A program made the translations under genes and the position numbers. The notes under the pieces are model-generated. The model ran no database searches, was not told where the DNA came from, and saw only the letters and a list, made by a program, of their open reading frames with translations. Of a stretch of DNA of 64,000 nt, positions 1 through 64,000 are shown piece after piece; position 1 is the first letter of the stretch, and every line of letters begins with the position of its first letter. Source of the DNA: Pythium myriotylum (Eukaryota; Oomycota; Peronosporomycetes; Pythiales; Pythiaceae); contig JALJCQ010000011.1 in assembly GCA_023091665.1 (NCBI GenBank), forward strand, positions 496,001 to 560,000. Reading direction: 5' to 3'.

Positions 1-190
1 GTTCGCTCGGTCTCCACCTCTCCCAACCGCGTCCGCATGGGCCCACCGGTCCTCCACGCTGCCCACGATCTCCACCATCTCCACGACCCTGGTGATCCCC
101 AAGATCCCCGCGACCGCAACGGCTGCAAGCGGTCCCTGTAGGTAGCCTGAGTGTTGAGTTCAACCGGGTGGTGTGGCATCTGGGACTCGG

Positions 191-231
191 CTCGGACTCG
201 GACTCGGACTCGGACTCGGACTCGGACTCGG
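191..231 (+). repeat. CTCGGA hexamer microsatellite (unit 1)
   Basis: Six CTCGGA copies plus a partial copy. The equivalent tract lies about 190 bp into every unit and varies from three copies (units 45, 46) to seven (units 6, 40). It is the most frequent source of length change in the array. Confidence 0.95.
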
Positions 232-353
232 CCTCAAACCGACTAGGACGCCCAGGCTCATGTCTCCCCGCGACACGCGGCCGACGAGTGGTGTGCTGGA
301 AGGACGTGACGCTGTGGAGAAGTGGAGGCATGGAGCGTGACGAAGACTGTGCG

Positions 354-389
354 TATGTGTCTGTGTCTGTGTCTGTGTCTGTGTGTGTT
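354..389 (+). repeat. GTGTCT hexamer microsatellite (unit 1)
   Basis: Four GTGTCT copies between a variable TATGTG or TCTGTG edge and a GT run. Other units have two (unit 44), three (units 24, 27-29, 32-34, 41-43, 45, 46) or five (unit 37) copies. Confidence 0.93.
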
Positions 390-446
390 TCTGCGTGTGC
401 GTGTGCGTCTGTCTCGGCCTGTGACTGCGAGTGCGAGTGCAAGTGT

Positions 447-465
447 GGGTGTGGGTGTGGGTGGG
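447..465 (+). other. Canonical G-quadruplex motif on the + strand (unit 1)
   Basis: Four GGG runs at 447-449, 453-455, 459-461 and 463-465 with loops TGT, TGT and T. This fits the standard G3 N1-7 quadruplex rule with very short loops. The same motif is present in every unit, starting 289 bases before the anticodon of the UUG gene in standard units, 295 in units 5 and 34, and 271 in units 35 and 36. Folding is inferred from sequence only. Confidence 0.8.
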
Positions 466-524
466 AGCGCGAGTGAGAGCGCGAGCGAGAGCGATAGCGA
501 GGGCGAGAGCGATAGCGATAGCGA
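466..524 (+). repeat. GAGAGC/GATAGC purine-rich hexamer tract (unit 1)
   Basis: Imperfect GAGCGC, GAGAGC and GATAGC hexamers follow the quadruplex motif. One extra GAGAGC is present in units 5 and 34, and 18 bp are missing in units 35 and 36. Elsewhere the tract appears constant. Confidence 0.85.
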
Positions 525-702
525 GATCCACGCGGGTGGTGCTGGAGGTGGCGTGTGGGGCGGCGGGTTGAGCGTGCGGGCGCTGTGTGTGTTGAAGGTG
601 TCGAACGCAGAGAAGCATGGGTGCGCACGTGTAGTGTATTTGTGTGGGTTTTGTGTTGTCTTTGGGTGGGTGTGAAGTGGTCGTTCGCGCGTGGGGTCAA
701 TT
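525..702. other. Upstream flank of tRNA-Gln(UUG) (unit 1)
   Basis: G/T-rich, essentially invariant between units, and holds no gene I can support. It contains a TTTT run at 649-652, about 50 bp before the tRNA, and the trinucleotide CAA at 698-700, just before the gene. A CAA near the start site is used by polymerase III at plant tRNA genes. Whether it matters here is unknown. No TATA-like box is visible. Confidence 0.5.
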
Positions 703-774
703 GGTCTTATGGTGTAATGGTTAGCACTCTAGACTTTGAATCTAGCGATCCGGGTTCGAGTCCCGGTAGGACCT
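703..774 (+). tRNA. tRNA-Gln-TTG: tRNA-Gln (anticodon UUG), unit 1, reference copy
   Basis: A 72-nt glutamine tRNA gene reading CAA codons. The cloverleaf is complete: acceptor stem 703-709 with 767-773 (one G-U pair), D stem 712-715 with 724-727, anticodon stem 729-733 with 741-745, loop 734-740 with anticodon TTG at 736-738, four-base variable region 746-749, T stem 750-754 with 762-766, T loop TTCGAGT, discriminator T774. U73 is usual for eukaryotic tRNA-Gln. There is no intron and no encoded CCA. The A box lies around 710-720 and the B box GGTTCGAGTCC at 753-763 fits the consensus. A TTTTT run at 776-780, one base past the gene, is a standard polymerase III terminator. Unit 1 spans 1-1259: CTCGGA x6, GTGTCT x4, 11-mer x3, TATGTG allele. 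Confidence 0.98.
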
Positions 775-775
775 G

Positions 776-780
776 TTTTT
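776..780 (+). terminator. RNA polymerase III T5 terminator of tRNA-Gln(UUG), unit 1
   Basis: TTTTT starts two bases after the discriminator base. The same run occupies the same place (gene end +2 to +6) after the first tRNA of each unit. Confidence 0.85.
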
Positions 781-913
781 CGCGCGTTTCGGGACCGTTC
801 AGAGGGCCATTGGACGCGCTGTTATGTGGAGAAGACGCGTGTGTGCGTGTGTGGTTGTAGTTGTGTGCGTATAGCGCAGGAATTGTGTTTTGCGAGAGGC
901 AGGTGTCATGTGT
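781..913. other. Spacer between the two tRNA genes (unit 1)
   Basis: Together with the terminator this makes a constant 139-bp spacer. It holds a TATA at 870-873 (44 bp before the CUG gene) and a TTTT run at 888-891 (22 bp before it). No small RNA gene is recognisable. The T5 run argues that the two tRNAs are separate transcripts, not a dimer. Confidence 0.6.
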
Positions 914-985
914 GGTCTTATGGTGTAATGGTTAGCACTCTAGACTCTGAATCTAGCGATCCGGGTTCAAATCCCGGTAGGACCT
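914..985 (+). tRNA. tRNA-Gln-CTG: tRNA-Gln (anticodon CUG), unit 1, reference copy
   Basis: A 72-nt glutamine tRNA gene reading CAG codons. It matches the UUG gene except at three bases: the first anticodon base (C instead of T, anticodon CTG at 947-949) and two T-loop bases (TTCAAAT instead of TTCGAGT). All stems pair as in the partner and the B box GGTTCAAATCC still fits the consensus. No intron, no encoded CCA, discriminator T985. Unlike its partner it has no T4 or longer run behind it: only TTT at 988-990, and the next T4 is at 1908, in the following unit. It must therefore terminate weakly, by another signal, or by read-through and processing. The pair probably arose by duplication and anticodon change. 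Confidence 0.97.
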
Positions 986-1070
986 CGTTTATGCCAAAAC
1001 ACACACCACAACATGCACCGACAACATCCATGTCTCGGCGAACACGCATCCGCTACGCTCCCTCTACGCC
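986..1070. other. Downstream flank of tRNA-Gln(CUG) (unit 1)
   Basis: CA-rich on the + strand and nearly invariant. Unit 2 has a single C-to-T change at 2259 and unit 23 a 3-bp deletion near 28575. I see no gene. Confidence 0.5.
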
Positions 1071-1122
1071 CACGGCTCGCTCACGGCTCGCTCACGGCCC
1101 GCTCACGGCCCGCTCACGGCCC
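1071..1122 (+). repeat. 11-bp minisatellite GCTCACGGCCC (unit 1)
   Basis: One or more GGCTC-ending copies followed by three GGCCC-ending copies of an 11-mer. Other units carry two or four GGCCC-ending copies. Because 11 is not a multiple of three, each change shifts the overlapping open frames, which is strong evidence that those frames are not translated. Confidence 0.93.
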
Positions 1123-1259
1123 GCTCCGCTCGCCTGTGGCCTCTTGCCCCTGACGCCACAGACGCGCGAGTATGCCACCACGCGGACCGCGTACTCACTC
1201 GACCACTCACCGCCGACGGCACATCGCCTGCCGTGCTGTCCTAGAAGGGTACCCCTCCT
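1123..1259. other. C-rich tail of the unit (unit 1)
   Basis: Continues into the C-rich lead of the next unit (1260-1400). Few G runs on the + strand, so base skew is opposite to that of the block before the tRNAs. No gene or RNA signal recognised. One C-to-T change in this segment is shared only by unit 4 (4921) and unit 46 (57318). Confidence 0.5.
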
Positions 1260-1961
1260 GTTCGCTCGGTCTCCACCTCTCCCAACCGCGTCCGCATGGG
1301 CCCACCGGTCCTCCACGCTGCCCACGATCTCCACCATCTCCACGACCCTGGTGATCCCCAAGATCCCCGCGACCGCAACGGCTGCAAGCGGTCCCTGTAG
1401 GTAGCCTGAGTGTTGAGTTCAACCGGGTGGTGTGGCATCTGGGACTCGGCTCGGACTCGGACTCGGACTCGGACTCGGACTCGGACTCGGCCTCAAACCG
1501 ACTAGGACGCCCAGGCTCATGTCTCCCCGCGACACGCGGCCGACGAGTGGTGTGCTGGAAGGACGTGACGCTGTGGAGAAGTGGAGGCATGGAGCGTGAC
1601 GAAGACTGTGCGTATGTGTCTGTGTCTGTGTCTGTGTCTGTGTGTGTTTCTGCGTGTGCGTGTGCGTCTGTCTCGGCCTGTGACTGCGAGTGCGAGTGCA
1701 AGTGTGGGTGTGGGTGTGGGTGGGAGCGCGAGTGAGAGCGCGAGCGAGAGCGATAGCGAGGGCGAGAGCGATAGCGATAGCGAGATCCACGCGGGTGGTG
1801 CTGGAGGTGGCGTGTGGGGCGGCGGGTTGAGCGTGCGGGCGCTGTGTGTGTTGAAGGTGTCGAACGCAGAGAAGCATGGGTGCGCACGTGTAGTGTATTT
1901 GTGTGGGTTTTGTGTTGTCTTTGGGTGGGTGTGAAGTGGTCGTTCGCGCGTGGGGTCAATT

Positions 1962-2033
1962 GGTCTTATGGTGTAATGGTTAGCACTCTAGACTTTGAAT
2001 CTAGCGATCCGGGTTCGAGTCCCGGTAGGACCT
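1962..2033 (+). tRNA. tRNA-Gln-TTG: tRNA-Gln (UUG), unit 2
   Basis: Unit 2, 1260-2518 (1259 bp): CTCGGA x6, GTGTCT x4, 11-mer x3, TATGTG allele, private T at 2259. Gene body as at 703-774. Confidence 0.97.
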
Positions 2034-2172
2034 GTTTTTCGCGCGTTTCGGGACCGTTCAGAGGGCCATTGGACGCGCTGTTATGTGGAGAAGACGCGTG
2101 TGTGCGTGTGTGGTTGTAGTTGTGTGCGTATAGCGCAGGAATTGTGTTTTGCGAGAGGCAGGTGTCATGTGT

Positions 2173-2244
2173 GGTCTTATGGTGTAATGGTTAGCACTCT
2201 AGACTCTGAATCTAGCGATCCGGGTTCAAATCCCGGTAGGACCT
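2173..2244 (+). tRNA. tRNA-Gln-CTG: tRNA-Gln (CUG), unit 2
   Basis: Partner gene; body as at 914-985. Confidence 0.97.
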
Positions 2245-3220
2245 CGTTTATGCCAAAATACACACCACAACATGCACCGACAACATCCATGTCTCGGCGA
2301 ACACGCATCCGCTACGCTCCCTCTACGCCCACGGCTCGCTCACGGCTCGCTCACGGCCCGCTCACGGCCCGCTCACGGCCCGCTCCGCTCGCCTGTGGCC
2401 TCTTGCCCCTGACGCCACAGACGCGCGAGTATGCCACCACGCGGACCGCGTACTCACTCGACCACTCACCGCCGACGGCACATCGCCTGCCGTGCTGTCC
2501 TAGAAGGGTACCCCTCCTGTTCGCTCGGTCTCCACCTCTCCCAACCGCGTCCGCATGGGCCCACCGGTCCTCCACGCTGCCCACGATCTCCACCATCTCC
2601 ACGACCCTGGTGATCCCCAAGATCCCCGCGACCGCAACGGCTGCAAGCGGTCCCTGTAGGTAGCCTGAGTGTTGAGTTCAACCGGGTGGTGTGGCATCTG
2701 GGACTCGGCTCGGACTCGGACTCGGACTCGGACTCGGACTCGGACTCGGCCTCAAACCGACTAGGACGCCCAGGCTCATGTCTCCCCGCGACACGCGGCC
2801 GACGAGTGGTGTGCTGGAAGGACGTGACGCTGTGGAGAAGTGGAGGCATGGAGCGTGACGAAGACTGTGCGTCTGTGTCTGTGTCTGTGTCTGTGTCTGT
2901 GTGTGTTTCTGCGTGTGCGTGTGCGTCTGTCTCGGCCTGTGACTGCGAGTGCGAGTGCAAGTGTGGGTGTGGGTGTGGGTGGGAGCGCGAGTGAGAGCGC
3001 GAGCGAGAGCGATAGCGAGGGCGAGAGCGATAGCGATAGCGAGATCCACGCGGGTGGTGCTGGAGGTGGCGTGTGGGGCGGCGGGTTGAGCGTGCGGGCG
3101 CTGTGTGTGTTGAAGGTGTCGAACGCAGAGAAGCATGGGTGCGCACGTGTAGTGTATTTGTGTGGGTTTTGTGTTGTCTTTGGGTGGGTGTGAAGTGGTC
3201 GTTCGCGCGTGGGGTCAATT

Positions 3221-3292
3221 GGTCTTATGGTGTAATGGTTAGCACTCTAGACTTTGAATCTAGCGATCCGGGTTCGAGTCCCGGTAGGACCT
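3221..3292 (+). tRNA. tRNA-Gln-TTG: tRNA-Gln (UUG), unit 3
   Basis: Unit 3, 2519-3788 (1270 bp, the longest): CTCGGA x6, GTGTCT x4, 11-mer x4 (only unit with four), TCTGTG allele. Confidence 0.97.
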
Positions 3293-3431
3293 GTTTTTCG
3301 CGCGTTTCGGGACCGTTCAGAGGGCCATTGGACGCGCTGTTATGTGGAGAAGACGCGTGTGTGCGTGTGTGGTTGTAGTTGTGTGCGTATAGCGCAGGAA
3401 TTGTGTTTTGCGAGAGGCAGGTGTCATGTGT

Positions 3432-3503
3432 GGTCTTATGGTGTAATGGTTAGCACTCTAGACTCTGAATCTAGCGATCCGGGTTCAAATCCCGGTAGGA
3501 CCT
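3432..3503 (+). tRNA. tRNA-Gln-CTG: tRNA-Gln (CUG), unit 3
   Basis: Partner gene; body as at 914-985. Confidence 0.97.
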
Positions 3504-4484
3504 CGTTTATGCCAAAACACACACCACAACATGCACCGACAACATCCATGTCTCGGCGAACACGCATCCGCTACGCTCCCTCTACGCCCACGGCTCGCTC
3601 ACGGCTCGCTCACGGCCCGCTCACGGCCCGCTCACGGCCCGCTCACGGCCCGCTCCGCTCGCCTGTGGCCTCTTGCCCCTGACGCCACAGACGCGCGAGT
3701 ATGCCACCACGCGGACCGCGTACTCACTCGACCACTCACCGCCGACGGCACATCGCCTGCCGTGCTGTCCTAGAAGGGTACCCCTCCTGTTCGCTCGGTC
3801 TCCACCTCTCCCAACCGCGTCCGCATGGGCCCACCGGTCCTCCACGCTGCCCACGATCTCCACCATCTCCACGACCCTGGTGATCCCCAAGATCCCCGCG
3901 ACCGCAACGGCTGCAAGCGGTCCCTGTAGGTAGCCTGAGTGTTGAGTTCAACCGGGTGGTGTGGCATCTGGGACTCGGCTCGGACTCGGACTCGGACTCG
4001 GACTCGGACTCGGCCTCAAACCGACTAGGACGCCCAGGCTCATGTCTCCCCGCGACACGCGGCCGACGAGTGGTGTGCTGGAAGGACGTGACGCTGTGGA
4101 GAAGTGGAGGCATGGAGCGTGACGAAGACTGTGCGTCTGTGTCTGTGTCTGTGTCTGTGTCTGTGTGTGTTTCTGCGTGTGCGTGTGCGTCTGTCTCGGC
4201 CTGTGACTGCGAGTGCGAGTGCAAGTGTGGGTGTGGGTGTGGGTGGGAGCGCGAGTGAGAGCGCGAGCGAGAGCGATAGCGAGGGCGAGAGCGATAGCGA
4301 TAGCGAGATCCACGCGGGTGGTGCTGGAGGTGGCGTGTGGGGCGGCGGGTTGAGCGTGCGGGCGCTGTGTGTGTTGAAGGTGTCGAACGCAGAGAAGCAT
4401 GGGTGCGCACGTGTAGTGTATTTGTGTGGGTTTTGTGTTGTCTTTGGGTGGGTGTGAAGTGGTCGTTCGCGCGTGGGGTCAATT

Positions 4485-4556
4485 GGTCTTATGGTGTAAT
4501 GGTTAGCACTCTAGACTTTGAATCTAGCGATCCGGGTTCGAGTCCCGGTAGGACCT
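4485..4556 (+). tRNA. tRNA-Gln-TTG: tRNA-Gln (UUG), unit 4
   Basis: Unit 4, 3789-5030 (1242 bp): CTCGGA x5, GTGTCT x4, 11-mer x2, TCTGTG allele, T at 4921 shared only with unit 46. Confidence 0.97.
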
Positions 4557-4695
4557 GTTTTTCGCGCGTTTCGGGACCGTTCAGAGGGCCATTGGACGCG
4601 CTGTTATGTGGAGAAGACGCGTGTGTGCGTGTGTGGTTGTAGTTGTGTGCGTATAGCGCAGGAATTGTGTTTTGCGAGAGGCAGGTGTCATGTGT

Positions 4696-4767
4696 GGTCT
4701 TATGGTGTAATGGTTAGCACTCTAGACTCTGAATCTAGCGATCCGGGTTCAAATCCCGGTAGGACCT
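4696..4767 (+). tRNA. tRNA-Gln-CTG: tRNA-Gln (CUG), unit 4
   Basis: Partner gene; body as at 914-985. Confidence 0.97.
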
Positions 4768-5738
4768 CGTTTATGCCAAAACACACACCACAACATGCAC
4801 CGACAACATCCATGTCTCGGCGAACACGCATCCGCTACGCTCCCTCTACGCCCACGGCTCGCTCACGGCTCGCTCACGGCCCGCTCACGGCCCGCTCCGC
4901 TCGCCTGTGGCCTCTTGCCCTTGACGCCACAGACGCGCGAGTATGCCACCACGCGGACCGCGTACTCACTCGACCACTCACCGCCGACGGCACATCGCCT
5001 GCCGTGCTGTCCTAGAAGGGTACCCCTCCTGTTCGCTCGGTCTCCACCTCTCCCAACCGCGTCCGCATGGGCCCACCGGTCCTCCACGCTGCCCACGATC
5101 TCCACCATCTCCACGACCCTGGTGATCCCCAAGATCCCCGCGACCGCAACGGCTGCAAGCGGTCCCTGTAGGTAGCCTGAGTGTTGAGTTCAACCGGGTG
5201 GTGTGGCATCTGGGACTCGGCTCGGACTCGGACTCGGACTCGGACTCGGACTCGGACTCGGCCTCAAACCGACTAGGACGCCCAGGCTCATGTCTCCCCG
5301 CGACACGCGGCCGACGAGTGGTGTGCTGGAAGGACGTGACGCTGTGGAGAAGTGGAGGCATGGAGCGTGACGAAGACTGTGCGTCTGTGTCTGTGTCTGT
5401 GTCTGTGTCTGTGTGTGTTTCTGCGTGTGCGTGTGCGTCTGTCTCGGCCTGTGACTGCGAGTGCGAGTGCAAGTGTGGGTGTGGGTGTGGGTGGGAGCGC
5501 GAGTGAGAGCGCGAGCGAGAGCGATAGCGAGGGCGAGAGCGAGAGCGATAGCGATAGCGAGATCCACGCGGGTGGTGCTGGAGGTGGCGTGCGGGGCGGC
5601 GGGTTGAGCGTGCGGGCGCTGTGTGTGTTGAAGGTGTCGAACGCAGAGAAGCATGGGTGCGCACGTGTAGTGTATTTGTGTGGGTTTTGTGTTGTCTTTG
5701 GGTGGGTGTGAAGTGGTCGTTCGCGCGTGGGGTCAATT

Positions 5739-5810
5739 GGTCTTATGGTGTAATGGTTAGCACTCTAGACTTTGAATCTAGCGATCCGGGTTCGAGTCCC
5801 GGTAGGACCT
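5739..5810 (+). tRNA. tRNA-Gln-TTG: tRNA-Gln (UUG), unit 5
   Basis: Unit 5, 5031-6284 (1254 bp): CTCGGA x6, GTGTCT x4, one extra GAGAGC, 11-mer x2, TCTGTG allele, private C at 5592. Confidence 0.97.
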
Positions 5811-5949
5811 GTTTTTCGCGCGTTTCGGGACCGTTCAGAGGGCCATTGGACGCGCTGTTATGTGGAGAAGACGCGTGTGTGCGTGTGTGGTTGTAGTTGT
5901 GTGCGTATAGCGCAGGAATTGTGTTTTGCGAGAGGCAGGTGTCATGTGT

Positions 5950-6021
5950 GGTCTTATGGTGTAATGGTTAGCACTCTAGACTCTGAATCTAGCGATCCGG
6001 GTTCAAATCCCGGTAGGACCT
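5950..6021 (+). tRNA. tRNA-Gln-CTG: tRNA-Gln (CUG), unit 5
   Basis: Partner gene; body as at 914-985. Confidence 0.97.
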
Positions 6022-6992
6022 CGTTTATGCCAAAACACACACCACAACATGCACCGACAACATCCATGTCTCGGCGAACACGCATCCGCTACGCTCCCTC
6101 TACGCCCACGGCTCGCTCACGGCTCGCTCACGGCCCGCTCACGGCCCGCTCCGCTCGCCTGTGGCCTCTTGCCCCTGACGCCACAGACGCGCGAGTATGC
6201 CACCACGCGGACCGCGTACTCACTCGACCACTCACCGCCGACGGCACATCGCCTGCCGTGCTGTCCTAGAAGGGTACCCCTCCTGTTCGCTCGGTCTCCA
6301 CCTCTCCCAACCGCGTCCGCATGGGCCCACCGGTCCTCCACGCTGCCCACGATCTCCACCATCTCCACGACCCTGGTGATCCCCAAGATCCCCGCGACCG
6401 CAACGGCTGCAAGCGGTCCCTGTAGGTAGCCTGAGTGTTGAGTTCAACCGGGTGGTGTGGCATCTGGGACTCGGCTCGGACTCGGACTCGGACTCGGACT
6501 CGGACTCGGACTCGGACTCGGCCTCAAACCGACTAGGACGCCCAGGCTCATGTCTCCCCGCGACACGCGGCCGACGAGTGGTGTGCTGGAAGGACGTGAC
6601 GCTGTGGAGAAGTGGAGGCATGGAGCGTGACGAAGACTGTGCGTCTGTGTCTGTGTCTGTGTCTGTGTCTGTGTGTGTTTCTGCGTGTGCGTGTGCGTCT
6701 GTCTCGGCCTGTGACTGCGAGTGCGAGTGCAAGTGTGGGTGTGGGTGTGGGTGGGAGCGCGAGTGAGAGCGCGAGCGAGAGCGATAGCGAGGGCGAGAGC
6801 GATAGCGATAGCGAGATCCACGCGGGTGGTGCTGGAGGTGGCGTGTGGGGCGGCGGGTTGAGCGTGCGGGCGCTGTGTGTGTTGAAGGTGTCGAACGCAG
6901 AGAAGCATGGGTGCGCACGTGTAGTGTATTTGTGTGGGTTTTGTGTTGTCTTTGGGTGGGTGTGAAGTGGTCGTTCGCGCGTGGGGTCAATT

Positions 6993-7064
6993 GGTCTTAT
7001 GGTGTAATGGTTAGCACTCTAGACTTTGAATCTAGCGATCCGGGTTCGAGTCCCGGTAGGACCT
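6993..7064 (+). tRNA. tRNA-Gln-TTG: tRNA-Gln (UUG), unit 6
   Basis: Unit 6, 6285-7538 (1254 bp): CTCGGA x7, GTGTCT x4, 11-mer x2, TCTGTG allele. Confidence 0.97.
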
Positions 7065-7203
7065 GTTTTTCGCGCGTTTCGGGACCGTTCAGAGGGCCAT
7101 TGGACGCGCTGTTATGTGGAGAAGACGCGTGTGTGCGTGTGTGGTTGTAGTTGTGTGCGTATAGCGCAGGAATTGTGTTTTGCGAGAGGCAGGTGTCATG
7201 TGT

Positions 7204-7275
7204 GGTCTTATGGTGTAATGGTTAGCACTCTAGACTCTGAATCTAGCGATCCGGGTTCAAATCCCGGTAGGACCT
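7204..7275 (+). tRNA. tRNA-Gln-CTG: tRNA-Gln (CUG), unit 6
   Basis: Partner gene; body as at 914-985. Confidence 0.97.
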
Positions 7276-8240
7276 CGTTTATGCCAAAACACACACCACA
7301 ACATGCACCGACAACATCCATGTCTCGGCGAACACGCATCCGCTACGCTCCCTCTACGCCCACGGCTCGCTCACGGCTCGCTCACGGCCCGCTCACGGCC
7401 CGCTCCGCTCGCCTGTGGCCTCTTGCCCCTGACGCCACAGACGCGCGAGTATGCCACCACGCGGACCGCGTACTCACTCGACCACTCACCGCCGACGGCA
7501 CATCGCCTGCCGTGCTGTCCTAGAAGGGTACCCCTCCTGTTCGCTCGGTCTCCACCTCTCCCAACCGCGTCCGCATGGGCCCACCGGTCCTCCACGCTGC
7601 CCACGATCTCCACCATCTCCACGACCCTGGTGATCCCCAAGATCCCCGCGACCGCAACGGCTGCAAGCGGTCCCTGTAGGTAGCCTGAGTGTTGAGTTCA
7701 ACCGGGTGGTGTGGCATCTGGGACTCGGCTCGGACTCGGACTCGGACTCGGACTCGGACTCGGACTCGGCCTCAAACCGACTAGGACGCCCAGGCTCATG
7801 TCTCCCCGCGACACGCGGCCGACGAGTGGTGTGCTGGAAGGACGTGACGCTGTGGAGAAGTGGAGGCATGGAGCGTGACGAAGACTGTGCGTATGTGTCT
7901 GTGTCTGTGTCTGTGTCTGTGTGTGTTTCTGCGTGTGCGTGTGCGTCTGTCTCGGCCTGTGACTGCGAGTGCGAGTGCAAGTGTGGGTGTGGGTGTGGGT
8001 GGGAGCGCGAGTGAGAGCGCGAGCGAGAGCGATAGCGAGGGCGAGAGCGATAGCGATAGCGAGATCCACGCGGGTGGTGCTGGAGGTGGCGTGTGGGGCG
8101 GCGGGTTGAGCGTGCGGGCGCTGTGTGTGTTGAAGGTGTCGAACGCAGAGAAGCATGGGTGCGCACGTGTAGTGTATTTGTGTGGGTTTTGTGTTGTCTT
8201 TGGGTGGGTGTGAAGTGGTCGTTCGCGCGTGGGGTCAATT

Positions 8241-8312
8241 GGTCTTATGGTGTAATGGTTAGCACTCTAGACTTTGAATCTAGCGATCCGGGTTCGAGTC
8301 CCGGTAGGACCT
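8241..8312 (+). tRNA. tRNA-Gln-TTG: tRNA-Gln (UUG), unit 7
   Basis: Unit 7, 7539-8786 (1248 bp): CTCGGA x6, GTGTCT x4, 11-mer x2, TATGTG allele. First of a run of seven such units (7-13). Confidence 0.97.
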
Positions 8313-8451
8313 GTTTTTCGCGCGTTTCGGGACCGTTCAGAGGGCCATTGGACGCGCTGTTATGTGGAGAAGACGCGTGTGTGCGTGTGTGGTTGTAGTT
8401 GTGTGCGTATAGCGCAGGAATTGTGTTTTGCGAGAGGCAGGTGTCATGTGT

Positions 8452-8523
8452 GGTCTTATGGTGTAATGGTTAGCACTCTAGACTCTGAATCTAGCGATCC
8501 GGGTTCAAATCCCGGTAGGACCT
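8452..8523 (+). tRNA. tRNA-Gln-CTG: tRNA-Gln (CUG), unit 7
   Basis: Partner gene; body as at 914-985. Confidence 0.97.
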
Positions 8524-9488
8524 CGTTTATGCCAAAACACACACCACAACATGCACCGACAACATCCATGTCTCGGCGAACACGCATCCGCTACGCTCCC
8601 TCTACGCCCACGGCTCGCTCACGGCTCGCTCACGGCCCGCTCACGGCCCGCTCCGCTCGCCTGTGGCCTCTTGCCCCTGACGCCACAGACGCGCGAGTAT
8701 GCCACCACGCGGACCGCGTACTCACTCGACCACTCACCGCCGACGGCACATCGCCTGCCGTGCTGTCCTAGAAGGGTACCCCTCCTGTTCGCTCGGTCTC
8801 CACCTCTCCCAACCGCGTCCGCATGGGCCCACCGGTCCTCCACGCTGCCCACGATCTCCACCATCTCCACGACCCTGGTGATCCCCAAGATCCCCGCGAC
8901 CGCAACGGCTGCAAGCGGTCCCTGTAGGTAGCCTGAGTGTTGAGTTCAACCGGGTGGTGTGGCATCTGGGACTCGGCTCGGACTCGGACTCGGACTCGGA
9001 CTCGGACTCGGACTCGGCCTCAAACCGACTAGGACGCCCAGGCTCATGTCTCCCCGCGACACGCGGCCGACGAGTGGTGTGCTGGAAGGACGTGACGCTG
9101 TGGAGAAGTGGAGGCATGGAGCGTGACGAAGACTGTGCGTATGTGTCTGTGTCTGTGTCTGTGTCTGTGTGTGTTTCTGCGTGTGCGTGTGCGTCTGTCT
9201 CGGCCTGTGACTGCGAGTGCGAGTGCAAGTGTGGGTGTGGGTGTGGGTGGGAGCGCGAGTGAGAGCGCGAGCGAGAGCGATAGCGAGGGCGAGAGCGATA
9301 GCGATAGCGAGATCCACGCGGGTGGTGCTGGAGGTGGCGTGTGGGGCGGCGGGTTGAGCGTGCGGGCGCTGTGTGTGTTGAAGGTGTCGAACGCAGAGAA
9401 GCATGGGTGCGCACGTGTAGTGTATTTGTGTGGGTTTTGTGTTGTCTTTGGGTGGGTGTGAAGTGGTCGTTCGCGCGTGGGGTCAATT

Positions 9489-9560
9489 GGTCTTATGGTG
9501 TAATGGTTAGCACTCTAGACTTTGAATCTAGCGATCCGGGTTCGAGTCCCGGTAGGACCT
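9489..9560 (+). tRNA. tRNA-Gln-TTG: tRNA-Gln (UUG), unit 8
   Basis: Unit 8, 8787-10034 (1248 bp): same type as unit 7. Confidence 0.97.
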
Positions 9561-9699
9561 GTTTTTCGCGCGTTTCGGGACCGTTCAGAGGGCCATTGGA
9601 CGCGCTGTTATGTGGAGAAGACGCGTGTGTGCGTGTGTGGTTGTAGTTGTGTGCGTATAGCGCAGGAATTGTGTTTTGCGAGAGGCAGGTGTCATGTGT

Positions 9700-9771
9700 G
9701 GTCTTATGGTGTAATGGTTAGCACTCTAGACTCTGAATCTAGCGATCCGGGTTCAAATCCCGGTAGGACCT
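9700..9771 (+). tRNA. tRNA-Gln-CTG: tRNA-Gln (CUG), unit 8
   Basis: Partner gene; body as at 914-985. Confidence 0.97.
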
Positions 9772-10730
9772 CGTTTATGCCAAAACACACACCACAACAT
9801 GCACCGACAACATCCATGTCTCGGCGAACACGCATCCGCTACGCTCCCTCTACGCCCACGGCTCGCTCACGGCTCGCTCACGGCCCGCTCACGGCCCGCT
9901 CCGCTCGCCTGTGGCCTCTTGCCCCTGACGCCACAGACGCGCGAGTATGCCACCACGCGGACCGCGTACTCACTCGACCACTCACCGCCGACGGCACATC
10001 GCCTGCCGTGCTGTCCTAGAAGGGTACCCCTCCTGTTCGCTCGGTCTCCACCTCTCCCAACCGCGTCCGCATGGGCCCACCGGTCCTCCACGCTGCCCAC
10101 GATCTCCACCATCTCCACGACCCTGGTGATCCCCAAGATCCCCGCGACCGCAACGGCTGCAAGCGGTCCCTGTAGGTAGCCTGAGTGTTGAGTTCAACCG
10201 GGTGGTGTGGCATCTGGGACTCGGCTCGGACTCGGACTCGGACTCGGACTCGGACTCGGCCTCAAACCGACTAGGACGCCCAGGCTCATGTCTCCCCGCG
10301 ACACGCGGCCGACGAGTGGTGTGCTGGAAGGACGTGACGCTGTGGAGAAGTGGAGGCATGGAGCGTGACGAAGACTGTGCGTATGTGTCTGTGTCTGTGT
10401 CTGTGTCTGTGTGTGTTTCTGCGTGTGCGTGTGCGTCTGTCTCGGCCTGTGACTGCGAGTGCGAGTGCAAGTGTGGGTGTGGGTGTGGGTGGGAGCGCGA
10501 GTGAGAGCGCGAGCGAGAGCGATAGCGAGGGCGAGAGCGATAGCGATAGCGAGATCCACGCGGGTGGTGCTGGAGGTGGCGTGTGGGGCGGCGGGTTGAG
10601 CGTGCGGGCGCTGTGTGTGTTGAAGGTGTCGAACGCAGAGAAGCATGGGTGCGCACGTGTAGTGTATTTGTGTGGGTTTTGTGTTGTCTTTGGGTGGGTG
10701 TGAAGTGGTCGTTCGCGCGTGGGGTCAATT

Positions 10731-10802
10731 GGTCTTATGGTGTAATGGTTAGCACTCTAGACTTTGAATCTAGCGATCCGGGTTCGAGTCCCGGTAGGAC
10801 CT
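10731..10802 (+). tRNA. tRNA-Gln-TTG: tRNA-Gln (UUG), unit 9
   Basis: Unit 9, 10035-11276 (1242 bp): CTCGGA x5, otherwise as unit 7. Confidence 0.97.
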
Positions 10803-10941
10803 GTTTTTCGCGCGTTTCGGGACCGTTCAGAGGGCCATTGGACGCGCTGTTATGTGGAGAAGACGCGTGTGTGCGTGTGTGGTTGTAGTTGTGTGCGTAT
10901 AGCGCAGGAATTGTGTTTTGCGAGAGGCAGGTGTCATGTGT

Positions 10942-11013
10942 GGTCTTATGGTGTAATGGTTAGCACTCTAGACTCTGAATCTAGCGATCCGGGTTCAAAT
11001 CCCGGTAGGACCT
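10942..11013 (+). tRNA. tRNA-Gln-CTG: tRNA-Gln (CUG), unit 9
   Basis: Partner gene; body as at 914-985. Confidence 0.97.
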
Positions 11014-11978
11014 CGTTTATGCCAAAACACACACCACAACATGCACCGACAACATCCATGTCTCGGCGAACACGCATCCGCTACGCTCCCTCTACGCCCA
11101 CGGCTCGCTCACGGCTCGCTCACGGCCCGCTCACGGCCCGCTCCGCTCGCCTGTGGCCTCTTGCCCCTGACGCCACAGACGCGCGAGTATGCCACCACGC
11201 GGACCGCGTACTCACTCGACCACTCACCGCCGACGGCACATCGCCTGCCGTGCTGTCCTAGAAGGGTACCCCTCCTGTTCGCTCGGTCTCCACCTCTCCC
11301 AACCGCGTCCGCATGGGCCCACCGGTCCTCCACGCTGCCCACGATCTCCACCATCTCCACGACCCTGGTGATCCCCAAGATCCCCGCGACCGCAACGGCT
11401 GCAAGCGGTCCCTGTAGGTAGCCTGAGTGTTGAGTTCAACCGGGTGGTGTGGCATCTGGGACTCGGCTCGGACTCGGACTCGGACTCGGACTCGGACTCG
11501 GACTCGGCCTCAAACCGACTAGGACGCCCAGGCTCATGTCTCCCCGCGACACGCGGCCGACGAGTGGTGTGCTGGAAGGACGTGACGCTGTGGAGAAGTG
11601 GAGGCATGGAGCGTGACGAAGACTGTGCGTATGTGTCTGTGTCTGTGTCTGTGTCTGTGTGTGTTTCTGCGTGTGCGTGTGCGTCTGTCTCGGCCTGTGA
11701 CTGCGAGTGCGAGTGCAAGTGTGGGTGTGGGTGTGGGTGGGAGCGCGAGTGAGAGCGCGAGCGAGAGCGATAGCGAGGGCGAGAGCGATAGCGATAGCGA
11801 GATCCACGCGGGTGGTGCTGGAGGTGGCGTGTGGGGCGGCGGGTTGAGCGTGCGGGCGCTGTGTGTGTTGAAGGTGTCGAACGCAGAGAAGCATGGGTGC
11901 GCACGTGTAGTGTATTTGTGTGGGTTTTGTGTTGTCTTTGGGTGGGTGTGAAGTGGTCGTTCGCGCGTGGGGTCAATT

Positions 11979-12050
11979 GGTCTTATGGTGTAATGGTTAG
12001 CACTCTAGACTTTGAATCTAGCGATCCGGGTTCGAGTCCCGGTAGGACCT
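11979..12050 (+). tRNA. tRNA-Gln-TTG: tRNA-Gln (UUG), unit 10
   Basis: Unit 10, 11277-12524 (1248 bp): same type as unit 7. Confidence 0.97.
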
Positions 12051-12189
12051 GTTTTTCGCGCGTTTCGGGACCGTTCAGAGGGCCATTGGACGCGCTGTTA
12101 TGTGGAGAAGACGCGTGTGTGCGTGTGTGGTTGTAGTTGTGTGCGTATAGCGCAGGAATTGTGTTTTGCGAGAGGCAGGTGTCATGTGT

Positions 12190-12261
12190 GGTCTTATGGT
12201 GTAATGGTTAGCACTCTAGACTCTGAATCTAGCGATCCGGGTTCAAATCCCGGTAGGACCT
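12190..12261 (+). tRNA. tRNA-Gln-CTG: tRNA-Gln (CUG), unit 10
   Basis: Partner gene; body as at 914-985. Confidence 0.97.
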
Positions 12262-13226
12262 CGTTTATGCCAAAACACACACCACAACATGCACCGACAA
12301 CATCCATGTCTCGGCGAACACGCATCCGCTACGCTCCCTCTACGCCCACGGCTCGCTCACGGCTCGCTCACGGCCCGCTCACGGCCCGCTCCGCTCGCCT
12401 GTGGCCTCTTGCCCCTGACGCCACAGACGCGCGAGTATGCCACCACGCGGACCGCGTACTCACTCGACCACTCACCGCCGACGGCACATCGCCTGCCGTG
12501 CTGTCCTAGAAGGGTACCCCTCCTGTTCGCTCGGTCTCCACCTCTCCCAACCGCGTCCGCATGGGCCCACCGGTCCTCCACGCTGCCCACGATCTCCACC
12601 ATCTCCACGACCCTGGTGATCCCCAAGATCCCCGCGACCGCAACGGCTGCAAGCGGTCCCTGTAGGTAGCCTGAGTGTTGAGTTCAACCGGGTGGTGTGG
12701 CATCTGGGACTCGGCTCGGACTCGGACTCGGACTCGGACTCGGACTCGGACTCGGCCTCAAACCGACTAGGACGCCCAGGCTCATGTCTCCCCGCGACAC
12801 GCGGCCGACGAGTGGTGTGCTGGAAGGACGTGACGCTGTGGAGAAGTGGAGGCATGGAGCGTGACGAAGACTGTGCGTATGTGTCTGTGTCTGTGTCTGT
12901 GTCTGTGTGTGTTTCTGCGTGTGCGTGTGCGTCTGTCTCGGCCTGTGACTGCGAGTGCGAGTGCAAGTGTGGGTGTGGGTGTGGGTGGGAGCGCGAGTGA
13001 GAGCGCGAGCGAGAGCGATAGCGAGGGCGAGAGCGATAGCGATAGCGAGATCCACGCGGGTGGTGCTGGAGGTGGCGTGTGGGGCGGCGGGTTGAGCGTG
13101 CGGGCGCTGTGTGTGTTGAAGGTGTCGAACGCAGAGAAGCATGGGTGCGCACGTGTAGTGTATTTGTGTGGGTTTTGTGTTGTCTTTGGGTGGGTGTGAA
13201 GTGGTCGTTCGCGCGTGGGGTCAATT

Positions 13227-13298
13227 GGTCTTATGGTGTAATGGTTAGCACTCTAGACTTTGAATCTAGCGATCCGGGTTCGAGTCCCGGTAGGACCT
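13227..13298 (+). tRNA. tRNA-Gln-TTG: tRNA-Gln (UUG), unit 11
   Basis: Unit 11, 12525-13772 (1248 bp): same type as unit 7. Confidence 0.97.
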
Positions 13299-13437
13299 GT
13301 TTTTCGCGCGTTTCGGGACCGTTCAGAGGGCCATTGGACGCGCTGTTATGTGGAGAAGACGCGTGTGTGCGTGTGTGGTTGTAGTTGTGTGCGTATAGCG
13401 CAGGAATTGTGTTTTGCGAGAGGCAGGTGTCATGTGT

Positions 13438-13509
13438 GGTCTTATGGTGTAATGGTTAGCACTCTAGACTCTGAATCTAGCGATCCGGGTTCAAATCCCG
13501 GTAGGACCT
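13438..13509 (+). tRNA. tRNA-Gln-CTG: tRNA-Gln (CUG), unit 11
   Basis: Partner gene; body as at 914-985. Confidence 0.97.
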
Positions 13510-14474
13510 CGTTTATGCCAAAACACACACCACAACATGCACCGACAACATCCATGTCTCGGCGAACACGCATCCGCTACGCTCCCTCTACGCCCACGGC
13601 TCGCTCACGGCTCGCTCACGGCCCGCTCACGGCCCGCTCCGCTCGCCTGTGGCCTCTTGCCCCTGACGCCACAGACGCGCGAGTATGCCACCACGCGGAC
13701 CGCGTACTCACTCGACCACTCACCGCCGACGGCACATCGCCTGCCGTGCTGTCCTAGAAGGGTACCCCTCCTGTTCGCTCGGTCTCCACCTCTCCCAACC
13801 GCGTCCGCATGGGCCCACCGGTCCTCCACGCTGCCCACGATCTCCACCATCTCCACGACCCTGGTGATCCCCAAGATCCCCGCGACCGCAACGGCTGCAA
13901 GCGGTCCCTGTAGGTAGCCTGAGTGTTGAGTTCAACCGGGTGGTGTGGCATCTGGGACTCGGCTCGGACTCGGACTCGGACTCGGACTCGGACTCGGACT
14001 CGGCCTCAAACCGACTAGGACGCCCAGGCTCATGTCTCCCCGCGACACGCGGCCGACGAGTGGTGTGCTGGAAGGACGTGACGCTGTGGAGAAGTGGAGG
14101 CATGGAGCGTGACGAAGACTGTGCGTATGTGTCTGTGTCTGTGTCTGTGTCTGTGTGTGTTTCTGCGTGTGCGTGTGCGTCTGTCTCGGCCTGTGACTGC
14201 GAGTGCGAGTGCAAGTGTGGGTGTGGGTGTGGGTGGGAGCGCGAGTGAGAGCGCGAGCGAGAGCGATAGCGAGGGCGAGAGCGATAGCGATAGCGAGATC
14301 CACGCGGGTGGTGCTGGAGGTGGCGTGTGGGGCGGCGGGTTGAGCGTGCGGGCGCTGTGTGTGTTGAAGGTGTCGAACGCAGAGAAGCATGGGTGCGCAC
14401 GTGTAGTGTATTTGTGTGGGTTTTGTGTTGTCTTTGGGTGGGTGTGAAGTGGTCGTTCGCGCGTGGGGTCAATT

Positions 14475-14546
14475 GGTCTTATGGTGTAATGGTTAGCACT
14501 CTAGACTTTGAATCTAGCGATCCGGGTTCGAGTCCCGGTAGGACCT
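14475..14546 (+). tRNA. tRNA-Gln-TTG: tRNA-Gln (UUG), unit 12
   Basis: Unit 12, 13773-15020 (1248 bp): same type as unit 7. Confidence 0.97.
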
Positions 14547-14685
14547 GTTTTTCGCGCGTTTCGGGACCGTTCAGAGGGCCATTGGACGCGCTGTTATGTG
14601 GAGAAGACGCGTGTGTGCGTGTGTGGTTGTAGTTGTGTGCGTATAGCGCAGGAATTGTGTTTTGCGAGAGGCAGGTGTCATGTGT

Positions 14686-14757
14686 GGTCTTATGGTGTAA
14701 TGGTTAGCACTCTAGACTCTGAATCTAGCGATCCGGGTTCAAATCCCGGTAGGACCT
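14686..14757 (+). tRNA. tRNA-Gln-CTG: tRNA-Gln (CUG), unit 12
   Basis: Partner gene; body as at 914-985. Confidence 0.97.
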
Positions 14758-15716
14758 CGTTTATGCCAAAACACACACCACAACATGCACCGACAACATC
14801 CATGTCTCGGCGAACACGCATCCGCTACGCTCCCTCTACGCCCACGGCTCGCTCACGGCTCGCTCACGGCCCGCTCACGGCCCGCTCCGCTCGCCTGTGG
14901 CCTCTTGCCCCTGACGCCACAGACGCGCGAGTATGCCACCACGCGGACCGCGTACTCACTCGACCACTCACCGCCGACGGCACATCGCCTGCCGTGCTGT
15001 CCTAGAAGGGTACCCCTCCTGTTCGCTCGGTCTCCACCTCTCCCAACCGCGTCCGCATGGGCCCACCGGTCCTCCACGCTGCCCACGATCTCCACCATCT
15101 CCACGACCCTGGTGATCCCCAAGATCCCCGCGACCGCAACGGCTGCAAGCGGTCCCTGTAGGTAGCCTGAGTGTTGAGTTCAACCGGGTGGTGTGGCATC
15201 TGGGACTCGGCTCGGACTCGGACTCGGACTCGGACTCGGACTCGGCCTCAAACCGACTAGGACGCCCAGGCTCATGTCTCCCCGCGACACGCGGCCGACG
15301 AGTGGTGTGCTGGAAGGACGTGACGCTGTGGAGAAGTGGAGGCATGGAGCGTGACGAAGACTGTGCGTATGTGTCTGTGTCTGTGTCTGTGTCTGTGTGT
15401 GTTTCTGCGTGTGCGTGTGCGTCTGTCTCGGCCTGTGACTGCGAGTGCGAGTGCAAGTGTGGGTGTGGGTGTGGGTGGGAGCGCGAGTGAGAGCGCGAGC
15501 GAGAGCGATAGCGAGGGCGAGAGCGATAGCGATAGCGAGATCCACGCGGGTGGTGCTGGAGGTGGCGTGTGGGGCGGCGGGTTGAGCGTGCGGGCGCTGT
15601 GTGTGTTGAAGGTGTCGAACGCAGAGAAGCATGGGTGCGCACGTGTAGTGTATTTGTGTGGGTTTTGTGTTGTCTTTGGGTGGGTGTGAAGTGGTCGTTC
15701 GCGCGTGGGGTCAATT

Positions 15717-15788
15717 GGTCTTATGGTGTAATGGTTAGCACTCTAGACTTTGAATCTAGCGATCCGGGTTCGAGTCCCGGTAGGACCT
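15717..15788 (+). tRNA. tRNA-Gln-TTG: tRNA-Gln (UUG), unit 13
   Basis: Unit 13, 15021-16262 (1242 bp): same type as unit 9. Confidence 0.97.
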
Positions 15789-15927
15789 GTTTTTCGCGCG
15801 TTTCGGGACCGTTCAGAGGGCCATTGGACGCGCTGTTATGTGGAGAAGACGCGTGTGTGCGTGTGTGGTTGTAGTTGTGTGCGTATAGCGCAGGAATTGT
15901 GTTTTGCGAGAGGCAGGTGTCATGTGT

Positions 15928-15999
15928 GGTCTTATGGTGTAATGGTTAGCACTCTAGACTCTGAATCTAGCGATCCGGGTTCAAATCCCGGTAGGACCT
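15928..15999 (+). tRNA. tRNA-Gln-CTG: tRNA-Gln (CUG), unit 13
   Basis: Partner gene; body as at 914-985. Confidence 0.97.
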
Positions 16000-16958
16000 C
16001 GTTTATGCCAAAACACACACCACAACATGCACCGACAACATCCATGTCTCGGCGAACACGCATCCGCTACGCTCCCTCTACGCCCACGGCTCGCTCACGG
16101 CTCGCTCACGGCCCGCTCACGGCCCGCTCCGCTCGCCTGTGGCCTCTTGCCCCTGACGCCACAGACGCGCGAGTATGCCACCACGCGGACCGCGTACTCA
16201 CTCGACCACTCACCGCCGACGGCACATCGCCTGCCGTGCTGTCCTAGAAGGGTACCCCTCCTGTTCGCTCGGTCTCCACCTCTCCCAACCGCGTCCGCAT
16301 GGGCCCACCGGTCCTCCACGCTGCCCACGATCTCCACCATCTCCACGACCCTGGTGATCCCCAAGATCCCCGCGACCGCAACGGCTGCAAGCGGTCCCTG
16401 TAGGTAGCCTGAGTGTTGAGTTCAACCGGGTGGTGTGGCATCTGGGACTCGGCTCGGACTCGGACTCGGACTCGGACTCGGACTCGGCCTCAAACCGACT
16501 AGGACGCCCAGGCTCATGTCTCCCCGCGACACGCGGCCGACGAGTGGTGTGCTGGAAGGACGTGACGCTGTGGAGAAGTGGAGGCATGGAGCGTGACGAA
16601 GACTGTGCGTATGTGTCTGTGTCTGTGTCTGTGTCTGTGTGTGTTTCTGCGTGTGCGTGTGCGTCTGTCTCGGCCTGTGACTGCGAGTGCGAGTGCAAGT
16701 GTGGGTGTGGGTGTGGGTGGGAGCGCGAGTGAGAGCGCGAGCGAGAGCGATAGCGAGGGCGAGAGCGATAGCGATAGCGAGATCCACGCGGGTGGTGCTG
16801 GAGGTGGCGTGTGGGGCGGCGGGTTGAGCGTGCGGGCGCTGTGTGTGTTGAAGGTGTCGAACGCAGAGAAGCATGGGTGCGCACGTGTAGTGTATTTGTG
16901 TGGGTTTTGTGTTGTCTTTGGGTGGGTGTGAAGTGGTCGTTCGCGCGTGGGGTCAATT

Positions 16959-17030
16959 GGTCTTATGGTGTAATGGTTAGCACTCTAGACTTTGAATCTA
17001 GCGATCCGGGTTCGAGTCCCGGTAGGACCT
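16959..17030 (+). tRNA. tRNA-Gln-TTG: tRNA-Gln (UUG), unit 14
   Basis: Unit 14, 16263-17515 (1253 bp): CTCGGA x5, GTGTCT x4, 11-mer x3, TATGTG allele. First of a run of three (14-16). Confidence 0.97.
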
Positions 17031-17169
17031 GTTTTTCGCGCGTTTCGGGACCGTTCAGAGGGCCATTGGACGCGCTGTTATGTGGAGAAGACGCGTGTGT
17101 GCGTGTGTGGTTGTAGTTGTGTGCGTATAGCGCAGGAATTGTGTTTTGCGAGAGGCAGGTGTCATGTGT

Positions 17170-17241
17170 GGTCTTATGGTGTAATGGTTAGCACTCTAGA
17201 CTCTGAATCTAGCGATCCGGGTTCAAATCCCGGTAGGACCT
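17170..17241 (+). tRNA. tRNA-Gln-CTG: tRNA-Gln (CUG), unit 14
   Basis: Partner gene; body as at 914-985. Confidence 0.97.
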
Positions 17242-18211
17242 CGTTTATGCCAAAACACACACCACAACATGCACCGACAACATCCATGTCTCGGCGAACA
17301 CGCATCCGCTACGCTCCCTCTACGCCCACGGCTCGCTCACGGCTCGCTCACGGCCCGCTCACGGCCCGCTCACGGCCCGCTCCGCTCGCCTGTGGCCTCT
17401 TGCCCCTGACGCCACAGACGCGCGAGTATGCCACCACGCGGACCGCGTACTCACTCGACCACTCACCGCCGACGGCACATCGCCTGCCGTGCTGTCCTAG
17501 AAGGGTACCCCTCCTGTTCGCTCGGTCTCCACCTCTCCCAACCGCGTCCGCATGGGCCCACCGGTCCTCCACGCTGCCCACGATCTCCACCATCTCCACG
17601 ACCCTGGTGATCCCCAAGATCCCCGCGACCGCAACGGCTGCAAGCGGTCCCTGTAGGTAGCCTGAGTGTTGAGTTCAACCGGGTGGTGTGGCATCTGGGA
17701 CTCGGCTCGGACTCGGACTCGGACTCGGACTCGGACTCGGCCTCAAACCGACTAGGACGCCCAGGCTCATGTCTCCCCGCGACACGCGGCCGACGAGTGG
17801 TGTGCTGGAAGGACGTGACGCTGTGGAGAAGTGGAGGCATGGAGCGTGACGAAGACTGTGCGTATGTGTCTGTGTCTGTGTCTGTGTCTGTGTGTGTTTC
17901 TGCGTGTGCGTGTGCGTCTGTCTCGGCCTGTGACTGCGAGTGCGAGTGCAAGTGTGGGTGTGGGTGTGGGTGGGAGCGCGAGTGAGAGCGCGAGCGAGAG
18001 CGATAGCGAGGGCGAGAGCGATAGCGATAGCGAGATCCACGCGGGTGGTGCTGGAGGTGGCGTGTGGGGCGGCGGGTTGAGCGTGCGGGCGCTGTGTGTG
18101 TTGAAGGTGTCGAACGCAGAGAAGCATGGGTGCGCACGTGTAGTGTATTTGTGTGGGTTTTGTGTTGTCTTTGGGTGGGTGTGAAGTGGTCGTTCGCGCG
18201 TGGGGTCAATT

Positions 18212-18283
18212 GGTCTTATGGTGTAATGGTTAGCACTCTAGACTTTGAATCTAGCGATCCGGGTTCGAGTCCCGGTAGGACCT
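18212..18283 (+). tRNA. tRNA-Gln-TTG: tRNA-Gln (UUG), unit 15
   Basis: Unit 15, 17516-18768 (1253 bp): same type as unit 14. Confidence 0.97.
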
Positions 18284-18422
18284 GTTTTTCGCGCGTTTCG
18301 GGACCGTTCAGAGGGCCATTGGACGCGCTGTTATGTGGAGAAGACGCGTGTGTGCGTGTGTGGTTGTAGTTGTGTGCGTATAGCGCAGGAATTGTGTTTT
18401 GCGAGAGGCAGGTGTCATGTGT

Positions 18423-18494
18423 GGTCTTATGGTGTAATGGTTAGCACTCTAGACTCTGAATCTAGCGATCCGGGTTCAAATCCCGGTAGGACCT
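18423..18494 (+). tRNA. tRNA-Gln-CTG: tRNA-Gln (CUG), unit 15
   Basis: Partner gene; body as at 914-985. Confidence 0.97.
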
Positions 18495-19464
18495 CGTTTA
18501 TGCCAAAACACACACCACAACATGCACCGACAACATCCATGTCTCGGCGAACACGCATCCGCTACGCTCCCTCTACGCCCACGGCTCGCTCACGGCTCGC
18601 TCACGGCCCGCTCACGGCCCGCTCACGGCCCGCTCCGCTCGCCTGTGGCCTCTTGCCCCTGACGCCACAGACGCGCGAGTATGCCACCACGCGGACCGCG
18701 TACTCACTCGACCACTCACCGCCGACGGCACATCGCCTGCCGTGCTGTCCTAGAAGGGTACCCCTCCTGTTCGCTCGGTCTCCACCTCTCCCAACCGCGT
18801 CCGCATGGGCCCACCGGTCCTCCACGCTGCCCACGATCTCCACCATCTCCACGACCCTGGTGATCCCCAAGATCCCCGCGACCGCAACGGCTGCAAGCGG
18901 TCCCTGTAGGTAGCCTGAGTGTTGAGTTCAACCGGGTGGTGTGGCATCTGGGACTCGGCTCGGACTCGGACTCGGACTCGGACTCGGACTCGGCCTCAAA
19001 CCGACTAGGACGCCCAGGCTCATGTCTCCCCGCGACACGCGGCCGACGAGTGGTGTGCTGGAAGGACGTGACGCTGTGGAGAAGTGGAGGCATGGAGCGT
19101 GACGAAGACTGTGCGTATGTGTCTGTGTCTGTGTCTGTGTCTGTGTGTGTTTCTGCGTGTGCGTGTGCGTCTGTCTCGGCCTGTGACTGCGAGTGCGAGT
19201 GCAAGTGTGGGTGTGGGTGTGGGTGGGAGCGCGAGTGAGAGCGCGAGCGAGAGCGATAGCGAGGGCGAGAGCGATAGCGATAGCGAGATCCACGCGGGTG
19301 GTGCTGGAGGTGGCGTGTGGGGCGGCGGGTTGAGCGTGCGGGCGCTGTGTGTGTTGAAGGTGTCGAACGCAGAGAAGCATGGGTGCGCACGTGTAGTGTA
19401 TTTGTGTGGGTTTTGTGTTGTCTTTGGGTGGGTGTGAAGTGGTCGTTCGCGCGTGGGGTCAATT

Positions 19465-19536
19465 GGTCTTATGGTGTAATGGTTAGCACTCTAGACTTTG
19501 AATCTAGCGATCCGGGTTCGAGTCCCGGTAGGACCT
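19465..19536 (+). tRNA. tRNA-Gln-TTG: tRNA-Gln (UUG), unit 16
   Basis: Unit 16, 18769-20021 (1253 bp): same type as unit 14. Confidence 0.97.
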
Positions 19537-19675
19537 GTTTTTCGCGCGTTTCGGGACCGTTCAGAGGGCCATTGGACGCGCTGTTATGTGGAGAAGACGC
19601 GTGTGTGCGTGTGTGGTTGTAGTTGTGTGCGTATAGCGCAGGAATTGTGTTTTGCGAGAGGCAGGTGTCATGTGT

Positions 19676-19747
19676 GGTCTTATGGTGTAATGGTTAGCAC
19701 TCTAGACTCTGAATCTAGCGATCCGGGTTCAAATCCCGGTAGGACCT
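19676..19747 (+). tRNA. tRNA-Gln-CTG: tRNA-Gln (CUG), unit 16
   Basis: Partner gene; body as at 914-985. Confidence 0.97.
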
Positions 19748-20723
19748 CGTTTATGCCAAAACACACACCACAACATGCACCGACAACATCCATGTCTCGG
19801 CGAACACGCATCCGCTACGCTCCCTCTACGCCCACGGCTCGCTCACGGCTCGCTCACGGCCCGCTCACGGCCCGCTCACGGCCCGCTCCGCTCGCCTGTG
19901 GCCTCTTGCCCCTGACGCCACAGACGCGCGAGTATGCCACCACGCGGACCGCGTACTCACTCGACCACTCACCGCCGACGGCACATCGCCTGCCGTGCTG
20001 TCCTAGAAGGGTACCCCTCCTGTTCGCTCGGTCTCCACCTCTCCCAACCGCGTCCGCATGGGCCCACCGGTCCTCCACGCTGCCCACGATCTCCACCATC
20101 TCCACGACCCTGGTGATCCCCAAGATCCCCGCGACCGCAACGGCTGCAAGCGGTCCCTGTAGGTAGCCTGAGTGTTGAGTTCAACCGGGTGGTGTGGCAT
20201 CTGGGACTCGGCTCGGACTCGGACTCGGACTCGGACTCGGACTCGGACTCGGCCTCAAACCGACTAGGACGCCCAGGCTCATGTCTCCCCGCGACACGCG
20301 GCCGACGAGTGGTGTGCTGGAAGGACGTGACGCTGTGGAGAAGTGGAGGCATGGAGCGTGACGAAGACTGTGCGTATGTGTCTGTGTCTGTGTCTGTGTC
20401 TGTGTGTGTTTCTGCGTGTGCGTGTGCGTCTGTCTCGGCCTGTGACTGCGAGTGCGAGTGCAAGTGTGGGTGTGGGTGTGGGTGGGAGCGCGAGTGAGAG
20501 CGCGAGCGAGAGCGATAGCGAGGGCGAGAGCGATAGCGATAGCGAGATCCACGCGGGTGGTGCTGGAGGTGGCGTGTGGGGCGGCGGGTTGAGCGTGCGG
20601 GCGCTGTGTGTGTTGAAGGTGTCGAACGCAGAGAAGCATGGGTGCGCACGTGTAGTGTATTTGTGTGGGTTTTGTGTTGTCTTTGGGTGGGTGTGAAGTG
20701 GTCGTTCGCGCGTGGGGTCAATT

Positions 20724-20795
20724 GGTCTTATGGTGTAATGGTTAGCACTCTAGACTTTGAATCTAGCGATCCGGGTTCGAGTCCCGGTAGGACCT
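20724..20795 (+). tRNA. tRNA-Gln-TTG: tRNA-Gln (UUG), unit 17
   Basis: Unit 17, 20022-21280 (1259 bp): same type as unit 1. Confidence 0.97.
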
Positions 20796-20934
20796 GTTTT
20801 TCGCGCGTTTCGGGACCGTTCAGAGGGCCATTGGACGCGCTGTTATGTGGAGAAGACGCGTGTGTGCGTGTGTGGTTGTAGTTGTGTGCGTATAGCGCAG
20901 GAATTGTGTTTTGCGAGAGGCAGGTGTCATGTGT

Positions 20935-21006
20935 GGTCTTATGGTGTAATGGTTAGCACTCTAGACTCTGAATCTAGCGATCCGGGTTCAAATCCCGGTA
21001 GGACCT
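20935..21006 (+). tRNA. tRNA-Gln-CTG: tRNA-Gln (CUG), unit 17
   Basis: Partner gene; body as at 914-985. Confidence 0.97.
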
Positions 21007-21982
21007 CGTTTATGCCAAAACACACACCACAACATGCACCGACAACATCCATGTCTCGGCGAACACGCATCCGCTACGCTCCCTCTACGCCCACGGCTCG
21101 CTCACGGCTCGCTCACGGCCCGCTCACGGCCCGCTCACGGCCCGCTCCGCTCGCCTGTGGCCTCTTGCCCCTGACGCCACAGACGCGCGAGTATGCCACC
21201 ACGCGGACCGCGTACTCACTCGACCACTCACCGCCGACGGCACATCGCCTGCCGTGCTGTCCTAGAAGGGTACCCCTCCTGTTCGCTCGGTCTCCACCTC
21301 TCCCAACCGCGTCCGCATGGGCCCACCGGTCCTCCACGCTGCCCACGATCTCCACCATCTCCACGACCCTGGTGATCCCCAAGATCCCCGCGACCGCAAC
21401 GGCTGCAAGCGGTCCCTGTAGGTAGCCTGAGTGTTGAGTTCAACCGGGTGGTGTGGCATCTGGGACTCGGCTCGGACTCGGACTCGGACTCGGACTCGGA
21501 CTCGGACTCGGCCTCAAACCGACTAGGACGCCCAGGCTCATGTCTCCCCGCGACACGCGGCCGACGAGTGGTGTGCTGGAAGGACGTGACGCTGTGGAGA
21601 AGTGGAGGCATGGAGCGTGACGAAGACTGTGCGTATGTGTCTGTGTCTGTGTCTGTGTCTGTGTGTGTTTCTGCGTGTGCGTGTGCGTCTGTCTCGGCCT
21701 GTGACTGCGAGTGCGAGTGCAAGTGTGGGTGTGGGTGTGGGTGGGAGCGCGAGTGAGAGCGCGAGCGAGAGCGATAGCGAGGGCGAGAGCGATAGCGATA
21801 GCGAGATCCACGCGGGTGGTGCTGGAGGTGGCGTGTGGGGCGGCGGGTTGAGCGTGCGGGCGCTGTGTGTGTTGAAGGTGTCGAACGCAGAGAAGCATGG
21901 GTGCGCACGTGTAGTGTATTTGTGTGGGTTTTGTGTTGTCTTTGGGTGGGTGTGAAGTGGTCGTTCGCGCGTGGGGTCAATT

Positions 21983-22054
21983 GGTCTTATGGTGTAATGG
22001 TTAGCACTCTAGACTTTGAATCTAGCGATCCGGGTTCGAGTCCCGGTAGGACCT
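21983..22054 (+). tRNA. tRNA-Gln-TTG: tRNA-Gln (UUG), unit 18
   Basis: Unit 18, 21281-22539 (1259 bp): same type as unit 1. Confidence 0.97.
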
Positions 22055-22193
22055 GTTTTTCGCGCGTTTCGGGACCGTTCAGAGGGCCATTGGACGCGCT
22101 GTTATGTGGAGAAGACGCGTGTGTGCGTGTGTGGTTGTAGTTGTGTGCGTATAGCGCAGGAATTGTGTTTTGCGAGAGGCAGGTGTCATGTGT

Positions 22194-22265
22194 GGTCTTA
22201 TGGTGTAATGGTTAGCACTCTAGACTCTGAATCTAGCGATCCGGGTTCAAATCCCGGTAGGACCT
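22194..22265 (+). tRNA. tRNA-Gln-CTG: tRNA-Gln (CUG), unit 18
   Basis: Partner gene; body as at 914-985. Confidence 0.97.
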
Positions 22266-23235
22266 CGTTTATGCCAAAACACACACCACAACATGCACCG
22301 ACAACATCCATGTCTCGGCGAACACGCATCCGCTACGCTCCCTCTACGCCCACGGCTCGCTCACGGCTCGCTCACGGCCCGCTCACGGCCCGCTCACGGC
22401 CCGCTCCGCTCGCCTGTGGCCTCTTGCCCCTGACGCCACAGACGCGCGAGTATGCCACCACGCGGACCGCGTACTCACTCGACCACTCACCGCCGACGGC
22501 ACATCGCCTGCCGTGCTGTCCTAGAAGGGTACCCCTCCTGTTCGCTCGGTCTCCACCTCTCCCAACCGCGTCCGCATGGGCCCACCGGTCCTCCACGCTG
22601 CCCACGATCTCCACCATCTCCACGACCCTGGTGATCCCCAAGATCCCCGCGACCGCAACGGCTGCAAGCGGTCCCTGTAGGTAGCCTGAGTGTTGAGTTC
22701 AACCGGGTGGTGTGGCATCTGGGACTCGGCTCGGACTCGGACTCGGACTCGGACTCGGACTCGGCCTCAAACCGACTAGGACGCCCAGGCTCATGTCTCC
22801 CCGCGACACGCGGCCGACGAGTGGTGTGCCGGAAGGACGTGACGCTGTGGAGAAGTGGAGGCATGGAGCGTGACGAAGACTGTGCGTATGTGTCTGTGTC
22901 TGTGTCTGTGTCTGTGTGTGTTTCTGCGTGTGCGTGTGCGTCTGTCTCGGCCTGTGACTGCGAGTGCGAGTGCAAGTGTGGGTGTGGGTGTGGGTGGGAG
23001 CGCGAGTGAGAGCGCGAGCGAGAGCGATAGCGAGGGCGAGAGCGATAGCGATAGCGAGATCCACGCGGGTGGTGCTGGAGGTGGCGTGTGGGGCGGCGGG
23101 TTGAGCGTGCGGGCGCTGTGTGTGTTGAAGGTGTCGAACGCAGAGAAGCATGGGTGCGCACGTGTAGTGTATTTGTGTGGGTTTTGTGTTGTCTTTGGGT
23201 GGGTGTGAAGTGGTCGTTCGCGCGTGGGGTCAATT

Positions 23236-23307
23236 GGTCTTATGGTGTAATGGTTAGCACTCTAGACTTTGAATCTAGCGATCCGGGTTCGAGTCCCGGT
23301 AGGACCT
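23236..23307 (+). tRNA. tRNA-Gln-TTG: tRNA-Gln (UUG), unit 19
   Basis: Unit 19, 22540-23781 (1242 bp): CTCGGA x5, GTGTCT x4, 11-mer x2, TATGTG allele, private C at 22830. Confidence 0.97.
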
Positions 23308-23446
23308 GTTTTTCGCGCGTTTCGGGACCGTTCAGAGGGCCATTGGACGCGCTGTTATGTGGAGAAGACGCGTGTGTGCGTGTGTGGTTGTAGTTGTGTG
23401 CGTATAGCGCAGGAATTGTGTTTTGCGAGAGGCAGGTGTCATGTGT

Positions 23447-23518
23447 GGTCTTATGGTGTAATGGTTAGCACTCTAGACTCTGAATCTAGCGATCCGGGTT
23501 CAAATCCCGGTAGGACCT
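23447..23518 (+). tRNA. tRNA-Gln-CTG: tRNA-Gln (CUG), unit 19
   Basis: Partner gene; body as at 914-985. Confidence 0.97.
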
Positions 23519-24477
23519 CGTTTATGCCAAAACACACACCACAACATGCACCGACAACATCCATGTCTCGGCGAACACGCATCCGCTACGCTCCCTCTAC
23601 GCCCACGGCTCGCTCACGGCTCGCTCACGGCCCGCTCACGGCCCGCTCCGCTCGCCTGTGGCCTCTTGCCCCTGACGCCACAGACGCGCGAGTATGCCAC
23701 CACGCGGACCGCGTACTCACTCGACCACTCACCGCCGACGGCACATCGCCTGCCGTGCTGTCCTAGAAGGGTACCCCTCCTGTTCGCTCGGTCTCCACCT
23801 CTCCCAACCGCGTCCGCATGGGCCCACCGGTCCTCCACGCTGCCCACGATCTCCACCATCTCCACGACCCTGGTGATCCCCAAGATCCCCGCGACCGCAA
23901 CGGCTGCAAGCGGTCCCTGTAGGTAGCCTGAGTGTTGAGTTCAACCGGGTGGTGTGGCATCTGGGACTCGGCTCGGACTCGGACTCGGACTCGGACTCGG
24001 ACTCGGCCTCAAACCGACTAGGACGCCCAGGCTCATGTCTCCCCGCGACACGCGGCCGACGAGTGGTGTGCTGGAAGGACGTGACGCTGTGGAGAAGTGG
24101 AGGCATGGAGCGTGACGAAGACTGTGCGTATGTGTCTGTGTCTGTGTCTGTGTCTGTGTGTGTTTCTGCGTGTGCGTGTGCGTCTGTCTCGGCCTGTGAC
24201 TGCGAGTGCGACTGCAAGTGTGGGTGTGGGTGTGGGTGGGAGCGCGAGTGAGAGCGCGAGCGAGAGCGATAGCGAGGGCGAGAGCGATAGCGATAGCGAG
24301 ATCCACGCGGGTGGTGCTGGAGGTGGCGTGTGGGGCGGCGGGTTGAGCGTGCGGGCGCTGTGTGTGTTGAAGGTGTCGAACGCAGAGAAGCATGGGTGCG
24401 CACGTGTAGTGTATTTGTGTGGGTTTTGTGTTGTCTTTGGGTGGGTGTGAAGTGGTCGTTCGCGCGTGGGGTCAATT

Positions 24478-24549
24478 GGTCTTATGGTGTAATGGTTAGC
24501 ACTCTAGACTTTGAATCTAGCGATCCGGGTTCGAGTCCCGGTAGGACCT
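24478..24549 (+). tRNA. tRNA-Gln-TTG: tRNA-Gln (UUG), unit 20
   Basis: Unit 20, 23782-25034 (1253 bp): type of unit 14 with a private C at 24212. Confidence 0.97.
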
Positions 24550-24688
24550 GTTTTTCGCGCGTTTCGGGACCGTTCAGAGGGCCATTGGACGCGCTGTTAT
24601 GTGGAGAAGACGCGTGTGTGCGTGTGTGGTTGTAGTTGTGTGCGTATAGCGCAGGAATTGTGTTTTGCGAGAGGCAGGTGTCATGTGT

Positions 24689-24760
24689 GGTCTTATGGTG
24701 TAATGGTTAGCACTCTAGACTCTGAATCTAGCGATCCGGGTTCAAATCCCGGTAGGACCT
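24689..24760 (+). tRNA. tRNA-Gln-CTG: tRNA-Gln (CUG), unit 20
   Basis: Partner gene; body as at 914-985. Confidence 0.97.
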
Positions 24761-25724
24761 CGTTTATGCCAAAACACACACCACAACATGCACCGACAAC
24801 ATCCATGTCTCGGCGAACACGCATCCGCTACGCTCCCTCTACGCCCACGGCTCGCTCACGGCTCGCTCACGGCCCGCTCACGGCCCGCTCACGGCCCGCT
24901 CCGCTCGCCTGTGGCCTCTTGCCCCTGACGCCACAGACGCGCGAGTATGCCACCACGCGGACCGCGTACTCACTCGACCACTCACCGCCGACGGCACATC
25001 GCCTGCCGTGCTGTCCTAGAAGGGTACCCCTCCTGTTCGCTCGGTCTCCACCTCTCCCAACCGCGTCCGCATGGGCCCACCGGTCCTCCACGCTGCCCAC
25101 GATCTCCACCATCTCCACGACCCTGGTGATCCCCAAGATCCCCGCGACCGCAACGGCTGCAAGCGGTCCCTGTAGGTAGCCTGAGTGTTGAGTTCAACCG
25201 GGTGGTGTGGCATCTGGGACTCGGCTCGGACTCGGACTCGGACTCGGACTCGGCCTCAAACCGACTAGGACGCCCAGGCTCATGTCTCCCCGCGACACGC
25301 GGCCGACGAGTGGTGTGCTGGAAGGACGTGACGCTGTGGAGAAGTGGAGGCATGGAGCGTGACGAAGACTGTGCGTATGTGTCTGTGTCTGTGTCTGTGT
25401 CTGTGTGTGTTTCTGCGTGTGCGTGTGCGTCTGTCTCGGCCTGTGACTGCGAGTGCGAGTGCAAGTGTGGGTGTGGGTGTGGGTGGGAGCGCGAGTGAGA
25501 GCGCGAGCGAGAGCGATAGCGAGGGCGAGAGCGATAGCGATAGCGAGATCCACGCGGGTGGTGCTGGAGGTGGCGTGTGGGGCGGCGGGTTGAGCGTGCG
25601 GGCGCTGTGTGTGTTGAAGGTGTCGAACGCAGAGAAGCATGGGTGCGCACGTGTAGTGTATTTGTGTGGGTTTTGTGTTGTCTTTGGGTGGGTGTGAAGT
25701 GGTCGTTCGCGCGTGGGGTCAATT

Positions 25725-25796
25725 GGTCTTATGGTGTAATGGTTAGCACTCTAGACTTTGAATCTAGCGATCCGGGTTCGAGTCCCGGTAGGACCT
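25725..25796 (+). tRNA. tRNA-Gln-TTG: tRNA-Gln (UUG), unit 21
   Basis: Unit 21, 25035-26281 (1247 bp): CTCGGA x4 (only unit with four), GTGTCT x4, 11-mer x3, TATGTG allele. Confidence 0.97.
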
Positions 25797-25935
25797 GTTT
25801 TTCGCGCGTTTCGGGACCGTTCAGAGGGCCATTGGACGCGCTGTTATGTGGAGAAGACGCGTGTGTGCGTGTGTGGTTGTAGTTGTGTGCGTATAGCGCA
25901 GGAATTGTGTTTTGCGAGAGGCAGGTGTCATGTGT

Positions 25936-26007
25936 GGTCTTATGGTGTAATGGTTAGCACTCTAGACTCTGAATCTAGCGATCCGGGTTCAAATCCCGGT
26001 AGGACCT
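25936..26007 (+). tRNA. tRNA-Gln-CTG: tRNA-Gln (CUG), unit 21
   Basis: Partner gene; body as at 914-985. Confidence 0.97.
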
Positions 26008-26977
26008 CGTTTATGCCAAAACACACACCACAACATGCACCGACAACATCCATGTCTCGGCGAACACGCATCCGCTACGCTCCCTCTACGCCCACGGCTC
26101 GCTCACGGCTCGCTCACGGCCCGCTCACGGCCCGCTCACGGCCCGCTCCGCTCGCCTGTGGCCTCTTGCCCCTGACGCCACAGACGCGCGAGTATGCCAC
26201 CACGCGGACCGCGTACTCACTCGACCACTCACCGCCGACGGCACATCGCCTGCCGTGCTGTCCTAGAAGGGTACCCCTCCTGTTCGCTCGGTCTCCACCT
26301 CTCCCAACCGCGTCCGCATGGGCCCACCGGTCCTCCACGCTGCCCACGATCTCCACCATCTCCACGACCCTGGTGATCCCCAAGATCCCCGCGACCGCAA
26401 CGGCTGCAAGCGGTCCCTGTAGGTAGCCTGAGTGTTGAGTTCAACCGGGTGGTGTGGCATCTGGGACTCGGCTCGGACTCGGACTCGGACTCGGACTCGG
26501 ACTCGGCCTCAAACCGACTAGGACGCCCAGGCTCATGTCTCCCCGCGACACGCGGCCGACGAGTGGTGTGCTGGAAGGACGTGACGCTGTGGAGAAGTGG
26601 AGGCATGGAGCGTGACGAAGACTGTGCGTATGTGTCTGTGTCTGTGTCTGTGTCTGTGTGTGTTTCTGCGTGTGCGTGTGCGTCTGTCTCGGCCTGTGAC
26701 TGCGAGTGCGAGTGCAAGTGTGGGTGTGGGTGTGGGTGGGAGCGCGAGTGAGAGCGCGAGCGAGAGCGATAGCGAGGGCGAGAGCGATAGCGATAGCGAG
26801 ATCCACGCGGGTGGTGCTGGAGGTGGCGTGTGGGGCGGCGGGTTGAGCGTGCGGGCGCTGTGTGTGTTGAAGGTGTCGAACGCAGAGAAGCATGGGTGCG
26901 CACGTGTAGTGTATTTGTGTGGGTTTTGTGTTGTCTTTGGGTGGGTGTGAAGTGGTCGTTCGCGCGTGGGGTCAATT

Positions 26978-27049
26978 GGTCTTATGGTGTAATGGTTAGC
27001 ACTCTAGACTTTGAATCTAGCGATCCGGGTTCGAGTCCCGGTAGGACCT
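26978..27049 (+). tRNA. tRNA-Gln-TTG: tRNA-Gln (UUG), unit 22
   Basis: Unit 22, 26282-27523 (1242 bp): same type as unit 9. Confidence 0.97.
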
Positions 27050-27188
27050 GTTTTTCGCGCGTTTCGGGACCGTTCAGAGGGCCATTGGACGCGCTGTTAT
27101 GTGGAGAAGACGCGTGTGTGCGTGTGTGGTTGTAGTTGTGTGCGTATAGCGCAGGAATTGTGTTTTGCGAGAGGCAGGTGTCATGTGT

Positions 27189-27260
27189 GGTCTTATGGTG
27201 TAATGGTTAGCACTCTAGACTCTGAATCTAGCGATCCGGGTTCAAATCCCGGTAGGACCT
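27189..27260 (+). tRNA. tRNA-Gln-CTG: tRNA-Gln (CUG), unit 22
   Basis: Partner gene; body as at 914-985. Confidence 0.97.
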
Positions 27261-28219
27261 CGTTTATGCCAAAACACACACCACAACATGCACCGACAAC
27301 ATCCATGTCTCGGCGAACACGCATCCGCTACGCTCCCTCTACGCCCACGGCTCGCTCACGGCTCGCTCACGGCCCGCTCACGGCCCGCTCCGCTCGCCTG
27401 TGGCCTCTTGCCCCTGACGCCACAGACGCGCGAGTATGCCACCACGCGGACCGCGTACTCACTCGACCACTCACCGCCGACGGCACATCGCCTGCCGTGC
27501 TGTCCTAGAAGGGTACCCCTCCTGTTCGCTCGGTCTCCACCTCTCCCAACCGCGTCCGCATGGGCCCACCGGTCCTCCACGCTGCCCACGATCTCCACCA
27601 TCTCCACGACCCTGGTGATCCCCAAGATCCCCGCGACCGCAACGGCTGCAAGCGGTCCCTGTAGGTAGCCTGAGTGTTGAGTTCAACCGGGTGGTGTGGC
27701 ATCTGGGACTCGGCTCGGACTCGGACTCGGACTCGGACTCGGACTCGGCCTCAAACCGACTAGGACGCCCAGGCTCATGTCTCCCCGCGACACGCGGCCG
27801 ACGAGTGGTGTGCTGGAAGGACGTGACGCTGTGGAGAAGTGGAGGCATGGAGCGTGACGAAGACTGTGCGTATGTGTCTGTGTCTGTGTCTGTGTCTGTG
27901 TGTGTTTCTGCGTGTGCGTGTGCGTCTGTCTCGGCCTGTGACTGCGAGTGCGAGTGCAAGTGTGGGTGTGGGTGTGGGTGGGAGCGCGAGTGAGAGCGCG
28001 AGCGAGAGCGATAGCGAGGGCGAGAGCGATAGCGATAGCGAGATCCACGCGGGTGGTGCTGGAGGTGGCGTGTGGGGCGGCGGGTTGAGCGTGCGGGCGC
28101 TGTGTGTGTTGAAGGTGTCGAACGCAGAGAAGCATGGGTGCGCACGTGTAGTGTATTTGTGTGGGTTTTGTGTTGTCTTTGGGTGGGTGTGAAGTGGTCG
28201 TTCGCGCGTGGGGTCAATT

Positions 28220-28291
28220 GGTCTTATGGTGTAATGGTTAGCACTCTAGACTTTGAATCTAGCGATCCGGGTTCGAGTCCCGGTAGGACCT
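28220..28291 (+). tRNA. tRNA-Gln-TTG: tRNA-Gln (UUG), unit 23
   Basis: Unit 23, 27524-28773 (1250 bp): type of unit 14 with a private 3-bp deletion near 28575. Confidence 0.97.
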
Positions 28292-28430
28292 GTTTTTCGC
28301 GCGTTTCGGGACCGTTCAGAGGGCCATTGGACGCGCTGTTATGTGGAGAAGACGCGTGTGTGCGTGTGTGGTTGTAGTTGTGTGCGTATAGCGCAGGAAT
28401 TGTGTTTTGCGAGAGGCAGGTGTCATGTGT

Positions 28431-28502
28431 GGTCTTATGGTGTAATGGTTAGCACTCTAGACTCTGAATCTAGCGATCCGGGTTCAAATCCCGGTAGGAC
28501 CT
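28431..28502 (+). tRNA. tRNA-Gln-CTG: tRNA-Gln (CUG), unit 23
   Basis: Partner gene; body as at 914-985. Confidence 0.97.
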
Positions 28503-29463
28503 CGTTTATGCCAAAACACACACCACAACATGCACCGACAACATCCATGTCTCGGCGAACACGCATCCGCTACGCTTCTACGCCCACGGCTCGCTCACGG
28601 CTCGCTCACGGCCCGCTCACGGCCCGCTCACGGCCCGCTCCGCTCGCCTGTGGCCTCTTGCCCCTGACGCCACAGACGCGCGAGTATGCCACCACGCGGA
28701 CCGCGTACTCACTCGACCACTCACCGCCGACGGCACATCGCCTGCCGTGCTGTCCTAGAAGGGTACCCCTCCTGTTCGCTCGGTCTCCACCTCTCCCAAC
28801 CGCGTCCGCATGGGCCCACCGGTCCTCCACGCTGCCCACGATCTCCACCATCTCCACGACCCTGGTGATCCCCAAGATCCCCGCGACCGCAACGGCTGCA
28901 AGCGGTCCCTGTAGGTAGCCTGAGTGTTGAGTTCAACCGGGTGGTGTGGCATCTGGGACTCGGCTCGGACTCGGACTCGGACTCGGACTCGGACTCGGCC
29001 TCAAACCGACTAGGACGCCCAGGCTCATGTCTCCCCGCGACACGCGGCCGACGAGTGGTGTGCTGGAAGGACGTGACGCTGTGGAGAAGTGGAGACATGG
29101 AGCGTGACGAAGACTGTGCGTCTGTGTCTGTGTCTGTGTCTGTGTGTGTTTCTGCGTGTGCGTGTGCGTCTGTCTCGGCCTGTGACTGCGAGTGCGAGTG
29201 CAAGTGTGGGTGTGGGTGTGGGTGGGAGCGCGAGTGAGAGCGCGAGCGAGAGCGATAGCGAGGGCGAGAGCGATAGCGATAGCGAGATCCACGCGGGTGG
29301 TGCTGGAGGTGGCGTGTGGGGCGGCGGGTTGAGCGTGCGGGCGCTGTGTGTGTTGAAGGTGTCGAACGCAGAGAAGCATGGGTGCGCACGTGTAGTGTAT
29401 TTGTGTGGGTTTTGTGTTGTCTTTGGGTGGGTGTGAAGTGGTCGTTCGCGCGTGGGGTCAATT

Positions 29464-29535
29464 GGTCTTATGGTGTAATGGTTAGCACTCTAGACTTTGA
29501 ATCTAGCGATCCGGGTTCGAGTCCCGGTAGGACCT
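29464..29535 (+). tRNA. tRNA-Gln-TTG: tRNA-Gln (UUG), unit 24
   Basis: Unit 24, 28774-30020 (1247 bp): CTCGGA x5, GTGTCT x3, 11-mer x3, TCTGTG allele, A at 29095. Opens block A. Confidence 0.97.
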
Positions 29536-29674
29536 GTTTTTCGCGCGTTTCGGGACCGTTCAGAGGGCCATTGGACGCGCTGTTATGTGGAGAAGACGCG
29601 TGTGTGCGTGTGTGGTTGTAGTTGTGTGCGTATAGCGCAGGAATTGTGTTTTGCGAGAGGCAGGTGTCATGTGT

Positions 29675-29746
29675 GGTCTTATGGTGTAATGGTTAGCACT
29701 CTAGACTCTGAATCTAGCGATCCGGGTTCAAATCCCGGTAGGACCT
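29675..29746 (+). tRNA. tRNA-Gln-CTG: tRNA-Gln (CUG), unit 24
   Basis: Partner gene; body as at 914-985. Confidence 0.97.
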
Positions 29747-30722
29747 CGTTTATGCCAAAACACACACCACAACATGCACCGACAACATCCATGTCTCGGC
29801 GAACACGCATCCGCTACGCTCCCTCTACGCCCACGGCTCGCTCACGGCTCGCTCACGGCCCGCTCACGGCCCGCTCACGGCCCGCTCCGCTCGCCTGTGG
29901 CCTCTTGCCCCTGACGCCACAGACGCGCGAGTATGCCACCACGCGGACCGCGTACTCACTCGACCACTCACCGCCGACGGCACATCGCCTGCCGTGCTGT
30001 CCTAGAAGGGTACCCCTCCTGTTCGCTCGGTCTCCACCTCTCCCAACCGCGTCCGCATGGGCCCACCGGTCCTCCACGCTGCCCACGATCTCCACCATCT
30101 CCACGACCCTGGTGATCCCCAAGATCCCCGCGACCGCAACGGCTGCAAGCGGTCCCTGTAGGTAGCCTGAGTGTTGAGTTCAACCGGGTGGTGTGGCATC
30201 TGGGACTCGGCTCGGACTCGGACTCGGACTCGGACTCGGACTCGGACTCGGCCTCAAACCGACTAGGACGCCCAGGCTCATGTCTCCCCGCGACACGCGG
30301 CCGACGAGTGGTGTGCTGGAAGGACGTGACGCTGTGGAGAAGTGGAGGCATGGAGCGTGACGAAGACTGTGCGTATGTGTCTGTGTCTGTGTCTGTGTCT
30401 GTGTGTGTTTCTGCGTGTGCGTGTGCGTCTGTCTCGGCCTGTGACTGCGAGTGCGAGTGCAAGTGTGGGTGTGGGTGTGGGTGGGAGCGCGAGTGAGAGC
30501 GCGAGCGAGAGCGATAGCGAGGGCGAGAGCGATAGCGATAGCGAGATCCACGCGGGTGGTGCTGGAGGTGGCGTGTGGGGCGGCGGGTTGAGCGTGCGGG
30601 CGCTGTGTGTGTTGAAGGTGTCGAACGCAGAGAAGCATGGGTGCGCACGTGTAGTGTATTTGTGTGGGTTTTGTGTTGTCTTTGGGTGGGTGTGAAGTGG
30701 TCGTTCGCGCGTGGGGTCAATT

Positions 30723-30794
30723 GGTCTTATGGTGTAATGGTTAGCACTCTAGACTTTGAATCTAGCGATCCGGGTTCGAGTCCCGGTAGGACCT
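30723..30794 (+). tRNA. tRNA-Gln-TTG: tRNA-Gln (UUG), unit 25
   Basis: Unit 25, 30021-31279 (1259 bp): same type as unit 1; second unit of block A. Confidence 0.97.
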
Positions 30795-30933
30795 GTTTTT
30801 CGCGCGTTTCGGGACCGTTCAGAGGGCCATTGGACGCGCTGTTATGTGGAGAAGACGCGTGTGTGCGTGTGTGGTTGTAGTTGTGTGCGTATAGCGCAGG
30901 AATTGTGTTTTGCGAGAGGCAGGTGTCATGTGT

Positions 30934-31005
30934 GGTCTTATGGTGTAATGGTTAGCACTCTAGACTCTGAATCTAGCGATCCGGGTTCAAATCCCGGTAG
31001 GACCT
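30934..31005 (+). tRNA. tRNA-Gln-CTG: tRNA-Gln (CUG), unit 25
   Basis: Partner gene; body as at 914-985. Confidence 0.97.
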
Positions 31006-31975
31006 CGTTTATGCCAAAACACACACCACAACATGCACCGACAACATCCATGTCTCGGCGAACACGCATCCGCTACGCTCCCTCTACGCCCACGGCTCGC
31101 TCACGGCTCGCTCACGGCCCGCTCACGGCCCGCTCACGGCCCGCTCCGCTCGCCTGTGGCCTCTTGCCCCTGACGCCACAGACGCGCGAGTATGCCACCA
31201 CGCGGACCGCGTACTCACTCGACCACTCACCGCCGACGGCACATCGCCTGCCGTGCTGTCCTAGAAGGGTACCCCTCCTGTTCGCTCGGTCTCCACCTCT
31301 CCCAACCGCGTCCGCATGGGCCCACCGGTCCTCCACGCTGCCCACGATCTCCACCATCTCCACGACCCTGGTGATCCCCAAGATCCCCGCGACCGCAACG
31401 GCTGCAAGCGGTCCCTGTAGGTAGCCTGAGTGTTGAGTTCAACCGGGTGGTGTGGCATCTGGGACTCGGCTCGGACTCGGACTCGGACTCGGACTCGGAC
31501 TCGGCCTCAAACCGACTAGGACGCCCAGGCTCATGTCTCCCCGCGACACGCGGCCGACGAGTGGTGTGCTGGAAGGACGTGACGCTGTGGAGAAGTGGAG
31601 GCATGGAGCGTGACGAAGACTGTGCGTATGTGTCTGTGTCTGTGTCTGTGTCTGTGTGTGTTTCTGCGTGTGCGTGTGCGTCTGTCTCGGCCTGTGACTG
31701 CGAGTGCGAGTGCAAGTGTGGGTGTGGGTGTGGGTGGGAGCGCGAGTGAGAGCGCGAGCGAGAGCGATAGCGAGGGCGAGAGCGATAGCGATAGCGAGAT
31801 CCACGCGGGTGGTGCTGGAGGTGGCGTGTGGGGCGGCGGGTTGAGCGTGCGGGCGCTGTGTGTGTTGAAGGTGTCGAACGCAGAGAAGCATGGGTGCGCA
31901 CGTGTAGTGTATTTGTGTGGGTTTTGTGTTGTCTTTGGGTGGGTGTGAAGTGGTCGTTCGCGCGTGGGGTCAATT

Positions 31976-32047
31976 GGTCTTATGGTGTAATGGTTAGCAC
32001 TCTAGACTTTGAATCTAGCGATCCGGGTTCGAGTCCCGGTAGGACCT
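31976..32047 (+). tRNA. tRNA-Gln-TTG: tRNA-Gln (UUG), unit 26
   Basis: Unit 26, 31280-32532 (1253 bp): same type as unit 14; third unit of block A. Confidence 0.97.
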
Positions 32048-32186
32048 GTTTTTCGCGCGTTTCGGGACCGTTCAGAGGGCCATTGGACGCGCTGTTATGT
32101 GGAGAAGACGCGTGTGTGCGTGTGTGGTTGTAGTTGTGTGCGTATAGCGCAGGAATTGTGTTTTGCGAGAGGCAGGTGTCATGTGT

Positions 32187-32258
32187 GGTCTTATGGTGTA
32201 ATGGTTAGCACTCTAGACTCTGAATCTAGCGATCCGGGTTCAAATCCCGGTAGGACCT
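32187..32258 (+). tRNA. tRNA-Gln-CTG: tRNA-Gln (CUG), unit 26
   Basis: Partner gene; body as at 914-985. Confidence 0.97.
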
Positions 32259-33222
32259 CGTTTATGCCAAAACACACACCACAACATGCACCGACAACAT
32301 CCATGTCTCGGCGAACACGCATCCGCTACGCTCCCTCTACGCCCACGGCTCGCTCACGGCTCGCTCACGGCCCGCTCACGGCCCGCTCACGGCCCGCTCC
32401 GCTCGCCTGTGGCCTCTTGCCCCTGACGCCACAGACGCGCGAGTATGCCACCACGCGGACCGCGTACTCACTCGACCACTCACCGCCGACGGCACATCGC
32501 CTGCCGTGCTGTCCTAGAAGGGTACCCCTCCTGTTCGCTCGGTCTCCACCTCTCCCAACCGCGTCCGCATGGGCCCACCGGTCCTCCACGCTGCCCACGA
32601 TCTCCACCATCTCCACGACCCTGGTGATCCCCAAGATCCCCGCGACCGCAACGGCTGCAAGCGGTCCCTGTAGGTAGCCTGAGTGTTGAGTTCAACCGGG
32701 TGGTGTGGCATCTGGGACTCGGCTCGGACTCGGACTCGGACTCGGACTCGGACTCGGCCTCAAACCGACTAGGACGCCCAGGCTCATGTCTCCCCGCGAC
32801 ACGCGGCCGACGAGTGGTGTGCTGGAAGGACGTGACGCTGTGGAGAAGTGGAGACATGGAGCGTGACGAAGACTGTGCGTCTGTGTCTGTGTCTGTGTCT
32901 GTGTGTGTTTCTGCGTGTGCGTGTGCGTCTGTCTCGGCCTGTGACTGCGAGTGCGAGTGCAAGTGTGGGTGTGGGTGTGGGTGGGAGCGCGAGTGAGAGC
33001 GCGAGCGAGAGCGATAGCGAGGGCGAGAGCGATAGCGATAGCGAGATCCACGCGGGTGGTGCTGGAGGTGGCGTGTGGGGCGGCGGGTTGAGCGTGCGGG
33101 CGCTGTGTGTGTTGAAGGTGTCGAACGCAGAGAAGCATGGGTGCGCACGTGTAGTGTATTTGTGTGGGTTTTGTGTTGTCTTTGGGTGGGTGTGAAGTGG
33201 TCGTTCGCGCGTGGGGTCAATT

Positions 33223-33294
33223 GGTCTTATGGTGTAATGGTTAGCACTCTAGACTTTGAATCTAGCGATCCGGGTTCGAGTCCCGGTAGGACCT
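33223..33294 (+). tRNA. tRNA-Gln-TTG: tRNA-Gln (UUG), unit 27
   Basis: Unit 27, 32533-33768 (1236 bp): as unit 24 but 11-mer x2; fourth unit of block A. Confidence 0.97.
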
Positions 33295-33433
33295 GTTTTT
33301 CGCGCGTTTCGGGACCGTTCAGAGGGCCATTGGACGCGCTGTTATGTGGAGAAGACGCGTGTGTGCGTGTGTGGTTGTAGTTGTGTGCGTATAGCGCAGG
33401 AATTGTGTTTTGCGAGAGGCAGGTGTCATGTGT

Positions 33434-33505
33434 GGTCTTATGGTGTAATGGTTAGCACTCTAGACTCTGAATCTAGCGATCCGGGTTCAAATCCCGGTAG
33501 GACCT
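33434..33505 (+). tRNA. tRNA-Gln-CTG: tRNA-Gln (CUG), unit 27
   Basis: Partner gene; body as at 914-985. Confidence 0.97.
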
Positions 33506-34458
33506 CGTTTATGCCAAAACACACACCACAACATGCACCGACAACATCCATGTCTCGGCGAACACGCATCCGCTACGCTCCCTCTACGCCCACGGCTCGC
33601 TCACGGCTCGCTCACGGCCCGCTCACGGCCCGCTCCGCTCGCCTGTGGCCTCTTGCCCCTGACGCCACAGACGCGCGAGTATGCCACCACGCGGACCGCG
33701 TACTCACTCGACCACTCACCGCCGACGGCACATCGCCTGCCGTGCTGTCCTAGAAGGGTACCCCTCCTGTTCGCTCGGTCTCCACCTCTCCCAACCGCGT
33801 CCGCATGGGCCCACCGGTCCTCCACGCTGCCCACGATCTCCACCATCTCCACGACCCTGGTGATCCCCAAGATCCCCGCGACCGCAACGGCTGCAAGCGG
33901 TCCCTGTAGGTAGCCTGAGTGTTGAGTTCAACCGGGTGGTGTGGCATCTGGGACTCGGCTCGGACTCGGACTCGGACTCGGACTCGGACTCGGCCTCAAA
34001 CCGACTAGGACGCCCAGGCTCATGTCTCCCCGCGACACGCGGCCGACGAGTGGTGTGCTGGAAGGACGTGACGCTGTGGAGAAGTGGAGACATGGAGCGT
34101 GACGAAGACTGTGCGTCTGTGTCTGTGTCTGTGTCTGTGTGTGTTTCTGCGTGTGCGTGTGCGTCTGTCTCGGCCTGTGACTGCGAGTGCGAGTGCAAGT
34201 GTGGGTGTGGGTGTGGGTGGGAGCGCGAGTGAGAGCGCGAGCGAGAGCGATAGCGAGGGCGAGAGCGATAGCGATAGCGAGATCCACGCGGGTGGTGCTG
34301 GAGGTGGCGTGTGGGGCGGCGGGTTGAGCGTGCGGGCGCTGTGTGTGTTGAAGGTGTCGAACGCAGAGAAGCATGGGTGCGCACGTGTAGTGTATTTGTG
34401 TGGGTTTTGTGTTGTCTTTGGGTGGGTGTGAAGTGGTCGTTCGCGCGTGGGGTCAATT

Positions 34459-34530
34459 GGTCTTATGGTGTAATGGTTAGCACTCTAGACTTTGAATCTA
34501 GCGATCCGGGTTCGAGTCCCGGTAGGACCT
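34459..34530 (+). tRNA. tRNA-Gln-TTG: tRNA-Gln (UUG), unit 28
   Basis: Unit 28, 33769-35004 (1236 bp): same type as unit 27; closes block A. Confidence 0.97.
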
Positions 34531-34669
34531 GTTTTTCGCGCGTTTCGGGACCGTTCAGAGGGCCATTGGACGCGCTGTTATGTGGAGAAGACGCGTGTGT
34601 GCGTGTGTGGTTGTAGTTGTGTGCGTATAGCGCAGGAATTGTGTTTTGCGAGAGGCAGGTGTCATGTGT

Positions 34670-34741
34670 GGTCTTATGGTGTAATGGTTAGCACTCTAGA
34701 CTCTGAATCTAGCGATCCGGGTTCAAATCCCGGTAGGACCT
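34670..34741 (+). tRNA. tRNA-Gln-CTG: tRNA-Gln (CUG), unit 28
   Basis: Partner gene; body as at 914-985. Confidence 0.97.
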
Positions 34742-35694
34742 CGTTTATGCCAAAACACACACCACAACATGCACCGACAACATCCATGTCTCGGCGAACA
34801 CGCATCCGCTACGCTCCCTCTACGCCCACGGCTCGCTCACGGCTCGCTCACGGCCCGCTCACGGCCCGCTCCGCTCGCCTGTGGCCTCTTGCCCCTGACG
34901 CCACAGACGCGCGAGTATGCCACCACGCGGACCGCGTACTCACTCGACCACTCACCGCCGACGGCACATCGCCTGCCGTGCTGTCCTAGAAGGGTACCCC
35001 TCCTGTTCGCTCGGTCTCCACCTCTCCCAACCGCGTCCGCATGGGCCCACCGGTCCTCCACGCTGCCCACGATCTCCACCATCTCCACGACCCTGGTGAT
35101 CCCCAAGATCCCCGCGACCGCAACGGCTGCAAGCGGTCCCTGTAGGTAGCCTGAGTGTTGAGTTCAACCGGGTGGTGTGGCATCTGGGACTCGGCTCGGA
35201 CTCGGACTCGGACTCGGACTCGGACTCGGCCTCAAACCGACTAGGACGCCCAGGCTCATGTCTCCCCGCGACACGCGGCCGACGAGTGGTGTGCTGGAAG
35301 GACGTGACGCTGTGGAGAAGTGGAGACATGGAGCGTGACGAAGACTGTGCGTCTGTGTCTGTGTCTGTGTCTGTGTGTGTTTCTGCGTGTGCGTGTGCGT
35401 CTGTCTCGGCCTGTGACTGCGAGTGCGAGTGCAAGTGTGGGTGTGGGTGTGGGTGGGAGCGCGAGTGAGAGCGCGAGCGAGAGCGATAGCGAGGGCGAGA
35501 GCGATAGCGATAGCGAGATCCACGCGGGTGGTGCTGGAGGTGGCGTGTGGGGCGGCGGGTTGAGCGTGCGGGCGCTGTGTGTGTTGAAGGTGTCGAACGC
35601 AGAGAAGCATGGGTGCGCACGTGTAGTGTATTTGTGTGGGTTTTGTGTTGTCTTTGGGTGGGTGTGAAGTGGTCGTTCGCGCGTGGGGTCAATT

Positions 35695-35766
35695 GGTCTT
35701 ATGGTGTAATGGTTAGCACTCTAGACTTTGAATCTAGCGATCCGGGTTCGAGTCCCGGTAGGACCT
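35695..35766 (+). tRNA. tRNA-Gln-TTG: tRNA-Gln (UUG), unit 29
   Basis: Unit 29, 35005-36251 (1247 bp): same type as unit 24; opens block B. Confidence 0.97.
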
Positions 35767-35905
35767 GTTTTTCGCGCGTTTCGGGACCGTTCAGAGGGCC
35801 ATTGGACGCGCTGTTATGTGGAGAAGACGCGTGTGTGCGTGTGTGGTTGTAGTTGTGTGCGTATAGCGCAGGAATTGTGTTTTGCGAGAGGCAGGTGTCA
35901 TGTGT

Positions 35906-35977
35906 GGTCTTATGGTGTAATGGTTAGCACTCTAGACTCTGAATCTAGCGATCCGGGTTCAAATCCCGGTAGGACCT
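35906..35977 (+). tRNA. tRNA-Gln-CTG: tRNA-Gln (CUG), unit 29
   Basis: Partner gene; body as at 914-985. Confidence 0.97.
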
Positions 35978-36953
35978 CGTTTATGCCAAAACACACACCA
36001 CAACATGCACCGACAACATCCATGTCTCGGCGAACACGCATCCGCTACGCTCCCTCTACGCCCACGGCTCGCTCACGGCTCGCTCACGGCCCGCTCACGG
36101 CCCGCTCACGGCCCGCTCCGCTCGCCTGTGGCCTCTTGCCCCTGACGCCACAGACGCGCGAGTATGCCACCACGCGGACCGCGTACTCACTCGACCACTC
36201 ACCGCCGACGGCACATCGCCTGCCGTGCTGTCCTAGAAGGGTACCCCTCCTGTTCGCTCGGTCTCCACCTCTCCCAACCGCGTCCGCATGGGCCCACCGG
36301 TCCTCCACGCTGCCCACGATCTCCACCATCTCCACGACCCTGGTGATCCCCAAGATCCCCGCGACCGCAACGGCTGCAAGCGGTCCCTGTAGGTAGCCTG
36401 AGTGTTGAGTTCAACCGGGTGGTGTGGCATCTGGGACTCGGCTCGGACTCGGACTCGGACTCGGACTCGGACTCGGACTCGGCCTCAAACCGACTAGGAC
36501 GCCCAGGCTCATGTCTCCCCGCGACACGCGGCCGACGAGTGGTGTGCTGGAAGGACGTGACGCTGTGGAGAAGTGGAGGCATGGAGCGTGACGAAGACTG
36601 TGCGTATGTGTCTGTGTCTGTGTCTGTGTCTGTGTGTGTTTCTGCGTGTGCGTGTGCGTCTGTCTCGGCCTGTGACTGCGAGTGCGAGTGCAAGTGTGGG
36701 TGTGGGTGTGGGTGGGAGCGCGAGTGAGAGCGCGAGCGAGAGCGATAGCGAGGGCGAGAGCGATAGCGATAGCGAGATCCACGCGGGTGGTGCTGGAGGT
36801 GGCGTGTGGGGCGGCGGGTTGAGCGTGCGGGCGCTGTGTGTGTTGAAGGTGTCGAACGCAGAGAAGCATGGGTGCGCACGTGTAGTGTATTTGTGTGGGT
36901 TTTGTGTTGTCTTTGGGTGGGTGTGAAGTGGTCGTTCGCGCGTGGGGTCAATT

Positions 36954-37025
36954 GGTCTTATGGTGTAATGGTTAGCACTCTAGACTTTGAATCTAGCGAT
37001 CCGGGTTCGAGTCCCGGTAGGACCT
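36954..37025 (+). tRNA. tRNA-Gln-TTG: tRNA-Gln (UUG), unit 30
   Basis: Unit 30, 36252-37510 (1259 bp): same type as unit 1; second unit of block B. Confidence 0.97.
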
Positions 37026-37164
37026 GTTTTTCGCGCGTTTCGGGACCGTTCAGAGGGCCATTGGACGCGCTGTTATGTGGAGAAGACGCGTGTGTGCGTG
37101 TGTGGTTGTAGTTGTGTGCGTATAGCGCAGGAATTGTGTTTTGCGAGAGGCAGGTGTCATGTGT

Positions 37165-37236
37165 GGTCTTATGGTGTAATGGTTAGCACTCTAGACTCTG
37201 AATCTAGCGATCCGGGTTCAAATCCCGGTAGGACCT
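37165..37236 (+). tRNA. tRNA-Gln-CTG: tRNA-Gln (CUG), unit 30
   Basis: Partner gene; body as at 914-985. Confidence 0.97.
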
Positions 37237-38206
37237 CGTTTATGCCAAAACACACACCACAACATGCACCGACAACATCCATGTCTCGGCGAACACGCAT
37301 CCGCTACGCTCCCTCTACGCCCACGGCTCGCTCACGGCTCGCTCACGGCCCGCTCACGGCCCGCTCACGGCCCGCTCCGCTCGCCTGTGGCCTCTTGCCC
37401 CTGACGCCACAGACGCGCGAGTATGCCACCACGCGGACCGCGTACTCACTCGACCACTCACCGCCGACGGCACATCGCCTGCCGTGCTGTCCTAGAAGGG
37501 TACCCCTCCTGTTCGCTCGGTCTCCACCTCTCCCAACCGCGTCCGCATGGGCCCACCGGTCCTCCACGCTGCCCACGATCTCCACCATCTCCACGACCCT
37601 GGTGATCCCCAAGATCCCCGCGACCGCAACGGCTGCAAGCGGTCCCTGTAGGTAGCCTGAGTGTTGAGTTCAACCGGGTGGTGTGGCATCTGGGACTCGG
37701 CTCGGACTCGGACTCGGACTCGGACTCGGACTCGGCCTCAAACCGACTAGGACGCCCAGGCTCATGTCTCCCCGCGACACGCGGCCGACGAGTGGTGTGC
37801 TGGAAGGACGTGACGCTGTGGAGAAGTGGAGGCATGGAGCGTGACGAAGACTGTGCGTATGTGTCTGTGTCTGTGTCTGTGTCTGTGTGTGTTTCTGCGT
37901 GTGCGTGTGCGTCTGTCTCGGCCTGTGACTGCGAGTGCGAGTGCAAGTGTGGGTGTGGGTGTGGGTGGGAGCGCGAGTGAGAGCGCGAGCGAGAGCGATA
38001 GCGAGGGCGAGAGCGATAGCGATAGCGAGATCCACGCGGGTGGTGCTGGAGGTGGCGTGTGGGGCGGCGGGTTGAGCGTGCGGGCGCTGTGTGTGTTGAA
38101 GGTGTCGAACGCAGAGAAGCATGGGTGCGCACGTGTAGTGTATTTGTGTGGGTTTTGTGTTGTCTTTGGGTGGGTGTGAAGTGGTCGTTCGCGCGTGGGG
38201 TCAATT

Positions 38207-38278
38207 GGTCTTATGGTGTAATGGTTAGCACTCTAGACTTTGAATCTAGCGATCCGGGTTCGAGTCCCGGTAGGACCT
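38207..38278 (+). tRNA. tRNA-Gln-TTG: tRNA-Gln (UUG), unit 31
   Basis: Unit 31, 37511-38763 (1253 bp): same type as unit 14; third unit of block B. Confidence 0.97.
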
Positions 38279-38417
38279 GTTTTTCGCGCGTTTCGGGACC
38301 GTTCAGAGGGCCATTGGACGCGCTGTTATGTGGAGAAGACGCGTGTGTGCGTGTGTGGTTGTAGTTGTGTGCGTATAGCGCAGGAATTGTGTTTTGCGAG
38401 AGGCAGGTGTCATGTGT

Positions 38418-38489
38418 GGTCTTATGGTGTAATGGTTAGCACTCTAGACTCTGAATCTAGCGATCCGGGTTCAAATCCCGGTAGGACCT
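38418..38489 (+). tRNA. tRNA-Gln-CTG: tRNA-Gln (CUG), unit 31
   Basis: Partner gene; body as at 914-985. Confidence 0.97.
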
Positions 38490-39453
38490 CGTTTATGCCA
38501 AAACACACACCACAACATGCACCGACAACATCCATGTCTCGGCGAACACGCATCCGCTACGCTCCCTCTACGCCCACGGCTCGCTCACGGCTCGCTCACG
38601 GCCCGCTCACGGCCCGCTCACGGCCCGCTCCGCTCGCCTGTGGCCTCTTGCCCCTGACGCCACAGACGCGCGAGTATGCCACCACGCGGACCGCGTACTC
38701 ACTCGACCACTCACCGCCGACGGCACATCGCCTGCCGTGCTGTCCTAGAAGGGTACCCCTCCTGTTCGCTCGGTCTCCACCTCTCCCAACCGCGTCCGCA
38801 TGGGCCCACCGGTCCTCCACGCTGCCCACGATCTCCACCATCTCCACGACCCTGGTGATCCCCAAGATCCCCGCGACCGCAACGGCTGCAAGCGGTCCCT
38901 GTAGGTAGCCTGAGTGTTGAGTTCAACCGGGTGGTGTGGCATCTGGGACTCGGCTCGGACTCGGACTCGGACTCGGACTCGGACTCGGCCTCAAACCGAC
39001 TAGGACGCCCAGGCTCATGTCTCCCCGCGACACGCGGCCGACGAGTGGTGTGCTGGAAGGACGTGACGCTGTGGAGAAGTGGAGACATGGAGCGTGACGA
39101 AGACTGTGCGTCTGTGTCTGTGTCTGTGTCTGTGTGTGTTTCTGCGTGTGCGTGTGCGTCTGTCTCGGCCTGTGACTGCGAGTGCGAGTGCAAGTGTGGG
39201 TGTGGGTGTGGGTGGGAGCGCGAGTGAGAGCGCGAGCGAGAGCGATAGCGAGGGCGAGAGCGATAGCGATAGCGAGATCCACGCGGGTGGTGCTGGAGGT
39301 GGCGTGTGGGGCGGCGGGTTGAGCGTGCGGGCGCTGTGTGTGTTGAAGGTGTCGAACGCAGAGAAGCATGGGTGCGCACGTGTAGTGTATTTGTGTGGGT
39401 TTTGTGTTGTCTTTGGGTGGGTGTGAAGTGGTCGTTCGCGCGTGGGGTCAATT

Positions 39454-39525
39454 GGTCTTATGGTGTAATGGTTAGCACTCTAGACTTTGAATCTAGCGAT
39501 CCGGGTTCGAGTCCCGGTAGGACCT
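39454..39525 (+). tRNA. tRNA-Gln-TTG: tRNA-Gln (UUG), unit 32
   Basis: Unit 32, 38764-39999 (1236 bp): same type as unit 27; fourth unit of block B. Confidence 0.97.
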
Positions 39526-39664
39526 GTTTTTCGCGCGTTTCGGGACCGTTCAGAGGGCCATTGGACGCGCTGTTATGTGGAGAAGACGCGTGTGTGCGTG
39601 TGTGGTTGTAGTTGTGTGCGTATAGCGCAGGAATTGTGTTTTGCGAGAGGCAGGTGTCATGTGT

Positions 39665-39736
39665 GGTCTTATGGTGTAATGGTTAGCACTCTAGACTCTG
39701 AATCTAGCGATCCGGGTTCAAATCCCGGTAGGACCT
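39665..39736 (+). tRNA. tRNA-Gln-CTG: tRNA-Gln (CUG), unit 32
   Basis: Partner gene; body as at 914-985. Confidence 0.97.
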
Positions 39737-40689
39737 CGTTTATGCCAAAACACACACCACAACATGCACCGACAACATCCATGTCTCGGCGAACACGCAT
39801 CCGCTACGCTCCCTCTACGCCCACGGCTCGCTCACGGCTCGCTCACGGCCCGCTCACGGCCCGCTCCGCTCGCCTGTGGCCTCTTGCCCCTGACGCCACA
39901 GACGCGCGAGTATGCCACCACGCGGACCGCGTACTCACTCGACCACTCACCGCCGACGGCACATCGCCTGCCGTGCTGTCCTAGAAGGGTACCCCTCCTG
40001 TTCGCTCGGTCTCCACCTCTCCCAACCGCGTCCGCATGGGCCCACCGGTCCTCCACGCTGCCCACGATCTCCACCATCTCCACGACCCTGGTGATCCCCA
40101 AGATCCCCGCGACCGCAACGGCTGCAAGCGGTCCCTGTAGGTAGCCTGAGTGTTGAGTTCAACCGGGTGGTGTGGCATCTGGGACTCGGCTCGGACTCGG
40201 ACTCGGACTCGGACTCGGACTCGGCCTCAAACCGACTAGGACGCCCAGGCTCATGTCTCCCCGCGACACGCGGCCGACGAGTGGTGTGCTGGAAGGACGT
40301 GACGCTGTGGAGAAGTGGAGACATGGAGCGTGACGAAGACTGTGCGTCTGTGTCTGTGTCTGTGTCTGTGTGTGTTTCTGCGTGTGCGTGTGCGTCTGTC
40401 TCGGCCTGTGACTGCGAGTGCGAGTGCAAGTGTGGGTGTGGGTGTGGGTGGGAGCGCGAGTGAGAGCGCGAGCGAGAGCGATAGCGAGGGCGAGAGCGAT
40501 AGCGATAGCGAGATCCACGCGGGTGGTGCTGGAGGTGGCGTGTGGGGCGGCGGGTTGAGCGTGCGGGCGCTGTGTGTGTTGAAGGTGTCGAACGCAGAGA
40601 AGCATGGGTGCGCACGTGTAGTGTATTTGTGTGGGTTTTGTGTTGTCTTTGGGTGGGTGTGAAGTGGTCGTTCGCGCGTGGGGTCAATT

Positions 40690-40761
40690 GGTCTTATGGT
40701 GTAATGGTTAGCACTCTAGACTTTGAATCTAGCGATCCGGGTTCGAGTCCCGGTAGGACCT
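40690..40761 (+). tRNA. tRNA-Gln-TTG: tRNA-Gln (UUG), unit 33
   Basis: Unit 33, 40000-41235 (1236 bp): same type as unit 27; closes block B. Confidence 0.97.
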
Positions 40762-40900
40762 GTTTTTCGCGCGTTTCGGGACCGTTCAGAGGGCCATTGG
40801 ACGCGCTGTTATGTGGAGAAGACGCGTGTGTGCGTGTGTGGTTGTAGTTGTGTGCGTATAGCGCAGGAATTGTGTTTTGCGAGAGGCAGGTGTCATGTGT

Positions 40901-40972
40901 GGTCTTATGGTGTAATGGTTAGCACTCTAGACTCTGAATCTAGCGATCCGGGTTCAAATCCCGGTAGGACCT
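40901..40972 (+). tRNA. tRNA-Gln-CTG: tRNA-Gln (CUG), unit 33
   Basis: Partner gene; body as at 914-985. Confidence 0.97.
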
Positions 40973-41937
40973 CGTTTATGCCAAAACACACACCACAACA
41001 TGCACCGACAACATCCATGTCTCGGCGAACACGCATCCGCTACGCTCCCTCTACGCCCACGGCTCGCTCACGGCTCGCTCACGGCCCGCTCACGGCCCGC
41101 TCCGCTCGCCTGTGGCCTCTTGCCCCTGACGCCACAGACGCGCGAGTATGCCACCACGCGGACCGCGTACTCACTCGACCACTCACCGCCGACGGCACAT
41201 CGCCTGCCGTGCTGTCCTAGAAGGGTACCCCTCCTGTTCGCTCGGTCTCCACCTCTCCCAACCGCGTCCGCATGGGCCCACCGGTCCTCCACGCTGCCCA
41301 CGATCTCCACCATCTCCACGACCCTGGTGATCCCCAAGATCCCCGCGACCGCAACGGCTGCAAGCGGTCCCTGTAGGTAGCCTGAGTGTTGAGTTCAACC
41401 GGGTGGTGTGGCATCTGGGACTCGGCTCGGACTCGGACTCGGACTCGGACTCGGACTCGGACTCGGCCTCAAACCGACTAGGACGCCCAGGCTCATGTCT
41501 CCCCGCGACACGCGGCCGACGAGTGGTGTGCTGGAAGGACGTGACGCTGTGGAGAAGTGGAGGCATGGAGCGTGACGAAGACTGTGCGTCTGTGTCTGTG
41601 TCTGTGTCTGTGTGTGTTTCTGCGTGTGCGTGTGCGTCTGTCTCGGCCTGTGACTGCGAGTGCGAGTGCAAGTGTGGGTGTGGGTGTGGGTGGGAGCGCG
41701 AGTGAGAGCGCGAGCGAGAGCGATAGCGAGGGCGAGAGCGAGAGCGATAGCGATAGCGAGATCCACGCGGGTGGTGCTGGAGGTGGCGTGTGGGGCGGCG
41801 GGTTGAGCGTGCGGGCGCTGTGTGTGTTGAAGGTGTCGAACGCAGAGAAGCATGGGTGCGCACGTGTAGTGTATTTGTGTGGGTTTTGTGTTGTCTTTGG
41901 GTGGGTGTGAAGTGGTCGTTCGCGCGTGGGGTCAATT

Positions 41938-42009
41938 GGTCTTATGGTGTAATGGTTAGCACTCTAGACTTTGAATCTAGCGATCCGGGTTCGAGTCCCG
42001 GTAGGACCT
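41938..42009 (+). tRNA. tRNA-Gln-TTG: tRNA-Gln (UUG), unit 34
   Basis: Unit 34, 41236-42483 (1248 bp): CTCGGA x6, GTGTCT x3, one extra GAGAGC, 11-mer x2, TCTGTG allele. The extra GAGAGC is otherwise only in unit 5. Confidence 0.97.
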
Positions 42010-42148
42010 GTTTTTCGCGCGTTTCGGGACCGTTCAGAGGGCCATTGGACGCGCTGTTATGTGGAGAAGACGCGTGTGTGCGTGTGTGGTTGTAGTTGTG
42101 TGCGTATAGCGCAGGAATTGTGTTTTGCGAGAGGCAGGTGTCATGTGT

Positions 42149-42220
42149 GGTCTTATGGTGTAATGGTTAGCACTCTAGACTCTGAATCTAGCGATCCGGG
42201 TTCAAATCCCGGTAGGACCT
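42149..42220 (+). tRNA. tRNA-Gln-CTG: tRNA-Gln (CUG), unit 34
   Basis: Partner gene; body as at 914-985. Confidence 0.97.
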
Positions 42221-43162
42221 CGTTTATGCCAAAACACACACCACAACATGCACCGACAACATCCATGTCTCGGCGAACACGCATCCGCTACGCTCCCTCT
42301 ACGCCCACGGCTCGCTCACGGCTCGCTCACGGCCCGCTCACGGCCCGCTCCGCTCGCCTGTGGCCTCTTGCCCCTGACGCCACAGACGCGCGAGTATGCC
42401 ACCACGCGGACCGCGTACTCACTCGACCACTCACCGCCGACGGCACATCGCCTGCCGTGCTGTCCTAGAAGGGTACCCCTCCTGTTCGCTCGGTCTCCAC
42501 CTCTCCCAACCGCGTCCGCATGGGCCCACCGGTCCTCCACGCTTGCCCACGATCTCCACCATCTCCACGACCCTGGTGATCCCCAAGATCCCCGCGACCG
42601 CAACGGCTGCAAGCGGTCCCTGTAGGTAGCCTGAGTGTTGAGTTCAACCGGGTGGTGTGGCATCTGGGACTCGGCTCGGACTCGGACTCGGACTCGGACT
42701 CGGACTCGGCCTCAAACCGACTAGGACGCCCAGGCTCATGTCTCCCCGCGACACGCGGCCGACGAGTGGTGTGCTGGAAGGACGTGACGCTGTGGAGAAG
42801 TGGAGGCATGGAGCGTGACGAAGACTGTGCGTATGTGTCTGTGTCTGTGTCTGTGTCTGTGTGTGTTTCTGCGTGTGCGTGTGCGTCTGTCTCGGCCTGT
42901 GACTGCGAGTGCGAGTGCAAGTGTGGGTGTGGGTGTGGGTGGGAGCGCGAGTGAGAGCGCGAGCGAGAGCGATAGCGATAGCGAGATCCACGCGGGTGGT
43001 GCTGGAGGTGGCGTGTGGGGCGGCGGGTTGAGCGTGCGGGCGCTGTGTGTGTTGAAGGTGTCGAACGCAGAGAAGCATGGGTGCGCACGTGTAGTGTATT
43101 TGTGTGGGTTTTGTGTTGTCTTTGGGTGGGTGTGAAGTGGTCGTTCGCGCGTGGGGTCAATT

Positions 43163-43234
43163 GGTCTTATGGTGTAATGGTTAGCACTCTAGACTTTGAA
43201 TCTAGCGATCCGGGTTCGAGTCCCGGTAGGACCT
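43163..43234 (+). tRNA. tRNA-Gln-TTG: tRNA-Gln (UUG), unit 35
   Basis: Unit 35, 42484-43708 (1225 bp): CTCGGA x5, GTGTCT x4, 11-mer x2, TATGTG allele, one inserted T at 42543-42544, and an 18-bp deletion in the GAGAGC/GATAGC tract near 42970. Confidence 0.97.
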
Positions 43235-43373
43235 GTTTTTCGCGCGTTTCGGGACCGTTCAGAGGGCCATTGGACGCGCTGTTATGTGGAGAAGACGCGT
43301 GTGTGCGTGTGTGGTTGTAGTTGTGTGCGTATAGCGCAGGAATTGTGTTTTGCGAGAGGCAGGTGTCATGTGT

Positions 43374-43445
43374 GGTCTTATGGTGTAATGGTTAGCACTC
43401 TAGACTCTGAATCTAGCGATCCGGGTTCAAATCCCGGTAGGACCT
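43374..43445 (+). tRNA. tRNA-Gln-CTG: tRNA-Gln (CUG), unit 35
   Basis: Partner gene; body as at 914-985. Confidence 0.97.
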
Positions 43446-44387
43446 CGTTTATGCCAAAACACACACCACAACATGCACCGACAACATCCATGTCTCGGCG
43501 AACACGCATCCGCTACGCTCCCTCTACGCCCACGGCTCGCTCACGGCTCGCTCACGGCCCGCTCACGGCCCGCTCCGCTCGCCTGTGGCCTCTTGCCCCT
43601 GACGCCACAGACGCGCGAGTATGCCACCACGCGGACCGCGTACTCACTCGACCACTCACCGCCGACGGCACATCGCCTGCCGTGCTGTCCTAGAAGGGTA
43701 CCCCTCCTGTTCGCTCGGTCTCCACCTCTCCCAACCGCGTCCGCATGGGCCCACCGGTCCTCCACGCTTGCCCACGATCTCCACCATCTCCACGACCCTG
43801 GTGATCCCCAAGATCCCCGCGACCGCAACGGCTGCAAGCGGTCCCTGTAGGTAGCCTGAGTGTTGAGTTCAACCGGGTGGTGTGGCATCTGGGACTCGGC
43901 TCGGACTCGGACTCGGACTCGGACTCGGACTCGGCCTCAAACCGACTAGGACGCCCAGGCTCATGTCTCCCCGCGACACGCGGCCGACGAGTGGTGTGCT
44001 GGAAGGACGTGACGCTGTGGAGAAGTGGAGGCATGGAGCGTGACGAAGACTGTGCGTATGTGTCTGTGTCTGTGTCTGTGTCTGTGTGTGTTTCTGCGTG
44101 TGCGTGTGCGTCTGTCTCGGCCTGTGACTGCGAGTGCGAGTGCAAGTGTGGGTGTGGGTGTGGGTGGGAGCGCGAGTGAGAGCGCGAGCGAGAGCGATAG
44201 CGATAGCGAGATCCACGCGGGTGGTGCTGGAGGTGGCGTGTGGGGCGGCGGGTTGAGCGTGCGGGCGCTGTGTGTGTTGAAGGTGTCGAACGCAGAGAAG
44301 CATGGGTGCGCACGTGTAGTGTATTTGTGTGGGTTTTGTGTTGTCTTTGGGTGGGTGTGAAGTGGTCGTTCGCGCGTGGGGTCAATT

Positions 44388-44459
44388 GGTCTTATGGTGT
44401 AATGGTTAGCACTCTAGACTTTGAATCTAGCGATCCGGGTTCGAGTCCCGGTAGGACCT
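44388..44459 (+). tRNA. tRNA-Gln-TTG: tRNA-Gln (UUG), unit 36
   Basis: Unit 36, 43709-44944 (1236 bp): shares both the inserted T (43768-43769) and the 18-bp deletion with unit 35, but has 11-mer x3. Confidence 0.97.
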
Positions 44460-44598
44460 GTTTTTCGCGCGTTTCGGGACCGTTCAGAGGGCCATTGGAC
44501 GCGCTGTTATGTGGAGAAGACGCGTGTGTGCGTGTGTGGTTGTAGTTGTGTGCGTATAGCGCAGGAATTGTGTTTTGCGAGAGGCAGGTGTCATGTGT

Positions 44599-44670
44599 GG
44601 TCTTATGGTGTAATGGTTAGCACTCTAGACTCTGAATCTAGCGATCCGGGTTCAAATCCCGGTAGGACCT
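44599..44670 (+). tRNA. tRNA-Gln-CTG: tRNA-Gln (CUG), unit 36
   Basis: Partner gene; body as at 914-985. Confidence 0.97.
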
Positions 44671-45652
44671 CGTTTATGCCAAAACACACACCACAACATG
44701 CACCGACAACATCCATGTCTCGGCGAACACGCATCCGCTACGCTCCCTCTACGCCCACGGCTCGCTCACGGCTCGCTCACGGCCCGCTCACGGCCCGCTC
44801 ACGGCCCGCTCCGCTCGCCTGTGGCCTCTTGCCCCTGACGCCACAGACGCGCGAGTATGCCACCACGCGGACCGCGTACTCACTCGACCACTCACCGCCG
44901 ACGGCACATCGCCTGCCGTGCTGTCCTAGAAGGGTACCCCTCCTGTTCGCTCGGTCTCCACCTCTCCCAACCGCGTCCGCATGGGCCCACCGGTCCTCCA
45001 CGCTGCCCACGATCTCCACCATCTCCACGACCCTGGTGATCCCCAAGATCCCCGCGACCGCAACGGCTGCAAGCGGTCCCTGTAGGTAGCCTGAGTGTTG
45101 AGTTCAACCGGGTGGTGTGGCATCTGGGACTCGGCTCGGACTCGGACTCGGACTCGGACTCGGACTCGGACTCGGCCTCAAACCGACTAGGACGCCCAGG
45201 CTCATGTCTCCCCGCGACACGCGGCCGACGAGTGGTGTGCTGGAAGGACGTGACGCTGTGGAGAAGTGGAGGCATGGAGCGTGACGAAGACTGTGCGTAT
45301 GTGTCTGTGTCTGTGTCTGTGTCTGTGTCTGTGTGTGTTTCTGCGTGTGCGTGTGCGTCTGTCTCGGCCTGTGACTGCGAGTGCGAGTGCAAGTGTGGGT
45401 GTGGGTGTGGGTGGGAGCGCGAGTGAGAGCGCGAGCGAGAGCGATAGCGAGGGCGAGAGCGATAGCGATAGCGAGATCCACGCGGGTGGTGCTGGAGGTG
45501 GCGTGTGGGGCGGCGGGTTGAGCGTGCGGGCGCTGTGTGTGTTGAAGGTGTCGAACGCAGAGAAGCATGGGTGCGCACGTGTAGTGTATTTGTGTGGGTT
45601 TTGTGTTGTCTTTGGGTGGGTGTGAAGTGGTCGTTCGCGCGTGGGGTCAATT

Positions 45653-45724
45653 GGTCTTATGGTGTAATGGTTAGCACTCTAGACTTTGAATCTAGCGATC
45701 CGGGTTCGAGTCCCGGTAGGACCT
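45653..45724 (+). tRNA. tRNA-Gln-TTG: tRNA-Gln (UUG), unit 37
   Basis: Unit 37, 44945-46209 (1265 bp): CTCGGA x6, GTGTCT x5 (only unit with five), 11-mer x3, TATGTG allele. Confidence 0.97.
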
Positions 45725-45863
45725 GTTTTTCGCGCGTTTCGGGACCGTTCAGAGGGCCATTGGACGCGCTGTTATGTGGAGAAGACGCGTGTGTGCGTGT
45801 GTGGTTGTAGTTGTGTGCGTATAGCGCAGGAATTGTGTTTTGCGAGAGGCAGGTGTCATGTGT

Positions 45864-45935
45864 GGTCTTATGGTGTAATGGTTAGCACTCTAGACTCTGA
45901 ATCTAGCGATCCGGGTTCAAATCCCGGTAGGACCT
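45864..45935 (+). tRNA. tRNA-Gln-CTG: tRNA-Gln (CUG), unit 37
   Basis: Partner gene; body as at 914-985. Confidence 0.97.
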
Positions 45936-46905
45936 CGTTTATGCCAAAACACACACCACAACATGCACCGACAACATCCATGTCTCGGCGAACACGCATC
46001 CGCTACGCTCCCTCTACGCCCACGGCTCGCTCACGGCTCGCTCACGGCCCGCTCACGGCCCGCTCACGGCCCGCTCCGCTCGCCTGTGGCCTCTTGCCCC
46101 TGACGCCACAGACGCGCGAGTATGCCACCACGCGGACCGCGTACTCACTCGACCACTCACCGCCGACGGCACATCGCCTGCCGTGCTGTCCTAGAAGGGT
46201 ACCCCTCCTGTTCGCTCGGTCTCCACCTCTCCCAACCGCGTCCGCATGGGCCCACCGGTCCTCCACGCTGCCCACGATCTCCACCATCTCCACGACCCTG
46301 GTGATCCCCAAGATCCCCGCGACCGCAACGGCTGCAAGCGGTCCCTGTAGGTAGCCTGAGTGTTGAGTTCAACCGGGTGGTGTGGCATCTGGGACTCGGC
46401 TCGGACTCGGACTCGGACTCGGACTCGGACTCGGCCTCAAACCGACTAGGACGCCCAGGCTCATGTCTCCCCGCGACACGCGGCCGACGAGTGGTGTGCT
46501 GGAAGGACGTGACGCTGTGGAGAAGTGGAGGCATGGAGCGTGACGAAGACTGTGCGTCTGTGTCTGTGTCTGTGTCTGTGTCTGTGTGTGTTTCTGCGTG
46601 TGCGTGTGCGTCTGTCTCGGCCTGTGACTGCGAGTGCGAGTGCAAGTGTGGGTGTGGGTGTGGGTGGGAGCGCGAGTGAGAGCGCGAGCGAGAGCGATAG
46701 CGAGGGCGAGAGCGATAGCGATAGCGAGATCCACGCGGGTGGTGCTGGAGGTGGCGTGTGGGGCGGCGGGTTGAGCGTGCGGGCGCTGTGTGTGTTGAAG
46801 GTGTCGAACGCAGAGAAGCATGGGTGCGCACGTGTAGTGTATTTGTGTGGGTTTTGTGTTGTCTTTGGGTGGGTGTGAAGTGGTCGTTCGCGCGTGGGGT
46901 CAATT

Positions 46906-46977
46906 GGTCTTATGGTGTAATGGTTAGCACTCTAGACTTTGAATCTAGCGATCCGGGTTCGAGTCCCGGTAGGACCT
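46906..46977 (+). tRNA. tRNA-Gln-TTG: tRNA-Gln (UUG), unit 38
   Basis: Unit 38, 46210-47462 (1253 bp): CTCGGA x5, GTGTCT x4, 11-mer x3, TCTGTG allele. Confidence 0.97.
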
Positions 46978-47116
46978 GTTTTTCGCGCGTTTCGGGACCG
47001 TTCAGAGGGCCATTGGACGCGCTGTTATGTGGAGAAGACGCGTGTGTGCGTGTGTGGTTGTAGTTGTGTGCGTATAGCGCAGGAATTGTGTTTTGCGAGA
47101 GGCAGGTGTCATGTGT

Positions 47117-47188
47117 GGTCTTATGGTGTAATGGTTAGCACTCTAGACTCTGAATCTAGCGATCCGGGTTCAAATCCCGGTAGGACCT
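47117..47188 (+). tRNA. tRNA-Gln-CTG: tRNA-Gln (CUG), unit 38
   Basis: Partner gene; body as at 914-985. Confidence 0.97.
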
Positions 47189-48164
47189 CGTTTATGCCAA
47201 AACACACACCACAACATGCACCGACAACATCCATGTCTCGGCGAACACGCATCCGCTACGCTCCCTCTACGCCCACGGCTCGCTCACGGCTCGCTCACGG
47301 CCCGCTCACGGCCCGCTCACGGCCCGCTCCGCTCGCCTGTGGCCTCTTGCCCCTGACGCCACAGACGCGCGAGTATGCCACCACGCGGACCGCGTACTCA
47401 CTCGACCACTCACCGCCGACGGCACATCGCCTGCCGTGCTGTCCTAGAAGGGTACCCCTCCTGTTCGCTCGGTCTCCACCTCTCCCAACCGCGTCCGCAT
47501 GGGCCCACCGGTCCTCCACGCTGCCCACGATCTCCACCATCTCCACGACCCTGGTGATCCCCAAGATCCCCGCGACCGCAACGGCTGCAAGCGGTCCCTG
47601 TAGGTAGCCTGAGTGTTGAGTTCAACCGGGTGGTGTGGCATCTGGGACTCGGCTCGGACTCGGACTCGGACTCGGACTCGGACTCGGACTCGGCCTCAAA
47701 CCGACTAGGACGCCCAGGCTCATGTCTCCCCGCGACACGCGGCCGACGAGTGGTGTGCTGGAAGGACGTGACGCTGTGGAGAAGTGGAGGCATGGAGCGT
47801 GACGAAGACTGTGCGTATGTGTCTGTGTCTGTGTCTGTGTCTGTGTGTGTTTCTGCGTGTGCGTGTGCGTCTGTCTCGGCCTGTGACTGCGAGTGCGAGT
47901 GCAAGTGTGGGTGTGGGTGTGGGTGGGAGCGCGAGTGAGAGCGCGAGCGAGAGCGATAGCGAGGGCGAGAGCGATAGCGATAGCGAGATCCACGCGGGTG
48001 GTGCTGGAGGTGGCGTGTGGGGCGGCGGGTTGAGCGTGCGGGCGCTGTGTGTGTTGAAGGTGTCGAACGCAGAGAAGCATGGGTGCGCACGTGTAGTGTA
48101 TTTGTGTGGGTTTTGTGTTGTCTTTGGGTGGGTGTGAAGTGGTCGTTCGCGCGTGGGGTCAATT

Positions 48165-48236
48165 GGTCTTATGGTGTAATGGTTAGCACTCTAGACTCTG
48201 AATCTAGCGATCCGGGTTCGAGTCCCGGTAGGACCT
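48165..48236 (+). tRNA. tRNA-Gln-CTG: tRNA-Gln with switched anticodon (CUG in the UUG position), unit 39
   Basis: Unit 39, 47463-48721 (1259 bp), type of unit 1. The gene sits in the first-gene position, keeps the first-gene T loop TTCGAGT and the TTTTT terminator at 48238-48242, but its anticodon at 48198-48200 is CTG instead of TTG (T-to-C at 48198). The cloverleaf is otherwise intact, so it should still be charged with glutamine but read CAG. It is either a point mutation or a very short conversion tract from the partner gene. It is the only tRNA body in the window in which I see a change. Confidence 0.95.
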
Positions 48237-48375
48237 GTTTTTCGCGCGTTTCGGGACCGTTCAGAGGGCCATTGGACGCGCTGTTATGTGGAGAAGACGC
48301 GTGTGTGCGTGTGTGGTTGTAGTTGTGTGCGTATAGCGCAGGAATTGTGTTTTGCGAGAGGCAGGTGTCATGTGT

Positions 48376-48447
48376 GGTCTTATGGTGTAATGGTTAGCAC
48401 TCTAGACTCTGAATCTAGCGATCCGGGTTCAAATCCCGGTAGGACCT
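48376..48447 (+). tRNA. tRNA-Gln-CTG: tRNA-Gln (CUG), unit 39
   Basis: Normal second gene with T loop TTCAAAT, so this unit carries two CUG genes. Confidence 0.97.
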
Positions 48448-49429
48448 CGTTTATGCCAAAACACACACCACAACATGCACCGACAACATCCATGTCTCGG
48501 CGAACACGCATCCGCTACGCTCCCTCTACGCCCACGGCTCGCTCACGGCTCGCTCACGGCCCGCTCACGGCCCGCTCACGGCCCGCTCCGCTCGCCTGTG
48601 GCCTCTTGCCCCTGACGCCACAGACGCGCGAGTATGCCACCACGCGGACCGCGTACTCACTCGACCACTCACCGCCGACGGCACATCGCCTGCCGTGCTG
48701 TCCTAGAAGGGTACCCCTCCTGTTCGCTCGGTCTCCACCTCTCCCAACCGCGTCCGCATGGGCCCACCGGTCCTCCACGCTGCCCACGATCTCCACCATC
48801 TCCACGACCCTGGTGATCCCCAAGATCCCCGCGACCGCAACGGCTGCAAGCGGTCCCTGTAGGTAGCCTGAGTGTTGAGTTCAACCGGGTGGTGTGGCAT
48901 CTGGGACTCGGCTCGGACTCGGACTCGGACTCGGACTCGGACTCGGACTCGGACTCGGCCTCAAACCGACTAGGACGCCCAGGCTCATGTCTCCCCGCGA
49001 CACGCGGCCGACGAGTGGTGTGCTGGAAGGACGTGACGCTGTGGAGAAGTGGAGGCATGGAGCGTGACGAAGACTGTGCGTCTGTGTCTGTGTCTGTGTC
49101 TGTGTCTGTGTGTGTTTCTGCGTGTGCGTGTGCGTCTGTCTCGGCCTGTGACTGCGAGTGCGAGTGCAAGTGTGGGTGTGGGTGTGGGTGGGAGCGCGAG
49201 TGAGAGCGCGAGCGAGAGCGATAGCGAGGGCGAGAGCGATAGCGATAGCGAGATCCACGCGGGTGGTGCTGGAGGTGGCGTGTGGGGCGGCGGGTTGAGC
49301 GTGCGGGCGCTGTGTGTGTTGAAGGTGTCGAACGCAGAGAAGCATGGGTGCGCACGTGTAGTGTATTTGTGTGGGTTTTGTGTTGTCTTTGGGTGGGTGT
49401 GAAGTGGTCGTTCGCGCGTGGGGTCAATT

Positions 49430-49501
49430 GGTCTTATGGTGTAATGGTTAGCACTCTAGACTTTGAATCTAGCGATCCGGGTTCGAGTCCCGGTAGGACC
49501 T
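49430..49501 (+). tRNA. tRNA-Gln-TTG: tRNA-Gln (UUG), unit 40
   Basis: Unit 40, 48722-49986 (1265 bp): CTCGGA x7, GTGTCT x4, 11-mer x3, TCTGTG allele. Confidence 0.97.
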
Positions 49502-49640
49502 GTTTTTCGCGCGTTTCGGGACCGTTCAGAGGGCCATTGGACGCGCTGTTATGTGGAGAAGACGCGTGTGTGCGTGTGTGGTTGTAGTTGTGTGCGTATA
49601 GCGCAGGAATTGTGTTTTGCGAGAGGCAGGTGTCATGTGT

Positions 49641-49712
49641 GGTCTTATGGTGTAATGGTTAGCACTCTAGACTCTGAATCTAGCGATCCGGGTTCAAATC
49701 CCGGTAGGACCT
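49641..49712 (+). tRNA. tRNA-Gln-CTG: tRNA-Gln (CUG), unit 40
   Basis: Partner gene; body as at 914-985. Confidence 0.97.
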
Positions 49713-50676
49713 CGTTTATGCCAAAACACACACCACAACATGCACCGACAACATCCATGTCTCGGCGAACACGCATCCGCTACGCTCCCTCTACGCCCAC
49801 GGCTCGCTCACGGCTCGCTCACGGCCCGCTCACGGCCCGCTCACGGCCCGCTCCGCTCGCCTGTGGCCTCTTGCCCCTGACGCCACAGACGCGCGAGTAT
49901 GCCACCACGCGGACCGCGTACTCACTCGACCACTCACCGCCGACGGCACATCGCCTGCCGTGCTGTCCTAGAAGGGTACCCCTCCTGTTCGCTCGGTCTC
50001 CACCTCTCCCAACCGCGTCCGCATGGGCCCACCGGTCCTCCACGCTGCCCACGATCTCCACCATCTCCACGACCCTGGTGATCCCCAAGATCCCCGCGAC
50101 CGCAACGGCTGCAAGCGGTCCCTGTAGGTAGCCTGAGTGTTGAGTTCAACCGGGTGGTGTGGCATCTGGGACTCGGCTCGGACTCGGACTCGGACTCGGA
50201 CTCGGACTCGGCCTCAAACCGACTAGGACGCCCAGGCTCATGTCTCCCCGCGACACGCGGCCGACGAGTGGTGTGCTGGAAGGACGTGACGCTGTGGAGA
50301 AGTGGAGGCATGGAGCGTGACGAAGACTGTGCGTCTGTGTCTGTGTCTGTGTCTGTGTGTGTTTCTGCGTGTGCGTGTGCGTCTGTCTCGGCCTGTGACT
50401 GCGAGTGCGAGTGCAAGTGTGGGTGTGGGTGTGGGTGGGAGCGCGAGTGAGAGCGCGAGCGAGAGCGATAGCGAGGGCGAGAGCGATAGCGATAGCGAGA
50501 TCCACGCGGGTGGTGCTGGAGGTGGCGTGTGGGGCGGCGGGTTGAGCGTGCGGGCGCTGTGTGTGTTGAAGGTGTCGAACGCAGAGAAGCATGGGTGCGC
50601 ACGTGTAGTGTATTTGTGTGGGTTTTGTGTTGTCTTTGGGTGGGTGTGAAGTGGTCGTTCGCGCGTGGGGTCAATT

Positions 50677-50748
50677 GGTCTTATGGTGTAATGGTTAGCA
50701 CTCTAGACTTTGAATCTAGCGATCCGGGTTCGAGTCCCGGTAGGACCT
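50677..50748 (+). tRNA. tRNA-Gln-TTG: tRNA-Gln (UUG), unit 41
   Basis: Unit 41, 49987-51233 (1247 bp): CTCGGA x5, GTGTCT x3, 11-mer x3, TCTGTG allele, without the private A of unit 24. First of three like units (41-43). Confidence 0.97.
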
Positions 50749-50887
50749 GTTTTTCGCGCGTTTCGGGACCGTTCAGAGGGCCATTGGACGCGCTGTTATG
50801 TGGAGAAGACGCGTGTGTGCGTGTGTGGTTGTAGTTGTGTGCGTATAGCGCAGGAATTGTGTTTTGCGAGAGGCAGGTGTCATGTGT

Positions 50888-50959
50888 GGTCTTATGGTGT
50901 AATGGTTAGCACTCTAGACTCTGAATCTAGCGATCCGGGTTCAAATCCCGGTAGGACCT
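50888..50959 (+). tRNA. tRNA-Gln-CTG: tRNA-Gln (CUG), unit 41
   Basis: Partner gene; body as at 914-985. Confidence 0.97.
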
Positions 50960-51923
50960 CGTTTATGCCAAAACACACACCACAACATGCACCGACAACA
51001 TCCATGTCTCGGCGAACACGCATCCGCTACGCTCCCTCTACGCCCACGGCTCGCTCACGGCTCGCTCACGGCCCGCTCACGGCCCGCTCACGGCCCGCTC
51101 CGCTCGCCTGTGGCCTCTTGCCCCTGACGCCACAGACGCGCGAGTATGCCACCACGCGGACCGCGTACTCACTCGACCACTCACCGCCGACGGCACATCG
51201 CCTGCCGTGCTGTCCTAGAAGGGTACCCCTCCTGTTCGCTCGGTCTCCACCTCTCCCAACCGCGTCCGCATGGGCCCACCGGTCCTCCACGCTGCCCACG
51301 ATCTCCACCATCTCCACGACCCTGGTGATCCCCAAGATCCCCGCGACCGCAACGGCTGCAAGCGGTCCCTGTAGGTAGCCTGAGTGTTGAGTTCAACCGG
51401 GTGGTGTGGCATCTGGGACTCGGCTCGGACTCGGACTCGGACTCGGACTCGGACTCGGCCTCAAACCGACTAGGACGCCCAGGCTCATGTCTCCCCGCGA
51501 CACGCGGCCGACGAGTGGTGTGCTGGAAGGACGTGACGCTGTGGAGAAGTGGAGGCATGGAGCGTGACGAAGACTGTGCGTCTGTGTCTGTGTCTGTGTC
51601 TGTGTGTGTTTCTGCGTGTGCGTGTGCGTCTGTCTCGGCCTGTGACTGCGAGTGCGAGTGCAAGTGTGGGTGTGGGTGTGGGTGGGAGCGCGAGTGAGAG
51701 CGCGAGCGAGAGCGATAGCGAGGGCGAGAGCGATAGCGATAGCGAGATCCACGCGGGTGGTGCTGGAGGTGGCGTGTGGGGCGGCGGGTTGAGCGTGCGG
51801 GCGCTGTGTGTGTTGAAGGTGTCGAACGCAGAGAAGCATGGGTGCGCACGTGTAGTGTATTTGTGTGGGTTTTGTGTTGTCTTTGGGTGGGTGTGAAGTG
51901 GTCGTTCGCGCGTGGGGTCAATT

Positions 51924-51995
51924 GGTCTTATGGTGTAATGGTTAGCACTCTAGACTTTGAATCTAGCGATCCGGGTTCGAGTCCCGGTAGGACCT
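51924..51995 (+). tRNA. tRNA-Gln-TTG: tRNA-Gln (UUG), unit 42
   Basis: Unit 42, 51234-52480 (1247 bp): same type as unit 41. Confidence 0.97.
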
Positions 51996-52134
51996 GTTTT
52001 TCGCGCGTTTCGGGACCGTTCAGAGGGCCATTGGACGCGCTGTTATGTGGAGAAGACGCGTGTGTGCGTGTGTGGTTGTAGTTGTGTGCGTATAGCGCAG
52101 GAATTGTGTTTTGCGAGAGGCAGGTGTCATGTGT

Positions 52135-52206
52135 GGTCTTATGGTGTAATGGTTAGCACTCTAGACTCTGAATCTAGCGATCCGGGTTCAAATCCCGGTA
52201 GGACCT
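52135..52206 (+). tRNA. tRNA-Gln-CTG: tRNA-Gln (CUG), unit 42
   Basis: Partner gene; body as at 914-985. Confidence 0.97.
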
Positions 52207-53170
52207 CGTTTATGCCAAAACACACACCACAACATGCACCGACAACATCCATGTCTCGGCGAACACGCATCCGCTACGCTCCCTCTACGCCCACGGCTCG
52301 CTCACGGCTCGCTCACGGCCCGCTCACGGCCCGCTCACGGCCCGCTCCGCTCGCCTGTGGCCTCTTGCCCCTGACGCCACAGACGCGCGAGTATGCCACC
52401 ACGCGGACCGCGTACTCACTCGACCACTCACCGCCGACGGCACATCGCCTGCCGTGCTGTCCTAGAAGGGTACCCCTCCTGTTCGCTCGGTCTCCACCTC
52501 TCCCAACCGCGTCCGCATGGGCCCACCGGTCCTCCACGCTGCCCACGATCTCCACCATCTCCACGACCCTGGTGATCCCCAAGATCCCCGCGACCGCAAC
52601 GGCTGCAAGCGGTCCCTGTAGGTAGCCTGAGTGTTGAGTTCAACCGGGTGGTGTGGCATCTGGGACTCGGCTCGGACTCGGACTCGGACTCGGACTCGGA
52701 CTCGGCCTCAAACCGACTAGGACGCCCAGGCTCATGTCTCCCCGCGACACGCGGCCGACGAGTGGTGTGCTGGAAGGACGTGACGCTGTGGAGAAGTGGA
52801 GGCATGGAGCGTGACGAAGACTGTGCGTCTGTGTCTGTGTCTGTGTCTGTGTGTGTTTCTGCGTGTGCGTGTGCGTCTGTCTCGGCCTGTGACTGCGAGT
52901 GCGAGTGCAAGTGTGGGTGTGGGTGTGGGTGGGAGCGCGAGTGAGAGCGCGAGCGAGAGCGATAGCGAGGGCGAGAGCGATAGCGATAGCGAGATCCACG
53001 CGGGTGGTGCTGGAGGTGGCGTGTGGGGCGGCGGGTTGAGCGTGCGGGCGCTGTGTGTGTTGAAGGTGTCGAACGCAGAGAAGCATGGGTGCGCACGTGT
53101 AGTGTATTTGTGTGGGTTTTGTGTTGTCTTTGGGTGGGTGTGAAGTGGTCGTTCGCGCGTGGGGTCAATT

Positions 53171-53242
53171 GGTCTTATGGTGTAATGGTTAGCACTCTAG
53201 ACTTTGAATCTAGCGATCCGGGTTCGAGTCCCGGTAGGACCT
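53171..53242 (+). tRNA. tRNA-Gln-TTG: tRNA-Gln (UUG), unit 43
   Basis: Unit 43, 52481-53727 (1247 bp): same type as unit 41. Confidence 0.97.
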
Positions 53243-53381
53243 GTTTTTCGCGCGTTTCGGGACCGTTCAGAGGGCCATTGGACGCGCTGTTATGTGGAGA
53301 AGACGCGTGTGTGCGTGTGTGGTTGTAGTTGTGTGCGTATAGCGCAGGAATTGTGTTTTGCGAGAGGCAGGTGTCATGTGT

Positions 53382-53453
53382 GGTCTTATGGTGTAATGGT
53401 TAGCACTCTAGACTCTGAATCTAGCGATCCGGGTTCAAATCCCGGTAGGACCT
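53382..53453 (+). tRNA. tRNA-Gln-CTG: tRNA-Gln (CUG), unit 43
   Basis: Partner gene; body as at 914-985. Confidence 0.97.
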
Positions 53454-54411
53454 CGTTTATGCCAAAACACACACCACAACATGCACCGACAACATCCATG
53501 TCTCGGCGAACACGCATCCGCTACGCTCCCTCTACGCCCACGGCTCGCTCACGGCTCGCTCACGGCCCGCTCACGGCCCGCTCACGGCCCGCTCCGCTCG
53601 CCTGTGGCCTCTTGCCCCTGACGCCACAGACGCGCGAGTATGCCACCACGCGGACCGCGTACTCACTCGACCACTCACCGCCGACGGCACATCGCCTGCC
53701 GTGCTGTCCTAGAAGGGTACCCCTCCTGTTCGCTCGGTCTCCACCTCTCCCAACCGCGTCCGCATGGGCCCACCGGTCCTCCACGCTGCCCACGATCTCC
53801 ACCATCTCCACGACCCTGGTGATCCCCAAGATCCCCGCGACCGCAACGGCTGCAAGCGGTCCCTGTAGGTAGCCTGAGTGTTGAGTTCAACCGGGTGGTG
53901 TGGCATCTGGGACTCGGCTCGGACTCGGACTCGGACTCGGACTCGGACTCGGCCTCAAACCGACTAGGACGCCCAGGCTCATGTCTCCCCGCGACACGCG
54001 GCCGACGAGTGGTGTGCTGGAAGGACGTGACGCTGTGGAGAAGTGGAGGCATGGAGCGTGACGAAGACTGTGCGTCTGTGTCTGTGTCTGTGTGTGTTTC
54101 TGCGTGTGCGTGTGCGTCTGTCTCGGCCTGTGACTGCGAGTGCGAGTGCAAGTGTGGGTGTGGGTGTGGGTGGGAGCGCGAGTGAGAGCGCGAGCGAGAG
54201 CGATAGCGAGGGCGAGAGCGATAGCGATAGCGAGATCCACGCGGGTGGTGCTGGAGGTGGCGTGTGGGGCGGCGGGTTGAGCGTGCGGGCGCTGTGTGTG
54301 TTGAAGGTGTCGAACGCAGAGAAGCATGGGTGCGCACGTGTAGTGTATTTGTGTGGGTTTTGTGTTGTCTTTGGGTGGGTGTGAAGTGGTCGTTCGCGCG
54401 TGGGGTCAATT

Positions 54412-54483
54412 GGTCTTATGGTGTAATGGTTAGCACTCTAGACTTTGAATCTAGCGATCCGGGTTCGAGTCCCGGTAGGACCT
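54412..54483 (+). tRNA. tRNA-Gln-TTG: tRNA-Gln (UUG), unit 44
   Basis: Unit 44, 53728-54968 (1241 bp): as unit 41 but GTGTCT x2, the fewest in the array. Confidence 0.97.
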
Positions 54484-54622
54484 GTTTTTCGCGCGTTTCG
54501 GGACCGTTCAGAGGGCCATTGGACGCGCTGTTATGTGGAGAAGACGCGTGTGTGCGTGTGTGGTTGTAGTTGTGTGCGTATAGCGCAGGAATTGTGTTTT
54601 GCGAGAGGCAGGTGTCATGTGT

Positions 54623-54694
54623 GGTCTTATGGTGTAATGGTTAGCACTCTAGACTCTGAATCTAGCGATCCGGGTTCAAATCCCGGTAGGACCT
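54623..54694 (+). tRNA. tRNA-Gln-CTG: tRNA-Gln (CUG), unit 44
   Basis: Partner gene; body as at 914-985. Confidence 0.97.
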
Positions 54695-55646
54695 CGTTTA
54701 TGCCAAAACACACACCACAACATGCACCGACAACATCCATGTCTCGGCGAACACGCATCCGCTACGCTCCCTCTACGCCCACGGCTCGCTCACGGCTCGC
54801 TCACGGCCCGCTCACGGCCCGCTCACGGCCCGCTCCGCTCGCCTGTGGCCTCTTGCCCCTGACGCCACAGACGCGCGAGTATGCCACCACGCGGACCGCG
54901 TACTCACTCGACCACTCACCGCCGACGGCACATCGCCTGCCGTGCTGTCCTAGAAGGGTACCCCTCCTGTTCGCTCGGTCTCCACCTCTCCCAACCGCGT
55001 CCGCATGGGCCCACCGGTCCTCCACGCTGCCCACGATCTCCACCATCTCCACGACCCTGGTGATCCCCAAGATCCCCGCGACCGCAACGGCTGCAAGCGG
55101 TCCCTGTAGGTAGCCTGAGTGTTGAGTTCAACCGGGTGGTGTGGCATCTGGGACTCGGCTCGGACTCGGACTCGGACTCGGCCTCAAACCGACTAGGACG
55201 CCCAGGCTCATGTCTCCCCGCGACACGCGGCCGACGAGTGGTGTGCTGGAAGGACGTGACGCTGTGGAGAAGTGGAGGCATGGAGCGTGACGAAGACTGT
55301 GCGTCTGTGTCTGTGTCTGTGTCTGTGTGTGTTTCTGCGTGTGCGTGTGCGTCTGTCTCGGCCTGTGACTGCGAGTGCGAGTGCAAGTGTGGGTGTGGGT
55401 GTGGGTGGGAGCGCGAGTGAGAGCGCGAGCGAGAGCGATAGCGAGGGCGAGAGCGATAGCGATAGCGAGATCCACGCGGGTGGTGCTGGAGGTGGCGTGT
55501 GGGGCGGCGGGTTGAGCGTGCGGGCGCTGTGTGTGTTGAAGGTGTCGAACGCAGAGAAGCATGGGTGCGCACGTGTAGTGTATTTGTGTGGGTTTTGTGT
55601 TGTCTTTGGGTGGGTGTGAAGTGGTCGTTCGCGCGTGGGGTCAATT

Positions 55647-55718
55647 GGTCTTATGGTGTAATGGTTAGCACTCTAGACTTTGAATCTAGCGATCCGGGTT
55701 CGAGTCCCGGTAGGACCT
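55647..55718 (+). tRNA. tRNA-Gln-TTG: tRNA-Gln (UUG), unit 45
   Basis: Unit 45, 54969-56192 (1224 bp, the shortest complete unit): CTCGGA x3, GTGTCT x3, 11-mer x2, TCTGTG allele. Confidence 0.97.
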
Positions 55719-55857
55719 GTTTTTCGCGCGTTTCGGGACCGTTCAGAGGGCCATTGGACGCGCTGTTATGTGGAGAAGACGCGTGTGTGCGTGTGTGGTT
55801 GTAGTTGTGTGCGTATAGCGCAGGAATTGTGTTTTGCGAGAGGCAGGTGTCATGTGT

Positions 55858-55929
55858 GGTCTTATGGTGTAATGGTTAGCACTCTAGACTCTGAATCTAG
55901 CGATCCGGGTTCAAATCCCGGTAGGACCT
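55858..55929 (+). tRNA. tRNA-Gln-CTG: tRNA-Gln (CUG), unit 45
   Basis: Partner gene; body as at 914-985. Confidence 0.97.
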
Positions 55930-56870
55930 CGTTTATGCCAAAACACACACCACAACATGCACCGACAACATCCATGTCTCGGCGAACACGCATCCGCTAC
56001 GCTCCCTCTACGCCCACGGCTCGCTCACGGCTCGCTCACGGCCCGCTCACGGCCCGCTCCGCTCGCCTGTGGCCTCTTGCCCCTGACGCCACAGACGCGC
56101 GAGTATGCCACCACGCGGACCGCGTACTCACTCGACCACTCACCGCCGACGGCACATCGCCTGCCGTGCTGTCCTAGAAGGGTACCCCTCCTGTTCGCTC
56201 GGTCTCCACCTCTCCCAACCGCGTCCGCATGGGCCCACCGGTCCTCCACGCTGCCCACGATCTCCACCATCTCCACGACCCTGGTGATCCCCAAGATCCC
56301 CGCGACCGCAACGGCTGCAAGCGGTCCCTGTAGGTAGCCTGAGTGTTGAGTTCAACCGGGTGGTGTGGCATCTGGGACTCGGCTCGGACTCGGACTCGGA
56401 CTCGGCCTCAAACCGACTAGGACGCCCAGGCTCATGTCTCCCCGCGACACGCGGCCGACGAGTGGTGTGCTGGAAGGACGTGACGCTGTGGAGAAGTGGA
56501 GGCATGGAGCGTGACGAAGACTGTGCGTCTGTGTCTGTGTCTGTGTCTGTGTGTGTTTCTGCGTGTGCGTGTGCGTCTGTCTCGGCCTGTGACTGCGAGT
56601 GCGAGTGCAAGTGTGGGTGTGGGTGTGGGTGGGAGCGCGAGTGAGAGCGCGAGCGAGAGCGATAGCGAGGGCGAGAGCGATAGCGATAGCGAGATCCACG
56701 CGGGTGGTGCTGGAGGTGGCGTGTGGGGCGGCGGGTTGAGCGTGCGGGCGCTGTGTGTGTTGAAGGTGTCGAACGCAGAGAAGCATGGGTGCGCACGTGT
56801 AGTGTATTTGTGTGGGTTTTGTGTTGTCTTTGGGTGGGTGTGAAGTGGTCGTTCGCGCGTGGGGTCAATT

Positions 56871-56942
56871 GGTCTTATGGTGTAATGGTTAGCACTCTAG
56901 ACTTTGAATCTAGCGATCCGGGTTCGAGTCCCGGTAGGACCT
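56871..56942 (+). tRNA. tRNA-Gln-TTG: tRNA-Gln (UUG), unit 46
   Basis: Unit 46, 56193-57339, truncated at the junction: CTCGGA x3, GTGTCT x3, and an altered minisatellite with one extra GGCTC-ending copy before two GGCCC-ending copies; T at 57318 shared with unit 4. Confidence 0.97.
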
Positions 56943-57081
56943 GTTTTTCGCGCGTTTCGGGACCGTTCAGAGGGCCATTGGACGCGCTGTTATGTGGAGA
57001 AGACGCGTGTGTGCGTGTGTGGTTGTAGTTGTGTGCGTATAGCGCAGGAATTGTGTTTTGCGAGAGGCAGGTGTCATGTGT

Positions 57082-57153
57082 GGTCTTATGGTGTAATGGT
57101 TAGCACTCTAGACTCTGAATCTAGCGATCCGGGTTCAAATCCCGGTAGGACCT
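57082..57153 (+). tRNA. tRNA-Gln-CTG: tRNA-Gln (CUG), unit 46 (last of the array)
   Basis: Last tRNA before the second array; body as at 914-985. The first T5 run behind it is at 57417-57421, inside the first 1052-bp unit, 263 bp downstream. Confidence 0.97.
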
Positions 57154-57337
57154 CGTTTATGCCAAAACACACACCACAACATGCACCGACAACATCCATG
57201 TCTCGGCGAACACGCATCCGCTACGCTCCCTCTACGCCCACGGCTCGCTCACGGCTCGCTCACGGCTCGCTCACGGCCCGCTCACGGCCCGCTCCGCTCG
57301 CCTGTGGCCTCTTGCCCTTGACGCCACAGACGCGCGA

Positions 57338-57339
57338 GT
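57338..57339. other. Junction of the two tandem arrays
   Basis: Left of this point the sequence follows the tRNA unit; right of it, the 1052-bp unit. Only the dinucleotide GT is shared at the crossover. This looks like end-joining or microhomology-mediated joining. No inserted bases, target duplication or transposon end is visible. Confidence 0.9.
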
Positions 57340-57369
57340 GATGACCCACATGGGACGTGCGCCGTCAGC

Positions 57370-57389
57370 AACGGCGAGATGCCGCCGTT
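57370..57389 (+). other. Inverted repeat in the leader of the 1052-bp unit
   Basis: AACGGC at 57370-57375 pairs with GCCGTT at 57384-57389 around an 8-base loop. It lies about 60 bp before the ORF start and repeats every 1052 bp. Function unknown. Confidence 0.45.
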
Positions 57390-57412
57390 GGGGTCTTTCT
57401 CCGTTCCATTCT

Positions 57413-57425
57413 CGACTTTTTGTCG
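57413..57425 (+). other. CGAC-T5-GTCG hairpin before the ORF
   Basis: CGAC at 57413-57416 and GTCG at 57422-57425 flank TTTTT at 57417-57421. The T run would stop polymerase III read-through from the last tRNA. In the other units its role is unclear. Confidence 0.4.
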
Positions 57426-57451
57426 TGGGCGCGCCGTAGTCGCCGGACGAG

Positions 57452-58051
57452 ATGATTAGCCAGCAGTCGGTCGATGCCATGTGCCGAGTCTGGAAGGACG
57501 GGGTTCACACTGCCACGCACATGTTGCTCAATCTCGGGCGCCTTTACAAGATCCGAGTGTCTGTGCCAGATCAAGCGAGCCCGTTGACCGAGATCTCCCA
57601 ACTCGGCTTCGACCTGCTCCCGCTCTTCGGATCGCATGTATTCTCCGTCAAAGAAGTCAGGCCGTTTGGCCACACGAGTGTTCGCGTACGTTTTTTACCC
57701 GTAGAGCGGGATACACCAGTCATAAGACAGGAGCCACTAGATGGGATCCACAAAGAAGACGTGCTCGCGGGCATCGATGGGGGTGATCTGCTGCTAACCC
57801 CAATACCTGACCGTCGCCAGCTGCGCAGCAAGATTCTCAGTGCGTGCGCTACAGTGCGTTTACGCGGAGCAGAGGCCATGGTTCTCACCTTTGTGCGCCT
57901 GGACTCGCCAAAGGAGGAAAGCATCACTGATATACGAGTGTTCAACGACGCCATCGAGAGCCTCGACACCGTTCTCAGTCTCGCCAAGGTGCACTACGAT
58001 GAACTGCTCAGACTCAACCGAACGACCGAACGATTGTCACAAGACAACTAA
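57452..58051 (+). CDS. Hypothetical protein, 199 aa, copy 1 (family not recognised)
   Basis: I do not recognise this protein. It is the longest ordinary-looking frame in the 1052-bp unit. The ATG at 57452 is the first possible start because an in-frame TAG lies at 57437-57439, and position -3 is a purine. Stop TAA at 58049-58051. The product looks soluble: no signal peptide or membrane segment, a hydrophobic stretch around residues 53-67 (LPLF core), an acidic and glycine-rich turn near 104-112, and a C-terminal segment 160-199 that looks like an amphipathic helix rich in Leu, Val, Asp and Glu. Codons 79-93 (57686-57730) could be a 45-nt in-frame intron, since they begin GTACGT and end CAG. 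Copy 1 lacks the noncoding region that precedes the others, because the tRNA array ends 114 bp upstream. Coding status is likely but unproven. Confidence 0.5.
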   Translation: MISQQSVDAMCRVWKDGVHTATHMLLNLGRLYKIRVSVPDQASPLTEISQLGFDLLPLFGSHVFSVKEVRPFGHTSVRVRFLPVERDTPVIRQEPLDGIHKEDVLAGIDGGDLLLTPIPDRRQLRSKILSACATVRLRGAEAMVLTFVRLDSPKEESITDIRVFNDAIESLDTVLSLAKVHYDELLRLNRTTERLSQDN

Positions 58052-58177
58052 CGCGCGACAAGCAGTTGCTTGACTTTGTCGCGGACACGGTATTCAGGAT
58101 GGAAGGGAAGTAAGAGTGCCGTGTGACCCCGTGTATCAAGATTATGTGAGTCATACTCACTCGCTCGATGCGTGGGG

Positions 58178-58185
58178 TATAATAA
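58178..58185 (+). promoter_or_regulatory. TATA-like motif TATAATAA
   Basis: The best TATA-box candidate in the 1052-bp unit, about 320 bp before the next ORF start, which is far for a simple core promoter. It recurs at 59230, 60282, 61334, 62386 and 63438. Weak evidence on its own. Confidence 0.25.
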
Positions 58186-58325
58186 CTGTCTCCGACGGTA
58201 GTTGATGGATTTTCGAGGCTCGCTCTTTCTGAGGGCTCAAGGTCGTCACCGCATACAAAGAAAACGTGGGAGCGTTTCTTACAACTTCTACGAATCACGA
58301 TTAATGTTATTGTTGAGAACAAAAT

Positions 58326-58367
58326 CTTGAAGGGTCGCCCTCGACTTCAAGTGTTGTAGTCAACACT
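58326..58367 (+). other. Two adjacent hairpins in the noncoding tail
   Basis: First hairpin: CTTGAA (58326-58331) with TTCAAG (58346-58351), a GG bulge, then GTCG (58334-58337) with CGAC (58342-58345) around loop CCCT. Second hairpin: AGTGTTG (58350-58356) with CAACACT (58361-58367) around loop TAGT. They share two bases, so they could be alternative folds. Present once per unit. Could be a 3' end or processing element, or part of an unrecognised small RNA. Confidence 0.45.
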
Positions 58368-58503
58368 ATTTCGGCTGACAATGCAGCGGGTGATGACCCA
58401 CATGGGACGTGCGCCGTCAGCAACGGCGAGATGCCGCCGTTGGGGTCTTTCTCCGTTCCATTCTCGACTTTTTGTCGTGGGCGCGCCGTAGTCGCCGGAC
58501 GAG

Positions 58504-59103
58504 ATGATTAGCCAGCAGTCGGTCGATGCCATGTGCCGAGTCTGGAAGGACGGGGTTCACACTGCCACGCACATGTTGCTCAATCTCGGGCGCCTTTACA
58601 AGATCCGAGTGTCTGTGCCAGATCAAGCGAGCCCGTTGACCGAGATCTCCCAACTCGGCTTCGACCTGCTCCCGCTCTTCGGATCGCATGTATTCTCCGT
58701 CAAAGAAGTCAGGCCGTTTGGCCACACGAGTGTTCGCGTACGTTTTTTACCCGTAGAGCGGGATACACCAGTCATAAGACAGGAGCCACTAGATGGGATC
58801 CACAAAGAAGACGTGCTCGCGGGCATCGATGGGGGTGATCTGCTGCTAACCCCAATACCTGACCGTCGCCAGCTGCGCAGCAAGATTCTCAGTGCGTGCG
58901 CTACAGTGCGTTTACGCGGAGCAGAGGCCATGGTTCTCACCTTTGTGCGCCTGGACTCGCCAAAGGAGGAAAGCATCACTGATATACGAGTGTTCAACGA
59001 CGCCATCGAGAGCCTCGACACCGTTCTCAGTCTCGCCAAGGTGCACTACGATGAACTGCTCAGACTCAACCGAACGACCGAACGATTGTCACAAGACAAC
59101 TAA
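58504..59103 (+). CDS. Hypothetical protein, 199 aa, copy 2
   Basis: Encodes the same protein as copy 1. First copy with the complete upstream region (58052-58503), so the first that could use a promoter located there. Confidence 0.5.
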   Translation: MISQQSVDAMCRVWKDGVHTATHMLLNLGRLYKIRVSVPDQASPLTEISQLGFDLLPLFGSHVFSVKEVRPFGHTSVRVRFLPVERDTPVIRQEPLDGIHKEDVLAGIDGGDLLLTPIPDRRQLRSKILSACATVRLRGAEAMVLTFVRLDSPKEESITDIRVFNDAIESLDTVLSLAKVHYDELLRLNRTTERLSQDN

Positions 59104-59555
59104 CGCGCGACAAGCAGTTGCTTGACTTTGTCGCGGACACGGTATTCAGGATGGAAGGGAAGTAAGAGTGCCGTGTGACCCCGTGTATCAAGATTATGTG
59201 AGTCATACTCACTCGCTCGATGCGTGGGGTATAATAACTGTCTCCGACGGTAGTTGATGGATTTTCGAGGCTCGCTCTTTCTGAGGGCTCAAGGTCGTCA
59301 CCGCATACAAAGAAAACGTGGGAGCGTTTCTTACAACTTCTACGAATCACGATTAATGTTATTGTTGAGAACAAAATCTTGAAGGGTCGCCCTCGACTTC
59401 AAGTGTTGTAGTCAACACTATTTCGGCTGACAATGCAGCGGGTGATGACCCACATGGGACGTGCGCCGTCAGCAACGGCGAGATGCCGCCGTTGGGGTCT
59501 TTCTCCGTTCCATTCTCGACTTTTTGTCGTGGGCGCGCCGTAGTCGCCGGACGAG

Positions 59556-60155
59556 ATGATTAGCCAGCAGTCGGTCGATGCCATGTGCCGAGTCTGGAAG
59601 GACGGGGTTCACACTGCCACGCACATGTTGCTCAATCTCGGGCGCCTTTACAAGATCCGAGTGTCTGTGCCAGATCAAGCGAGCCCGTTGACCGAGATCT
59701 CCCAACTCGGCTTCGACCTGCTCCCGCTCTTCGGATCGCATGTATTCTCCGTCAAAGAAGTCAGGCCGTTTGGCCACACGAGTGTTCGCGTACGTTTTTT
59801 ACCCGTAGAGCGGGATACACCAGTCATAAGACAGGAGCCACTAGATGGGATCCACAAAGAAGACGTGCTCGCGGGCATCGATGGGGGTGATCTGCTGCTA
59901 ACCCCAATACCTGACCGTCGCCAGCTGCGCAGCAAGATTCTCAGTGCGTGCGCTACAGTGCGTTTACGCGGAGCAGAGGCCATGGTTCTCACCTTTGTGC
60001 GCCTGGACTCGCCAAAGGAGGAAAGCATCACTGATATACGAGTGTTCAACGACGCCATCGAGAGCCTCGACACCGTTCTCAGTCTCGCCAAGGTGCACTA
60101 CGATGAACTGCTCAGACTCAACCGAACGACCGAACGATTGTCACAAGACAACTAA
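59556..60155 (+). CDS. Hypothetical protein, 199 aa, copy 3
   Basis: Same protein as copy 1; I see no base differences from copy 2. Confidence 0.5.
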   Translation: MISQQSVDAMCRVWKDGVHTATHMLLNLGRLYKIRVSVPDQASPLTEISQLGFDLLPLFGSHVFSVKEVRPFGHTSVRVRFLPVERDTPVIRQEPLDGIHKEDVLAGIDGGDLLLTPIPDRRQLRSKILSACATVRLRGAEAMVLTFVRLDSPKEESITDIRVFNDAIESLDTVLSLAKVHYDELLRLNRTTERLSQDN

Positions 60156-60607
60156 CGCGCGACAAGCAGTTGCTTGACTTTGTCGCGGACACGGTATTCA
60201 GGATGGAAGGGAAGTAAGAGTGCCGTGTGACCCCGTGTATCAAGATTATGTGAGTCATACTCACTCGCTCGATGCGTGGGGTATAATAACTGTCTCCGAC
60301 GGTAGTTGATGGATTTTCGAGGCTCGCTCTTTCTGAGGGCTCAAGGTCGTCACCGCATACAAAGAAAACGTGGGAGCGTTTCTTACAACTTCTACGAATC
60401 ACGATTAATGTTATTGTTGAGAACAAAATCTTGAAGGGTCGCCCTCGACTTCAAGTGTTGTAGTCAACACTATTTCGGCTGACAATGCAGCGGGTGATGA
60501 CCCACATGGGACGTGCGCCGTCAGCAACGGCGAGATGCCGCCGTTGGGGTCTTTCTCCGTTCCATTCTCGACTTTTTGTCGTGGGCGCGCCGTAGTCGCC
60601 GGACGAG

Positions 60608-61207
60608 ATGATTAGCCAGCAGTCGGTCGATGCCATGTGCCGAGTCTGGAAGGACGGGGTTCACACTGCCACGCACATGTTGCTCAATCTCGGGCGCCTT
60701 TACAAGATCCGAGTGTCTGTGCCAGATCAAGCGAGCCCGTTGACCGAGATCTCCCAACTCGGCTTCGACCTGCTCCCGCTCTTCGGATCGCATGTATTCT
60801 CCGTCAAAGAAGTCAGGCCGTTTGGCCACACGAGTGTTCGCGTACGTTTTTTACCCGTAGAGCGGGATACACCAGTCATAAGACAGGAGCCACTAGATGG
60901 GATCCACAAAGAAGACGTGCTCGCGGGCATCGATGGGGGTGATCTGCTGCTAACCCCAATACCTGACCGTCGCCAGCTGCGCAGCAAGATTCTCAGTGCG
61001 TGCGCTACAGTGCGTTTACGCGGAGCAGAGGCCATGGTTCTCACCTTTGTGCGCCTGGACTCGCCAAAGGAGGAAAGCATCACTGATATACGAGTGTTCA
61101 ACGACGCCATCGAGAGCCTCGACACCGTTCTCAGTCTCGCCAAGGTGCACTACGATGAACTGCTCATACTCAACCGAACGACCGAACGATTGTCACAAGA
61201 CAACTAA
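60608..61207 (+). CDS. Hypothetical protein, 199 aa, copy 4 (R187I variant)
   Basis: Differs from the other copies by G-to-T at 61167, which changes Arg187 to Ile in the C-terminal helix-like segment. The only protein-level difference in this array. Confidence 0.5.
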   Translation: MISQQSVDAMCRVWKDGVHTATHMLLNLGRLYKIRVSVPDQASPLTEISQLGFDLLPLFGSHVFSVKEVRPFGHTSVRVRFLPVERDTPVIRQEPLDGIHKEDVLAGIDGGDLLLTPIPDRRQLRSKILSACATVRLRGAEAMVLTFVRLDSPKEESITDIRVFNDAIESLDTVLSLAKVHYDELLILNRTTERLSQDN

Positions 61208-61659
61208 CGCGCGACAAGCAGTTGCTTGACTTTGTCGCGGACACGGTATTCAGGATGGAAGGGAAGTAAGAGTGCCGTGTGACCCCGTGTATCAAGATTA
61301 TGTGAGTCATACTCACTCGCTCGATGCGTGGGGTATAATAACTGTCTCCGACGGTAGTTGATGGATTTTCGAGGCTCGCTCTTTCTGAGGGCTCAAGGTC
61401 GTCACCGCATACAAAGAAAACGTGGGAGCGTTTCTTACAACTTCTACGAATCACGATTAATGTTATTGTTGAGAACAAAATCTTGAAGGGTCGCCCTCGA
61501 CTTCAAGTGTTGTAGTCAACACTATTTCGGCTGACAATGCAGCGGGTGATGACCCACATGGGACGTGCGCCGTCAGCAACGGCGAGATGCCGCCGTTGGG
61601 GTCTTTCTCCGTTCCATTCTCGACTTTTTGTCGTGGGCGCGCCGTAGTCGCCGGACGAG

Positions 61660-62259
61660 ATGATTAGCCAGCAGTCGGTCGATGCCATGTGCCGAGTCTG
61701 GAAGGACGGGGTTCACACTGCCACGCACATGTTGCTCAATCTCGGGCGCCTTTACAAGATCCGAGTGTCTGTGCCAGATCAAGCGAGCCCGTTGACCGAG
61801 ATCTCCCAACTCGGCTTCGACCTGCTCCCGCTCTTCGGATCGCATGTATTCTCCGTCAAAGAAGTCAGGCCGTTTGGCCACACGAGTGTTCGCGTACGTT
61901 TTTTACCCGTAGAGCGGGATACACCAGTCATAAGACAGGAGCCACTAGATGGGATCCACAAAGAAGACGTGCTCGCGGGCATCGATGGGGGTGATCTGCT
62001 GCTAACCCCAATACCTGACCGTCGCCAGCTGCGCAGCAAGATTCTCAGTGCGTGCGCTACAGTGCGTTTACGCGGAGCAGAGGCCATGGTTCTCACCTTT
62101 GTGCGCCTGGACTCGCCAAAGGAGGAAAGCATCACTGATATACGAGTGTTCAACGACGCCATCGAGAGCCTCGACACCGTTCTCAGTCTCGCCAAGGTGC
62201 ACTACGATGAACTGCTCAGACTCAACCGAACGACCGAACGATTGTCACAAGACAACTAA
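61660..62259 (+). CDS. Hypothetical protein, 199 aa, copy 5
   Basis: Protein as copy 1. A private A at 62263 lies four bases after the stop codon. Confidence 0.5.
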   Translation: MISQQSVDAMCRVWKDGVHTATHMLLNLGRLYKIRVSVPDQASPLTEISQLGFDLLPLFGSHVFSVKEVRPFGHTSVRVRFLPVERDTPVIRQEPLDGIHKEDVLAGIDGGDLLLTPIPDRRQLRSKILSACATVRLRGAEAMVLTFVRLDSPKEESITDIRVFNDAIESLDTVLSLAKVHYDELLRLNRTTERLSQDN

Positions 62260-62711
62260 CGCACGACAAGCAGTTGCTTGACTTTGTCGCGGACACGGTA
62301 TTCAGGATGGAAGGGAAGTAAGAGTGCCGTGTGACCCCGTGTATCAAGATTATGTGAGTCATACTCACTCGCTCGATGCGTGGGGTATAATAACTGTCTC
62401 CGACGGTAGTTGATGGATTTTCGAGGCTCGCTCTTTCTGAGGGCTCAAGGTCGTCACCGCATACAAAGAAAACGTGGGAGCGTTTCTTACAACTTCTACG
62501 AATCACGATTAATGTTATTGTTGAGAACAAAATCTTGAAGGGTCGCCCTCGACTTCAAGTGTTGTAGTCAACACTATTTCGGCTGACAATGCAGCGGGTG
62601 ATGACCCACATGGGACGTGCGCCGTCAGCAACGGCGAGATGCCGCCGTTGGGGTCTTTCTCCGTTCCATTCTCGACTTTTTGTCGTGGGCGCGCCGTAGT
62701 CGCCGGACGAG

Positions 62712-63311
62712 ATGATTAGCCAGCAGTCGGTCGATGCCATGTGCCGAGTCTGGAAGGACGGGGTTCACACTGCCACGCACATGTTGCTCAATCTCGGGCG
62801 CCTTTACAAGATCCGAGTGTCTGTGCCAGATCAAGCGAGCCCGTTGACCGAGATCTCCCAACTCGGCTTCGACCTGCTCCCGCTCTTCGGATCGCATGTA
62901 TTCTCCGTCAAAGAAGTCAGGCCGTTTGGCCACACGAGTGTTCGCGTACGTTTTTTACCCGTAGAGCGGGATACACCAGTCATAAGACAGGAGCCACTAG
63001 ATGGGATCCACAAAGAAGACGTGCTCGCGGGCATCGATGGGGGTGATCTGCTGCTAACCCCAATACCTGACCGTCGCCAGCTGCGCAGCAAGATTCTCAG
63101 TGCGTGCGCTACAGTGCGTTTACGCGGAGCAGAGGCCATGGTTCTCACCTTTGTGCGCCTGGACTCGCCAAAGGAGGAAAGCATCACTGATATACGAGTG
63201 TTCAACGACGCCATCGAGAGCCTCGACACCGTTCTCAGTCTCGCCAAGGTGCACTACGATGAACTGCTCAGACTCAACCGAACGACCGAACGATTGTCAC
63301 AAGACAACTAA
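62712..63311 (+). CDS. Hypothetical protein, 199 aa, copy 6
   Basis: Same protein as copy 1; last complete copy in the window. Confidence 0.5.
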   Translation: MISQQSVDAMCRVWKDGVHTATHMLLNLGRLYKIRVSVPDQASPLTEISQLGFDLLPLFGSHVFSVKEVRPFGHTSVRVRFLPVERDTPVIRQEPLDGIHKEDVLAGIDGGDLLLTPIPDRRQLRSKILSACATVRLRGAEAMVLTFVRLDSPKEESITDIRVFNDAIESLDTVLSLAKVHYDELLRLNRTTERLSQDN

Positions 63312-63763
63312 CGCGCGACAAGCAGTTGCTTGACTTTGTCGCGGACACGGTATTCAGGATGGAAGGGAAGTAAGAGTGCCGTGTGACCCCGTGTATCAAG
63401 ATTATGTGAGTCATACTCACTCGCTCGATGCGTGGGGTATAATAACTGTCTCCGACGGTAGTTGATGGATTTTCGAGGCTCGCTCTTTCTGAGGGCTCAA
63501 GGTCGTCACCGCATACAAAGAAAACGTGGGAGCGTTTCTTACAACTTCTACGAATCACGATTAATGTTATTGTTGAGAACAAAATCTTGAAGGGTCGCCC
63601 TCGACTTCAAGTGTTGTAGTCAACACTATTTCGGCTGACAATGCAGCGGGTGATGACCCACATGGGACGTGCGCCGTCAGCAACGGCGAGATGCCGCCGT
63701 TGGGGTCTTTCTCCGTTCCATTCTCGACTTTTTGTCGTGGGCGCGCCGTAGTCGCCGGACGAG

Positions 63764-64000
63764 ATGATTAGCCAGCAGTCGGTCGATGCCATGTGCCGAG
63801 TCTGGAAGGACGGGGTTCACACTGCCACGCACATGTTGCTCAATCTCGGGCGCCTTTACAAGATCCGAGTGTCTGTGCCAGATCAAGCGAGCCCGTTGAC
63901 CGAGATCTCCCAACTCGGCTTCGACCTGCTCCCGCTCTTCGGATCGCATGTATTCTCCGTCAAAGAAGTCAGGCCGTTTGGCCACACGAGTGTTCGCGTA
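63764..64000 (+). CDS. Hypothetical protein, copy 7, cut by the window end
   Basis: First 79 codons of the same ORF; the frame is open to the last base. Shows that the 1052-bp array continues to the right. Confidence 0.48.
   Translation, partial: MISQQSVDAMCRVWKDGVHTATHMLLNLGRLYKIRVSVPDQASPLTEISQLGFDLLPLFGSHVFSVKEVRPFGHTSVRV

Follow-up and report, generated by a model that had tools for sequence, protein, structure and literature searches.

Tandem arrays of tRNA genes have been described for the oomycete Phytophthora infestans, where they are built from monomeric, dimeric or trimeric units (Matson et al. 2022, PMC9584435). The compositions named for this species include a Gln(CTG)+Gln(TTG) dimer, a Thr(CGT)-Trp(CCA)-Ser(GCT) trimer and a Leu(AAG) monomer array of near-identical units, and about two thirds of the tRNA families are on one chromosome. 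Unequal crossing-over has been proposed for these arrays, and those with dimeric or trimeric units are reported to be more diverse than the monomeric ones (PMC9584435). A second oomycete, Peronospora effusa, contains clusters of near-identical tRNA-bearing repeats with ORFs between the tRNAs; these were termed SINE-like, are each limited to one chromosomal place and are probably not mobile (PMC11540230). Outside the oomycetes, Entamoeba has tandem tRNA gene arrays that differ in composition and consist of uniform units (Tawari et al., PMC2652664). A survey of eukaryotes indicates that large tRNA gene clusters arose many times independently (PMC2888827); the name Phytophthora does not occur in the available text of that survey.

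Organization of the tRNA-Gln array

The window (the whole 64,000-bp stretch of DNA analyzed) is occupied from position 1 to 57,339 by a tandem array of 46 near-identical units, in which ARAGORN identifies 92 tRNA-Gln genes, all on the + strand. Four further units lie to the left of the window, and the complete array contains 50 units and 100 genes, extending from C11:491,667 to 553,154 (first to last tRNA) in a 58.7-Mb genome. The 46 units and 92 genes counted in the initial annotation are therefore confirmed by ARAGORN and slightly understate the size of the locus. Units are 1224–1270 bp long, except for the truncated last unit of 1147 bp. No tRNA-Gln genes were found in dinucleotide-preserving shuffles of the window (n = 10), which rejects a chance origin of the calls.

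Each unit contains a pair of tRNA genes. The first unit of the window has a tRNA-Gln with anticodon TTG at 703–774 (+) and a tRNA-Gln with anticodon CTG at 914–985 (+), whose exact sequences occur 49 and 50 times in the array, respectively. Rfam tRNA scores are 68.5 and 68.2 bits for units within window positions 1–2600. The 139-bp spacer within the pair (775–913, +) is identical in 50 of 50 units, in agreement with the constant spacing and single orientation noted at the outset. Pol III is predicted to terminate transcription of the first gene at a T5 run inside this spacer (776–780). The CTG gene at 914–985 is followed by 400 nt that lack a T4 run, and across all 46 units of the window none occurs within 262 nt downstream of the second gene, suggesting that termination at this gene is not of the usual kind. 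Among the window's 46 first genes, ARAGORN assigns anticodon TTG to 45. The exception, at 48,165–48,236 (+), carries one substitution, at anticodon position 34, which converts TTG to CTG and leaves a glutamine tRNA. The proposal that a UUG and a CUG gene are present in every unit thus holds for 45 window units and fails for this one.

The units differ mainly in repeat number in three microsatellites. The repeats that vary comprise a CGGACT microsatellite with 3–7 copies per unit over 49 units (186–233, +), a TGTGTC-type microsatellite of variable length (353–388, +) and an 11-bp CGCTCACGGCC-type repeat of variable copy number (1070–1124, +), the limits of all three being approximate. Further variation consists of nine substitution columns, a fourth-repeat indel in two units, a 1-bp insertion in two units and a 3-bp deletion in one. 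The tRNA columns hold one of the nine substitution columns, about as their length predicts. Variation in the genes is therefore not visibly below that in the spacer, which gives no evidence of purifying selection within the array.

A separate tandem array directly adjoins the tRNA-Gln array at position 57,340. It consists of 61 copies of a 1052-bp unit (+), each with an intact 199-residue ORF, and runs from C11:553,340 to about 617.2 kb; window positions 57,340–64,000 cover its start. ARAGORN found no tRNA in this array. In a DNA search, the 1052-bp repeat gave only a distant match on contig C4; its own array was missed because the search skips very common words. The 199-residue ORF had no match in Pfam, the PDB or a large protein search, and a single-sequence structure prediction for it has very low confidence (mean pLDDT 39.6).

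Distribution of tRNA genes in the genome

Three tRNA families were mapped across the whole genome by pattern searches, and each is largely at one chromosomal location. All 100 matches to the tRNA-Gln pattern (up to three mismatches) are in the tRNA-Gln array, with none for the reversed control. The tRNA-Trp pattern gave 31 matches, all in one array, and the tRNA-Phe pattern gave 17, with 16 in one array and one on contig C17. For these three families, 147 of 148 pattern matches are therefore in arrays.

At least seven other tRNA arrays are present: a Thr-Ser-Trp trimer array and arrays of Lys, Leu, Arg, Ile, Val and Phe genes, which together with the Gln-Gln dimer give the oomycete-type combination of tandem monomers, dimers and trimers. 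ARAGORN confirmed these in samples of 3 to 11 genes each (7 for Lys, in two samples). The tRNA-Ala genes form an irregular cluster and not an array. This cluster was reached through the B-box pattern GGTTCAANYCC, which has much background (378 matches versus 258 for the reversed control), as does the B-box pattern HGGTTCGANTCC (177 versus 63). A 13-base initiator-Met pattern had no match in the genome, an uninformative result because this pattern may be unsuited to the species. With the low-complexity filter on, the tRNA-Gln unit shows no similarity to samples of four of the other arrays. The initial annotation described the expansion of a single isoacceptor pair, a view that does not survive the presence of at least seven other arrays and the Ala cluster in the same genome.

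The host is an oomycete, as judged from its mitochondrial rpl5. Among the best 120 of 399 matches to this gene, all named organisms are oomycetes; Pythium insidiosum is the closest named match (85% identical), and Phytophthora sequences are about 71–79% identical.

Maintenance of the array

We consider it highly probable (roughly 0.88) that this locus holds the glutamine tRNA genes of an oomycete in which long tandem arrays, each devoted to one isoacceptor or a small set, contain many of the tRNA genes, with units kept alike by unequal crossing-over. Among the 49 anchored units compared (the partial first unit being excluded), 26 are distinct, counting the truncated last one. Neighboring units resemble each other: over 48 units, mismatches between neighbors in the three repeat lengths number 46, compared with a mean of 71.4 after shuffling, and a value this low was reached in none of 10,000 shuffles. 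A block of five units also occurs twice, side by side. An equal or longer block arose in 1 of 5,000 label shuffles, a statistic that was chosen after the block was seen. This pattern fits unequal crossing-over.

According to the mechanism that we propose, the internal A and B boxes of each tRNA would serve as its Pol III promoter, and unequal crossing-over together with gene conversion would maintain both the high copy number and the uniformity of the units. The tRNAs would be retained as essential, and the exact copy number would drift. If the array is maintained in this way, its size needs no demand-driven or structural function. A comparison with P. infestans counts against this explanation: dimeric arrays are reported to be more diverse in that species (PMC9584435), whereas the Gln dimer here is near-uniform. 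The missing T4 run after the second gene and the ordinary level of variation in the tRNA columns also weigh against it.

A structural or chromatin role, in which large arrays serve as boundary, replication-pausing or nuclear-organizing elements and their high copy number is retained for that purpose, appears improbable. Nuclear or chromatin organization was raised as a possibility by Matson et al. (PMC9584435), a human tRNA tandem repeat has been implicated as a boundary element (PMC4041453), and two of the array compositions named for P. infestans (PMC9584435) are also present here. Against this, neutral unequal crossing-over accounts for the sequence pattern, and a chromosome-end position is excluded for the tRNA-Gln array. 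It lies 0.49 Mb from the left end of its contig and 2.2 Mb from the right end, which is a TTTAGGG telomere; such repeats were found at two of six sampled contig ends. With the array so far inside the contig, the function at chromosome ends suggested initially is rejected.

It is very unlikely that the units are SINE-like repeats whose tRNA-derived sequences have been annotated as tRNA genes, the reading put forward for P. effusa (PMC11540230). The near-identical tRNA-bearing clusters with ORFs in that species provide a precedent, and the units of the present array, at about 1.25 kb, are long and vary in repeat number. However, all 100 detected tRNA-Gln genes and 31 of 31 tRNA-Trp matches are in such arrays, and non-functional arrays would leave no detected source of either tRNA. 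For this genome, to which the argument is limited, the position of the array as sole detected source of tRNA-Gln thus favors true tRNA genes. A SINE is expected to stand apart from the functional tRNA gene set, and here every detected tRNA-Gln gene, its function being predicted, is in the array. The units also give full matches to the tRNA model and carry two different glutamine anticodons. The dispersed copies typical of a classical SINE were absent for the one spacer stretch searched, a 35-mer with 50 of 50 matches (up to three mismatches) in the array; the P. effusa clusters are likewise not dispersed (PMC11540230). We therefore reject a SINE-like element on the grounds of sole detected source and absence of dispersed copies of the one spacer stretch searched, the latter also counting against a selfish expansion in the form of a dispersing element.

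There is similarly little chance that the copy number has been inflated through misassembly. Tandem arrays are difficult to assemble, some adjacent units are identical, and contig C2 of the same assembly is an organelle concatemer, but 26 of the 49 units compared are distinct and their lengths vary in an ordered way, and the tRNA gene numbers published for P. infestans matched Illumina read depth (PMC9584435).

Amplification to supply a glutamine-rich proteome, also put forward initially, is rejected as extremely improbable. A set of 100 genes is large for a single amino acid, but in 30 flanking ORFs totaling 18,277 codons (unconfirmed, from one region and not a proteome) Gln makes up 4.14% and Phe 4.05%, yet their tRNA pattern matches number 100 and 17, a gap of about six-fold despite equal codon use. 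Special explanations for glutamine are unnecessary.

Comparison with known systems

The tRNA-Gln array is a real locus with an organization of an already known kind. Although it was initially considered a candidate for an undescribed system, the same organization has been published for P. infestans, with the Gln CTG/TTG dimer named (PMC9584435), and the array is not a new system because this layout has already been described in related oomycetes. The two genomes have in common the Gln dimer, the Thr/Ser/Trp trimer and Leu(AAG) monomer arrays; they differ in size, at 58.7 Mb here and 219 Mb, in pseudochromosomes, in P. infestans (PMC9584435). Our results extend the published record of tRNA arrays in oomycetes to what is probably a member of the Pythium group and suggest that array compositions are common to several oomycetes. 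A tentative and rather doubtful extension is that these compositions (the Gln-Gln dimer, the Thr-Ser-Trp trimer and the Leu-AAG monomer) go back to the common ancestor of this Pythium-like species and Phytophthora and have persisted since; the layout would then be ancestral in oomycetes and retained for some structural or regulatory reason, an arrangement resembling that in Entamoeba but of independent origin.

With P. effusa, the locus shares near-identical tRNA-bearing repeats, a separate chromosomal place for each cluster, and expansion and contraction (PMC11540230). It departs from the SINE-like reading of those clusters, with their ORFs between tRNAs (PMC11540230), in being the sole detected source of tRNA-Gln.

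The likeness to Entamoeba drawn in the initial annotation is borne out at the level of layout: both have tandem tRNA arrays of several compositions with uniform units, and short tandem repeats are present in the spacers, as in E. histolytica and E. dispar (PMC2652664). The lineages are unrelated, the mitochondrial rpl5 here being of oomycete type. The array is GC-rich, in contrast to the AT-rich spacers of these two Entamoeba species, and sampled contig ends here include TTTAGGG repeats, whereas no sequence resembling a telomere has been found in E. histolytica (PMC2652664). Large clusters of tRNA genes are, more broadly, a feature that this genome shares with the eukaryotes covered by the survey (PMC2888827).

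Organization and extent of the tRNA-Gln array

The window contains 92 tRNA-Gln genes arranged in 46 tandem units, as the initial annotation had stated, and ten shuffles of the window contain none. Within each ~1.25-kb unit, a 139-bp spacer separates a TTG gene from the CTG gene that follows it, and every gene lies on the plus strand. When 100 kb is added to each side of the window, which occupies C11:496,001-560,000, the whole array is seen to span C11:491,667 to 553,154 (C11 and similar handles denote contigs of the assembly, which comprises 58.73 Mb in 55 contigs), with 50 units and 100 genes, and no tRNA other than these Gln genes is present in the 264 kb examined. The spacer has the same sequence in all 50 units. 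The pairing of a UUG with a CUG gene, described for every unit, holds for strand and spacing but has one exception: at 48165-48236 the anticodon is changed from TTG to CTG at position 34, so that one unit carries CTG twice while still encoding glutamine tRNAs. Most of the differences between units reflect copy-number changes in three microsatellites. Among the 46 units compared, substitutions occur in nine columns, one of which lies within a tRNA, and there are a few other small indels.

The array accounts for every tRNA-Gln match in the genome. A pattern of 35 places that covers the D arm through the anticodon arm and tolerates up to 3 mismatches gave 100 genome-wide matches, all inside the array (0 for the reversed control); such a search is blind to genes more than 3 mismatches away or absent from the assembly. 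The tRNA-Trp pattern behaves similarly, with 31 of 31 matches in a Thr-Ser-Trp array at C11:1.615-1.728 Mb, and 16 of the 17 tRNA-Phe matches fall in an array on C3, the remaining one being on C17. The C3 region also contains three B-box sites that do not match the tRNA-Phe pattern.

Array evolution and predicted transcription

Twenty-six distinct units are found among the 49 anchored units. Across 48 of these units, none of 10,000 shuffles makes neighbors as alike as they are in the array, and a block of five consecutive units is duplicated immediately alongside itself. A block of equal or greater length arose in 1 of 5,000 shuffles, a statistic picked after the block had been seen. Unequal crossing-over would leave neighbor similarity and block duplication of this kind.

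The array tRNAs are predicted from their sequences to carry A and B box promoters. A T5 run follows the TTG gene. No T4 run occurs within 262 nt after the CTG gene (914-985 in the first unit) in any of the 46 window units, or within 60 nt downstream of the Lys-TTT and Leu-AAG genes examined. Pol III termination is thus likely to be unusual for tRNA-Gln(CTG), Lys-TTT and Leu-AAG, with other signals being used.

Other tRNA arrays in the genome

Several other families form arrays, with tRNA identities assigned by ARAGORN on fetched samples and extents taken from Rfam and B-box matches that were confirmed for those samples. These include Lys-TTT (C12:818-865 kb, at least 22 Rfam matches), Ile-TAT (C11:1.304-1.367 Mb, at least 35 matches), Val-TAC (C1:1.751-1.779 Mb, at least 8 matches, in units of ~4 kb) and Phe-GAA on C3, identified by ARAGORN on a sample. 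The C11 array of Thr-CGT, Ser-GCT and Trp-CCA has Trp on the opposite strand to Thr and Ser; the Thr matches there, like those for Lys, come from the 63 of 3081 first-look candidates that were scored with Rfam. Leu-AAG (C1:559-629 kb) and Arg-ACG (C1:2.794-2.858 Mb) have at least 41 and 30 matches, respectively, drawn from a listing that includes organelle matches on C2. A TTTC microsatellite (~60 nt) lies almost directly downstream of a tRNA-Leu(AAG) gene on C1. Matches to the patterns GGGTTCGANTCC and GGTTCGANCCC number 475 and 831, respectively, compared with 16 and 97 for the reversed controls, with places taken from the first 100 of each. On C7, the 6-kb sample at C7:572,001-578,000 contains an Ala-TGC cluster in which two genes are identical and a further copy has its T arm split by ~140 bp; this cluster is too small and irregular to be considered an array.

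Contig C2 appears, from its tRNA positions and gene content, to be a mitochondrial concatemer that repeats every 72,126 bp and includes a large inverted repeat. The best database match to its rpl5 is 99% identical, compared with 85% for Pythium insidiosum, and every organism named among the best 120 of 399 matches is an oomycete. On this single protein, the sequence would be placed as Pythium-like.

Chromosomal position and codon demand

A role at chromosome ends had been proposed for the array. In six sampled contig ends (800 bases each), TTTAGGG is present in 40 copies at the right end of C11 and 39 at the right end of C12, and is absent from the left ends of both contigs and from both ends of C1. 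On C11 (2.77 Mb) the array is therefore internal, separated by 2.2 Mb from the telomere on the right and by 0.49 Mb from the left contig end, which does not necessarily coincide with the end of a chromosome. Besides their TTTAGGG repeats, C11 and C12 apparently have subtelomeric sequence in common at their right ends.

Glutamine codon demand, also suggested initially, is not supported as an explanation of the array. Across 18,277 codons, taken from 30 flanking ORFs no shorter than 300 aa, Gln and Phe have nearly equal shares (4.14% and 4.05%), served by 100 and 17 genes, respectively. Copy number is not matched to codon demand in this comparison, although two families are a small sample.

The neighboring 1052-bp array

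A second tandem array begins at 57340, continues through 64000 to about C11:617 kb, and contains a 1052-bp unit 61 times, in 11 distinct versions. Every copy contains an intact 199-aa ORF, for which Pfam, PDB and a large protein collection yield no match. A relative on C4 near 1,136 kb is 44% identical (83/189 residues) in one frame, which suggests that the ORF is a real gene. Among the first 60 copies there are 8 differences inside the ORF and about 29 outside, of which 20 represent one common variant. Two of the ORF changes are silent and six are not, as expected of random change; the array copies therefore do not demonstrate selection on the protein. The two arrays appear to be linked by adjacency only.

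Relationship to known tRNA arrays

The array had been put forward as a candidate for an undescribed system, but Gln CTG/TTG dimer arrays are already published for Phytophthora infestans, together with a Thr-Trp-Ser trimer (Matson et al., PMC9584435). That account places 7,519 tRNA genes on the chromosomes of this species, ~64% of them in same-gene arrays and 36% in arrays of dimers or trimers, supported by read depth, and also provides counts for other long-read oomycete assemblies, including the Pythium group. Among the open-licence papers listed for Pythium or Globisporangium, judged by title or abstract start, it alone treats oomycete tRNA arrays, and no open-licence match joins SINE-like, tRNA, oomycete and tandem. 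Comparable tRNA clusters in Peronospora effusa are described as SINE-like (PMC11540230), and a survey argues for many independent origins of large tRNA clusters in eukaryotes (PMC2888827). The tRNA arrays of Entamoeba provide an older parallel (PMC2652664). In P. infestans, dimeric and trimeric arrays are more diverse than monomeric ones (PMC9584435), whereas the Gln dimer array studied here is nearly uniform.
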